Position numbers and translations under genes: made by a program
Notes under the pieces: model-generated
The model's input: the letters and a program-made list of their open reading frames with translations, nothing else
What the model was told of the DNA's origin: nothing
The model's database searches: none
Assembly (NCBI GenBank): GCA_963969365.1
Contig: OZ017753.1
Location: 806,001-870,000, forward strand
Direction of reading: 5' to 3'
DNA: 64,000 nucleotides
From: Asterochloris sp. CNOR1
Lineage: Eukaryota; Chlorophyta; Trebouxiophyceae; Trebouxiales; Trebouxiaceae
Shown here: positions 1 through 64,000 of the stretch, piece by piece
How the letters are laid out: every line of letters starts with the position of its first letter
Numbering within the stretch: the first letter of the stretch is position 1

Positions 1-3000
1 CTGCGCTTGCTGAACTTTTGGAGCTGTTCGAGCTTCCAGAGATGCAGCACTTGCTGCTGCTGACCAGTGTTGTGACTAAGGTGAGGTCTCAAGGTGCCCA
101 CTGCCTTGCTGGTACCAGAGGGTAGTGGCTGGGCAAGTGCTGCATGTCGTGCTCAAGCTGCAACGAAAGCCCCTGCTAATGTCGAACTGAGGAAAGTGCA
201 GGTCAGCCAAACAGGCAACATGCGGAAATCTGCCAGGCTGAGGAAGCTGTATGCAGACAGGCGACGTTCCTGCACCCTGTTTGACAACCTGCACTGCAAG
301 TATACAGCCCCAGGGCCTCACAGGTCAGCAGGGGGTTGCTTACCTCTGGTGCAGAGGCTGTCCAACATGTACACCGCTGAGGTGTCGTTCCATCAAGCAG
401 CTGGCTGAATGCCTCCTGGCCTAGGCTGTGCCGCCCTGCAGTTGACTTCTGGCCACCGGCGCATCAGGCGGTGCACTGAGCTGCCTACGTGTGCCTCCAG
501 CCCTTCCAAACTGCAAGCCCGCACTCGTGAGGTGGCACAACCGGCAGATTGCTGACCTGCCTGCATGCCTGCAGCACAGCCCAGGAGACACTGCAGCGGG
601 CAGCAGACTGGTACTACAGCCACCTTGGGGGCCAGGTGCCCATCATCATCCTGGCAGGCAAGTCTGAGCCCCTCAGCTCAGCTGCGCCCAGCCCCGTGAA
701 GCAGGCTCCTCTTCGCATCGCCCCGGCTGGCCCTGATGGAGACGCTGAGCTAGACGCTCTCCTGAATCAAACAGATGGGCTCCTGGACAGCCTGAGGCTT
801 GAGGAGCTTGGCAGACCCACCAGCCCTGCACCAGGCGATGTGCAGGTGGGCATCGTGCAGGCACTTGCCAGGCAGAGCATTTTTCTGCTGGAGCATTGCC
901 TGTAGGCTGTGCCCACCTGCCAGACAAGCACAGCAGCGAAAAGCGTGCATCAACATCTGTCTGCAGAGCAGGCTGGCACTGCAACATGAGCCTGATACCG
1001 TCTTGAGCCCAGAACTGTACCTTCAGTGGTCCCACAGCATGTGCACTTTGTGCCATGTGCATGGCCTGGAGTGAATACGAGGCTCACATCCTCGGGGGCG
1101 ATGCTGCTGCAGGGCGTGACCACTATGGCCCCTGCCCAGTATGTGGCAACCATGCACGGCAGCCAGCCTGCCATCATGGACATGTATGAGTCCCTGACAC
1201 AGGCCAGGCTGGCTGCTGCCCTGGAGTCTGCGTCAGGCAAGCAGGCTGGGCATGGCTCAGCGGCAGCTGCCGCAGACCATGGCTACACGCCGCATCTGGG
1301 GCCAGCTGCTCTGGACGATGCTCTCAACAATGGGCTCGCGATGAAGGTGGGCGGGCATGCTCTGTCACTGGTGGTGATTAAGGCTGGGCGCTCGAGGAGC
1401 ACCAGGTGCTTATGGGCATGCCATTGGCGAAGTGCACGCTCTGTGAGCATCTGGTGCATGTCGGTGGGTCAAGCAACATGCTCGGCAGCCCTATATCAAG
1501 GTGCAGCTCACCAAGCATGGCTGTGCAGGCCAGGCATTGTTGTGCGCCCCTGCAGGGCACCGTGCGCATGGGCAGGCAGGCTGCAGACGAGGCCTATGTG
1601 CAGATGACCGGCCAGGCAGGGCAGGGCATGAGCCGGGTGCTTCTCAAGGGGAAGCACAATGTCAACAGGGCGATGCAGGGTGACATGGTGGCAGGTCCGT
1701 CCATGAGCACTTTAGTCAAAGCTGGCCTCAGGCAGTATCTCCAAGGCCCCAAGCAAAGCCACTGCATGTGACAGCTCATCCATGTTGCCCTGCACCGTGT
1801 TGCCTGCGCCGCCTGTGCCGGACTGTGATGCTTTGTGCACCAAGTCTCATGCAAATGTATCAACCCGCCCCTCTGTGCTCACACTTGCTCTTTCCTGCCA
1901 GCAGTGCGCCTCCTGCCACGCTCCCATTGGACACAGCAGAGCAGCTCGGCAGCAGATGCCAACATCCCTCCATCACAGACAGCTGAGCCGGTCACTGCGG
2001 CTGAGGCAGAGGAGGACATCCTGCTGCCAGATGAAGCCGATCCATCTGGAGCAGATGACAGTGCGCTGCCCACTGGGGAGGTGGTGGGCATCCTGCAGCG
2101 CAGTCAGCGCAACATTGTGGGCACCGTGTCGGAGCAGGACGAGCAGGCGCTGCAGATCAAGGGGCCCTCCTCGCGCTCGGTAAGCCACCTCACATCGGCA
2201 CGCCGACAGGCTGCTGTCACCCCCGCGTAAGACTTGAGCACAGGGCTGCATTTGCAAGAAGAGGGTGCATTGCTGGCCTGCTGTAATGCAGGTCAAGGGT
2301 TCGGCTTTGACCTCTTGAGCTGCTTGGGAGGTTGATGTCTTGCAGTGTTGCCTGGTGGACTGCGCCAAGACGGACTGCTGAAGTGCAGCATCAAGTGCGG
2401 CGTTGATCTGTCAGTCTCAACGAACAAGGTACTGACTGTCAAGGGGCCATCTCTGCTCTCTGTGAGCCGCCTTACACGCACGCTGCTGCATCAGAACTCT
2501 GGGTGCAATGCTTGCGCCACAGCTTGAGCAGCCTGCCTTCAGCAGATTGGTGGTGTGCGGACTCAGCAGGCGCTGATGAGCAACGGCACCTCTCACTTAA
2601 TCAGCCAACTCACACAAACACACTGCTATGCTGCCAAGTAAGGCGTGGACAGCTGCATAGCAGGAGGTCAGTTGGGCCTCCCCTAGACCCACTGCTCTCT
2701 TGCTGTGCAAAACTGCAGCGCAGGCACCTACCTGTACTGCGCCACCATGATCATGTCGTCATGCCTCTCAGCAGCCGCACACTTCCAGAATGCAGCGCAA
2801 CTGGCTGCTGTACCCCATGCAGCTGCCTGCTTGCAAGCAAACTGAAGGCCGCCCTGCAGATCAAGGCGCACTTCTGTTGTCTGCAAGAAGCAGGAGGTGC
2901 ATCAAGACCCTGATCCTGGGGGCGCCTGCCTGCCCATAAGCTACGCTTGCCCGGAGCTGATAGCGGCCCCACATCAACCGAAGTAGTTTCCTGCCCCTGC

Positions 3001-6000
3001 AGGAAGCTGTCATCTGCGTGCCCATGGAGCGCCGCCTGCCCCGCATCAGGGTCAGGAGCCGCCAGCTGCACAGCTTGGTTGGGCAGCGCCTGGTGCTACA
3101 GATTGATAGCTGGGACCGCACCTCCAACTACCCAAATGGACACGTCGTGCGCGTGCTGGGGCCCTGCAATGACCTCAAGTGCGCTGCTGAAAGTGCTGAT
3201 GGCAAAGCAGAGGTGTCAGACCTGCACCTGGAAGCTCCTCCTGTGGCCCTCAAGCATGCTCAATTGCGATGTCAACACTGCTTCCCGCTTCTGAGGCATG
3301 TCTGCCTTGGGTGTCATTCATGCCCATCAGACATCCTGGTGGGCTGCCAGGGTAGCACTGCCACAACAAGATGCTGCAGCACATGCATAAGCACCACAGA
3401 CCTGGCAGAAGCATGCTGCAGTATCTTGCAGAAGTGCTGTTCAGCTCAGCAATGTCGACAATGTCTACCAGCCTAGTGTGCATGCATTCAGCTCCCGCAG
3501 ATAAACTGCAGTAAAACACCTGAGGAGCCCAAATGCTGCAACTGCCTGCAGGGCTGAGACAGATGCAGTCCTCGTCAGCGCAGGTGTGGCGTGGCAGCCC
3601 TTCTCAGAGGGCGCTCTCACAGAGCTACCACACGTGCAGGACGCCAGCCAGTGGAGCATCCCACCAGCAGAGCTGGCTACTCGGCGGGACCTGCGGGGCC
3701 CTGAGTATTGTGTATGCAGCATCGATCCCCCAGGTCAGAGGGCATGCAGCACACTTGCTAGGCGCGATGCTGCTAGCTTGCAAAAGCATAGGCTGGCGTG
3801 CTTGTGCATGACACAGGGCTGCAGCATGAGTGTTCTGATGTGGAGCAAGGCATACAATGCACAGGTTGCACTGTGCACTTAGACATACTCTACAGCTTGC
3901 TTCAAAGGGCAAACGGAGTGCCGCCAGTCTGCTGCACCTCACCATTGAGACACGTCTTCTGCATCTGCAGGGTGCACTGATGTGGATGATGCTGTTAGTG
4001 TGCGCCCTCTGGCACATGGAGGGCTAGAAGTGGGTGTTCATATTGCTGACGTCAGCCATTTTGTGCGGCAGGTGAGGGCTCAACAGACTCTCTTGGTCAA
4101 CCATGCTGCTCGGCAGGGAGTAGCACAGGGCATTCACAATAGGGTTGAGGCTGCATCCCCATTCAGCTCACCAGCTGTGTGCTTGGACCCCAGCTGCCTG
4201 CCAATATCCTTTCCCCACCAACTCCCTATTTTCCCACGCCAGCACCCGTACGGCAGGTAGCTGGCCTGGGCGTCACCTGTGAAGGACTCAAATCCAGCAA
4301 ACTATGTCACTCTTCTTTTATTCACCCAGGCTGCCCCTGCAGGGCGGCATGCTGGACCGGGAGGCCTATGCTCGTGGAACCACTGTGTACCTTCAGGACC
4401 GGCGCCTGGACATGCTGCCTGCCCTGCTGAGTGAGCAGCTGTGTTCCCTGCGCAGTGGGGCGGACCGCCTGGCAGTCAGCGTGCTGTGGACGCTGGGCAG
4501 CGATCTGAATGTGCAGGAGGTGTGGTGTGGGCACAGCATCATCAGGTGGGGAACCCCTGACCGGGATCAGCTGAGGCGTGTCCCGGCTATGGCTCCTGCA
4601 GTTCCCCACTGTTGGGTCTGCGGCACACGTCCACCGTGTTGTAAATGTTTAGTGGCGATCTGAGGCATGCCATTGCGGCACCATCATCTATTGAGGCTTG
4701 ACTGCAGCAGCTAACACACTGTCCTGCTCTGGTGGTGCAGTGATGGCACATGCAGGCAGCTCGGGCTTGAAATGCCCTGCCAGGCTGAGTCCTAAGGCCT
4801 GGGTTGCCCTATCTTGATCAATTCTCTGCGTGAGGCTCACAGCTCCTCTGCACACCTGGTACAGCTGCTGCTACCTGCTCAGCTCATTGCCTGAAGGGTC
4901 CCTGGAACCCTGTGGCACCACTAGTGCACTGCAAGATTGCTGCTGCAGGTCACGCTACCAGCTGACATATCAGCAGGCTCAGAATTTGTTGGACCGTCGA
5001 CCCCCAGCTCCAGGGGAGGAGATTGCAGCAACTGATGTGCCTGTGTTGCTGCACAACCTGGAGGCCCTGCATGCGCTGACAGACAAGTTGCGAGCTGAAC
5101 GCATCGAGGTGCGTTGCTGCGGGGCCACCTGCACTGTTGGACTTGCTGGGCTGCATCCAGGGACAGGCCCTATCGGGGTGACACTTGTTTCGCGTTGCAG
5201 TGCAAGCTTGCAGGCACAGCTGCAGGTCAGGCGGCTGTCAGCTCAACACTGCGGCCCAGTGCACGGACTTCAGCATCCGGGCAATCCTCCATTGCCCAGC
5301 AGTGTTCAAGTTTCTGCTCATATTGTCCCTGCGTATTGAGCACAGCCTGTGCCAGCCTGACTGCCCATTCTGCTGCAGAATGGAGCGCTGGAGCTGGAGA
5401 GTGCAGAGTTGCGCTTTGAGATGGGGCCTGATGGGCGCCCCACCAAGGTGGACAGCAAGCAACAGCTTCCCATGATGGCTATTGTGGCTGAGGTAGGGAA
5501 GAGGCTGCTGGTCTGAGGGCTGCCTGCAAGCCTAAGAGGCAGCTGATGTGATCTCACTTTCTCAGCTGTGCAATGGCGCTGGGCTGCACTGCTCTGCTGC
5601 ATGCCAGGCTATTTTTGGGTTGTGCATAAATCAAGGTCAAGGGCAGCATCTGACACAACTGGGACCCATCACCTGAGGATCACGTTTCTGTGCAACAATC
5701 GTACAAATTGGTGACACTCAATCTCCTTGGAATGTGCAGATGATGATCTTCGCCAACAGGACTGTTGCAGAGCGCATTGCTGCAGCGTTCCCAGGATTCG
5801 CCCTGCTGCGCCGCCACCCTCCACCACGTCTTGAGGCCTTTGCTGAGGTCCGTGCCTGGCCCGAGTTGTGCACCTGCCCCTGTATGCAATGCAAATCCTC
5901 TGGCAGGATTTGCAGGGGCTTGACATAGCACTAAACATAGGCTTGCGGTGCAGGCTGGCAGTGCGGGAGCCGATTGTAGGCTGTGCAGGGCTCCAGCTGC

Positions 6001-8377
6001 CAAGGACGCAGGATGGTATTGCTGTACAGGGTTGCAGGCATGCAGTATTCTAGCAGCCTTCTGTGACATTGCAGGAAGAGTGTGTCAGTTTGACATGTGG
6101 CTGTGGGGTGAGGCGGCTTCAGCCCAGCCCATTGCAGGCCCTTTGTCCTTTAGGGATTCTCATTCCATGTCTAGTTAGTGGTTGCAGGTGGAGGCTCTGT
6201 GCGAGGCTGCAGGCGTGCGGCTGGACATCTCGTCCAACAGGGCCCTCTCTGCTTCCCTGGAGGCTGCCTGCTTGGCAGCCACAGATGCCGCCAGCATCGC
6301 CCTGGTAAAGGCTGTGGCAACACGAGCAATGTCTGAGGCTGAGTACTGCTCCACAGGTGACTGGAATCTGCATGGCACGGAGCCTCCAGATGCACAGGGC
6401 ATGCACTGCAATCTTGCACACATGCCATAGCTGAGCTGAGCGTGCCTCGAGCCGTGCACCTGCACGCCAGTAACTCTGCATCAGGTGCTAGACATGGCAC
6501 AGAACCTCAAGTCACCTGAGCTGAGCATCTTCAAGTGATGGCTTCTACCCTGCGCAGCAGCAGAGAGAGTGCTCTGTCACTGCAGGGGATGCTCGTCCTG
6601 GAGGTGGCGGCTTTAGCCATTTTGGCCTGGCCCTGAGCCACTACACCCACTTCACATCCCCTATCAGGTGGGTCAGGTCTTCACGCTGCAACACGTCACA
6701 TATTCAGTCATCAATACAAGGCAAAAGCAGATGTTGATACACAGCACGGCACTCCCGCTTTAGCCTGTGTCCATCTGACACAAGCCTCACCTCAGCTCAA
6801 TTTTCCTGCCTGAGTCAGCAGGAGTAAGTGAGCAACAGCCCATCAGACTGTTGAGACATTGCATGAAGGCCTGCACACTTGCCAACAGTCAGGCTCAATC
6901 CTGAAGCTTTGAAAGTCTTGACAACCCCCACGAGTATCCCGGTGCTGCAGGCGCTATGCAGATGTGGTGGTCCACAGGCAGCTGCTGCTGGCTCTCCAGC
7001 TGGAGCAGGGCAGGCAGCAGCCCCTCCACAATCAACACCCTCACCAACAGCACCAGCACCAGCAGCAGCTGGTGCCTGCTGATGGGCAGCAGGTCCCCCT
7101 GACAGCGCATGCAGAGGTAGCTGCTGCCGCTGATATGATGAATGAGCGGCACAGGGCATCCAAGCGGGCGCAGAAGGAGTGCTCAGACCTCTACCTCCTG
7201 CTGCTTCTGCATAGGTGAGGGCATACTGAAGCGGTCTGTTGACACATGGAGTAAAAGCGGGCGCACAAAGGCATGTTCAAGATACAAAACTGCATCTGCT
7301 GCTGGTCATGCATAGGCGCTTGTCTGGCAGGAACGCCTTGCGAGAACATGTGGGTGCTGCATGTGCTGGCTGCATGCCTGGACCCTGTGAGATGACCTGC
7401 TGAGTTGAATTTAATGGCTGGAAGTGGTGGCCTGCATGCTTCTGTGTTGTTATCAGGCTGACTCTCAAGCAAGCAGCAACCCCACACAGGCTCTGTGTTC
7501 GCAATGCTGCCGTTTCTACTTCAGGTGGACCAGCAATGTGGAATGGAACAGCAAAGCTGGGCAGTTGGACGAGCGTCATTGCTGTGCTGTGGGCTGCACC
7601 ACCTTTCACACCTTGCTGCGCTGCAGGCAACCCCACATCAAGCCTGCCCTGGTGTATGCCATCCGACCCACCGCACTACTGCTGTTCATCCCGGAATACC
7701 ACATCAAGGGGCTGCTGCACCTTGCTGATCGCGCTGGGCTGGTGCGGCCCCCACGGAGCAGCGATGCTGAGCCAGATGCAAGGGACCCTTATGTTCTCAG
7801 CGAGCGGCGCAAGCTGCGTCTATCAACAGGTGGGACCTTGTGGGTTGCTGCTGCCTGGCTCGCACTCCTGCCCGGCAGGCAGCACATGCTGGCATCGGCC
7901 AGGCCTAGATTTTCAGGTGACTCAAGTGTGACAAGTGGTACCTCTGCCTGATGGGCTGGCTGCTGCTCTGCGCTGCAGTTGTCCTGCACATCCCGCTTCT
8001 GGAAGCATTGCTGGCGACAGATGCTTGCTTGTAAAAAGTTTTACCCTTGAGACTTGCACCTGAGCAGAGTCAGGCTGCGTTACATGCAGATGCCACCTGT
8101 GCGAGGATTCTTAACGAGGAGACAGGCAAGGTGGTCTTTGAGGTGCACGCGATGCAACAGGTCTGGGTGGAGCTGAGCGGGGAGGGGTCGAGGGCACATG
8201 GCCCAGGTACAATAACATTATGAAGAACAAAACCCGTTGGCAAATGCTCTCCAAATAATCTGCAAAGCCAAACGACATGTTTTGCGCAAACAGTTCACAA
8301 AGGTCTACGTCAATTGCAGGGTTGCGCATGACACTGCTCTCTCCTCAGCACCCACAGGTGGTGCGTCTGGCTGCTGA
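1..8377 (+). CDS. DIS3L: DIS3L/RRP44-type exosome 3'-5' exoribonuclease, 5' end outside window
   Basis: This is the processive hydrolytic RNase that works with the RNA exosome. Nineteen exons are visible: <1-80, 202-299, 575-845, 1113-1346, 1556-1694, 1905-2179, 3003-3178, 3552-3733, 3971-4071, 4343-4545, 4949-5108, 5379-5492, 5740-5847, 6188-6356, 6586-6667, 6951-7214, 7627-7829, 8090-8206 and 8320-8377. In order they encode the end of a PIN domain ([16 protein letters not shown]), two cold-shock domains ([10 protein letters not shown], then VPMERRLP and [11 protein letters not shown]), the RNB nuclease and an S1-like tail ([18 protein letters not shown]). The RNB catalytic Asp cluster CTDVDDAV lies at 3973-3993, followed by [17 protein letters not shown] and [10 protein letters not shown], so the exonuclease looks active. 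The PIN part lacks the Asp-rich NDRNDRAIR stretch of DIS3, hence the DIS3L label. Exon 16 carries a Gln/His-rich insert after the conserved YADVVVHR. The stop at 8375-8377 was chosen because splicing to 8320 restores the family ending (RAHGPGLRMTLL). Confidence 0.88.
2432..2890 (+). repeat. Two diverged intronic copies of the preceding DIS3L exon end
   Basis: The exon ending at 2179 finishes with codons for [11 protein letters not shown] and a GTAAGC donor. A recognisable copy lies at about 2432-2475 (VKGPSLLSV followed by GTGAGC). A weaker one lies at about 2851-2890 (ALQIKAHF). Both sit in the intron between 2179 and 3003. They look like tandem duplicates of the exon's 3' end with its splice donor, not new exons, because the DIS3 family has no repeated segment here. 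Confidence 0.6.
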
Positions 8378-8490
8378 GGCATCAGCCAGTGACCGGGGAA
8401 AGCAGGACAGACTTCAGGTGGGGTTGTGTTCTTTGGTGTCTCTTACCCTGTGCTGCCCTCGGGGGCAGCTTGTGAAGGCGCAGCGAGGCC

Positions 8491-8589
8491 TGTGAAGGTC
8501 TTTGCTCTGCTGCTTCCAGTGGGCGTGTGAAGGTCTTTGCTCTGCTGCTTCCAGAGGGCATGTGAAGGTCTTTGCTCTGCTGCTTCCAG
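8491..8589. repeat. Tandem repeat, three units of about 35 bp
   Basis: Units begin at 8491, 8526 and 8561, each opening with TGTGAAGGTCTTTGCTCTGC and continuing TGCTTCCAG. The copies are nearly identical, so the expansion is recent. The third copy diverges after the CCAG. A partial TGTGAAGG also occurs just upstream at 8471. It lies about 115 bp after the DIS3L stop codon. Confidence 0.9.
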
Positions 8590-9697
8590 TGGCACCCTGG
8601 CATGAGTCTATCATGCCCCTGACTTGAGCTCCAGCAGAAGCTCGTACTGGCGACTGCTGGGTGTCATTGCCCGACACTCACCAGCAGCATGTCACACTGA
8701 CAGCATGCCGCCTGAAGAACCACCAAAGGTCACAGCTACACGGCCCTGCAGGCTACAACGAGACAGCTGCAGGAAAGCAGCAGCTGGGGTGCCCGTCTTC
8801 CAGCCAGACTACCTGCTCACCCGACAACCACTTCTGCCCAGAAAACCGTTTCTCAGAACCGCAGTGACGCCATAATGTCTGCTGGCCAGCCACAGCTTGC
8901 CTCATCATGGCAGGCTGCACCCTCTGGATGCATGGCAGACATTCTGGCAGAGAGTCAGCCGCAGCAGTGTGGAGCTCCAGTGGTGGAAGCAGATCGCCCG
9001 GTACTTGATGCTGAGCTGAAGGCAACAGGGCAGCAGGTTGCACTGGTGCATACTGACCAGGCGGGTGACGTGATGGCAAGAGACACTCAGGACTCGCTGA
9101 CAGTGAGAGCACTATACATGCAAGCATCGATTTATCTGCTCAGAGCTTCCATGACCAACCCAGGCAACCCTAGCAAGTCAGCCAAATGCAGAGCAGTTGC
9201 AGCAGCCCTTGAACATCAAGCTTCAGATGTGTCTGCGTGACATCTACAATGGTGCAAGCCATCAGAAAACATTTGTTGCTGGACGTGTTGCAACACGTGT
9301 ATGAAACGTTTAGCTTCTCCACAAGGCTAAATCACACCTGATGAGCCAATATCAGCAGACTCTTCGATGATTATCATGTATGTGCACGTGCTGAGCTTTC
9401 ACTGCTTGTACTCTCAAAGCATTGCTGTGCCACTGCTGGTATGGTTGATGCTGCCACAGCCTCCTGGAGCAGCTGCCACATGTGGTCAGTGCTGCCAGGG
9501 AGGCTGGTGCAGCTCGGCCGCAGCCTGTCCAATGCCTGCACATACCTCACACAGATGTTCATGCCTGCTGTGGCTGCCTGAGAGTTGCTGTATGTCTCGA
9601 CGTCACTCAGACATAGCAGCTGCCAGCACAGCGAACCCTCTGCCTTCGTCCCTGACACCCAAGCTGCATGGCCCCAATGGTCAATGGTGCTTCTGTG

Positions 9698-9715
9698 CCT
9701 TCTTTCGAAAGAAGG
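9698..9715. promoter_or_regulatory. 18-bp perfect palindrome upstream of NUP98-96
   Basis: The sequence ccttctttcgaaagaagg is a perfect inverted repeat with no spacer, ending about 107 bp before the proposed start codon at 9823. Its position in the presumed promoter or 5' UTR suggests a dimeric transcription-factor site, but no known site was matched, and chance cannot be excluded. Confidence 0.35.
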
Positions 9716-9822
9716 GTTTCCTGTCGAGCGTTGAGCTCAGTCTGCATGCGCCCCTTTCCATCAGGCCACATGATCGATCTGTTTGGGGCCTAGTGGCCAC
9801 TTGCAAGGCACTCCGGATCAGC

Positions 9823-12800
9823 ATGTCCTGGGGTGAGTGGCTGCAGCATGCAACTAGCAGTCCTGCCAAAGAGCGCCATACTGCATAACTCAGACTTAGG
9901 GCTGCGTGCAGGAGGATTTGGCCAGAGCAGTACTCCAGCTTTTGGTCAGGCTACGCCAGCGTCCCCATTTGGGGCTCCTGCTGCCAATCCCTTTGGTCAG
10001 GTGAGGCTGCTCTGCTGCCATGCATCTTCCTCTCAGAGTGTCCATGCTGGTCTTAGGAAGTCACAATGCTGCTGTCCTTATCTAAGCTTGCTGTGCTGCG
10101 TCTTCAGAGCACACCTGCCTTCGGGCAGCCATCCAGTAGTGCAGCATTTGGCGGAGCCGCGGTGAGCAGGTTGCACCCTGACTGCAACTCAGACCTCACG
10201 CAATTCAAAGCAATAACTGTGCTACACATGATGCAGGCATTTGGGCAGCCAAGGAGCCAGGCAGCTTTTGGAAGCGGTGCGTTCGGGGTGAGCTTCCTGC
10301 ACTGAGTAGCTTCTCAAGATTTGCTGTCATGCACTGCAGGGCTGACAGTGGCTCTCTTAGCACTGCAGGCATCCCCTGGCGGCAACACCTTTGGTGGTGG
10401 CTTTGGAGGCAGCCCAGCCTTTGGCCAGACTGGGGTAGGTTTCCTGTGGCATAGATGATGTATGTCAGGCAAAACCTCCAGGACCCCGCCTTGGGGGGGT
10501 GCAGCCAAGACTTTGCAGGATCACTGTGCCCTCCGACATGTTTGTTGCATTAGCCCTGCGCAGGTCTTCACTCAATCTGATGCACCATGCCGGCAGCTCG
10601 CTGTATGGCACACCACTGCCAACATGCAACCAATCCTTCCTGGCCGCAGTCTGCATTTGGAGCCCCCACCTCAACGCCTGCATTTGGAGTGCCCGCCTCC
10701 ACTCCAATGTTTGGGGCGCAGTCGACCCCAGCCTTTGGGGCTCCGACCTCTGGCGGCTTTGGTGGGGGCTTTGGAGCGTCCAGTGCGCCCTTTGGCACCC
10801 CCGGCAGCACGCCCGCCTTTGGCACACCCACAGGCGGCTTTGGCGCCCCAGCGGCTGGGGCCTTTGGGGCGCCAGCAAGCTCAGGGTTTGGCAGTCCCAG
10901 CGGAGGTGAGCATCCAAATGCCACAAGCCCCTGGCCCTGGGCGCAATGGATGTGCGCTGAGCTGCTATTGCTGTCAATACATGCATGGCTATTCCTGCTA
11001 AGGCAGCCTGCAGAGCCTCTTGGCTGTGCTGGACGCTGCCATCATCAGATGCTGCCTGCCAGCCCTTGCTTGCCACAGCCTGCATGTGGCTGTGCTGCAT
11101 TTGTGAGTCACCCAGCACTTCCATGCCAGGCCTTGCCTGCCGCATCTGTGCAGCCGCCTGTGTTTCAGGCCATCTGCAATGCATGACAGGTCCCCCCCAC
11201 CGTGATGTCCTGCAGGGCTGTTTGGCCAGCAGCAGCAGCAGCCGCAGGCGACGGGCACGCGGACTTTGCCATACCAGACAACCAGCCTCACAGACGCTAG
11301 CAAGCCTACTGAGCGGCAGAACTTCAAAACGATCTGTGCCATGCCGCAGTACAGCTCCAAGTCGGTGGAGGAGCTGCGCTGGGAGGACTATCAGGTGAAA
11401 AGAGGGCGAAACCTAGGGCTTGGGGTTGATCTGGCCACGGTCATGGCTGCATCAGCTGTGCTAGGATGACCACAAGGGGAGGGGCCTGTCTGTGCACGGC
11501 AGTGGTCCAGACCGGTGGCAGTCACCTCCGGTCAGCATTAGCGGCATTGGGAGGAGTCAAGCAGGCAGGATCCTGCAGGGTGTGAGCTGGGTGCGGCTGT
11601 GAGCAGGATAATGTGCAAAGTCACAGGGAGGGGCTGTCATGTCAAGGGCAGATGCCAGTGCTGAAACGCTGTCGAGTTTGCTGACTGCCAACGTGTCCAC
11701 TTGCTCCACACCCCACTCCACCCTTCTGGCATGTGTTGTTCAATGGTTGATGACGCCTTTGCAATCACTTTCCACAACGAGCAACAATGGCTTCACTTTG
11801 GCAGTGCTTCACTGCCGTGCACATCATATCGGTACCCAGACCCTCTCTCCTACTTACGAGGCAGCGCCAGTGGCTGTTTCATCTTGCAGCCTGCTCCTGC
11901 CCCAGCACCGAAGGCGCACATCAAATGACCCACATGCTGTGCAGGCAGGTGTGAAGGGTGGCCAGGGTGCAGTCGGGGGAACCCCCACTGGCTTCGGTCA
12001 GCCAGCAGGGGCAGGCCTGTTTGGGCAGCCACAGGGCCAGCAGGCGTCCCCATTTGGCACCCCGACGCTGGCCTTTGGGCAGCAGGCCACCCCTGCATTT
12101 GCACAGCCCTCGTCCGCGGCCTTCAGCTTTGGGGGCACCCTGGCATCCCCGTTTGGGCAGAGCAGCCCCGCAGCCTTTGGACAGCAGTCCACCCCCGCTT
12201 TTGGACAGGTGCGCCCCTGTTGCTTCTAGCCGCGCGCATCATGCCCATGTGAACTTGACCACAGCGTCTTTTGATCCAGCATACGCATGATAGCCTTGTC
12301 CAGCAAACAGCTCAGCATCAGTAACAATGGGCTTGCTCACCCATCCATGTCAATAGAGCTTTCTGACAGGCAACTGCTGACCCATGTCTCTCTCTCAAAG
12401 CAGGGCAGCTCACCCTTTGGGCAGAGCTCCTCTGCCTTCAGCTTTGGCGCGTCTAGCACCCCCAGCTTCAGCTTTGGAGGTGCCAGCGCCGCCAGCCCCT
12501 TTGGTGGCCCTGCCTCCAGTGCGGCCTTTAGCAGCTCCGGCTTTGGCGCCTTTGGGCAGAGCCAGGCTGCCCCGGCTTTTGGACAGCAGGTGCAACAAGG
12601 CTGCCTTTGCTCCTCAAACCCTTGCTATTGCCTGTAAAATGACTGTCATCTCGCATTGTGCTGCTTTAGGGCCATGATGCTTGCTTCGTCAGGGCTGCCA
12701 GTCAGCTTTGTCAACCTCTCGTACCTGTCTGAGCAGGGCTTGATCGCACCCGTTGACCTTGTTCTGGCCGCTTGCCTGCAGGCAAGCAGCAGCGCCTTCA

Positions 12801-15800
12801 GCTTTGGGGGTGCCAGCACGCCCACCTTCGGCCAGAGCAGTGGGGGCATGTTTGGCCAGGCCTCCGCGCCCTCCATGTTTGGCACCCCTGCCAGCAGCAG
12901 CGCCTTTAGCTTTGGTGGCCTGGGGCAGAGCTCAGCTGCTTTTGGCAGTGCGACCCCCTCTGCCTTTGGGGCCAGTCCAGGAGCCTTCTCCTTTGGGCAG
13001 ACACCGGCCTCTAAGCCACCAACTTTCAGCTTTGGGGGCGCCTCGTCCCCTTCGCCATTTGGTGGGGCCAGCAGCGGCACTTTCACCCTGGGAACTCCAT
13101 CCAGCACATCGCTGTTTGGGCAGGCCTCAACCCCGGCATTTGGCACTGGCGGTTCGCCATTTGGTGCCAGCAGCGCGGCCTTCTCCTTTGGTGGCCAATC
13201 CCAGGCGGCGCAGAGCGGGGGCATGTTCACCTTCAGTTCCTTTGGGACGCCGCAGCAGCAGCAGCCGCAGGGGCAGCAGCAGGGGGCGCAGCAGCTGTCC
13301 ATTCTGCCGCTGGGTAAGAGTCATTGCACCCAGCGTAAGCCGTCCTGCCTTGCTTGTTTAGCCAGGCCAGTAGCAGTTTCTGTCGCGTCCCTGCACGGGT
13401 GTGTCTTCTGTGCTTTGCAATCATGTCTGCAACCGCCCCAGGCCCTGACGCAGTTACTCAAGCACCAACTGAGGGTTCACAAGCGCATTGATTGGCGCAT
13501 TAGATGATGGAGCAACCACTTGCCATCTGTCGACATCTGGCAGGGCATTCCTGGGCAAATGTCATGCCACTGGCTCCCTTTTGGAGCATTGTCCTTGCAT
13601 TGATGCCCATCTCCAGCTAGAATGCACAGCTGTTTGCAACTCATCATTAGTCCCATTATGTTGAGCAGCCTCTCAACTGAAGGGTGCTTGTAGCGGGGCA
13701 GGGCCAGCTGATGCTTGATGTGTGGCTGATCTGTTGGTCTGCTGTGGTGCCAGGAGCCCAAAGATGCTGCACAATTCATAATCTGCTGCCCAATCGGCCA
13801 AAGCATGTCACAGGAGGTTGCTGTTTTTGCACGGAAGCCCAAAAGCTCCTGTTCCCGCATCTGCCCTTGGAAGTACAGCCTCTGCAGGTCTCTCCACAAG
13901 CCCATATGGGCAGATGCCGCCGCCCCCCAACATTGGAGTTGAAAGTAGGCCGCCCTCAGCCATGGTACTACCAGCCAGCTACAACAGGCTAAGCAGCTCA
14001 GGCAGCCTGCGTAGCGTGCCGCGCGCCATCACGCCGCGTGTGGGAATGACCATCCCCAGGAGGGCAGCCTCCGGCCTCAGGCAAGAACCCATGGCAAGCT
14101 GATGTGCTCAGGTGTCCTGTTTGCCCGTCGCTTTGGCTGCTATGCTCTGGCATGTCCAACTCCCATGCGGGCAGCCTTTGTTCTCAGGTGGGTAAATGCT
14201 GTGACTGGCAGCTGACTGCACTGGCATCACCACACCCAGGACGGCAGCCCCCTTCCTCGCTTCCAATTTCCAGCGGGGTCCCTGGCACCAACAGAGTGCG
14301 TCCGTGTTGACAGAGCTGATCTTTCCTCAGCTGGCTGCTTGCCCGTGGTGACTCAGCATTGACACTCCCTGGAAGCAGCCTCAACCCTTGGGGTGAAGTG
14401 CTTGATGCCAGTTTGTCTAGCTGCTGCGCTCACAAAGACCAGATGGCTCGTTCTGCCGTCTCCAGGGCTACTCTGCCACCCGCTTTGGGCTGCAGGCTCA
14501 AGTGAACATGGCAGTAGGGTTACCACCTGCTGATGGTTGCCGCCAGGCCTGCAAGTGCTTGCAATCAGAGTTGCCTGGCGTGTTTGAAGTTTCTGTATGA
14601 CAAAGTGAGCCGAGATTGCTGGAGTGGGTCATGTCCCCTGCAGAGCACTTGTTCAGTAGGCCTGCATCCTCCATCAGCTATTATGGGTTGTCCATCATTC
14701 TTTATGGCGTGCTGGCGCTGCAGGCATACTGTGTCAGCTAGCCTGTCACAGGTGGCACGCCAGAACTGTCATTGAGATGGCTGCAGGACCTGACTGACTC
14801 GCTCACGGCTGCCCTGCAGGAATGCTGCATCAGCCAGCCTGGCTGACTCTGAGCTGGGTGCTGAGCCTGAGAGGCTTGCCAGCACACTGTTTGTGCCAGT
14901 CAGCAATCCGCGCAGGCTGTTCAGTCGCGAGCAGCTGCCCTCGGCAGACGCAACTCCCGGGCCCAGCAGGGGCCAGCAGTCTGCTGGGAATGCGCAGCAG
15001 CATCCGGAGGGTGATGCAGGCAGAGGGCAGCAGCCACCAGAGAATGGGAATGCTGATGGCCACGGGCAGTCTGAGGGGGCCCATCGTGAGGCGTCGCCGA
15101 ACTTCGTAGGGGAGCGGGAGGCTCGTGAGGGGCATGGCGAAAGGCAAGCAGCGCAGCAGAGCCGGTGAGCTGCTGTTCAGCGTGTCCCTTGCTTCAGGAG
15201 GCTTAGTCCGGGTGCCTCTCATTTCTGGGCACTTCTTGGTTGCTTTGTATGGCAGCAGGCAGATGATCCTGAAATTGAGACTTGCTAGATTTGCTCCCAG
15301 TGTCTGCCCATTCTTGGCTGCTTTGAGCTGCAGCAGGCGGTTGTCCAAGCAGCCCAAAGTCGCTGGGCTGAGCCCAATTCTTGTGCAGTCTCTGCTGGTA
15401 AGGCAGCATGCGGCCAACTTGCCCAGCAGGGAATGTATGCTGCAAGTGATGTGCCCCCTGCATGAGCCGCCACCTCTGCATGAGCCACCAGGTGATACAT
15501 GAACGTGTCACTGCAGGCGCAATGGCAGGGAGGAGGCCCAGGAGAACCAGCCTGAGGATGCTGGCGGGGATGGGGACCAAGGCAAGAGCGCAGAGGATCC
15601 CTTCAAGGAGGTGGGCTCTCATGGGGCCATTGTCAGCCTGCAGGAGATTTCTTCCAGGGGTGCTGAGGACATGTCCTGGAAGCGAGGCACAGCCTATGTG
15701 TCTCTGCCCTTTGACAGCTTGAAAGGAAGCTGGGCAGCCACTGTTGGGGATAGGAACAAGGGCAAGAATGTTACGAGCAGCTGGGCTGACACAGTCCTGC

Positions 15801-18800
15801 CTTGATGATGGCTCAAAAGCTTCTGATGGCGGGAACCTGAGGGTGTGCTATGCAGCAAAGCCATATGGGCTGACAGGAATGAGACCAAACAATGTGCAGA
15901 GCAGCCCCAGGTGGGGTGTGAACTGCTTGGTTGACAACTGACAGGGGGCTATACTTGGGCAGTTGCCTGATCTGCTGTAACATGACCTGACAACTGCTGC
16001 AAGGGACCTCCCTGCATGTCAGAGAGTGGCCCCAGGTTGCTGGCAGGCCTTGAAATCATGCTGGCCATTTCCTGCACCTGTCCCGGCACCAGCGCAGCGA
16101 GCTCTTACTGTGGCACCTGCAGGCTGGATTCTGCTGTTCACAGCGTCAGACTTGCACTGCACCAATGCAAGCACACTGACCCCTTGCTGTCTGCCTCCCC
16201 CCCGCCCCCCCCCTCCCTTCAATTGCAATAGCCCTCGGCGCTGGAAATTCACGCTGTTGCTGTGTTGCCTGCAGTACCGCAGTCTGCTGCCCACCACGAG
16301 AAACGCGCACTATAGGGTGTCCCCCAGCCCTGACGAGCTGCTGAGGATCTTGGCAGGAAACCAGGGGCACCCACTGCCTGTGGAGAACTTCACAGTGGAG
16401 CACAAGGAGCTGGGCAAGATCCACTGGCTGGTGCCGGTGCTGCCGTGGAAGCTTGACCTGGACAAGGTCATCAATATAGGGCACCTGGTCGTGGAGGTGA
16501 GTCAGCTCTCAGGAAGATGTGGTCAAGGGTGCCTGATGCAGCAGTTGGGCAAGCTGCAGTAGGCAAGATGCAGTGCTTGAGGCGGCGCAGCAATCCCCTT
16601 GCCAAGGGCCTGAGCAGACGCCCTGGCTGCCTGCACACAAATGGGTGGCCCAACGTCTCCACTGAGTCTGGCATTCAGGCAGAATGCAGATCCAAAGGTG
16701 TGTCCCCGCCTTTTATAACTGAAGACGCCTGTGGTGGGCCAGAGGACCTAGCCTGCTTGACCCTGTTGAGGTTCCTGAAGTGCCTGCTGCTGGTCGCAGG
16801 TGTGCCTCTGCGTCGCCTGCCTGGACATGCCTGAATGAAGTCTGAACACAGCTAGCTCTATATCACGCTTTGGTCACAGCAACTGCTGTTTGGCTGTGGC
16901 TGCAGGAATGAACACTGTGAAGGGGTTTAGGCTTTAGGGTTGGTCACAGGATGGACAGTTAGGAGGCGCCTGCGCTCAGCTGGAGGACGACCACTGGGAT
17001 AGAGTTGTGAAGCACCTTTCCAGAACAGAGCCTTGCAGCCTTTTGCTGCAGGTGTGTGCTGGGATGAATGCTGAAGGCACTTGAGCTCAGTCCGAGGACA
17101 GCTCATTAGAACAACACCAACATTGGCAAATGGCTGCAGGTGTACCCCCGCTCTGAAGGCCTGGAGTCGCCTGAGGTGGGCCAGGGCCTGAACGGCCAGG
17201 CGCAGGTCACCCTGTATAACGCCTACAGGATGGACAAGGCCACTGGGCAGCCCACGACTGACCCTGAGAAGATTGACAAGTGGGAGCGCAGGCTCAAGCG
17301 CGCAGCCAGCGAGCTGGGCGGGACTGGGGCTCACTGGGAGCGCCGCACGGGCAAGTGGCGCTTTGTGGTTGAGCACTTCAGCAGGTGAGGGAATCCAAAA
17401 GGCTGTTGCTGTGACAGAGCCAAGTCTCAGCACACCGGGAGGGCCGCACAGGGAGGTGGCGCCTGGTTGTGGAGCACTGGGTCAATATTGTTGTCACAGG
17501 CAGTCTTCATAGGGAGGGCTGCCTGCCCCATTTAGTAAGTGAGTAAGCTGAGTTTCATGGGCAACCTTCGTCAAGAAGTTGACTGTGCTGCGACCACTGG
17601 ATCAGCCCGTCAGAAACTGTCCCAGAACACTGAGCCGGTGAGCCTCGTGCTGATGAGCTGCAGCAATTGCCCTGCTGGTGTCTTGCCATCACTGGGAGTG
17701 TTGGACAGGTCATGCGCGCTTGCTGGTGAAGCCCTTCAGCACATGAGCTGAGTGTGCTGCCTCCTGCTGTTGTGGAAGGAGCCTCTCAGAGCACTGGGCA
17801 AGGCGCAGGACATGATGCCTTGTTGTGGTGCACTTTGGCAGGTGAGAGGCTAGGTTATGATCCTTGCCCTCAATAACGGGCTACCATGGGTTGAGTGGCA
17901 GCATGCCCTGAGTGGTAGCATGCCCTGCAATGCGAGTGTGAAGGCCTTAACCTGCACTCTGCAAGTTGGATGCTAGGCCGTAGCGCTGTGCAACTGCTTG
18001 TCTAGTCACGTAAATGCCTGAGACAAATGAGCAGGCTCCCTGCTGCCCTTCCCTGAAGTATAGGCATTGTGTGGCATGCCTGGGGGCCTCCTTTGACGTG
18101 CTGTGACTCAGGTGCTGCTACATGGCATTCCACAAGTGGTCCAGGGCATGCACAGCAGCATCACACATTATTGCGTGACCTGCTGCAAGTCCTTGTCCTA
18201 TCTGTAAAGATATGCTGCCCCTGCAGATACGACTTCAGCCACTTGGACAGTGATGAGGAGGATGATGATGTATGTGACCAGCCTGGCAGCTCCCAACAGC
18301 TTGCAGAGGCTGGTCGGGCGCATTCCCAGCGCGCTGCAGCTGCCACTCCGGCTCAAAAGGGTAAGCGAGACCCTGCTGCTGCCCAGCTGCACTGCCTGGC
18401 ATGCTGCTTGCTATGTGGCAGCTGCCGACCCAGTCCATTGGCAGGCAAGACCCCAGCTGCACCGTGCTGCCAGCACTGCTGCTTGCCACCTGGCACCTGC
18501 CCCGCAACTTGGCTGCAGTTGCGCAGCCAACCAGCAGTTGCGCATGACCCTGTCTAATGGCATTGCCCAGCCACCCAGCAGTTTGCTTCCAGACAAGTGT
18601 TTCCTGCCCTCCTGCTGTAGCTAGTGTGCAGCAGCTGAGGGCAACAGTTTTGTGCGTCAGACCCACTTTTGCAGGGCCCTTTCACAATAGCCCTTTGCAA
18701 GTGCGGGGCCCAAGTCAACATGCTGCCAGCGGCGTCGTTAGCTGTGTGTTGCCTTGTAGAGTCCGAGCAGCAGCAGCAGCATGCTGCTCTGCTGGCCCTG

Positions 18801-21800
18801 CAGGCAATTAGGGTCAAGAAAGGCTGTAGCATGACTGTGAGACCCCCCACCCTTGCTGCAGGCCGCCAGCCATCTGCGTCAGGGCATGCTTGCTGCCCTG
18901 CTGCCCCTGTAGGCCTTCAACAAGCTGAGCCTTAACACACGCCCCGAGACACTCCACCCTAGCTTTGTGCTGCTTGTCATCTCAGACGCTGCCTTGGAGC
19001 CGCATTGCTGCCCTGCTGCACCTGCAGGCACCACCCAGGCTAAGCTGTACGACGACCCAGAGACCCCCCATCCTGGCTGCAAGGCAGGCGCAGCCTCAAG
19101 GACGCTGGATCCAGGGGATGATGATGATGGGCTCAGCGAGCAGACCCAAGTCGGCGGGGAAGTCAGCAGGGGGGTCAGCCCCAGCCGTGGCAGCGCTGCT
19201 GGCAATGAGGATGCCCCTCCATCACATGTTGGGCCGGCGGCTGAGCCGTTGACAGAGGAAGCAGCAGGTGGGTGCTGCTGCGGGGGCTCAGGTCCTGCTG
19301 CTGCTGCTGGTGCTGGTGCCAAGAGTGGCAGTCCCCGTGTTGTGTAGGGGGCTGGCAGGTGTGGGTGAGCGCTGCTCACAGGGATGGCATGCGCAGGCAG
19401 GGCGCAGTGCACCCCGCACAGCACCCAGCCTGTGCTCAATTTGTGCTTTAAGCCCCCTGGTTTCTTCACAGACAACGTCTAACAAGAAAATCGCTTTCAA
19501 GGATCTGCTTTGCTTTCCCCCCCGGGCTGTCCCCCCTGAGACTCACACTTGCTTATGATCCCATCCCCTTGACTTGTATGTTGGTGTGGACCCTGCTTGC
19601 TGGTGTGCTCTGCTGCAAATGTAATGATGCGGTTGAGCAAGCTTTTCAGTGGGAAGTTGGAACATCTGCAGTGGGGGGCTCCCTGCACTGGTCGTGCGGT
19701 GGTTGCGCCTCAAGAGCTGATGCACAGCAGTGCAGTGGCGCATTCAGGCAGCATCAATGCTCTGGCCGACTTGATGCACTCAGATGTGCAAGATGCAGAG
19801 TGTCCCTCTTCTACACAACATGGTGCCATGCTGGCTAGAGGCATTTGTTGGCCTCCTGTCCCCCAATCCAGTTAGTGCTGCATGAGTTTTGTATATGTTC
19901 CAGCGGCAGCATTTGCAGCAGGCAAGCCAGTCCACCTTGCAGGACACAGGCACAGTCGTGACGTCCAGGTCAGCCCCTTTGAGTGGAAGTTGTGCAGAGC
20001 AACATGAGCCATGCTGCCACTGCACACCTAGAAGGCTTGCCCCTCCTAATGCAGCACATGTGGCCTGAATCCTACCGCCACTGCCCATTTGCAGGACCAA
20101 TGCACAGCCCAGACCTCCAGGTCAGCCTGCCCAGCCGGCTGTTCCAGGACCCATCAGAGCTGTTTGAGGCGCGGGAGACGCTGTTCGGCGCAGGCCCGCC
20201 GCTGAGCCATGACCCCGGCAGCCGCCCCAGCCGCAAGCGGCGGGCAGAGACGTCCCCTCTGGCTGCGCTGTCCCCCGTTAGCCCCCTAAGCCGGCCAGGT
20301 ACGGGGGAGTGTATCTATCAAGGCACATATTGTGCCTGGTATTGATCGTGACTGCACCTGAGCCTGCTTGCCCGCCATTGTGCGCAGCGTCGGCTCCCTG
20401 GATCAGCCAGGGGCGAGTGAGTGGCTGCAGCAAGGCCGACTGCATCTGTGTTGCTGCCTGGTCAGCTGACGCATGACTGCTCGGAATGCATCCGTTATCT
20501 GGCACTGCTGGGCTTGGGGGCTGTGCTCTCAGCCACACATCAGGGCCATGCTGGTGGCCTTGCAGGGCTGTGTTGTGTCATGCAATGGATGGCTGGCTGC
20601 TCATGCAAGTGCAAGATTGAAGGACAGCAGCTCAGTCAGTAGCATCCAGGCTCTGTGGTGGCCAAGATGTGCTTATTCTGTCTCCCGCTCTATGGGCACA
20701 GCTTGCTGAGATGCTAAGTCATGCATGCACTGCAGCTGAAGAAGTGAGGCAGCCCACAGCTGGGCGGAGCAGAATGTGCATAGCCAGCTCGCGCAACATC
20801 TTCTGCCCTTTCAGCAGTGCAACTCACACACAGACCGTATAGCCACATGCATCTGTGGTTGTTTCCTAGCTGCAGCTGAGGACGTGTGGCGGCCCCAGGA
20901 GGAGGATGGGCAGGCTCCCAGATCATGGCGCTCCATGGCACCCCCGGTGACTCTAGGAACTGCGGCTGCAGCAGGTGTGAACCACCCTTGCTGCACTCTC
21001 AGCCAGCTGTGTGAAGCACATTTGTTTGAGCATGTCTGCCTGCTGTGACAGGTTTTATCCAGCACACAGCAGATGCCCCTCCTTGCTTGCCAAGCACTTG
21101 CTCTCCGCTGTGAGATTGCCTGTTGTTGTGTTAGCCCAAGGCTCAGCCCTGCCCCTACTTCGAGGCCCCCTCACCGCCAATGTCATGGCACTGGGCCCGG
21201 CGCAGCAGCCCTGCCGCCTCCAGGCAGCCCAAGCATAAACCATAGTGCTGCTCACATCAGTCCCACCAAGCGTTGCCCCTGAATGCTGCTGCAGGCTCCC
21301 TTCCCGCCCCGCCTGCTAGTCAGCGCCGCGGCACATCGCCCGCTGCAGCAGCATTGCCCCTCCAGGAACGTTTGGCGGCTGCACAGAGGGACAGGCGGGC
21401 CCGCGTGGAGCATGCCCAGCAGCAGGGCAGGCTAGGCCTGGACCTGGGCCTCATGCTGGGGCGCAGCACGAGGGCCGGCTGGGGCCCTGGGGGCCTGCTG
21501 GCCTCTGTAGGTGAGCCGGCTCCAACGCAGCTGTGGTGTGCTTTTATCACAAACCACCGCACAGCAAACTGCACATGCTGTGTCATGTCATGCTGGGCTC
21601 TGTTGATAACAGTGCAAGGCTCAGGATGAGGATCCTGGCTTTGGTCACAGGGGCAGCATGCAGACGCCTGCTGCCCTTGGACGGCAAGGCATGTCACCCT
21701 GCAGAGCAACATGAGAGGCTCATGCCCAGACGCAGAGGTGTGCTGCTCAGGCACATGCTGACACTGTGACCAACAACCTTGGGCGCCACCCTGCAGGAGG

Positions 21801-24800
21801 CAAGGGGTGACTCAGGCGCCTTCTGCTCTGGAATGGTCTGGCTCACGCTGACGCCTTGTATAATCAAGCCACTTCTGCCACCCTGCAGGGCCAGACGGCC
21901 GCCTCTCGCTGACCAGCCTGGTTGCGCAACCCAGCCCTGTGCTTGACGAGGAGGCTGGAGAGGGGTCGCAACAGGAGCCACCTCTTGCGCTGCCGGGTGC
22001 TGAGAGCCTTCCCCCTGCAGCCCGGCAGGCTGAGCCGTGGGTGCAGCAGGCATACCTGGCTCGGCAGAAGGAGGGACTAGAGAAGCAGCTCAAGCTGCAT
22101 TTGGCGCACAGCGGCCTGCTGAATGCGCAAACAGGTGAGTCTGCCATTGCCTCCGGCTCGCAGATCATGGTGCTTGTCACGTGGCAGCCTGTTGGTTGGC
22201 AGCTCAGATGTGGGTCAGGCCACACCCACCCTGCACAGCACCATGCTGGGGAGTGGCTCCTGCCAGCAACCTTGGTACATCTGCAAAAGCAATTCATGCC
22301 TAGCGCAGCGCCTGTCTGGTGCATGGGCTGTCGTCTCGAGCACGTGTTGCAGAATACAGACTGTGCTGCAAGCTGCTCAGCTTTGTGCATCTCGATGTTA
22401 TGCAAAATGTCCTTAGTGCTGAACCTGCCACACAAAGGGCACTGATCTGCTATGAAGTGAAAGCTTGCCTCGCAGAGGACAGGAGGCACCCCCTACGAAG
22501 CCGACATGCCCATTGCACCACTCTGCAGGGGCGGCCATGCATGCACCCCAGTGGCACCTTCAGTGTGGAGAGATAAGGATCTGCAGCACCTGTGCAGCAG
22601 ACCTTGCCTGCATTGCTGACGACACCACAATTCCTGCCCTGCACGGTCAAGGCTAGGTGCGCCCTGATGCCACCTGTGGGCATGCAGGAAGCGGGACCTG
22701 CAGCTGCTGTGCAGCAGCCCGTGCCTGCAATGCTGACCTGCTTCATTTTGCAGGGTCACCGGCAGATGTGCCTCAATGGCACCTTCAGTGTGACCGGGAG
22801 AGGGGCCTGCAGCAGCTGTGGCAGGCCCACAAGAGGCTCCGAGAGCAGGCGCTGGCCATGGCAGGCTTGGCCAGCACTGAACGCACAGTGCTGCAGCATG
22901 AGGGCAGCACCTGGCACCTGATGCACCTCCTGTTCAGCGAGGTCAACCATGCAGGCAAGCTCCAGAAAGAGGGATGTGACACTCGTTAGTGGTCCTGTGA
23001 TGCTTGGGACTGGGCGCCCGTAGCCATGCCATGAAGGGCCTGACATGCGCTTGTTTTGGTGCTGAATCTCAGCTAGCAATGTATAGGACTCACCTGGCCA
23101 GCGTCCAAGGAGTGCACGCCTTGAAATATGGTCATCTGCTGAACCCTGCGCCTGTGCAGGGCTCCTGTGTGACAACGGGGCACAGCAGGCAGCAGATGGG
23201 GAGCTGGCCAACATTGCAGAGGCGCCCGTCATGCAGAGGCGGGCTCTGCTCAGCCGCTGGCTTGAGGTGACACAGCTGACAGGTGTATCAATGATGCATG
23301 TTAACAGCGCCCGCGGCCCAATGACTCTCTCTTTCATTGCCACTGAACAATGCCAAATGAGAGTGTGTGCTGCCTAAGGCTTCCCCCAAACGTGTTTCTG
23401 TCTGTGCGTATGAGTCCGCATCTGAGAGGTCAGCTGCTGCAATCGCACACAGCGCTCAGCTGCACCAATGCCACTGACTGCAGGCGCAGGCACAGCACCA
23501 CCTGCAGCCAGAGACCCTGAGGGCCCACGAGGCGGTGCCCCGCATTGCCCGACTGCTGACGGGGCACGAGCTAGCTGCCGCAACTGTGGCGGCTGCCTCC
23601 AGCTGCAACATCAGGCTGGCCACACTACTGGCACAGGTGCGCTGCCTAAAGCGGCTGCAACGTACACATTGCACAGTCCTGGCAGTGACTGTCCGTGACT
23701 GCAGTCCGGTTGCAGCGTAGTCATGGTGCGGTAGTGGCTAGCAGCCTGGTAGCAGGTGTCATTCACTATCAGACAGCGCAGCGCAGCGATTTTGAACTTT
23801 GATGGGGCACTCATACCCCTCACCTGTGACATAGCGCACTGGGCATGATGCTACCACTGTCTGTGAAAGGTGCCGTTGTACTTGCCCAGCTGAAGCCCCT
23901 CAACATAAAGACAGCCTGGCCACCTAGAGCCCAAAGCAATACACTGCAGTTACTGGATTGATGCTGCCAAACCCTCAGTAATTCTGGACCTGCTTGCAGG
24001 CTGGCAGCAGCACGGCCCACAAGAGAGTCCTGGAGGACCAGCTGGCAGCCTGGCAGCACCACAGGCTGAGCGAGCACATGGATCCTGAGCTGGTGGCGGT
24101 GTACCGCCTGCTCGCAGGCGGGGTGCAGGACGTCACGCCCGGCCTGCAGCTGGACTGGCGCAGGGCCCTGGGGCTGCATCTATGGTGACAGCGCAGACAG
24201 CCTGCGTTGAGGGGAGCCTGTGCTGTGTGGCAGCATGCAGCTCAAGCAGGGTCAGGGTGCTTTGCTGCGCCTGTGGTGGGTGCTGGAGTGCTGCCCGTCG
24301 CCTGGGTGAGATCGTGGCAGCGTCAGGCGTGCAGGTGGATTGCGTAGGGCCCCTGCACTGCACCCTCTGCTGGGTGCTAACTTCTGATGTTTTGAGCTGT
24401 TTCTTGTTGGAGAGGTGCAGCTGCAGTCACGCCTGGCCTACAGCTGGAGGGGTGCAGGTCACGAGGCTGCACCTTTGGAGTGTCCCAAGACGCTCATGCA
24501 TTGATTGCTGCGGGCGGCCTGTACCTGCACCAGCATCAGGGCCCATCTTCTTGGGGGTTGTGACGTGCTGACAGCCACTTTGCCGTGCGCTGAGTGATTG
24601 CAATGCCAATGTTTGCAGCGGCCGCTGCAGCTTGTCAATCCTCCGCGCTGCGCAGCTGCAATTGTGTGCCCTTGAAGGTATGTCAGTCTGCAACGTGGGC
24701 GGGAGGGGTGGGCGTGCCGCATATCTGCGAGCTTGCAGCTACTTTCTGGCTGCCCTCACTGATTCTACTCACACCTGTGTCTCAGGCCTCAGCAGCGTCG

Positions 24801-27800
24801 ACTGACTGAGTTGTGACCCCTGCAGGTATGGCCAGAGCCCGACAGCTCCGCAGGTAGGAGCCCTGCAAGCCTATGCAGATGCGCTGAACGTGCACAGCCC
24901 TCAGTGTGCTCCCCTGCCGTACCCAGCCTGGAGGGAGGGGCACCCTAAGACTGCTTCAGTTGCCCCACAGGTGCGGCGGCTGTGGCGCCAACAACAGTGA
25001 CTGTGGCTTCTGTCTGTCAGGTTTCTGTATGCAAATGTCCACCTGTTGTATAGCACTGTTTGGTCTGGCTGCTGCAAAGACCATTGGGCTCTGCAGTCTC
25101 TGCTCTGGAAGTCCCTGCTTCATGAGGATGTTCTGCCTTCCCATGCTGGTACCCCTGCCTCTCCTGCTGCAGGTGCAGGACGCTCATGACGTGGACTTTG
25201 AGCTGCTGCAGCTGCAGAGCAGGGTGTCCCTGTCCTGGCGAGAGGGGTATGATGGCATGGAGGCAGCGGGTGACACTGCTGTAGGCCAGCCGGGGGCTGG
25301 GCAGCTCAGCCGGCTGCTTCACACAGCTGGTGGGTGCTTGCATGAGGCATGCGTGTGCAGGCTCTGCCTCGTCATGCTGCCATTAGGTGATTTCTAGAGG
25401 CTGCTGCCTCAGGCGGTGCCGCCTGTCATGCACTTTAGCATCCCCTATGGCTCAAGCACATTGCAGAGAGCACTGCATTGCAGTCAAGCGATGTCATGGA
25501 CTCCTTGATCTGTATCCTTTCCATCATCTGGCTCTGATCACGGCGTCCTAGCCCTTCAACAGGATTCATGCCTGTTGCGCTGCACACCGAATGCCTAAGA
25601 GCACTGTGTCAGACTGTTTGTGTGAGGCATACGTGTGCAAAATGCTTACCATAGCAGAGTGTCATACATCCAGCACCATGCCTTTGCCTGGCAGCTCTGT
25701 GACAGTGATGATCAAGCTGGATTCTGCAGGCATGACACCAGATCCTCTGGACCACGCCTTCATGTGGCAGCTCATGACCGCTCTGGTGGCCATCGGCGAG
25801 CTGCCTGTCACAGCAGATGATGGGCAGCCCCACCAGCAGGTTTGTTGTCAACTAAGACAGCAGTATGTTAAAAGTGGCAATGGAATGCAAATCTATGACC
25901 GCACTGGAGGCCATTGGCAGGCTGCCTGTCACAGCAGCAGATCGGCAATGCCACAACAAGCCAGTGGCTTGCCCTTTGCACACCAGGACTGCATGTGCAC
26001 AAGTCCTGTCCCTCAAGACGCCCCGCACTTTTCAGTCACGGCTGCTGCTGCCCACTGGGCAGTGATATGCAGCGACGAGGGAGTCCAGTGTGCCTGCAGG
26101 TGCTGCAGGTGGCGGCCAGCTTTGTGGGCCAGCTGGAGAGCCTGAAGCTGCCGCAGTGGGCCGTCTATGTGGCCCTGCACCTCCCCAACTCCCCGCAGCA
26201 TGCTGGCCTGCGCAGGCAGGTAGTGCGCGAGCTGCTCTTCAGGTGGGCAGCAGAGATGCACACTGCCCAGAAACTCACAGCTTGTGGGGCCCGCGGTGCA
26301 GAGTGCAGGTCTTATGTGTACGAGGTGCTGTTGCTGGGCCATCAGCAATGACTTGCCACGGATCAGCCCCAAGGGCTGGACATAGTGTGGGGTGCCATGT
26401 AGTTGGGTTGGCAGCCTGCTGCAGTGTGGCGCGGCGTGTGAGGATGCAGCAGCGCTGACTCTGGGGTTCACTGCTGCTGCAGGCATGCCACGCAGTGGCC
26501 TCATTTGGTGGCATGAAGCAATGCTGTTCTGGGGGCACTGTTGCTGCTTGCACAGGAGACACATCAAGCGAAAGCACACCCTCTCAAAGCCATCCGTGCT
26601 CAGGTCTGACTTGATGTGCTGTAGGCATGTCACAACATGGGAGCAGCATCCAGCAATGCAGGACTTCCTGCAGCAAGAGCTGGGCATCCCTGCCGTGTTG
26701 TTGGCAGAGGCCTCTGCTCAGCTGGCGCTCTACCGCCAGGATGCAGCAGGTAGAGATGCGCCCACTTTGCAGACCTGTGGGCATGGCCGGCCATGCCTGC
26801 AAGCAGGAGGTCTTGACAGCAGCATCTGGGCACATGGCAGACCTCCTGAGCACGGCTGGCTGGGCATGTCTTGGCAAGCAGCAGCCAGCAGTTGATAATG
26901 GGATGCAGAAGGTCAAGCTCTGCCCACATGCTGCGGCCATGCTGGCTTTGCCCGTCCTGGAAGCATGCACAGGGATCTCATGTGCTTGCAGCCTAAGCCA
27001 CTTGCAGCAGGCAGCACCTGATTGGCCCTCACAATTGAGCGGCCCTCACAATCGAGATGCTGTCCTCTGTTCATCAGAATTTTTTGATTGTGCTGGTGCC
27101 CATGTTGCTTCCAGGGCTCTCTCGCAGCTGCCCTCACAGCTGCAGGGACACTGATGTTGCTGCCCTCTTGAGCAGTGTCTCCGGCATCTGCAGCCTTGCT
27201 GGGGCAGTTGCTGGCTGTGCAGCCTTAGCCTTCACTCCTGCCTCCCTGTTTGCAGGCTTGCTTGGGCAGCTACTGGCTGCGCAGCAGTGGGTCGAAGCGC
27301 ACCAAGTGTTCTGCTGCCACCTGGCTCCCCGCCTGTTCCTGGCGGCTAAGGGCAGCCTGCACAGCCCCCGACAGAGGCAGCTGCAAAAGTGGCTGGCCAA
27401 GCTGCAGCAGCAGCAGCCACAGGCAGGCAGCGCTGTGGGCAGAGACGCATGGGATGCTGGTGCTGGGCTGTACCTCAGCTTCATGGAGGTCAGTCTTGCA
27501 GATCATCTGAGTTGCTCTGCTGACTGTTGGCTGCCTGACACCTGGTTGCCAAGCATCTGCTACACCTGCCTTTTACTCCATGTCCAGACAGTGTGATGAG
27601 AGAGGCAGCAGTCAGAGGGAGTAATTACATGTCATCATCCTCTCCTGCTGAGATGGGACATGCCCTGCCTGCAGGCTGCTCAGAAGCAGCCCTCCTTGGG
27701 CAGGCAGCAGCACCAGGCTGCACAGCCCCAGCTGCAGGAGCTTGTGCAGCTCAGCCACCAGCTGCAAGCTGCACAGGGGCGCCTGCAGGCGCAGGCACAG

Positions 27801-28299
27801 GTGGCGGCGCGTGCAACCCTGGGACGGCCCACCTCGAACCTGACGCTGCAGCAGGTGTGCTTTCAATTGTGGCCACCTGAAGACCTGCACGCCTGTGGCC
27901 CTCTGCCGCCATCCCCAGCGGCCTGCCATGGTGTGCTGGAATCATGTTGGGGGCTGGTGCAGCTTGCTTGCTTGGCGCCTATCTGTCAGGCGCCATGAAC
28001 GGCTTTGCTGGACGACTCCCATGTCCAGACCAATGCCTGTTCACCCTCCTAGTCACCAAGCTGTATTGTCCTGTCTGCATCTGCTGCAGGCTGTCTTGGC
28101 AAGGATGTCAGCAGATGTGGCAGGCTGGATCATGTCAGAAACTTCTTCACAGGCTGCTCTGCATGGTCCTGCACAGCAGAGACAGCGGCTGCTGATAGCC
28201 ACAGAGCAAGTAGCCAGCTGGCAAAGCCTTGAATCAGGGCAGCGTATGCACAGCCTGCACACTGCTGCCCAGAGGCTAGCCTCAAGCATTGCATTCTAG
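9823..28299 (+). CDS. NUP98: NUP98-NUP96 fused nucleoporin precursor
   Basis: This encodes a nuclear pore precursor that is expected to cleave itself into the FG nucleoporin Nup98 and the scaffold Nup96. Exon 1 (9823-9832) holds only ATG TCC TGG G. Splicing to 9912 gives MSWGGFGQSSTPAFGQ, a typical Nup98 start. FG-repeat exons run to 13313 (among them 10108-10161, 10236-10287, 10369-10434, 10650-10905, 11949-12208, 12404-12589, 12782-13313), with a GLEBS-like exon at 11216-11394. A linker follows (13887 onward, 14821-15165, about 15520-15690). The autoproteolytic domain is on 16275-16496, 17140-17384 and 18227-18360. NUP96 follows, with exons such as 21290-21510, 21890-22130, 22754-22941, 23485-23637, 24000-24187, 26100-26240, 26627-26750, 27258-27486 and 27670-27855, ending with TAG at 28297-28299. 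No stop or new gene start was seen between the two halves, so I call one gene. Linker exons around 13900-15700 and 18360-20300 are the least certain. Confidence 0.85.
11216..11394 (+). other. GLEBS-like motif exon of NUP98
   Basis: This exon interrupts the FG repeats and encodes a conserved non-FG block: a TGTRTLPYQTTS stretch, then ICAMPQYSSKSVEELRWEDYQ-type sequence ending at the donor at 11394. In animals and fungi the GLEBS segment binds the WD40 protein Rae1/Gle2. The EELRWEDYQ core is the part shared with plant Nup98. Binding to an algal Rae1 is inferred from the family. Confidence 0.8.
16195..16220 (+). repeat. C-rich low-complexity tract
   Basis: An almost pure run of C with a few T and one G lies in the intron before the autoproteolytic-domain exon at 16275. 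It may act as part of a long polypyrimidine tract but is otherwise unremarkable. Confidence 0.8.
16275..18360 (+). other. NUP98 autoproteolytic domain (peptidase S59)
   Basis: Three exons make the domain. 16275-16496 has YRVSPSPDELLRI and VENFTVEHKELGKIHW. 17140-17384 has LNGQAQVTLYN, WERRLKRAA and WRFVVEHFS. 18227-18360 continues RYDFSHLDSDEEDDD. The catalytic His-Phe-Ser triplet is encoded at 17374-17382, and in this family the chain breaks between Phe and Ser. The downstream sequence turns acidic, as it does in Nup98-96 precursors. Since the HFS triplet is intact, self-cleavage is expected. Confidence 0.88.
17428..17845 (+). repeat. Decayed intronic copies of the NUP98 cleavage-site exon
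   Basis: The real exon end (17330-17384) encodes RRTGKWRFVVEHFS and a GTGAGG donor. A diverged copy at 17438-17487 reads GRTGRWRLVVEHWVN in one frame, with HFS changed to HWV (17475-17483). Another fragment at about 17795-17845 ends in codons for HFG (17831-17839), then AG and a GTGAGA donor. Both lie in the intron before 18227. Neither keeps the Ser nucleophile, so if spliced in they could not cleave. Confidence 0.7.
22527..22735 (+). repeat. Two decayed copies of a NUP96 exon upstream of the real one
   Basis: The real exon (22754 onward) begins with codons for PQWHLQCDRERGLQQLWQ. A copy at about 22527-22612 carries the same CAGTGGCACCTTCAGTGTG core and reads APQWHLQCGEI before losing the frame. 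A second copy at about 22655-22730 keeps only the spacing and the GGGACCTGCAGCTGCTGTG part. Together with the real exon they form three tandem units about 100-125 bp apart. Confidence 0.7.
25670..25970 (+). repeat. Tandem partial copies around a NUP96 exon
   Basis: The exon at about 25735-25840 encodes DHAFMWQLMTALVAIGELPV. A copy at about 25868-25970 reads MTALEAIGRLPVTAADRQ in a different frame of the same strand. A shorter upstream copy at about 25674-25720 reads HHAFAWQLCDS. The middle copy best fits the Nup96 family, so the flanking ones are probably duplicated and decaying, though the downstream copy is still open for about 60 codons. Confidence 0.65.
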
Positions 28300-28451
28300 T
28301 CTAGAACGGAGAGGCCACGAACTTTGAAGCTTTGAATGAATTCAAGGTTGACTCAACATCAGTATGAAAGTGACTTCATGTGCATTCGCCGAGCTTGCTT
28401 GCCAGCAAGCATGGTGGCATGTCTATATTAATCTCATCAAGGCAAAAGGAG

Positions 28452-30155
28452 CTACTCCAGATTGGTCCACCAGTCAGTGGTCGAGTTCCCATATGTCATG
28501 TTGGACACTGGCATCAGATGTTGCTGACGCAGACCCCAGACCAGCAGGTCTGGGTTGTCAGCAATCTTCCCTCTCATGCTGTCGCCTGCCTCCACATCCA
28601 CCTTCAAGCGCCAGTGCAGCGCCCTCAGGGCTTTGGAGACCTCCTCAGCATACAGGAACACAGGGTGGCGCGACAAGAAGGCTGCCTGTGCCTGTTGAGG
28701 GTCCTCCTGCTGGCTGAAGAAGGCCTGCTGCAGACTGGCCAGGTGGGTGTCCAGTGCAGCGTCATGCTCCAACAAAAGCAGCTGGGGCTGCCATTCTATG
28801 ATCAGCCCTAGGTCAGCGGCGGGCAGCAGGGCCCCTTTAAGGAAGAGCAGCTGCTGCGCAACCTCCCCTGGGTCCTTCTGCAGCAGCTGGGCCAGCTGCT
28901 TGTCTGTCAGCTCCTGGCCTGGGGTGCTGGGCATCTGCAGGCAAGCATCACACATTTGCGAGCGACGGCCACTCAGCACGAGGGATTTTTGAACCCGTTG
29001 GCTGCATGTATAGCATGTGAGACTGCTGAGCATCACAAGCGCACTCTGAACAGACATCGACATGTACTGATGCACAGGTTGTTGTGGCAGGCGTGCCATA
29101 TATCTCCTCAGGCACGGCCAGCAAGTCAGATTGTACATGAGAGGCACTTATGCATCTGCCTGCAAAGCATATGGGTCGCTGCCCACCTGATCAGGGCCGC
29201 GGTGGGCTGAGCTGTTGCCTGGCAGCAGCGTGGGAGCCAGCTCTAGCAGATCCTGCAGGCGCTGCGCAAACTCCTCTCGGCTCCAGTCATTGGGGCAGTA
29301 GTGGCGCGCCATGCCTGCATAAAAACAAAGGCTGTTTCCAATGGCACAACTGGCCAATCTGAACGTAGGCTCATCCAGAGCTGCTCTGGCTTGCTGCACA
29401 CAGTTGCAGTATTGTCTGATTTGCCTGATGTGCACCACAGTTGGTGGTGCGTATGCCTGGCGCGGCAAGGCGGGAGTTGCATGCATGCACAGTCCTCGGG
29501 AAGATTATCTTGGGCATGTGCATCCTCTGAGCAGCAGCGGTATTTGCTGGCGGCGAGGTTGCTTGTCTACAAGCCTGAGGTTCAGTGCGACACTCCCAGC
29601 ACTGGCTGCAGGTGGTCTCAAGTGCTGCTGTTGGCAACGATGCATAGCTGGTGAAATGTGAATGCCATGCAGCAAGCCGTACAGCATAGGTCTGCCTGGC
29701 ACTCTTCACATCTGCAAGGCAGTCTAGTGATGTGCGCCTCAGCTTGTGGGTACGAATGCCGGACTTCAAATGAAAGGCTTGCCTATCAGCGTGCGGTGAC
29801 GGCCCTCAATTTCCAGCAGCAGCCAGCGTGCGTCCTGCTGTTGGTCTTTCCAGGGGGTGGGGGCAAGAGTTGCCCTCACTGTTGTGTCACAGCGGTGCTT
29901 GCGCTGCTGACGCTTGCTGTGGCAGACCTGGGCGCAGGACCTACTTCTGCAACCTCCGAGGTGAGGCGAGCAAAGGGCAGGGCGAATCCTGCAGGCAGGC
30001 ACAACAAACTGTCAGAGCAGGTATGGAAGCAGGTTTCAAGCAGATTGGAAACAGCTTGCCTGATCGCCAGGTCCATGGTCCTGCCTAGAATGATGAACCT
30101 GATTTCCTCAGCTTCTGGACGACGTTGCAGAGGGCTCTTGTGTGCCTGAAGGTAG
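28452..30155 (-). CDS. Unrecognised helical protein, weakly mTERF-like
   Basis: It is convergent with NUP98-96. The last exon (about 28936 to 28452) encodes a Leu-rich helical chain with repeating segments such as LTDKQLAQLLQKDPGEV, GLIIEWQPQLLLLEHDAAL, FLSRHPVFLYAEEV and IADNPDLLVWGL. Such P-x-L-L helical repeats recall mTERF domains, which bind organelle nucleic acids, but the match is weak. The exon joins in phase 0 to about 29313-29188 (HYCPNDWSREEFAQRLQDLL). Coding-like stretches continue upstream at about 29835-29770 (ARWLLLEIEGRHRTLIGKP) and 30155-30055 (RRPEAEEIRFIILGRTMDL). The upstream joins and the true start are not resolved, and several candidate donors there are GC rather than GT. 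This may be two genes. Confidence 0.45.
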
Positions 30156-30576
30156 CCAAGCGTCTCACATCTGATACACCCCGAATGCGGCGCAAGGAGA
30201 CAGGTCATGCACCTTTACCTGCTGATCCGTCAGAGCTCACTCCCTTGAACACTGTGTATGCCAAATTGACACCTGCAAGCCATTGTACTCCTCAAGACAT
30301 GCTATTTGAAGCTATGCAGGGTCAGTGGGGAGGCTCTACCAGTGATAACAGTAGCAACCCCCAGGAAGCCTGCTGTCAGCCTGAAGGCAACGTCAGCAGC
30401 TCTCATGTCAAGCCTTGTCAATATCATATATTCACTTTATCAGCGAAGCACTTGTTGCTTTGCTTGCCCAAGTTTCGCTTTGCGAGCTTCTTATTGTGGC
30501 CGAAGGCAATACATAGCCGCACGTCACGCTAACATCCATGCAAAGCATCTAGTTTCACCATCTGACTGAAGCTTCG

Positions 30577-33500
30577 ATGGCAGGACCTGAGGCCAGCCCA
30601 AACAACGAAAAAATCAGACTGCTGGCTGTAGACAGAGTGCTGCAGGTGTGCATGTCCCCTGTGCAGTGCGCTGCAAGCCTTCGCGCGCAGCACTTACACC
30701 AACGCTGAGGCTCCTTTGAGCCTCAAAAGAAGGAGCGCCTGCAAACGGGCAAGACTGTCGTTGCAGGAGGAGGCAGCAGGCAGCAGCACAGCTGGCTCAA
30801 ACCATGGGAGCCACCCCTCGGGAGCCCCCTCACTGCCAGGCTCAACACGTGACAGGCGGAACAGCGCAGCAGAGCTGCAGCACTGGCTCAAGCTGGACGC
30901 AGAGGGCAAGGCCTCCTTTGTCAGGGTGTGCATCGCTCGCCTGATGTGTGCTGCTGCGGCAGCACGGCCGCACATCAGTGTTGTTGCTTCGAGGACAGCG
31001 AAGCTGTGCTGAGTTGCAGCCAGTCTGTTGTTGCGGCAGCTGGACTGCACAGCACTTGTGTTGCTTTCAGGACAGTGCAGCTGTGCTGTGCTGCAGCCAG
31101 CAACAGCTCCTAGAGCCGCATTGGACCAGATTGAGCAGGGTCTGCACACCTTGCGTGCACCAAGTGCTGCGTGCCTGCACCATCAAGGGAAAGCTGCCTC
31201 TATAGACTGAATCGTCTGGCAGACTGAGAACGCTGCTGTGCAGCAGCACAGGCACTACAACCCTGCCGTCCTTGACACAGCCACCTAGTGTCATGCTACC
31301 CAGACTGGTTGCGCCTCACGTGTGCAGGGCGACAAGCACATCATGACCCACCAGCTGTCCATCCCATACAGAGACCTGAGAGTGCTGGACCCACAGGTCA
31401 GCAACTGGGCTTCACATGTGCAGACCATTCCTGCAGCATCCATCCAGCCTTCTCTCTACCTGCGCTGCTGCAGGTGCCCATTCCATACCCGTCTGCCATC
31501 TTCATTCGTGAGAAGGCCCTGGTGGTCAACCTCGAGACCATTCGCATGATCATTGGTGAGGCTGACAGCGGCGATGACCATGTCAGGAGTTTTGGCAGCC
31601 AACGCTGCGTGCCGCCAACAGTGTCAATCGCAGCCAGGGAGCTGCATGGCAAGGCCAGTGAACATGGGCAGTGCTGCACGCTGGAGGCCGTCCTGCGCTC
31701 TCTGCGCCTGGCATCTGTGCTGCTCCACTCTAACGACTGTGTTCTGCGCTAGAGAGGGCGGGAGGTGAACATCACACAGGGCTGCCTGCCCCGTCCTTTG
31801 AAGACACAGCCGTGACTGGCTACACGGCCTGATGTCGCTGCGCACCTGTATTGGCTCCCACCACTTGCAGGTCGGGATGCAGTGTATGTGCTGAGCGCTC
31901 CATCGACCGGCTGCGGACCCGCAGGCTCCTTGCCCACCCCTGACCTGCCCTTTATCCGGGACCTCGTCCTACGCGTCAGCGCAGCCGAGGAGGACTCTGA
32001 CAAGCCCCACCCCAGATGGTCTGATTTGACATGCTTGGTGCTGCATCAAGGCTGGGGTGCTGTCTGGGTGCTCCAAGCTGGTGGACACCAACCACTTGCC
32101 CTTGACGTTGCAGCAGATCTATGGCAAGGTCTTGATCTGAGCTGCACCAGCTGTGTTGCCTTGCCTCTGGTACGATTGTCGGCAAGCGTGGCTGCTAGAC
32201 CGCCTTCAGTGTGGACATTAGGCAGCTCAGGAAGCTTAGCCAAGGCTTACTGCCCTGCACAGGCTGCTCGAGAGAGCTTGGCCCCTAGAAACAAGAGGCT
32301 TGCCAGGTGCATGTGGTCCCTAGCTAGCCCATGGAGGTCACCAAATAGGTGCAATAGCCCTGCCCCGCAAGAAGTAGCAACACCTGGCCGTCATCAGGCT
32401 GCTGCTGCCAGCAGTCTCACCACTGTCGTCCATGCAAAAAGGATGGAAACTTACCTTGTGCTCTTGAGTGCATATTGCCCCTTGCAAGCTGCTTCAATGG
32501 TTCAGTGCTGGCAGTGCTGGAACCTGGAGCCTGATCTTCATGCAGCGAAGCAAACCTGGCGCGCATGAACCGCCTGCTGCCCTGCATAGGCTGTTCAGCA
32601 CTCGAGTTCAGGCCCTGCTGGAACTCGCAGCCCCACGCTTCCTGCAGGAAAGGAGGCGCATGTGGTCTGCATGCTTGCCTGCAAGCTGCTTGCAGCTGGA
32701 AGCCTACCTGCTGCCCCCTGCAGCAGGCAGCAGCACCTGTCCATGGTGGAGGCTGGCACGAGTGAAGTTGGCTGCAAACTTCACACTGCAGGAAGGAGGC
32801 GCACCTGGTGCATGTGGACCGCACGCTGCCCTACGAGCTGCGCGCACTGGAGGGCGCCCTGCACAATGCTGTTGGCCGCCTGGAGCTGGAGGTGCTGAGC
32901 CTAGAGGACCGCATCAACACAGGACTCAGGCAGCTGGATGTGCGGGTGGGTGCAGCATGCAGCCCATAAGCTTGGAACATGTTCTGATGTTGTGCTCACG
33001 TCCCGCATCTGCAGCATTGCAGGGTGCTCAATTGATGTGCATTACTGTTGGACATGTGGTCGGCTGGCTGCTGCTAGATGCCTGTGTTGGGCAGGCTGGC
33101 ATCACTCTCTGTGCACCCTGCTGGGGCAGGCCAGGCTGAGGGCCAACGGCAAGCGGGATGTCACAAAGTTTGACAGTATCCTGTTTGAGGAGCATGGCAT
33201 GCCTGCTTGACAATGTTGACAGGGACAGGCCTCTTGCCAGTTGCAGCACATGTATCAAAAGCAGTGCCCGGGGAATGCTGCGACCAGCCTGATGCCATCC
33301 TGCTCAGTCACCCATCGTCAATAGGCATGGGAAGCAATGCTGCATTGTGTAGAAGGCCTTGATGCCTGCAGGTGTCCAGGCATGGGCTTGAGAAGGTCCA
33401 GGGGGGTAAGGTGGTGCTCAACAAGCTGCTCAACCGCATGGCGCGCCTCAAAACGGTACAGACCTGCTGCCAGCAGCTTCAGCAGGCAACTGCCTGGCAG

Positions 33501-36354
33501 GGGCATCCTTGCATGATTGTGCTCACAGTCTGACATCATGGCCGCTAAGGTGCTGGCGCATTTCAGCTGGAGGCATGTTGCGGCATGTTGTGGCGGCAGT
33601 CATGGTGGGGAAGACATCCACACCGCCTTGTGCTTTCATGCAAAAGCCGCTATGCATGCCTCATGCCAGCTAGAAATGAGTGGGAGAGGACTGGCCGCTT
33701 CTGAAGGCTGCTTCTGCTGCATGTCTGAAATGATGCTGGAGGATGCTGAAGATGGCCAGTGCCCACCTTCACCTGCAGGTGTGGCGCATCTAGCACTACA
33801 GTGCGCTGCAGGTGCTGCCATGAAATGTCAGTGATGACCAAGAAATGGATGAATTGTATGTCAAAGCAGCCTGCGCATGACTTTTTGCAGCCCACAAGAT
33901 GCAGCAGTACATTGTGCTGCAGGTGCCCAGCTGGACAACCTTGAGGCGGCCTGCCATCGTGATCCTGGCCATTTAAGAGTCAGATGGCGTGCTGCAGGTG
34001 CTGGAAAAGATCCTGGATGATGATCATGACATGGACGACATGTACTTGGGGCGCAGGGCAGAGCAGGCTGCTGCAGAGGAGGCGGAGACTGCTGCTTTTG
34101 CAGCAGCTGAGGCTGCTGAGCAGGCTGAGCTAACAGCTGAGCTGGCTGAGCTGGCAGCTGAGGAGGCTGAGTGTGTGGCAGAAGAGGCTGCACAGGCTAA
34201 GAGTGCTATGCAGCTCGCGGCGTCACCATTGCCTGGGGCAAGGTTGCAGAGCGCACCGCCAGCAGGTAAGCAGCTGCAGACGCTTGGATGTGTGTGAAGT
34301 GCGCCTGCATGGCTCAAAGCCTTGTGAGGTGGCTGCCCTGACGCATTGCTGAGCAGTGGGCGCCTTGGTCTATGCCTTGGTCGAGATGGCAGCCAGCAAA
34401 CAATGCTGTGAGAGGTGGAAGTTGCACTGGTGAAAAGTGCAGCAGAGTCTGCAGCCAAGTGACAATGCTAATTGGTTGGCTTTTGTGGCGAGGCAGCCAT
34501 GCAGCCGCACAAATGACCTCAGCATGCAGCCGTGCAGCCATGAGGTGCATTTGAGTCACAGCATGCTCTCCAGCTCATACCTCTCTGCAGTAATGCTGTG
34601 TGTCAGACACCCCTCATGGTGTGTCACCCTGCACCAAGCTTGGCTGCCGAGGGCCGAGTGCCATGATGCTGTGGTTGCCACAGCTCTCTGCTGCTGCAGC
34701 TGATTCGCCTCAGCCTGCCCCGCTGGATCCTGCTGACAGGGCAGTCCCAAGCAGCATCCGAGCCGTGCGAGCCTCAGATCCCAGGTCAGCTGTATGGTTG
34801 GCCCCTCTGACGGCAGGCTGGTCCAGTGAGCACATGTCTGGACCTAGCAGCCACCATTCTTGTCTGCCAGCACCCAGATCTCGTGGCTGTTCCCTGTTTG
34901 GGGGCCCGGGCTAATGCGCCAGGCTGTTGTGACTGTCCTTAGGAGCTGCAAGCTGATTGACTTCATGGAGGCCATGATGCACTGTGACTGAGTGCTCCTT
35001 GTGGCGTGTGCAGGTCGCCCAAGACGCCCAAAAAGCGCGTGAGCATGGTGGACCTCAGCAAGACAGGTGCGTGCAGTGGCAGCAGCCTTGACCTGACAGA
35101 CAGGACACCCTCAACACTTTCAGAGGATTCCTGCAGTATGCTGGGAATAGGCTTGTAGTGGTAGTGTCATGCATGCTGCCTGTGTCACAGTGCTGCCGCT
35201 GCAATGCGTGTAGCCTGAGCAGCCTGGGAAGGGCTGCTCCTGTCCTGTGCAGCTTCTGCTGGCCCTTCACAGCTGTGCCTCACCACACCCAGAAAGCCTC
35301 GAGTACACACCTCCAGTGTGCACGCTGCCAAAGTCTCAAGCCACTGCGGCCTGTACAGAGCATGTGGTCTTGCCGCTGTGCAAAGTGCCCCTTAAGCAGG
35401 CTGGCCCACTGCTGCTCCTCTCTGCCCTATGTGGGCATTTCTATGGCCTTTAAAAAGCTTGTACGCATCAAGGTCAGGTGGACCCTTGTTTGTGCACCCT
35501 TGTCGTGCAAAGTGTCCAATCAGAAGGTTGTGCCACATGCAGCACTTTTAAGTACTGGCTGACGTGCAGCCCACCCCATGCAGAGCGCATTTTGGACAGG
35601 GTCTCCATGGGAGGCAGGTCAGAGTCCTTCCTGCAGGAGGAGGTGCCAACCCTGGCATGGACCAAGGCTGGCAATGTCAGCCTGGTCAACCCCAGGCACA
35701 TCGAGGGCTGCGAGAGCCTACTGGAAACTTACTTCATGCAGGTCAGCCTGCCTGTCCATCTTGCAGACAACATCTTGTTCAAGCAGTCGATACGCCCATA
35801 TGAGGAGCAATGCCAACAAAAGAATGCATTTGCAAGCAGAGCAGGACTGCAGTACAGGCGGGAGCTGCTTTGTGCAGGTTGATGAGATGCTGAGCAGACT
35901 CAGTATGCTGAAGGAGCATGTGGACACAACAGAGGCATTGTGTGGCCTTGACTTGGACAGGCGGCGGAATGAGCTGGTTGCTTTCAGTCTGGTGACTGCA
36001 GTATCACCCCTTTTGTGCTTGCTCACTAGCATGCCCCCCTGGCCCTGACACTGCCGTCTCTGCAGCTGCTGACGATTGTGGCGACGGCAATCGCCTTCGT
36101 GGGCGCAGTTGGCTCGCTGTTTGGCATGAATCTGTATTTCTGTGTGCACCCATCACCTCTGGTAAGTGCGGCCCATGAAGTTCAGCTGTACAGTCTTTGA
36201 GCTGATGCTTCTGATGTGAGCCTGTGCTTGCCTGCAGGGTGCCTGGATTGGAGTTGTCATTGGTTCCATTGTCCTTGGGGGCCTGGCGATGGGCGGCACG
36301 CTGGGCTATGCCCGATGGAGACGCCTGCTGCTGATCCCTTCATCTGCAGGCTGA
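30577..36354 (+). CDS. MRS2: MRS2/CorA-type magnesium channel (plant MGT family)
   Basis: Members of this family form pentameric Mg2+ channels in mitochondrial, chloroplast or cell membranes. Recognised exons: about 31330-31395 (HQLSIPYRDLRVLDPQ), 31474-31556 (PSAIFIREKALVVNLETIR), 31872-32020, 32791-32946 (LPYELRALEGALHNAVGRLE), 33372-33456 (VVLNKLLNRMARLK), 33998-34265 (ILDDDHDMDDMYL, then a long Ala/Glu-rich helix), 35014-35066, 35582-35741 (CESLLETYFMQ), 35881-35995 (MLSRLSMLKEHVDTTEA), 36066-36160 and 36239-36354. The hallmark Gly-Met-Asn lies at 36123-36131 at the end of the first membrane helix, and a second helix (WIGVVIGSIVLGG) follows. The stop is at 36352-36354. The ATG at 30577 is only the best candidate start, because the join to the exon near 30692 is unclear. 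The Ala/Glu-rich insertion between the coiled coil and the membrane helices is unusual for the family. Confidence 0.85.
30949..31107 (+). repeat. Tandem duplication of about 80 bp inside the MRS2 gene
   Basis: Positions about 30949-31026 and 31030-31107 are two diverged copies sharing a TTGTTGCGGCAG-like opening, a GAGGACAG/CAGGACAG core and an AGCTGTGCTG..GCAGCCAG end. They lie in the intron before the exon at 31330. Confidence 0.7.
32296..32700 (+). repeat. Diverged copies of the MRS2 exon starting near 32791
   Basis: The real exon begins CTGCAGGAAGGAGGCGCACC and encodes HLVHVDRTLPYELRA. A copy starts at about 32641 (CTGCAGGAAAGGAGGCGCAT, then TGTGGTCTGCATG), including the acceptor. A weaker one near 32296-32345 keeps the GGTGCATGTGGTCC core. 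The segments just upstream of the copies (CTGCCCTGCATAGGCTG near 32580, CTGCCCTGCACAGGCTG near 32258) are also similar, so the duplicated unit included intron sequence. Confidence 0.55.
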
Positions 36355-36538
36355 TCACCTTGCAGGTCCTCCTCTCTTTTGATTTGTTGCTAGGCAGCCT
36401 GCCCCCCCAACACCAAACACTGGATAAGCGTAGAACAGGCTGACCTCTGCAAGAAGGCAAGGAGAAAAAGCCGCGAAACAGGTGCCAGCGCTGCTTAGTA
36501 CATAGTACAGGCCTGTCAGCCGCGGACTCATTGCTAGT

Positions 36539-39500
36539 ATGGAGGTCCTTGCTGTTCGCAAAGTGGTCCTCAGGTGTCAGGCGCTTGAGGCTGAGCTGGG
36601 CAGCCACAGGCAGCAGAAGGCTGATCAGCAGCAGCAGATCTCAGTGCTGATCAAGGTCTGCTGCCCTGCCCTGCTTGCTGGTGTATACTGTGCATCACAT
36701 GCATGCTTCGAAGTGGAGTTTCTAAGTGCAGGCCAAGGAGCAGGCCCAAACTGCACTGCATGATGTCAAAAGGGAGACCAAGGAGCATGCAATGCAGCTT
36801 GAGGCCAGGAATGCAGACCTGGCGTCTCAGGTCATTGTGTGGCTGTGTATGTCCAAGCGGCAGCTGTCTGAAGGCAAGACAAGCTTCCACTGTGTCTCCG
36901 GGAGTGCAGGTTGCTCAACTTCACATGGAGAGGGCCCTCCTCCAGCAGCAGTCAGAGCAGGCAAAGTCTGAGGTGGAGGCAATTCTAGCATCCAGGTCTT
37001 GTCAAGTTCAGGCGGCAGAGGTGAGAGCTTTTATCTGCCGCTGGCAGCCGACCCTCGGCAGCGCTGCTGATACTTTCAGGCCCATCAGGGAGTGGCTGCA
37101 ACATGCACAGTTCCTGAGACAGTGCTGCAGTCGACATGCAGAAGAGCAGCCTGCCTCTGAAGCATGCCTGTCATGAACAGGGAAGTCATGAACATCACAA
37201 AGGCTGCCCCATGCGAGCTCTCAGCCAAACAGTGTCATGTTGCTGCAGACCATGCAGCTGCAGCTGCAGCAGCAGCTCAAGGAGCAGCAGGCTCAGTGTG
37301 CCAAGCTGCTGAAGCAGCTGGCAGGGCAGACAGAGCTGGTGGATGCCGTTGAGGGAGAGATCCAGGCGCTGCGTGCAGAGATGGTGGGCGTCAGGCACAC
37401 GGTGGAGCAGAGCGGGGCAACAGGTACGATGGTGATGCGCATCAACAGCGTGAGGCAACAGAAAGGCTGAGTAGCTTAGACAGCAGCTTGCGCTTGTGCT
37501 CATTAGCATCAGGCAGGCAATGAATGCAGCAGGAATGAAGGTCATTTTGTTGGCTGGCACTGAGGTGCAGTCCATGCCTAGCAGTGAGGCTGGTCAAGCA
37601 GGCGGCGGCACAACCAGCCTGCTGCTCAGCTCTGATTGCAACGCATTAACTCCACCAGGTGTAAGCTGAATGCTTAATGCTTGCTTCAGCTTACAGCGCA
37701 TGAAGAGCATGATCATGCACAAGGCCTGTGCTGGCAACCAGCTGATGGACTCTCGTTCGATGCGTTAGTCACTGGCTCCTAGAGCGGGTGTCTCCAGATT
37801 GGCAAGGTGCTCTCTGCAGGCAAGGAGCACCAGAGCAGACTGCAAGCCATTGTAGTTCCTGAGGAGAAGCTGATTGGTGAGCCTGCCTAGCAATTTGATG
37901 TGCATTGCTGCAGATGTCAACCACCTGCCAATGCAGCGTCATGTCGTGATGTTTTGCCAGTGCATAGCTAGGTGGCCACCCGGAGAGCTGGCCCCAGTCC
38001 CCAAGTGCTGGTCATGCACACCACGCAGGACAGCTGGAGGAGCAGAAGCAGCGCATGAGTGGGCTGCAGCACGAGCTGCACACTTCCAGGAGCCAGCTGG
38101 CCAGCAGCTGCCTAGAAGGCCAGCAGCTGCAAGAAGAGCTGCAGGCAAGGTGAGCCAGCACAGACACTGCACATGGGACCTTGATAGGACCTGTGATAGA
38201 TAACATTTCATGGACAAGGCTGAAGGGTGGGTCCAGGTAGGCAGGGGCAGCAGCGGCCCCTTTCAGGTCTGGGTGGCTCTGTTGCTCTGAAGGTCAGCGC
38301 TACACAGGCAAGATTGCAATGAGTGCTGCCAGCCTGGAGGGCAATGCTGAAGAGGTGTCTTGACATTGGCAGGGACTCTGCAGTGCTTTCAGTCAGTGTG
38401 GCAATACTAGTCTATGTGAAGCAGAGCAGTCAACTGCAGGCCACAGATCATCTGACATGCTGGTATTACTGAAACACCCAGACATCATCAGGCCTGCTGC
38501 CCTGCACTGATGCCTCTGCAGCGCATCTGAACTTGCTGGCAGGCTGCAGCTTAACAATGCTGAGTTGTTGCAGTGGCCGACTGAGCACGTTGACAATGAT
38601 GCCCATATTGCTGCAGTAAGCAGCAAGTGGAACATCTTGGCGACGAGTTGGCTCAGTCAAAGCAGGTGCTCAGCGAGGTGCAGGGACGTGAGCGGGCGCT
38701 TGCCGAGCAGCTTGAGGTGCGAGTCAGCAGCACCTCAAGATGGGAGTGACTGCCCTTGCACCTGCAGGATGTGTTACAGAGTAGCAAGGCTGTGCGGATT
38801 GTGAGCTGATCCAACAACAGGCTGGTACATGTTAAGCAGCTTAAGGTTTGAATCTGTAGCATCTTGTAAGAAACGGCAGCTTGCCCTTGCACCATGCATG
38901 CAATGCCCGCTGGCTTCCTGTATGAGGACAGCACATGCTGCTTGAGGAGAAACATGAGCAGCAGCCTGTTCAATGAGGCCGCTGCTTACATGTGCGCCAA
39001 GCATGCCCAGGTGCTTGTTGTGGGGCAGTACATGCTTTTTGGTGGCTGGTTGCCATCTACATCTGGATTAAGCCAGCCAGATCCTCCGCCAGCCAGGTCC
39101 GCCTGCTGCCTGTGACCAGCGCGGCATACTGAACAAGAAGCCATCTCGCTTTCCTCAAGGCAGCAATTCACCTCCAACAAATCATATTCTGTGACTGCAG
39201 ACCAGTCACAAGCTGGTGAGCGATCTGCGGAGTACCTGTGCAGCACAGCAGGGCACCCTGCAGGAACTGCAGGAGGCAACAACAACCACGCACGCAGCTG
39301 TGACAGCTGCCTGCGAGGATCTAACGGCGCAACTGCAGAGCAAGGTTAGCCCGCTGTCCATCACTGACAGGCAGCTTAGAGTGCAGATTGGCATGACTGT
39401 CGCAAAGCCTGAGGCCAACACCAACAGGCCTGCCGTCACTGGCCCGTACCACGGCAGCATGAGAGTAAAAGCGCTTGAGCAGCCTGAAGGCCTGCTGGAC

Positions 39501-42500
39501 AAGGTCTTGCCCAGTGGCCTCTGATGCCGGTGCCAAGATACGGCATGTCATGGTGGACTCCTGAGGCTGTTTGAGGGACTTCTGGCCTGGCGCGGCGCAT
39601 GCTGAGACTAACAAGCTACTGACGGACTGGGCACGCTGTTGCGGTTGTACTTCAAAACTGCAGATGCAGGGCTGCAGCCTGGGGGCAGTGGGCAACGCAG
39701 TCATGCGTCTTGTCTGCACCTGCCTGCAGGAAGAGATGCTGCTGAGGCTACAGCTGAAGTTGCAGAAAATGGATTCCAATGCTCTAGCAAAGCCAGGTCT
39801 GAGGCATAGGCTATCGTTCAAGCCTTGACACCAACATGACCATGAGTTTTGAAGATCTTGCCCCTCTGCAACACCAGCGCAGGGCCTGCTTGTGCTTTGC
39901 CTCCTGCTGTGCCAGGTCTCTTCCAGGTCCAGCTGAGTTGTCTTGCTTGGCATCTGTGTTTGACAGGTGATGGCAGGTGCTTGGTATGCTTTGTCTGGCA
40001 GCCAGCTAAGAGAATGTGACGCATGTGCATTTGCCTGTCGCAGAGACCACAGAGCTTAGCTGCCAGACAGCTGAGTCCCCCAGAAGAGCGCATGATGACA
40101 GCAGGTGCCCACGAAGAGGGACAGAGGTGGCCATTGTTGGCCTGTCTTCTGCAAAGGTGATCAAATGCCCCTCAGCTTTCCAGGCTGAGTGCACTTCGCT
40201 GCAGGCGAGCACAGGAGCTTTGTGTCATGGGTGCTTGTGCGCAGAGGGATGTGCTCGATCAGTGCAAAAGCTGAGTAAAGGCCAGCTCAGCATGTTGACG
40301 ACCTCACAACATTGAAGTTGTCCCACACGCCATCGGGCAGTTTACTGTTTGCTGTCTCACACCATGCCTGCAGGGCAGCACCAGCCAGGGGGAAAGAGGG
40401 ACGCCCCAGCCTCCAGGAGACGCTCACCAAGTTGCTGATGATTGGCCTGCTGCTGTGGAGACAGATGGCAAGGCAGCAAGCCCTGAGGCTGGAGTATCAT
40501 TGCTGTGTGGAGCAGGACACAAACACACTCTGGCTCTGGCTGTTGCTGGGCAGCCCAGCACAGCGCCAGAGGCTGTTGTATCCAGAGCTCAGCCTCAAGG
40601 CCGCAGGCTGTCTACACCAGATGCTGCTGAGCAGCCTGAGGGCACCAGGCACGCCCTAGCAGGCCACCACCCTGGGCCCCACAGCAGCGGCGCTGCAGCA
40701 GGTGCCACCAGCAGGGCTGTCGCAGCGGATGCAGGTGCACAGCTGCCCAAGGCTCATGCTCACAGGGCAGCAGAAGCTGCTGACCTGCCAGCAACAGCAC
40801 AGTGCACGTTGTCACAGCGCCCGACAGACATGGACACAGTTGACGAGCTTGAGCTGGAGGCAGAAGAGCCACATTCTGATGCAAAGCTCAGCTGCCAGGG
40901 TACAGAGGGGCCGTTCGCCAGCAGGCCTGACCGGCAGCAGGATGCAGAACGGAGCAAGCAGGGCACCTCTGCCCAGCCTGGGCAGCCGATGGCATCAGCA
41001 CAGGAGGGGTTTGGCTCTGCCAAGCAAGAGCAGCAGCCGAAAGCCACTGGGGCATCGCCTGGCAGCGCGTACCAGCTGCATTTAGGTCTGGCAGCGGGCA
41101 GCATGCAAGCAGGGACTCAGCAGGAGGCGCATGTGCCGCAGGCAGCAGCTGCTGCTACAGAGCAATGCAGTCTTGCCCTGGTGTGCAAAGGGGCCGCTGC
41201 TATCGCACCACAGGCCTTCGCTGCAGGCAGGCAGGTGGCTGTCCCTGCTAGCAGGCAGGCTGTTGCTGCCCCTGCCTCAGCAGAGCAGCAGCCTGGCAAC
41301 AGCCTGCAGGGCGCCCAGAGTGGTCCTGGGAGCAGATCTCCAAATGCGCTGCCGACTTCTGCTGGCTCAGCGCCAGTGCTGCTTGGTGCTGCAGCCCTGC
41401 AGGCCCCTGTTGGCTCAAGTAATCTCCTAGAGGGGCCAGACCTAGCCTCAGAGCCAGGAGGGACACATGCCCGCCAGGGCCACTTAGCTGGGGATGTGAA
41501 TAGGCGGCAGGAGATTGGTGATGATCCGGCAGCAGAAACGGGCAGCGCGCTCAGGTCCCCCAGATCAGGTGGGTGCAGCCTGTCAAGGGGCATGTGGGTG
41601 CTCTCGCTGGGGCCGGCTCGGGGCAACAAGCTTGCTGCATCTGCTTTTTGCTGTTGTCAGCGGCGCTGGTCTCAGATAACATACGCCTGTTAAAAAATTC
41701 ACAGCAGCTGATAGCAGGGTATGCAGTGCAGGAGTCCCTTGCGGACAGAAGTGCCTGTCTTGAGGACATGCCATTCATATTGTGACATGTCTTTTGTGTC
41801 AGCCTGCCTGCTCTATGACTGTTGCTGCCGGCCTCAAGATCACCTGGCTGCTGCTTTGGCACCTAATGTGCGGGGAGGAGGATCTGACTGCCATTGTCGG
41901 GCTGGTCTGGGAAACCAGCTCCTTCCTCATTGCATCCAGTGCTATGCAGATCTGTTTGCCTGCTTTGGGGACCTTGGGTCAGAGGACAATGATGAGGAGA
42001 CGAGCCAGCCCCAGAGTCAGCCTGAGCACAGCGCAGCACCAGTGGAGGAAAGTAAGCAGCGTCGGCCTAGCTTGGCTGCAGCTGGAAGTGACAGGCGCTG
42101 CAATGAGGTAGCTGCACCTGGCTCTGCAGCAGGCTGTGGCCAGGCAGCCCACGTGCATATGACACCCTTAAGTACAATGCTGCCTGGCAGTCCCCAAGAA
42201 CCAAGCTTCGTGGTACTAATTTCGTGCATCATGCATCTCTTGCCCAGCTTCATTGACACGTCATCAGTGAGCTGTGGCACCATCATGAGCTGAACTGTTC
42301 AGCCTCACACTCAGCAGCCTGTCTGGTATGTGCGCAGTCCAGGATGATCAGGATATCTGGTGACTGCGCAGTGTCTCAGGCCACTAGCACCCAGCAAAGG
42401 TTGGACGCCTGCCCCTGTGGCGAGCCAGACTTTGGGCTCATGCTGACCTGCAAGGGCTGCAAGGGCCGCTTTCACGCAGACTGCGGCCAGCTTGCGCCAG

Positions 42501-42895
42501 GTGACTCATTGGCAGGGGGGCCTTCTACTGACTTCAGTGCAGCATAGCCAGCAAGCCTAGACGCCTGCATGATTGGAGTGTTGCTGCAAGATGTAGTGTG
42601 GAAAGGTGAGCTGTCTGGGCACATCTTGCAGCGCACCTTTCCGCAGTGACAGAGAGCTGCTCTGCTGAAAGCCCTGATGAAGACTGTGAGCCTGACCACC
42701 AGCTTGCTTGGCCATGCAGACTGCAGCAAGCTTGCAAGCTGCTCTGCATGCAACCTTGACGCTTTGTGCATGAGCCAAGCAGCTGGAATGTTGTCTCATG
42801 CAGGTCAGGCACTGCAAGCCTTCCAGTGCCAGTCCTGCCAGCCTGCCAGGGTTCAGAAGGGCAAGCGCAATCGCAACGGGCACAGAAAGAGGTAG
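36539..42895 (+). CDS. Coiled-coil, low-complexity and PHD-finger protein (possibly two genes)
   Basis: Exons from 36539 to about 39350 encode heptad-rich coiled coil: QALEAELGSHRQQKADQQQQ, VKRETKEHAMQLEARNADL (about 36731-36831), QLQLQQQLKEQQAQ (37250-37425), KQRMSGLQHELHTSRSQL (about 38040-38150), SDLRSTCAAQQGTLQELQ (39213-39345). A single long exon (about 40375-41569) is disordered and rich in Ala, Gln, Ser, Pro and Gly. Then come a Cys-rich segment (41855-42052; CHC, CIQC) and a PHD-type zinc finger. The finger's CPC, CKGC and HADC ligands are at about 42409-42486, and its last CQSC pair is in the final exon (42805-42895), which ends in a basic RKR tail. PHD fingers usually read histone H3 tails. 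That the coiled coil and the PHD finger belong to one gene is inferred from strand and absence of a clear break only. Confidence 0.5.
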
Positions 42896-43112
42896 CTGGG
42901 ACTGCTTGCGAACAGACTACCAACTTCCCAATCTCACAACGCGCTGAATGCGTACATGCCTGATATGCTAGCTGTTTCACATCTGCCAGATGCAATGAAT
43001 GCGTGTCTCCCACAAGGCTAGGACGAAGACAGCCTGCTTCAGTTTACCATTTGGTGAAAAATGCTGACGATTTAAGCAGGCAAGGAGGTGCATTAGGTCT
43101 GCTGCTAACGAG

Positions 43113-45169
43113 ATGGCTCCTGCTGCTGCAGCGTCTCCGGCCCACGCAACATTTGCAACATACAGCAGCAGGACTCTCGAAGGTGAGGATGGTGACATGG
43201 GCCCATTAGAGCTGAGCCTGCAGTCAAGCAATTGCACAATGCATGTTTCTGCTTGCCAGGCAACTGGTATGAAGAGAGGTTCCAGGCCAGCACACCACAG
43301 CCAGAACCAATCAAGGGCCCCTCAGTCCTGGATGTAGTGGATCCTCTCATAGCAGCTTTACAGGGTGAGCCTTCTGTGCATGCCAATAGCTGTGCATCAG
43401 TGAGTTTGTACCCCAGCACTGCAGAAATATGCATACCTCTGCAGGCGCGGTCCCGGGTCTGCAGCATTGAAACTTGAGCAGCACACTGCCTGCAGGCAGG
43501 GAGAGCTTCATTGGTGGGGCCCAGCATGCACCACACCATGGGAGTGTGGCTTGGACGGACACAAGGCGGTGCATTCCCGCAGACTTCCCAGAGGTACACA
43601 CCTCTTGTACTGGGAAACAATGCACCTGCCAGCACAGCTACAAGAAGTGAAACCTTACGCTATAAGCCTGCCATTGGCCTGCAGCCTGAGAGCAACGACA
43701 AGCACGACATTAGGTGTCTGGGCAGGACTGCATTGCATACGAGGTGGAGGTCTGCTGTACTGTCGCAGGCAAGTGCTCACAGGGCCAGGCACAGCTCACA
43801 GGAAGCCTGTCAGGGCAGAATTTGCACAAACTGCACCTCACCAATGCTGCTGAGAGCTGAATGCCCCCTTCAGCACCTTGTCACTTCACTTACCATGCTG
43901 CAGGGCTGGAGCAATGCATGGGTAACCAGCAAGCAGGCGGACTCTGCCCGCCTGCACGAGGTGCCCGCACGGCGCAAGCTACCGCTGATGCTCCGCTCTG
44001 CTGCAGTGCAGCAGCGGGCGCTGCAGCACAGCCAGATGCTGGGCAGCAGCCTGCACGGGCACCCCTACCCCAAGTGAGGCCGCCTCTGTGATTGCTAGAT
44101 GTAGCAACAGGCCGGCGAAACGATGAGTTCCATTTGCATCGGCAGTCAGAAGGACAGCTATCTCACAAGAGCCAGCAATCAGGTTTCTGCCACGTGCTCT
44201 TGGACATACTCTGCTGTGGCAGCCGATGCAGCTCTGCGCGTCATGAGGCAGCAAGTGCAGATGGTCGCCCAGAGGCGTCAGCCATTGCCATCAATGCAGC
44301 TCAGGCCAGCTACAAAACAGAAAGCCCTGTCTGGCACCACCTGCTTTTTCAGGCAGGCCCACCACGACCTACCTCGCTTCTGCAGGTTTGAGCTGCCACC
44401 TCAGGCTAAGCATGAGCTGGAGACCACTCACAGGCACTTCTATGCAGACAAACCTGCAGAAGCTCGCAGCTTGCACCCAGAGCAGTTTGCAGCTCCAGAC
44501 AGGAAGCACTTCATTCATGCAGGTGAGGTCTGTCTGAGGCAGCACAACTGCTGATGATCTCTCAGGCAGCAGGCATCAGCTCATGTGACCAGCACAAGTT
44601 GGTGCCCAGCTTGGCTGTGGCAGACGTCTATGATGAGCGTCATTGATGAGAACATGATGGTGCCCGCCTGCCCTCAGAACTTGATAGTTCAAAAAGCAGC
44701 CGGTGGAGCTGCCCTGCATGGCTCAGCATGCTTGCAGCGTATGACAGTTGAGCACTTGTGTGCTTGCAGGGCTGACGAAGGAGTGCATGGACAACACTAG
44801 GCAGGCTGAGGGACCCCAGGGGAGGGCAGGTGCCAGAGGTGAGTCTGACCATATTGCAGACTTGCACAACCTGTCAGCTGCCAAAGCTCTGCTCAGCACT
44901 GTGTCATGGCCCTGCAGAAGTTGTGGTTGCATTGCTTCCAAACACCTGCCAGGCTGCTGCGCAACCCCCATGCTGCTTAGCACCTGCTGTGCATCCCTGC
45001 AGGCCCCATATCAAGGCACCCTGGGGAGGCAGGAGCACCCTGGGGGACTTCTGTGTTCTGGGATGAGTACTCTGCAGGTCTCGTGGGCCCGTGTGCAAAG
45101 CCTGGGGGCGTCTGGGGATGAGCTGGCTCATTCAGAGACTGAGCAGCAGCCTTGCATATGTACAAATTG
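43113..45169 (+). CDS. Small unrecognised protein, possible axonemal type
   Basis: The ATG at 43113 opens a short exon (to about 43182) that splices in phase 1 to 43260, giving SSRTLEGNWYEERFQAS and then KGPSVLDVVDPLIAALQ. Later coding-like exons are about 43585-43715 (SQRYTPLVLGNNAP, LRYKPAIGLQP), 43904-44072 (GWSNAWVTSKQADSARLHEV) and 44387-44523 (FELPPQAKHELETTHRHFY). A possible 3' exon lies at 45003-45169. The protein seems small, basic and Tyr/Trp-containing with short conserved-looking blocks, which recalls microtubule inner proteins of cilia. I could not place it in a family. The region 44100-44380 and the 3' end are unresolved. Confidence 0.4.
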
Positions 45170-45371
45170 AGTCATGAGCCTCAGTGTCAACCCCTGCCAG
45201 CCAGCACGCTCTTCGTCATCATATGAAAAGCCTTGCTTCAAACAACTCAGGATCGTGCCTTCAAAAAAGTCCATTAAGTCGCTCACACACAGCGGGGTGG
45301 CGGGACTGGGGCCAAAGCGTGGAAGGAACTGCGGTGTTGGGGTGACATGGTGCAGCAGCAGCATATACCCT

Positions 45372-48300
45372 TCACTGTCTGCGCTGCAAGGCAGTGGCGT
45401 GGGCCTCCTGTATCGCAGGGGCTAGGTGCTGCCTGACATCGTTTACATGCTCCACTGCCAGCAGGATGGGCATTATGTCAAGCAGCTCTTGGTCCTCCAA
45501 GTCGTCTATGAATGTGCCAATAGGAACCGCATTCTCGGGCTGGAAGACGTACGAGTGCGGGGAGTTGTCCACGATGATGGTGTGGGCCAGGTCTCTGCCC
45601 AAGCACAGCAGGTCCTTCACATAGTTGCCCTCGTAAGGGCAGCAGGAGTCCCTGCAGGGATGCAGGCTGCAGGTGTCAGGCAGGGAAGCCTGGGATCAGG
45701 CACCTGCGTCAGCTGTGAGGTGCTGCCCCTTACATCCATGCCGAAGGGCAGCAGAGTTCCCACAGGCATCAGAGTTCAAGGCACCGTACCTCACATGCAT
45801 ATACACAAGTGCTGCCAACGCAACAGGCCCGGTGGCAAGCAGCAAGCGTCTACGCAGCGCAGCAGACTGCATGCATTGCCCCCAAAGCCAAGTGCTGTGA
45901 TCACCTTAGTTACCCCAGATGGCCACGCGTCTTCAGCGAAGCACCATACACCCCAGCGGTCACAACACCTCACCCTCCCACCCTTCCCCTGGTCTACGTA
46001 GCTCTAAGCCTGAGGAGGCGCAACCAGGTCAAGTTCTAACCCGAAGGGATCAGCATTCTGCAGAGGCATGCATGCACCTGCCCAACCCCATTGGCAGTGG
46101 GACCTGACCTGAAAAGGCGCCACCGAACCACGTTGCTCTTGTCAAGCAGGTCCAGGAGGGGGTCTGCATACTTGCTCAGGCTGGCTGTGAAGACAACCAC
46201 TTCAAACTTGGGCCCAATGTGCTGCATGAAGTGGTCCATGTGCGGCCGCTTCAGCACGTACACATCCACTACCTGCAGGCAGCATCCAATGGTGTGATGC
46301 GCAGCTACCCTTGGGAAGTGCTGTGTCGCTTGCAGTGGGGGTGCTTGAGGACGCCAGATCACAACCTGCAAGCAGCAACAGATGACACTAGCTTCTGTGC
46401 ATTTTGCATGAAGATGACTGCGCTTTGGTGCCGCATGCAGGCTGTGCTGCTGTGCGCGCAGAGTCCAGTGGCTATGTCTGGCAGAAGGCAAGCTCCTGTT
46501 GCTACACGGGGCCTCTGTCCAAATGACTGCAGTCACTCATTCTGATTGATGGTGAGAAAGCCTGCTGCAGGGTGGCTCGCTGCAGGCAGTATCAGCAAGC
46601 TGCAGCAGCTCTGGCCCACATTTACTGCATTTGAATGGCGCTGAACCCCGTGGTGGACTGATTTCCACCTTCATCTGCACTGATGCTAAGGCGCGCCCCT
46701 GCCCATCAACTTTTGGACTGTAGTGAACTGCAGTCCAAGGCGGAGTGGCCCCTTGGCCCCACCTGGCACCAGGATGCAGCGTCAGATCGGTTTCAGCAGC
46801 ACCAACCTTGCCCTCAATCTCGACCGGGATGATGAAGTCAGGGTTGGGCACTGGCTTGAAGGAGGAGTGCACCAGGGTTTCGTCCAGGTCCAGGACCAGG
46901 CACTGCTTGCGCCGGTGTGCCGCGTCCTGGGGGCCCAGCAGGCCTTCCCCTGCAACATGAGCAGCCAGCTAACAGCTTGAAGGGATCCTCAGCGCTACTG
47001 CCGACAGCCATCTGCGCCCTGAGTGCCGGAAAGCTGATGATCTTCAGCATCAGAGTGGAAGGCTAGTTGGGGAGCAGCTAAAGGGCTGCCTATGCACTGG
47101 CTGCGTGTCCTGACGACAGGTCCCCTCTGCACTATGCTGCCCCTGTGAGGCCTCACCTGGCTAGTGAGGCGGCGTGTGCAGCTGCAGTGGGCGAGTGACC
47201 ACCGCACCCTGCGTAGCAACCAACGCTGCCAAAACGGCAGACAAAGATTCTGCACTCCCTGAGGAGCCTTCACAGAAAGTCCCGAGAAAAACTTCAATGC
47301 CTCAAACTTGCTTGCAGCACAGCAAATCTAGGTTTGCAGGTCTGACATAAGGGCCTGGCTGCTGCTGCAGAGGCCATCTCAGCTGACTGCCTGCTGGTCG
47401 TCTCTTGCCTTAAATGCTGGCACCACATGGGACACCACAGCTGCCCTGGCCAAAGCAATCTACGGAGCCCTCGCCTGTGCGTTCACCCAGGCCCTCACCT
47501 GTGCATTCACCCAGGCCCTCACCTGTGCGTCCACCCAGGTCTCACCTGTACCACGCAGCAGCATGCATGGCAGCAAGGGGCAGATGACCACTGCTTATGC
47601 TAAGCAGCAAGTGCTGCCAACATAGCAGGCAGAGCTTGATGCACATCCTGACGAGGACAATGGACAGAGGAGTCCATGACTTGACATTGCTCAGCGGGCT
47701 GTACCGCAATGATGTGGGTCAAGATGCCTGCTGGCCAGGGTCAGCCCAGCATTCAGATTCTTTGGCAACTGCCTCACCTGTGTAACGCGGCGGCGTGGGC
47801 GGCTGCAGAGGACGGATGACGACTGCCTCGGTCTCACTGCTGCGGAAGTACTGGTCATTGCTGGGCGGGGCCAGGCAGCACAGCAGGGAGCGCAGCTTTG
47901 CGCGCCAGGTGGTGCGGCTCTCATTGACCACGGGCCCGCCAGGGTCGGTGGCCCCTCGTTCCCCCTCTGTGGCTGGCGGGTAGGGGAGGTTGCGGTTGGC
48001 CCCCGGGAGCTGCAGACACACAGAGGCCAGGCTTGGCGGGACAGCAGGCGTTGTGTGCTGCAGGCATCTGCAGGCGGGCATGTGCTCAGTCCACAGCTTT
48101 GGGGACTGGGTCGCCAATGACCTCTGAGAGCTGCAGGCACAGAGAGAGCAGGCTTGAGGTGACAGCAGGCACCCTTGAGATGCCAGGGGGTGACAGAACA
48201 GTCAGCCAGCTGCATGCAGGTGTCTGCTCAATCGTCATGTGTGGCTGGCAGGTAGAGGAGGTTGCTGTCAGCCTCTGCATTCTGCAGGAGGCAACAGAAG

Positions 48301-49361
48301 CAGGGCATCTCACACAGGCTACTGGCAGACAGACATTGTTGCAGATGTCCTGTGGTAGCTGCAGGCAGGCTTGGAGTGAAGGGCAGTGCCCCTATGCTGC
48401 CTGTGGCACGGGCTGGGTCATGGCCGGCCTCTCAAGGCTGCAGGCAGGTAGCCAGGTGGCTCAGGGTGTGTTGCAGCAGGGAAAGAGAGCATTGGGTGGC
48501 CTCGCAGCGCTGCAGGCACGGCAGACAGGAAGGTGGCATCTGACAACTCAGACAGTGGAGGCAGCCATGCAAGGGGCATGAGGGCAACACTGAAGTGTTG
48601 CACTACAGGAGATGCCCATGCTGTACAGAGCCTGACATGGCGTGCAGTGCTTTGGTACACCCTGCTGTCTGTGGCATAAGCAGCAGCCTGGGCTGTGCTG
48701 GGTTTGCAGCTGGCCTTGGCGAAACAGCGGTCGCCCAGTGTGAGAAGTGCTGACCGCTGTACAGACCCATGGGATGAGCACCAGGTGTCGCTGAAGCAGA
48801 GGCACCCTCCAAGCAGCGTCCTGGGTTGACATTGGTGGTCATGGACTGGTGACAAGGACGCATCTTCAACAGTCAGGTGTACGGCACCGCCCTCAGCGGA
48901 ACAGCCATGTCATCCAAGTGGCAGATCATGCCCAGCCTCTGCTGCAGCTGCCCCTCATGCAGCATCGTTCTCAGATCCCCATTGAGCGTTTCCACCCGCT
49001 GGCAAACAGAATCCACTTTGGCATGCCCCATGCGCCCCTAAGGGTGGTGGAATGGCAGCCAGGTTCCAGCCAGCAGGTTCTGTGTGCTTGAATCAAGGCT
49101 TGCCTGATCCCGACTGGTAACCTGTGTGATGACCTCCTCGACGGGGACGTGGTCACTGGGGGCTGAGTCCTCAGCAAGGTCCTCCTTCTCTGTGTCCCTG
49201 TCTGCCCTCTTGCTGCCAAACTTGGTAAGCTGCACAAGTTTGTCCCTAGCTGAGGCTCCTGCTGTCACTGCTTTGTCCCTGGTCTGGCCGGCAAGCCTGC
49301 TCCTGCTCATTAGCAGCTTCCGCAGCAGCAGAAGCGCATCAGCTTCGGCAGCACGTCTCAC
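45372..49361 (-). CDS. SCP/FCP1-type CTD small phosphatase
   Basis: This is a HAD-family protein Ser/Thr phosphatase; relatives dephosphorylate the RNA polymerase II C-terminal domain. Four 3' exons join cleanly: 48009-47778 ([24 protein letters not shown]), 46949-46807 ([26 protein letters not shown]), 46272-46109 ([32 protein letters not shown]) and 45651-45372 ([49 protein letters not shown]). Junction phases agree and rebuild family sequence across each join (RYTG|EGLL, EGK|VVDVY, RLFR|DSC). The DLDET catalytic motif is complete. A likely N-terminal exon at about 49361-49120 ([20 protein letters not shown]) is assigned by position; no ATG was found in its frame and its join to 48009 is not established. 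The core enzyme is near-certain, the 5' end is not. Confidence 0.85.
47152..47214 (-). repeat. Decayed copy of a phosphatase exon end in the next intron
   Basis: Read on the plus strand, 47152-47214 (CCTCACCTGGCTAGTGAGGC...) matches 47772-47834 (CCTCACCTGTGTAACGCGGC...), which is the end of the phosphatase exon and its splice donor. The copy preserves the donor (CAGGTGAGG on the minus strand) and most of the exon spacing, but not the coding sense. Confidence 0.65.
47468..47549 (-). repeat. 24-bp tandem repeat carrying splice-donor-like motifs
   Basis: Three units of 24 bp (47468-47491, 47492-47515, 47516-47539) and a partial fourth lie in the intron between 47778 and 46949. On the minus strand each unit boundary reads CACAG followed by GTGAGG or close variants, the same as the real donor of the upstream exon (ACACAG|GTGAGG). 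Confidence 0.85.
48085..48330 (-). repeat. Two decayed copies of the phosphatase exon start
   Basis: The real exon starts at 48009 after CTGCAG and encodes [12 protein letters not shown] copy at about 48290-48236 after a CTGCAG reads [11 protein letters not shown] on the minus strand, then reaches a stop. A second copy at about 48180-48085 shares the flanking GAGCTGCAGGCACAGAGAG and GACAGCAGGC blocks. They form a three-unit tandem array with the real exon. Confidence 0.65.
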
Positions 49362-50738
49362 ATGTGCTTCCGCAGGGCCCAGCCCATAAGCTTAACACAC
49401 ACACAACAGCTTCTTGATCGATCCGGGCGACGCTGTGTGTGTGAAAGGGTTGCTGGGGAAGGGTTTGCTGAGCCCAGTTTGACCAAGACGAGCTACCTGG
49501 GCATCAGAGTCTATCACGAGGTTCACTTCGGGCTATGCAGGCCAACACCCTGAGCAGCTCTGAGCTGCATTTCAGAGCTTTAAACATCTCACCAGTTAAG
49601 GATGGTGCTAGGAATATTGAAATCAAAGCAGTTGAGGCGGTCGAGGCCTGGAGCAGGAACCACACAATGGAGTGGGGCTAAGGCAGAGATTTTGAGTTCA
49701 AGTGTCCCCCATAAGAGCATGCAGGTTTGAGGCTTCAGACCACCTGAATGCACCCTACAGAACACTTGATGTGGTGGTCTTCAGCAAATGCCGTCCAGCG
49801 GGGAAGCCCAGCAAAGAGGGCTGCCTTGTTAAGCACAGCAGCCTGTGAAATAGTGGCCTCTCTTGTATATTATGCCAATGTAAGTGCAGCCATTCATTCT
49901 GGCATGCATCAGCGGGCGTCAAGTATGGCTGACATGGAGAGCATCCATTATGTAGATCTCTGAAGCTGGTCATATCTGTTCAACGCCTTGACAGACTGCG
50001 CTACTTGTGGAGGTGGTACCCAATGCTGCCATGTTCAAACCTGCTCTTGTCGCTGGGGCCTGCATGTCTGCCGTGCACCATGCTGTGCATGCGGCCTTTC
50101 ATCAGCTGCATCTGGCCTGCGCTGTCCAGCAGCTTCACCATCGCTGCTTTCTTGTCAGCCTCAGGAGCCCAGCTACATGTGAGAGTATGTGGGAGTCAGA
50201 GTGGCATCGTGACCCCTCGGGTGAGGCGCAACAATTTTCAACAGGAAAGTCTGCAAAGGGAATGCATCTGTGTGCATATTGGCCTAGAGCCAGATGCAAA
50301 ACAGCAGTGAAGTCTACCTCCCATCAGCAGGGGCAGCAGGCCACATTAGCAGTCAAGACTGCCATGCAGCACAGAAGCATCCATATGGCCTGCCTCCCAG
50401 CTCACCTGTCTAGCCACCTGACTTGACAGCACCTCCAGTCTAGCTGCTCCAACAGCTGACGCTTGGCAACCTGGGTGCCAGGCGTCTCGCTATGCATGAA
50501 GCTGCACAAACATTGTGTTTGTTCAACAGGGGCTTGGCTGATGCATGCTAATGACAGCTGTATCCAGATGCGGCGGCGGCCTCAGGGGGAGTCAGGCATG
50601 GACTTGGAAGATAACTGCAGTCTACCCCTCTCAAAGCAATGACAGCACACCAGCGGCATTATCAGTGACAGCCAGCACTATAGCACGACAGCAGTGGCAG
50701 CAGGCCATTGCCCAGCACCAAAGGAACATACAAAAGGC
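49362..50738. other. No gene recognised
   Basis: I see no convincing coding exon on either strand. The open frames present are short and have no family motif. The region separates two minus-strand genes, so it should hold the phosphatase promoter and the 3' end of the RAP gene. Confidence 0.5.
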
Positions 50739-53718
50739 CTACCCACTCAACATGCTGCCGTCAGGATCCAGAGTGGTCAGGTGAGACTGGGCGGCCGACA
50801 CTGACTGGTGTGAGCCGTCCAGGAAAAGCGCCAGCTTATAGTCTGGCAGTGCGACGTCCACTCCAACAAGACCGTCCTCAACTGCCACCTGCACATGACA
50901 ATTGACACAGCTGGCAGATTCAGGTAGGCTGGCAGTGCAAGATGATCACACCAGCGAACCATCCTCCACCTGCCTGTGACAGCAAACTAGCACTTTTAGC
51001 TCGCAATTGAGGCAACGTCCACTGCAACCAGACCCTCGTCCACTGCCATCTGCAAAGGCAACGGAGGCATTTTGCATGTTCATTCCCTTGTTTGCAGCCA
51101 GGCTGGAGCTGTTGAGTCTGAAGTGGATGAAGCTGCTGCTAGGCACAGTGCTAAGTGTGCCCTGTCGCTACTCACCTGCAGCTGCACTCCACTCTGACAT
51201 GGTCCTTGCGGGACTGCCACTTTACTGCATTGCTTGTGGTGATTCACCCATAGCAGCATGGTCTGTGTGCAAATGCTTGCGGAACAGCACATCTCTGCTC
51301 GTGTCAGATGAGCACTAGCTTCCAACACAGCATGGGCAGCATTCACTACTGCCTCACCCAGCAGGCAATGCACTGCCTTGGCTTGTGCTCACCTGTAACT
51401 GATGCTCAACCCCCAACATGGTGAGTGTTCTGCTGATGTCCGTGAGCTGGCGCTTGTAGTCATTCTGCCGCGCCTGCTTCTCAGCAATCTCATTCTGCAG
51501 GCATTTGATAGCATTCAGTCCCAATGCAGTGTCCTTGTGCAACTGTGCAAGGCCTGATGCGCCATAGTTTGCAGCTGTTGTCGCCACCCCTGCAGAGACC
51601 AAGCGCCCCCAAGCAACAACGTCTCACACGTCTTGAATCAAGTCAGCATGTAGGACAGCTGCCTGGGCTACAGATCTTACACAGCAACAATGCAGTAACC
51701 AGATGCACAATCAGATTCGGCTACAAGTGCCCCACCCACCTTGAACTTGATCAGCATGTAGGGGTCTTCAGTCAGCTGCCTGGCCCGCTCCAGGTCTGCT
51801 GGCCTCAGGTCGTGGAAGTAATGGCGGTAGGCTGGCGTGTTGAGCTGGGAATGCACCTTGTTCAGGGTCCTGAGGATGGTCAGCTCCACAATGAAGGGGC
51901 CATCAAAACCTGGCTGGCTTGCACTCTCCAGGTAGGCCTGCAGGCAGCAGGCCCGCTACTGCGTGCAGCGCAGTGCTTGCCATGCAGCCTCTGGTCCGTG
52001 CTCATGCTGCAAGGCCACTCACGGCCACACACTGGGCTGCACTGAGCACAGCAGGAGCCAGCCAATGCAGCACAGCTGCAGGCCCTGCCCAAGCAATTTC
52101 TAGTCTGACCAGGCGGCAAATTGATCTGCTGGGCGTCCTGCAACACAGGCAGGTGCAGCCCTTCACTAGGCAGCGTGATCAGAGGAGCAGCCCTCGCCTG
52201 CTGTACCTTCTGCAGCACTGCCTGGGGATGCATCCGTTGTAGAGGATCCTGCAGCATTGGCCCAGGCAACTCATGGGGCAATCAACTACCCAAATCTCAC
52301 CTGTTGGGCCTTCTGTAGCACTGCCGCAGGCAGCTGTAGCAGCTTCTGCTGGACCTCCTGCTGCAGCGCACTTCGAGCACTGCTGACCTTCTCCCCTGGC
52401 GCTGCTGATGCACCCTCTGCAATCTGTATTAAGTCGGCGAACATGCCAGCCTGGTAGACGTGAATCAGAGTCACCTGCAACAGCAGAGTGGGAGCTGTGC
52501 TGGCACAGAGCACGGTGATCGTGGCATGTCTTGGCTTGTTGGACCGCTGAACAAGGTGTAGTAGCAGATTGTAGGGCAGATCAAGTGCTGTTGTCTTTGC
52601 GAGGCTGCCCCCAGCCAGTATGGCAAATGACCAGCATGGACATTCTAGAGCTATTAGCTGAGGGGTGGTCAGGCACAGCACGTCTCAGCACACTTGACAC
52701 AGCTGCAAGGCATGGTTCCACCTGCAGGGGCTGCAGACCTCGTCTAGCTGTTTCAGCGGCGTCTGAGCTACCACGTGCAGCAGGGAGGTCCACAGCTCAG
52801 GGGTCAGCTCATGCAGCACTGCCAGTCCCCACAGCAGCATGGCGGCATCCTGCGAGTTGAGGGGTTGACGCCCCACACTGGCTGCTTGTGCAAGCTCTGC
52901 CCAGATCTACAGCAACATGTTCGACCTGTCGTGTAGGTGTCACTCAGGCCCTTGTGGCTGTGGCTCAAGGTGCAGGGCTGAGCTCAGAATGCTGCACAGA
53001 ACACAAAAAGCAGACCAGCAAGATGCACTTGCCTGGTTCACAGCAACCGCCATGAGCTGCCTGCTAGGTGCATAGCCAAGCCTGGCAACACCCCAGACCA
53101 GCACACACAGCTCCCATGGAGCCAGCCTTTCTATGTTGTCAGACAGCTGTTGTGCAGCTGCATCCATTTCTGACGTGCTTGGCAGCACGCTGTGCCCAAA
53201 AGAAAGGGCAAAGAAGGGCAGGCTGAGTGCCAGCACAACAGCAACCTGCAGACAGGCTGGCATGTCAGCGTCTGCTGGTATGAGGCAGCAAGCTTTGCCT
53301 TCAGCCAGCCACAGGTGAAAAGTTTACCTGTGGCTCCCGCCGTAGCTCATCACTGAAGTGTTTTTGTGTTGCAGACTGGGATTCTGGGCGTGCATGCTGG
53401 CCCAAAAGGTGCCTTGGGTCAATGTGCTCCCGCACCCAGCTCCATGGGGTTCGTTGTTGTGTGCCAGACTCCTCACAATGAGCTGGAGACAGCACTGCTG
53501 CCACAGCACCTCCTGCTGCACCCAGCCAGGGCGCCCAGCCAGGGCCACTGCAGCCAGGGCCACTGCAGTTCTGTGCATGCGAGGTGTGGCTCACTTGATG
53601 CTGCACCCCTGAAAGACCCCTTGATTGTCTCCAGAAGAGGTTCCAGCAGATCCAGGGCAGCTTTGATGCCATTCCACACCGACATGAAAGATGGTTGACC
53701 TCCTCCAGTTGAACGCAT
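50739..53718 (-). CDS. OPR/FASTK-like RAP-domain protein, organelle RNA factor
   Basis: Proteins of this type are imported into chloroplasts or mitochondria and control single transcripts; they are numerous in green algae. Two helical-repeat exons show the hallmark W-A/G-L pattern: LAPWELCVLVWGVARLGYAP (about 53130-53040) and SQDAAMLLWGLAVLHELTPEL (about 52865-52735). Next come VTLIHVYQAGMFADL with LLQLPAAVLQKAQQ (about 52480-52303), a long exon of unknown role (about 51940-51732; TPAYRHYFHDLRPADLERAR) and a pre-RAP exon (about 51493-51392; LTDISRTLTMLGVEHQLQ). The RAP-like C-terminus (50891-50739) has EDGLVGVDVALPDYKLALFL and ends with TAG. The RAP segment is short; its usual second half is missing or on an unseen exon. 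Coding-like sequence upstream to 53718 (VWNGIKAALDLLEPLLETI) is probably the 5' part, but the start is unknown. Confidence 0.65.
50936..51052 (-). repeat. Two decayed copies of the RAP-domain exon
   Basis: The exon used (from 50891 after GTGCAG) starts VAVEDGLVGVDVALPD. Upstream on the minus strand, a copy at about 51052-51001 reads MAVDEGLVAVDVASIAS then stop, preceded by TTTGCAG. Another at about 50972-50930 reads VEDGSLV then stop, preceded by CAG. All three follow an AG in phase 0, so each could be spliced to the exon ending at 51392, but only the last encodes the domain. Confidence 0.75.
52205..52324 (-). repeat. Duplicated exon segment in the RAP gene
   Basis: On the minus strand the exon end reads AVLQKAQQ and then a GTGAGA donor (about 52324-52302). 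A near copy about 100 bp downstream (about 52222-52195) reads AVLQKVQQARAA with no donor. The second copy extends an open frame to about 52110. Confidence 0.6.
53536..53568. repeat. 15-bp tandem repeat
   Basis: Two exact copies of cagccagggccactg (53536-53550 and 53551-53565) are followed by CAG. The unit is a multiple of three and sits in the presumed 5' coding part of the RAP gene, so it would change the protein by five residues per unit. Confidence 0.85.
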
Positions 53719-53964
53719 GAGACACGCAGCAGAAGACCTGTCTGCGATTGCGCATTAACCTGATATGCTTCAGAATGCCCAGCTTCTTTCATAAACAGAA
53801 TGCCCAGTGCATTTGCATGCTCATGTTGGTGACCTGGCCTTGCCTTGCTCACCTGAGGTATTCATGCAGCGCTTATGTATGAAATGATTACCTTGCAAGC
53901 TGTTTATTCAGACAAGCATAGCTGCTGAACTGGCAGGCTCTTTGCCATGTCATGGGCAGGCACA

Positions 53965-56900
53965 TCACACGCTGGACTGCTTGCCCGAATGGCTCAACGC
54001 AGTGAGCAGGAATGCCTGCTCAGCTGCTGCAGTGTGCAGGGCGTCAGTGTCATGCCCAAAGTGCCCGCCATCCTCATGGTTGAGAAGCAAAACTGGGGCA
54101 CAGCCTTTCTGCATCTGCCGAACTTTGCTTGCCCACTTCAGAGGACCCCAGAAGGGGACACGTGCATCGTTGGTCGAGCACGTCACCAAGATTGGTGGGA
54201 AGTTTTGCTCGGACAGCTGCTGGTAGGGACAGAGGCTCGACAGCTGCAGCAAACAAACAGATGCCATGCCTGCCTGGCGGCATAACAAAAGCAGCTGGAG
54301 CTGCACAGCTTCAGAGAGCACACTCACGTGCTCCATCACGCCAGACTCAGCAGGGTTGCCCCACTCCTCATGCTCGTGCTGAGTCAGGGGCAGCCCATTG
54401 TCTGTGACATGGCTAAGGAGGTCCACAAATGGTACCCGCAGCACAGCCGCTAAAAGAGAACCACGTTGCCTGCAGCAAGAAGGCCAACAATGGCATGCTC
54501 AGCCTGTGCGGCCCTCCAGACGGGACTGCCTGCCACCCTGTGATCAGCGGCCAGATGCAGCACACCTGTTCAGCACTGATGCCACTGGCAGCCCTCCGGC
54601 GCTTGCTCCGTGAAGGGCCACGAGGCCCATGCTGGTGTAGCCTTTTGAGATCAACAAGTCGATGCAGGCCTCCAGATCTGTGACTGAGTTTGGCTTTTGT
54701 GACTGCCGCCCGGCCGTATGCCACCTGCAATCCATTTCTGAGCTTCGGTGGCCACCTCTGCCTGCACAGGGCCCCAGCACCAGGCATGGAAGCAGCACAC
54801 CTCCTCCCCAGCTCCCCTCCTCCACGCACGTGGGCAAAGGCCAACAGCCAGCCACGCTGCAGAAGTGGCAGGCCCTCCACCTCAAATCCTGTGTCCAGGG
54901 AAATGCCATATGCCCCGTACACTTTCATGAGCACAGGGTGGGTGCCATCAAGGACAAGCCCGTTGCGGTGAGCTACAGTCAGAGGGACCTGCAGGCACAA
55001 GCACTGCCATGCAATGCCTGGCTTGTATCATAGTGAAGCTCAGCTGCTGTGATGAGGTACAGGCAGCAATAGACAGAGCGAAACAGTCCAAGGTCGCCTC
55101 CTCTGTGCAAACAGGTTGAGGCAAGCACTGCAGGCAGATCACCTGTGCCCCATCTGCAGCTGTTGCATGTAATGTGCTGCAGGTAAACTGAGCAGGGTCC
55201 CACCCAGGCACAGTAGTGGATGGCGTACAAGTCAAGTGTTGAGTCTTGAACCTGTACTCCAGACAGTGTTCAGGGTGCACAGGGGAGGAAACAGAAATTT
55301 TCAGCGTCTCAGTACAGAACTCCATTGCTGGGGCAGGGGTGACATTTGTTGCCCAAGCTGGCATGGTAATTGAGTAGATTTCACTGCCGAGACCACCACC
55401 TGGCAGCTGACCAGCCGTGACCTCCTGTATTTTAGCTGAGCCGGTGACGATTTCAGGGGAATCAGCACTGCCCTGGAGCTCCAAAGAGGAGCTCTGCCCA
55501 GCTGTGTCTGATAGAGAGAGCACAGAGACACCCTGGCGACCTCCATGTCTCTCATACAGCACAGCGTGGCCATTAAAGACCTCGCAATCCTCAATGGCGA
55601 CACCAGGCCTCTCCGGTACCACAGTCTGCCAAGTGCCCATCCCTGCGCTGCCCACCGGGACTGCTGTCAGCTTGTAGTCGGCTGCGCCCCCAGCATTGGT
55701 CACAATGAGCAACTGCCCTGCATGGTGGCTAACGAAGTATTCCAGTCCAGGGGTGCGAGGCTGCACAATTGCTGGCTGGCCTGAGGGGTCGTCAGTCCTC
55801 AGCAGCCACACCTGCAGCAACCACAGGACCACAGCAGCCTCAACCAAGGCCGTGCCGCTTGTGCCCAGGTGCTCCCAGCAAAGCTTGGGGCTGACACTGG
55901 GGAAAGCAGCCACGAACTCATGAACCACCTCTGAGCTAGTCTTGCTGTTGCTGTTGATGGTGACAAATTTGCCGTCCAGAGAGCTCGACAGCATCATGTA
56001 GCGCTCAGGCTCATGCTCCTCATGGAGCATTTCTGCAGCATCCTCCGGATCACCCAGTCTGAGTCGCATAACCTGAGACACACACTGCACAAATATCTGC
56101 CCAGTCTTGGGCCAGCAAGTACACTGCCAATCTTGTATGCCACAAGCCATCCTCAGCAGTATGCACAGGAAGCTGAATGCGATGAACACTAACTGCAAGC
56201 GTTAGACCAGTGCATGCCCTGCAGCGTGGTGGCAGTCCAAGAAGGCATTGAGGCGCCCGCTCACCCTGTATGGTCGCTGCAAGGTGTCTAGCTGGGTGAA
56301 CACAATGCGTTTGCTGTCAGCCATCCACTCCAGAGTGCCCACGTTTGTCACATTGTCTGGTAGAAACTTCTGGCCTGCCAGGGTGAGCAGTGCTCATGGT
56401 GATGTCTGTGTTTGCTGAATCATGTTAGTGGTTACAATGCTCAGGCACACAATGCATCGCATTACGCAGCTCTCAGCAGTGCTCCTGAATTCCCAGGAGC
56501 ACATACACAGGCTGTCATGGGCCAAGCAGCCAAACTGGCCAGACGAGCAAGCTGCCTCAAAGTCCTAGAGAGGATACCCACTGGGCCAGCAGAATCTTTG
56601 ATCTGCACAGGCCCTGCTTAGCATGCGCGCCTTAGATGACAGGTCAGCTCAGGCACAGCCCAGACAGATCTGGCTCCTGCATTCCAGCCTGCATGCCTGT
56701 TCCCTGACCTGCAATGTCCCAGAACCTGGCGTGGAGCTGCTCGCCACCACTGCTGGCGTCCAGGAGCAGCGCAACAAGTCGGTGACAGGGGCTGACCCTG
56801 ATCTGCCCCACGGCTGTCAGGGACCCCTCGGAGTGGTCTGCGAGCCAGTTGACATCAAAGACAACCTCCTCCTGGCCAGACTGCCTGTGGCAGCGCATCC

Positions 56901-57561
56901 AGCACACCAGGGGGCGTGCAGCAGTTTGGCGAGCCCAGTACTCATATGGGCCGCCCTGCACCCTGGGGGTATCCTGCGGCATTGGTTGAGAAATTTGCTG
57001 GCATGCTTTGCCATGATGCCATGCAGACCTGCACCTGGGTGGTCCCTTGCAATGCTCAAGCCGCTGCAGGTCAGGTCAGTGATTGCAGCAGTGTGCTGTG
57101 GGCATGCTGCATGCAAGAATAGTTGTCAAGTGTGGACCTCCTGCTCCTGTGTGTATGAGAGCATCTCTGCCTCCAGCTGCTCGCAAAGGCGCTGCAAGGG
57201 CTGGAGGCACTGCTGTGCATAGGCCTGCTCCTTCCTGAGCTGGTTGGCAACCTCCCATCCTCCCCCTTCCATCCAGCTGCACAATGCCATAGGCAAGTGT
57301 GGTAGAAGTAGCCAGCCAGAGGCAAAGAGGCTTGAGTGTTGCTGCTTTCAATTGTTCAATGTCAAACGGACACATGCGCTGGCACGCTGCCCAGACGCCC
57401 CACCGGAATGGATCCTGCCACACGTGGCCATGAGCCTCACGCTGGCAGGGTCTGTGGATCACAGGGGGTGGTGCAGCATGCGACCAGCTTGAGCACCATC
57501 GGCCACACACGAGGCTGAGGACACCCTGATTTGCCTGCCTGTTGACAATGAGCTTCAGCAT
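53965..57561 (-). CDS. Oligopeptidase B-like serine peptidase (prolyl oligopeptidase family)
   Basis: Family members cut short peptides, with a beta-propeller restricting entry to an alpha/beta-hydrolase site. From the ATG at 57561 the protein has a basic N-terminus, then PPPVIHRPCQREAHGHVWQD with DPFRW (about 57415). Helix LRKEQAYAQQCLQPLQRLCE lies at about 57240. Propeller blades follow: FDVNWLADHSEG and IRVSPCHRLVALLLD (about 56870-56740), DNVTNVGTLEWMADSKRIVF (56370-56275), RLRLGDPEDAAEMLHEEHEP (about 56070), FKTQHLTCTPSTTVPGW (about 55230). The catalytic domain has VYGAYGISLDTGFEVEGLPL and AHVRGGGELGR, the nucleophile elbow GASAGG (about 54625), the Asp in NDARVPFW (about 54170) and the His in HEDGGHFGHD (about 54070). 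The whole triad is present. A LRPYR-like join near 56275 favours oligopeptidase B over prolyl oligopeptidase. The N-terminus may be an organelle presequence. Confidence 0.87.
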
Positions 57562-57966
57562 TTCTCATGGTCCCACAGCATGAACGGCATGTCAACGTTG
57601 ACTGCATTGGTGACCAGCCGATTGCCTTGACGCTGTGGGATGAACGTCATCTTCGAGCGGTCTGCTCTGCAGCAGTCACGCCATTCAGTGCATTTGCTGT
57701 CACCCAAACATCAGAGCTGCTTCTGCATCAGTATGTGATACTTGGCCTTCAGGGTATCGGCAATCTGGCTCAAGCTCCCTCTGCCCTCCAGGCACTAGCA
57801 CTCTAGCTGAGAGTCACACATGACATAGTGAAGCCTGATGCAAGGCACCCGCGTGCAGCATACAACTGCGCAGTGCAGCAGCTGAAGCAGCCCTGAGGCA
57901 GCAGGTGGCCACAGCATCGCCAAAAAGGCCCAACAGTGTGGGCAAATCACCCCATAACGGCTGAAA
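57562..57966. promoter_or_regulatory. Divergent promoter region between peptidase and flippase genes
   Basis: About 405 bp separate the two proposed start codons of oppositely directed genes, so both promoters and 5' UTRs should lie here unless either gene has an upstream non-coding exon. No TATA box or other core element was identified with confidence. Confidence 0.45.
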
Positions 57967-60900
57967 ATGGACTGGCTCAAGGAGCAGCTTGGCCTCAGGA
58001 CTCCCTACCCATCTGGGCAGCCCCGTTCCGTCAGGATAAATGCAGGCGACCCGCACAAGCTGTTCAAGGGCAACTATGTGTCCACCACCAAGTACAATGT
58101 GGTCACATATCTGCCGAAGGCACTCTTCGAGCAGTTCAGGTGATTTACAGATGCAGCACAGGTGCTCTGTGCAGCTTGCATGCCTCCTGTGAGTTTGCTG
58201 CTGCTGGTTGATGTCATGTCTGCCTCTGCTTATGTCAGGCCAAGCTGCTGCTGCTGCAGGCGTGTGGCAAATGTTTACTTTGCCATCGTCGCGGGCCTCT
58301 CATGCCTCAGCATCAGTCCCGTCTCGTGAGTAGCCCTGCCCACGCAGGCTTCATCTGAGCTCAGGCCCGTTTCCTATGTGCAGCTCTGGCTCATGTGCTG
58401 CGTCTTCTGCTCACTGCCGCCGCTCTCCACACATCCTTGGCTTCTTGATGCTGTGCCCTATTGAGCTGCTGTGTCTCATGTTGACTATGGGGATGCTGTG
58501 CGTTCACACAGCTAAGCCATGGCAGCCTGCAGCATTTCATGCTGACTGCTGCCTGTGCTGCGAACTCACGCATGGTGCTGTCACAGCTGGGCGTGTCTGC
58601 AGGCCTGCCACCACCTTTGCCCCCCTGGGCTTGGTGCTGGGCGTCTCCATGATCAAGGAGGCTCTGGAAGATGTCAAGCGATGGCTGGCAGACAGGCGGG
58701 TCATGGCATGTCGGCTCTGCCAGCTCTAGCTGTTCCTGCGCTTCTGCTGTTGTCAAGTCATGGCTGGCAGACGGGCGAGTGCAGCTTGATCAGGGATTCT
58801 GTGTCCCCTGGGTTTTCTGCGCGACCGTTGTGCCGCCTGCAGCCTGCATTCTTGACCGTGCTGCTCCGCTGCTTGGCCGGGTACCTCTGGCAGCCTAGGA
58901 CCTGAGGCTGCAGCCGCTCTTGAGTCCTGTCAAGCAGGGCAGGTACCAGTGTGCAGCCATTGCAGCAGGTCTCCTGCTTCCTGGGCTCTGCCAGGCCTGT
59001 TTGCTGCCGTCTGGCCCCCATGCGGCCAGCAATGGCTTATCTGGCCTGCTGCACGATGCCTTCTCTGCCCACCACAATCCTCACCGTGCAGGGAGGTGAA
59101 TGCAAGGCCGGTGCTGGTGTACAGCCCATCTGCCCAGAAGTTTGTCAGCAAGGCCTGGAAGGAGCTCAAGGTGCGCTGCTGTAAACTGTATTCTGCTGAC
59201 CTGAGCTGCCACAGTACAACTCTCTGGGAGCCCCTCAAAAGCCAGATGGTGGCTGCAGCACCTGATGCCTGTTGGCATCTCGCATGGCCTTTAGCAGAGC
59301 TGGTTGGGTGGCCAGCCAGACCATTGCTGCTGCACGCAGGACCTGTTTGCATTCTGCAACTTTTAAGCAGGCAGGGGCCAGATAGCCGGCTGTTGGTGTG
59401 CAGGTGGGAGAGATCATCCAGGTGGACAAGGACAGCTTCTTTCCAGCTGACTTGCTGCTGCTGTCGGTACCAGAGAGCCCTGAGGGCATCTGCTATGTGG
59501 AGACCATCAACCTGGATGGGGAGAGCAACCTCAAAATCAAAAAGGGCTTGGAGCAGACCAAGGAGCTGGATCAGCTGCTAGGAACATTCACGGTGAGGTT
59601 GCAGTGGAGGCTTTGCGCCCTGTGCCAGCAAGACACTGACAGGTGTTGGAGAGCCTGTCACGCAGACCGCTTGCACTGCTGAGCTGGATTGGCAGCAGCT
59701 CCCAGTGGGCATGCTCGTCCCCCTCATTATGCGTAAGCAGATTGTCAACCAGGCTGTGCACTGTGCAGGCAGAGCTTCAGTGCGAGCAACCCAATGCCTC
59801 GCTGTACACCTTCACAGGCAACCTGCTGTTGACACCGCCCCTCACGGAGGCAGCGCAGACGGTGCCTCTGTCGCCAGCCTCCATCTTGCTGCGGGGATCC
59901 AGCCTCAGGAATACCAAGCGTGTTTTGGGCGTGGTTGTCTTTGCAGGACATGAGACCAAGGCAAGCTCCTGCTCTGTGTCAATCACATCCCCCAGTCTGC
60001 CGTGCATCTTGTGTCTCAAGGGGCTGCAGCAGCCTGGACTCTGCCTTGAGTGGTGTCAAGTTGCTGCTAACCTAACCCCAGACATTTTGCGTCCCAGTCC
60101 CATCTGGCTGCTTTCCATAAGGCGGCAATGCAGGCACACCCTGGCCCACCCTATGTTGACCTAGAAACCCTCACTGCTGCCGTGTCGCTGCTGCAGTCAA
60201 CGCACAACTGCTGGCATCCGTTGAGATAGGTACAGGGGCCTGACAGCGCAGCACAGCATTTTGGGAGCACACCACAGCCTTTTGTTTGGTATGGTGGTGC
60301 TGACCGCACAGCTGTTGGCTTCCTGCAGGAAGCCTTGACCTGGTGTTGCCTCTGGAGTACAACAGCAAACCATGGCAATCTGACAGCGCAGCACAGCAAC
60401 CTGCTTGTTGTGATGGGTGCAGGTGATGATGAATGCCACGCTGCCACCCAGCAAGCGCTCCCGCGTGGAGCGCGAGATGGACATCCTCATTCTCTTCATG
60501 TTTGCACTGCTGCTGGCCATGTGCATCATCGGCGCTGCCTTCTTCGCTGCCTGGACACACTCGCGGTCACCCAACATGTGGTGGGTGGCACCTCTGCGGG
60601 TGTGATGCAGCATGCCCTGCAGCAATAACGCTGTTTGAGCTGCGGCTGGCCATGTCTTGGTAGCCAAGTTTGCTGAATCGCGCCAATGCAGGTAGCAAGC
60701 TGCCTCTTCCTGCAGCTCTATTTCTCATTAGCACTGCTGCTGGTCATGTGCAGCATCAGCACAGCCTTCTTCTTTGCTGTCTGGACATGCTCCCAGTCGC
60801 CCAGCATGCGGTCGGCAGCTCTGTCTGCAGCTGCCTGCCAAACAGCCCAGCCAACACCATGACACTGCAGGCTGGGCTCCTCAATGAATTTTCATGTGAT

Positions 60901-63900
60901 AGACCAACAGATCAGGCAGAGTCCCAGCAGCCAGCTGTGCTCTCTCATTGCCGAGCTGCCAAAGGTGCCTAACCCTGATGTACAGTGCAGCTGCTGCTGC
61001 ACTTCAGGTACCTTCGTCCAGACGACGACAGCAACGGCGCCACAGACCCCAATCGCCCTGGGGTGGTGGCAGGCTTTTCCTTTGTGACCAGCTTCATCCT
61101 GTATGGCTACCTCATCCCCATTTCCCTATACGTCTCACTGGAGATGGTCAAAGTGTTCCAGAGCCTGGTCTACATTGGCAAGGACCGCAAGATGTATCAC
61201 AAAGAGTCTGACACGCCCGCCCAGGCCAGGACATCCAACTTGAATGAGGTGTGGCTCCCTGCCTGGCATTGCCTGCTGTGGAGTGGCAAGGATTACGCCG
61301 TGTTTGGAGCAACCTTTTGTATTTATTAGAACCCAGGTGATGCTTTCCACGACACGGCAGCATGGTGGAGGGTGCAGGGCTGGTTGTGCTGCCTGGTGGC
61401 ACTGCCTGCCGCTGTTGTCAAGTATCTCACAGCTCTGGTGGACCCACAAGCGTGTAGCCAGAAGGTAGCCCGTAGCAGGTGCCGTGGGAGCCTGAGCATT
61501 GTGCAAGTCTCTCAATGGCTACAACGTGGGGATGTCAGACAGGATAATGTTCTGCAACACTGCAAATGAGCAGCAGGGGACATAGCGTGCATGGCGATGC
61601 AACTCTGCATGGGGTGCCTGCAGGAGCTGGGCATGGTCAACACAATCCTGTCTGACAAGACGGGCACCCTCACCCGCAACGTGATGGAATTCTTCAAGTG
61701 CTCCATTGCTGGCGTTGCCTATGGCCAGGGAGTGACCGAGATTGAGCGCGCCTCAGCCCGCAGGTGGGCCTGCATGCCTCTGGTGCATGGCCAGCCTCAT
61801 GCTGCGCAGTGGGCAATGCAGCCAGGGACAGGTGGACCCCAGCTTGTGTCATGGGGCACCGCATGCCGGTTGCTCAAGCTACTTTGTGTGCCGCCCTGTG
61901 TGTGCTTTCCTGCGTCCTTGAATGCTGCCAGCAGCATATGCTGCAGCTGCTGATCCCACTCTCTGCCGGCCTGCATGCTACACATGGCAGTCTGAGCCCC
62001 AGGCGCATTGTCAGCACTGGCGCCCACATGCTTGCAAGACACAGCCATCGTTTCTTGCCACAAGCTGGTCATCCCTTGCATGTTCAACACATCAACACGT
62101 GATGCTGCAATCCCTGATGAACAGGCTTGGCCAGCCAATCAGCGACGTGGAGGACCCTGCAGCAGTCAAGTGGAAGTCAGCCAGCTTCAACTTTTACGAC
62201 AAGCGTCTGCTGGGAGGGGCCTGGCAGCAGGAGGAGCATCCTGAGCACATCCGCCAGTTCATGCGTGTGCTGGCTGTGTGCCACACAGTCATCCCGGACG
62301 GTGAGGCTCAGGCAGGGCTGGCAGGCAGGCATCTAAGAAGCGTGGCCAAGAGCAGCCTGGTAACATGTAACAGCTGGTAGCCGACACCTGCCTGTGCTGG
62401 CTGTATGCCTCGCAGTCATCTGAGACTAGCAAGTGCCTGGCTGTCCCAGGGCAGGCTTCACGACAAGGCAGGCTGTGCAGCAGGGCAGGCATGAGGCAGG
62501 CTTGGGGCGTGGCACGCTGCCTGGCCAAGTTCAAGCTAGCAGAGCCAGTGGACACAGGAGTGCTGGCTGTCTGCCCTGCCGTGGTACATGTGTCCCATCT
62601 TTTCGCATGCTTCAGGCCGCATAGTGGGGACTGGTAAGACATGCTGCCAACTCAGACCAGACGCTGTGCAGGCCCTGAGGACCCTGACCAGATTGAATAT
62701 GAGGCAGAGTCGCCGGATGAATCTGCCCTGGTGGCGGCGGCCAAGGTGTTTGGGTTCTTCTTCCACAAGCGCACAGCCACAACGGTGTTGGTGCGGGAGA
62801 CGCAGACCAGCAAGGTGCCCCCATAGAGCCAGCAGGCACAGATTGCCCTTCATGTTCAGCTTGTGTGCCAGCAAGCGCCTTGACAGGGCGGTGCAAATGG
62901 TTTGGTACCCCAGAAATGCTTCTGTACTCCAGAATGCTGGCACCCATGCACAGCCTTGCACCTCAAGTGGGGTGGCGTGCGCCTCAGTATTGGCAGGCCC
63001 ACCTGCATCTGTCCAGGCGTGTACTGAGCGTGCCTGCCTCTGACAGGTGTGTGCCTGACACCAGATCAGCCTATGACGGCGTGGTGGGAGGCTCAGCTCA
63101 TGTATCATCTTGGTTGCTTGATGCAGGTCACAGAGGTTGAGTACGAGATCCTGAATATCCTGGAGTTTGACAGCACCCGCAAACGCATGAGCGTCATCTG
63201 CCGCTCCAGCGAGGGCAAGCTGTGGCTGTACTGCAAGGTGACATTGGCAGTGCTGCCCAGCGGTGCACTACGGTTGCCACAGGCACCTTTTTGATCACCT
63301 CAAGTCATCAATGCAATGCCTGCGCAGTCAGCCACACCCAGTGCAGCACAGGCAGAGCAGTTGGGCATGCCAGCAGGCAACAGCGGTTTGAGACATGCAC
63401 AAGGCTAGCCGCTGCGCCACAGCACAGTTCCCAAGCCTTGGCCTCAGTACCTGGTTTGCCAGCTGTGAGTCACTGCTGTAAGGGCCTTACACACTGGTCT
63501 GTGTGCGCTGAAAAGCTGTATCACTGCTAGACACTCAGCTCATCGTGGCCGCCCCCTGCCCGCTGCAGGGGGCTGGCACTGTGACCAGTGAGTCATGAAA
63601 GGCTGCATGATTCCACAATGGTCACACTGGTGTCATCCTGCTTGCTGCAGGGGGCCGACACTGTGATCTACGAGCGCTTGGCAGCTACCCACCCCCTCAA
63701 CGCTCAGCTCAAGGTAGTTACGCGGGATCATATGGAGGAGTTTGGGTCTGCAGGGCTGCGCACGCTGTGCCTAGCCTACGCAGAGCTTGACCCAGCGGAG
63801 TATGACAAGTGAGCATCGTTTTCAGCAAATGGTTTCTTGCAACTGGAGGACAGCTCCCTGTTGCTGTTGCATCTGCACAGTCTGAGATTGTGGACTGCTG

Positions 63901-64000
63901 TTACTTTTCTAGTGGCTGCTCAATGGTCCAGGCATGCACTGTATGGCATCCTGTGCTCTTGCATGCCTCTTGGATCGTGTACACACATCCTCTTGCATAA
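57967..64000 (+). CDS. P4-ATPase phospholipid flippase, 3' end outside window
   Basis: These enzymes move phospholipids to the cytosolic leaflet of membranes. The ATG at 57967 opens [16 protein letters not shown]. Exons with clear matches: 57967-58139 ([20 protein letters not shown]), 58260-58325 ([20 protein letters not shown]), 58603-58693, about 59092-59170, 59404-59593 ([12 protein letters not shown]), about 59769-59958 ([21 protein letters not shown]), 60424-60575 ([17 protein letters not shown] and a membrane helix), 61009-61248 ([14 protein letters not shown]), 61622-61762, about 62110-62300, 62670-62815 ([20 protein letters not shown]), 63128-63237 ([17 protein letters not shown]) and 63651-63809 ([10 protein letters not shown]). 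The phosphorylated Asp of DKTGTLT is at 61654. The P4-specific PISL motif is present. The A-domain reads DGES where many flippases have DGET. The hinge, later membrane helices and C-terminus are beyond the window. Confidence 0.9.
58671..58790 (+). repeat. Tandem copy of the end of flippase exon 3
   Basis: The exon end (from 58671) reads GTCAAGCGATGGCTGGCAGACAGGCGG. A copy 80 bp downstream, from 58751, reads GTCAAGTCATGGCTGGCAGACGGGCG. The two differ at few positions, and the copy lies in the following intron. Confidence 0.8.
60700..60850 (+). repeat. Open-frame copy of a flippase transmembrane exon
   Basis: The exon at 60424-60575 encodes the helix [18 protein letters not shown] followed by THSRSPNMW. 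About 250 bp downstream, after CTGCAG, 60709-60850 reads [19 protein letters not shown] then TCSQSPSM with no stop across the helix. It is either an alternative (mutually exclusive) exon or a duplicate not yet broken. P4-ATPases have only one such helix at this point, so both cannot normally be used together. Confidence 0.75.

Follow-up and report, generated by a model that had tools for sequence, protein, structure and literature searches.

Many introns of Asterochloris sp. CNOR1 hold, on the same strand, a degraded copy of the closest edge of a neighbouring exon, a pattern best explained by introns growing as short tandem duplications that cross the exon-intron border bring exon pieces into them. 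The analysed sample represents 304 kb of the 56.4-Mb genome and reaches beyond the window (the whole 64-kb stretch of DNA introduced above), with bin counts taken from 264 kb. Exons are the predictions of a gene finder trained on the same sequence. Excerpts of PMC6652019 describe the Asterochloris genome as 56 Mb in size, with 56-62% GC across 98% of its length and 9 introns per gene.

The initial annotation had reported copies of adjacent exon pieces in the introns of six genes, and each of these genes indeed carries at least one: DIS3L (two, both weak), NUP98-96 (several), MRS2 (two), the SCP phosphatase (one to three), the RAP gene (two) and the P4-ATPase (three). The range given for the SCP phosphatase reflects exon 47778-48009, which may belong to another gene. 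Pfam hits on the gene models include a DIS3L-type RNB domain, the Nup98 autopeptidase with Nup96, an MRS2-like family, the NIF phosphatase and a P4-ATPase. Ten raw reading frames scanned first against Pfam matched nothing, and the partial RAP gene model matched no Pfam family, so that its label rests on the initial annotation. Within the window, 21 of the 112 exons examined are copied in non-exon sequence at most 450 bp away with a score of at least 36, whereas 0.8 were expected. A separate listing at this score comprises 25 non-exon copies. The copies, together with two of the source exons, are as follows (identical/aligned positions; spacing in bp).

1905..2179, plus strand: DIS3L-like exon, 3' edge and donor copied downstream (gene model; Pfam RNB/OB_Dis3 of the spliced protein)
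2420..2476, plus strand: decayed donor-edge copy of exon 1905-2179 (40/57 identical, spacing 281)
7243..7316, plus strand: weak donor-edge copy of exon 6951-7214 (48/74, 8 gap columns, spacing 93)
10117..10176, plus strand: weak copy of the short NUP98 exon 10237-10287 (44/66, spacing 120), in the FG-repeat region and possibly a coding repeat
14043..14081, plus strand: weak partial copy of exon 14112-14187 (30/40, spacing 106)
14715..14745, plus strand: weak acceptor-edge copy of exon 14820-15164 (25/31, spacing 96)
16696..16742, plus strand: copy of the beginning of exon 17140-17384 of NUP98-96 (35/47, spacing 442)
17430..17478, plus strand: copy from close to the end of exon 17140-17384 of NUP98-96 (39/49, spacing 101)
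18789..18860, plus strand: acceptor-edge copy of exon 19028-19267 (50/72, spacing 224)
19937..19975, plus strand: acceptor-edge copy of exon 20095-20298, TGCAG retained (32/39, spacing 152)
20730..20755, plus strand: acceptor-edge copy of exon 20876-20974 (22/26, spacing 140)
21187..21224, plus strand: partial copy of exon 21295-21510 (30/38, spacing 143)
22514..22603, plus strand: acceptor-edge copy of exon 22754-22954 (63/91, spacing 225)
24409..24478, plus strand: donor-edge copy of exon 24000-24184 (54/71, spacing 292)
25895..25954, plus strand: copy from close to the end of exon 25730-25839 of Nup96 (49/60, spacing 121)
27189..27223, plus strand: acceptor-edge copy of exon 27256-27488 (30/35, spacing 62)
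32655..32711, plus strand: copy near the start (base 16 on) of MRS2-like exon 32792-32945 (42/57, spacing 152; Pfam MRS2-like)
33805..33858, plus strand: acceptor-edge copy of exon 33998-34265 (37/54, spacing 186)
46335..46377, minus strand: acceptor-edge copy of SCP/NIF phosphatase exon 46109-46272 (34/45, spacing 93; Pfam NIF)
47541..47594, minus strand: donor-edge copy of exon 47778-48009 (39/54, spacing 232)
48219..48287, minus strand: acceptor-edge copy of exon 47778-48009, lying in sequence labelled a gap of more than 1000 bp and possibly intergenic (49/69, spacing 272)
51012..51054, minus strand: acceptor-edge copy of exon 50752-50888 of the RAP gene of the initial annotation (36/43, spacing 161)
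52296..52325, minus strand: copy of the second half of the short exon 52198-52248 (25/30, spacing 103)
58751..58780, plus strand: donor-edge copy of P4-ATPase exon 58603-58695 (26/30, spacing 79)
60423..60599, plus strand: P4-ATPase exon to which the solved P4-ATPase 6k7g aligns a single time and in order
60728..60833, plus strand: best of the three P4-ATPase copies, derived from the final 99 bp of exon 60423-60599 (81/106 identical, spacing 227)
62389..62420, plus strand: copy from near the end of P4-ATPase exon 62125-62300 (28/32, spacing 127)

Independently of any annotation, the 304 kb contain 114 direct self-matches at spacings of 20-449 bp, versus 3 and 4 at two far spacings used as background. 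With a score of at least 14 in 264 kb, direct pairs number 39, 38, 19 and 13 in the four 100-bp bins from 20 to 419; the three bins after these hold 3, 0 and 2, and seven far bins 3, 0, 2, 2, 0, 0 and 0. Inverted pairs stay at background (0-2 per bin across nine bins, no excess). A 4th-order Markov simulation, sampled at every fifth spacing, yielded 3 pairs (scaling to about 15), versus the 114 real ones. This excess of short-range, direct and not inverted similarity, found in 20 of the 23 sampled sequences, is as expected of local tandem duplication, already proposed as the source of the copies and supported here. The claimed spacing of about 70-150 bp (some copies farther) corresponds to the lower half of the range, as the median is 147.5 bp with quartiles of 96-231. 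Thirteen of the 114 pairs are exon-exon; exon-intron pairs are moderately more numerous than by random placement (54 vs 42.5), so no exon-specific targeting is needed.

Around 534 predicted exons, 75 copies were found in non-exon flanks, versus 7.2 in the control made of flanks of exons from other loci and 11 in antisense. The similarity between exons and introns claimed in the initial annotation thus exceeds control pairing beyond the window too, and the spread of alike copies to unrelated loci, as by introners, is not observed in these other-locus flanks. The copies are limited in distance: with predicted exons masked and a score of at least 34, 52 of 315 exons have one in the first 450 bp, against 6, 9, 15 and 6 in the four shells that follow, where 5.0 are expected, and at a score of at least 38 these values become 40 exons, then 5, 2, 3 and 0 (1.8 expected). 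As had been noticed, copies occur on either side of the exon (34 upstream, 41 downstream) and in genes of both orientations (45 and 30). The acceptor edge is reached by 27 of the 34 upstream copies and the donor edge by 32 of the 41 downstream ones, whereas the far splice edge is reached by only two in each group (near versus far, Fisher 3e-13). Modelled random local copying expects 29% at the near edge, 24% at the far edge and 57% at neither, and such non-tandem copying was rejected because its edge geometry is wrong. In contrast, simulated border-spanning tandem duplications touch the near edge in 83-90% and the far edge in 2-4% of cases. Copies touching the near edge and rarely the far one therefore look like border-spanning duplications whose intron-side copy is skipped.

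The whole pattern is probably explained, as far as sequence can tell, by such duplications. In this model the genome often acquires short tandem duplications, most of them under about 450 bp. Wherever such a unit straddles the junction of an exon with an intron, splicing could bypass the exon-edge copy on the intron side, and the protein would stay unchanged thanks to the copy still attached to the body of the exon. Acceptor edges would be left behind in the upstream intron by units spanning an acceptor, and donor edges in the downstream intron by units spanning a donor. The skipped copy, no longer coding, would decay, the intron remaining longer by the length of the unit. The duplications themselves may be made by staggered-break repair, by analogy with excerpts of PMC8355091, in which Cas9-nickase breaks with 43-50 bp overhangs in cultured cells give small direct duplications; direct duplication of small segments is common to both, with spacings up to about 450 bp here.

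A tandem unit should also contain a piece of intron. The complete unit is visible at L006:1751 (72 bp, 100% identity) and at L005 exon 5713-5922, where a 95-bp unit can be traced across intron and exon, and such young units, with at least 85% identity along their full length, amount to four in 304 kb, taking the best per sequence and spacing. Ungapped flank identity first hinted at non-tandem copies; gapped anchored extension and the reading of single cases then found intron homology in some. Homology of the intron part is detected for 16 of 48 edge copies at p<0.1 (17 of 55 at p<=0.1 in a companion count), whereas one-clock simulations roughly matched to the observed mismatches and gaps predict it in 66-79%. 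Identity drops from 0.73 at positions -5 to -1 of the copied acceptor to 0.345 at -10 to -6, and from 0.70-0.79 over the last 15 exon bases before the copied donor to 0.338 at +5 to +9; just beyond the splice motif it is about 0.34, compared with 0.50-0.64 in simulations. Most of the misfit disappears when simulated intron sequence decays at twice the rate. Simulations with a single clock approach the observed fade too if divergence is fixed at a high value or indels are numerous, but the indel-rich setting yields 1.8-2.0 gaps per copy, about twice the real 0.88. Harsher decay settings thus reproduce the fade, at rates to which nothing independent points. Where the exon part alone is visible, the unit was presumably tandem as well.

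This fade could also be read as non-tandem copying over short stretches, anchored at splice motifs. Template switching or an RNA-templated step, starting or stopping at TGCAG or CAG-GT, would copy 30-60 bp of exon edge to a nearby place and leave out the adjoining intron. Similarity stopping near the splice motif and the 32 of 48 edge copies devoid of clear intron-part homology speak for this route. However, antisense copies are near control level, some cases are plainly entire tandem units, and faster intron decay in simulation looks similar. A spliced-RNA template was rejected: downstream copies do not continue into the next exon (mean score 13.8 vs 14.3 in control, n=28), nor are upstream copies preceded by the previous exon (13.2 vs 14.1, n=22). 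Splice-anchored copying is therefore regarded as unlikely. A similarly low probability is given to copying steered by the splice motifs themselves, which would yield about half of the copies as 30-60 bp exon edges bounded by TGCAG or CAG-GT without the adjoining intron, or to selection that keeps the exon-derived part in the intron, for instance as a splicing decoy or helper; either would account for similarity ending so near the splice site and for the copied acceptor AG still present in 13 of 20 cases. The copied donor GT (or, once, GC) is retained in 8 of 27, below the 0.57 of the simplest neutral estimate (p 0.0055). As a simulation with intron sequence decaying twice as fast gives a retention of 0.32, selective killing of copied donors is not claimed.

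Some copies might be genuine exons that the gene finder overlooked, either protein repeats or members of mutually exclusive sets, and true coding repeats do exist among the pairs, namely the NUP98 FG repeats and tandem exons in L016. For the intronic copies in general this is very improbable. Their spacing from the exon is even modulo 3 (remainders 0, 1 and 2 in 20, 26 and 29 cases, p 0.43), whereas 12 of the 13 exon-exon spacings are multiples of three, so that judging from their sequences the copies look untranslated. Of 60 gaps inside copied exon parts, 53 break the frame, in line with the drift of spare copies that had been suggested. The P4-ATPase aligns with solved relatives without an extra segment, and since exon 60423-60599 is matched once and in order by 6k7g, the copy at 60728..60833 falls outside the aligned protein. 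Tandem duplication of whole exons would involve both edges, and the far edge is found in just 4 of 75 copies. As most copies have one splice edge only, they are not ready-made alternative exons, and the steady supply of such exons once envisaged finds little support.

An assembly artefact, by haplotype joins or collapsed repeats, is highly improbable, as joined alleles would be near-identical, whereas the ungapped cores of the 114 pairs range from 75 to 100% identity with just 30 at 95% or more. Chance similarity from CAG-rich composition and a very strong splice consensus (CTGCAG/G and CAG/GTGAG) does produce weak matches (18.9 per 453 exons at a score of at least 34), but as the main cause it is refuted, being next to impossible given that other-locus flanks yield a tenth of the observed copies, antisense is at control and far spacings are almost empty.

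A recognisable copy occurs in 65 of 565 predicted introns. Non-exon sequence totals 216 kb, and the spacings of the 114 pairs (13 exon-exon ones included) add up to 19.8 kb. The proposal that duplication feeds introns thus holds in that some length is added. Introns with a copy have a median length of 485, versus 251.5 without; this is not decisive, because a 95% range of 322-451 or 350-542, depending on the weighting, is already expected from size bias. The creation of introns by duplication of an AGGT-containing segment was not borne out. An in-register match of donor and acceptor surroundings was sought in 481 introns and later in 561, and intron birth by this route was found in neither set: for thresholds of 6 to 12, observed/expected numbers among the 561 were 45/38.9, 19/14.5, 7/5.5, 2/2.3, 1/0.8, 1/0.4 and 0/0.2. 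The best candidate, L013:5280-5357 (78 bp), is ambiguous and may be a duplicated acceptor with an exon starting with GT.

Duplication of segments within genes is frequent across eukaryotes, and what is distinctive here is that the edge copies are partial and apparently skipped. In the intron gain of Rogers (1989), as told in excerpts of PMC4974935, an AGGT-containing exon segment is tandemly duplicated, and excerpts of PMC2891723 list five probable Drosophila cases. Local tandem duplication would likewise put exon-derived sequence within introns here, but the in-register match expected from that model, with a spacing equal to the intron length, was looked for and not found. In the potato RdRp gene (Ma, Lan and Niu 2016, PMC4974935, in the same excerpts), a tandem duplication across the intron-exon border takes the 3' splice site along as well. 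That duplication gave a new intron in a single gene, whereas in Asterochloris sp. CNOR1 many genes seem to have had an existing intron lengthened, and no new introns were recognised. In fly regulatory DNA, distance-limited similarity between neighbouring segments, as excerpted from PMC3188502, stems from old local duplications of up to about 50 bp, compared with mostly 60-450 bp at exon borders here. A literature search covering largely titles, abstract openings and excerpts returned no alga with exon-edge copies, and the word "tandem" does not occur in the main text of PMC6652019.

The origin of intron sequence and length is an old question for which few events are directly visible. With exon-edge fossils in roughly one in nine predicted introns, comparing this genome with one relative would be enough to measure how fast borders are duplicated, introns lengthen and decoy splice sites decay. 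These introns also represent a natural collection of duplicated splice sites, in which the choice of the correct site could be studied.

Short, direct, distance-limited duplication characterises the genome of Asterochloris sp. CNOR1 and extends beyond the window (contig 8, 806001-870000, of a genome of 56,383,464 bases in 21 contigs). To the window were added 20 stretches spread over 15 contigs, each 10 kb long, and four more in two neighbouring pairs on contigs 9 and 3, for 304 kb in all; early tests were made on 264 kb. When ungapped direct self-matches were binned by spacing under a low-complexity filter, independently of any annotation, the 264 kb held 39, 38, 19, and 13 pairs scoring at least 14 in four 100-bp bins spanning 20-419, then 3, 0, and 2 in three bins beyond 419; seven far bins held 3, 0, 2, 2, 0, 0, and 0. 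Inverted matches showed no excess, with 0-2 per bin over nine bins. Across the 304 kb, with neighbours merged, 114 direct pairs were found at 20-449 vs. 3 at 2000-2429 and 4 at 4000-4429, and a fourth-order Markov sequence gave about 15 (scaled up from 3 counted at every fifth spacing). The near-spacing excess of direct matches, together with the flat inverted counts, thus points to a property of the genome beyond the window alone. The 114 pairs have a median spacing of 147.5 bp and an ungapped-core identity of 75-100%, reaching at least 95% in 30 of them.

Gene models were obtained with a small hidden-Markov gene finder, self-trained on the sequence from a seed set of exons identified in the window. 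It learned the donor CAG|GTGAG and the acceptor CTGCAG|G and predicted 528 exons in 264 kb, with a median intron of 268 bp. Under this self-trained model the acceptor is very strong, the TGCAG positions standing at 90-100% across predicted introns of the whole sample. Six of the seven spliced window proteins searched matched families (RNB, Nup98 autopeptidase with Nup96, MRS2-like, NIF phosphatase, prolyl oligopeptidase, and P4-ATPase), and the seventh, a partial model of the RAP gene, had no family match. The P4-ATPase is collinear with a solved flippase across its introns in protein alignment. As the finder often fuses adjacent genes, some of its "introns" are intergenic, and those above 1000 bp were kept separate in class counts. 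On these models, 54 of the 114 pairs join an exon or border to an intron, 29 are intra-intron, 13 exon-exon, and 18 other. Had these pairs fallen at random, the first three classes would be expected to hold 42.5, 40.7, and 8.9. Exon-intron pairs are frequent yet only moderately above random placement, so that targeting of exons by the duplication is not required.

The initial annotation had described introns as holding decayed copies of adjacent exons, and this similarity clearly exceeds that of randomly paired loci. Exons with 15 bp of flank were aligned, with gaps, against 450 bp on each side. With neighbouring exons included, 110 of 453 exons scored at least 34 (18.9 for other-locus flanks, 19 antisense) and 60 at least 44 (0.7 and 0). 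Once predicted exons had been masked, 34 was reached inside 450 bp by 52 of 315 exons, and the four shells beyond held 6, 9, 15, and 6 against an expectation of 5.0; for a score of at least 38, the counts were 40, then 5, 2, 3, and 0 against 1.8. The window alone gave 21 of 112 exons at 36 or more vs. 0.8 expected. Querying with the exon only, which removes any help from splice motifs, 534 exons yielded 75 non-exon copies in 65 exons, vs. 7.2 for the mean of ten other-locus controls and 11 antisense, and 20 of 23 sequences carried at least one copy.

The main evidence for duplication of a unit crossing the exon-intron border is the geometry of these copies. Of the 34 upstream copies, 27 have their start no more than 12 bp from the acceptor edge of the exon, 2 extend to the donor edge, and 5 touch neither; of the 41 downstream copies, 32 have their end no more than 12 bp from the donor edge, 2 extend to the acceptor edge, and 8 touch neither (Fisher 3e-13). 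At the observed spacings, random copying of pieces of the observed lengths would have 29% touching the near edge, 24% the far edge, and 57% neither, whereas simulated border-spanning tandem duplication gives 83-90% at the near edge and 2-4% at the far edge.

Some units are still legible as a whole. A 72-bp tandem unit at position 1751 of sample stretch L006 is 100% identical, a fully tandem young case. At window 8487-8592, near the end of the DIS3L-like gene, a 35-bp unit is present three times (94% match) with TTCCAG in each, a young tandem expansion. At the exon 5713-5922 of stretch L005, a 95-bp unit is legible on both sides of the acceptor, the copied CTGCAG now reading CTGCAA. In the remaining copies the intron half is weak: anchored gapped extension detects it in 16 of 48 (p<0.1) and local alignment in 17 of 55 (p<=0.1). 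Among copied acceptors identity falls to 0.345 over positions -10 to -6, and among copied donors to 0.338 over +5 to +9, whereas simulations with one decay rate for both parts give 0.50-0.64 and an intron half detected in 66-79%. The simulated copies carry a mismatch of 0.13-0.27 and 1.0-2.3 gaps each, the real ones 0.209 and 0.88. Doubling intron decay brings the simulated identity to 0.37-0.40 and detection to 25%. Earlier single-rate runs, with divergence fixed, upstream copies only, and settings described by K and indel level, came near the data when harsh; examples are an identity of 0.39 with 57% detection for K 0.35 and few indels, and 0.31 with 44% for K 0.25 and many. Thus either introns decay faster than the exon-derived sequence embedded in them, or mismatch understates the age of the copies, or some never had an intron half.

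AG is retained in 13 of 20 copied acceptors, whereas 8 of 27 copied donors still have their dinucleotide (Fisher 0.02). Simulated retention spans 0.21-0.69 with age and rate, and therefore neither figure proves selection; the gap merits a larger sample. At window 58696, the P4-ATPase gene has an apparent GC-AG intron (CAG|GCGGGT), and GC is likewise retained where that edge is copied in the intron. At 47467-47549, a 24-bp unit repeated 3.5 times carries CTCACC (GGTGAG on the opposite strand), a repeated donor-like motif.

From their sequence, the copies look non-coding. Gaps within the copied exon parts break the frame in 53 of 60. Counted along the codons of the real exon, mismatch rises from 0.190 at the first position to 0.228 at the second and 0.260 at the third, a weak excess that would be expected with one partner alone still under constraint. 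Exon-to-flank spacing modulo 3 splits evenly (20, 26, 29), whereas exon-exon spacing is a multiple of three in 12 of 13 pairs; duplications retained in protein are thus frame-filtered and those left in introns are not. In a repetitive gene of stretch L016 (6198-6990), a tandem duplication of about 390-400 bp includes whole exons, both predicted coding, with ungapped pieces 85-91% identical or better. In stretch L007, a 45-bp predicted exon (5294-5338) resembles the first 55 bp of the exon that follows it, 5507-5698 (54/70 including flanks), possibly a spare edge used as an exon.

Creation of introns by tandem duplication, a known route also named initially, did not find similar support: in-register likeness of donor and acceptor was not clearly above random pairs in 561 introns, so duplication-born introns are not visible in this sample. 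In stretch L013 (5230-5560), a short predicted exon ends in sequence that matches, in register, the beginning of the following exon on the other side of a 78-bp intron; this is either a duplication-born intron, which would be rare, or a duplicated acceptor. Introns holding a copy have a median length of 485 vs. 251.5 without; size bias alone gives copy-bearing introns a 95% range for this median of 322-451, or 350-542 under full weighting.

Internal gene duplication is a known phenomenon, reportedly treated by Gao and Lynch in 2009. Small tandem duplication (PMC8355091) and intron gain through tandem duplication (PMC4974935, PMC2891723) are already described. The present sample of this genome contributes a measurable, dense record of border-spanning duplications taken up by introns, and the distinction of border duplication absorbed into introns from intron birth.
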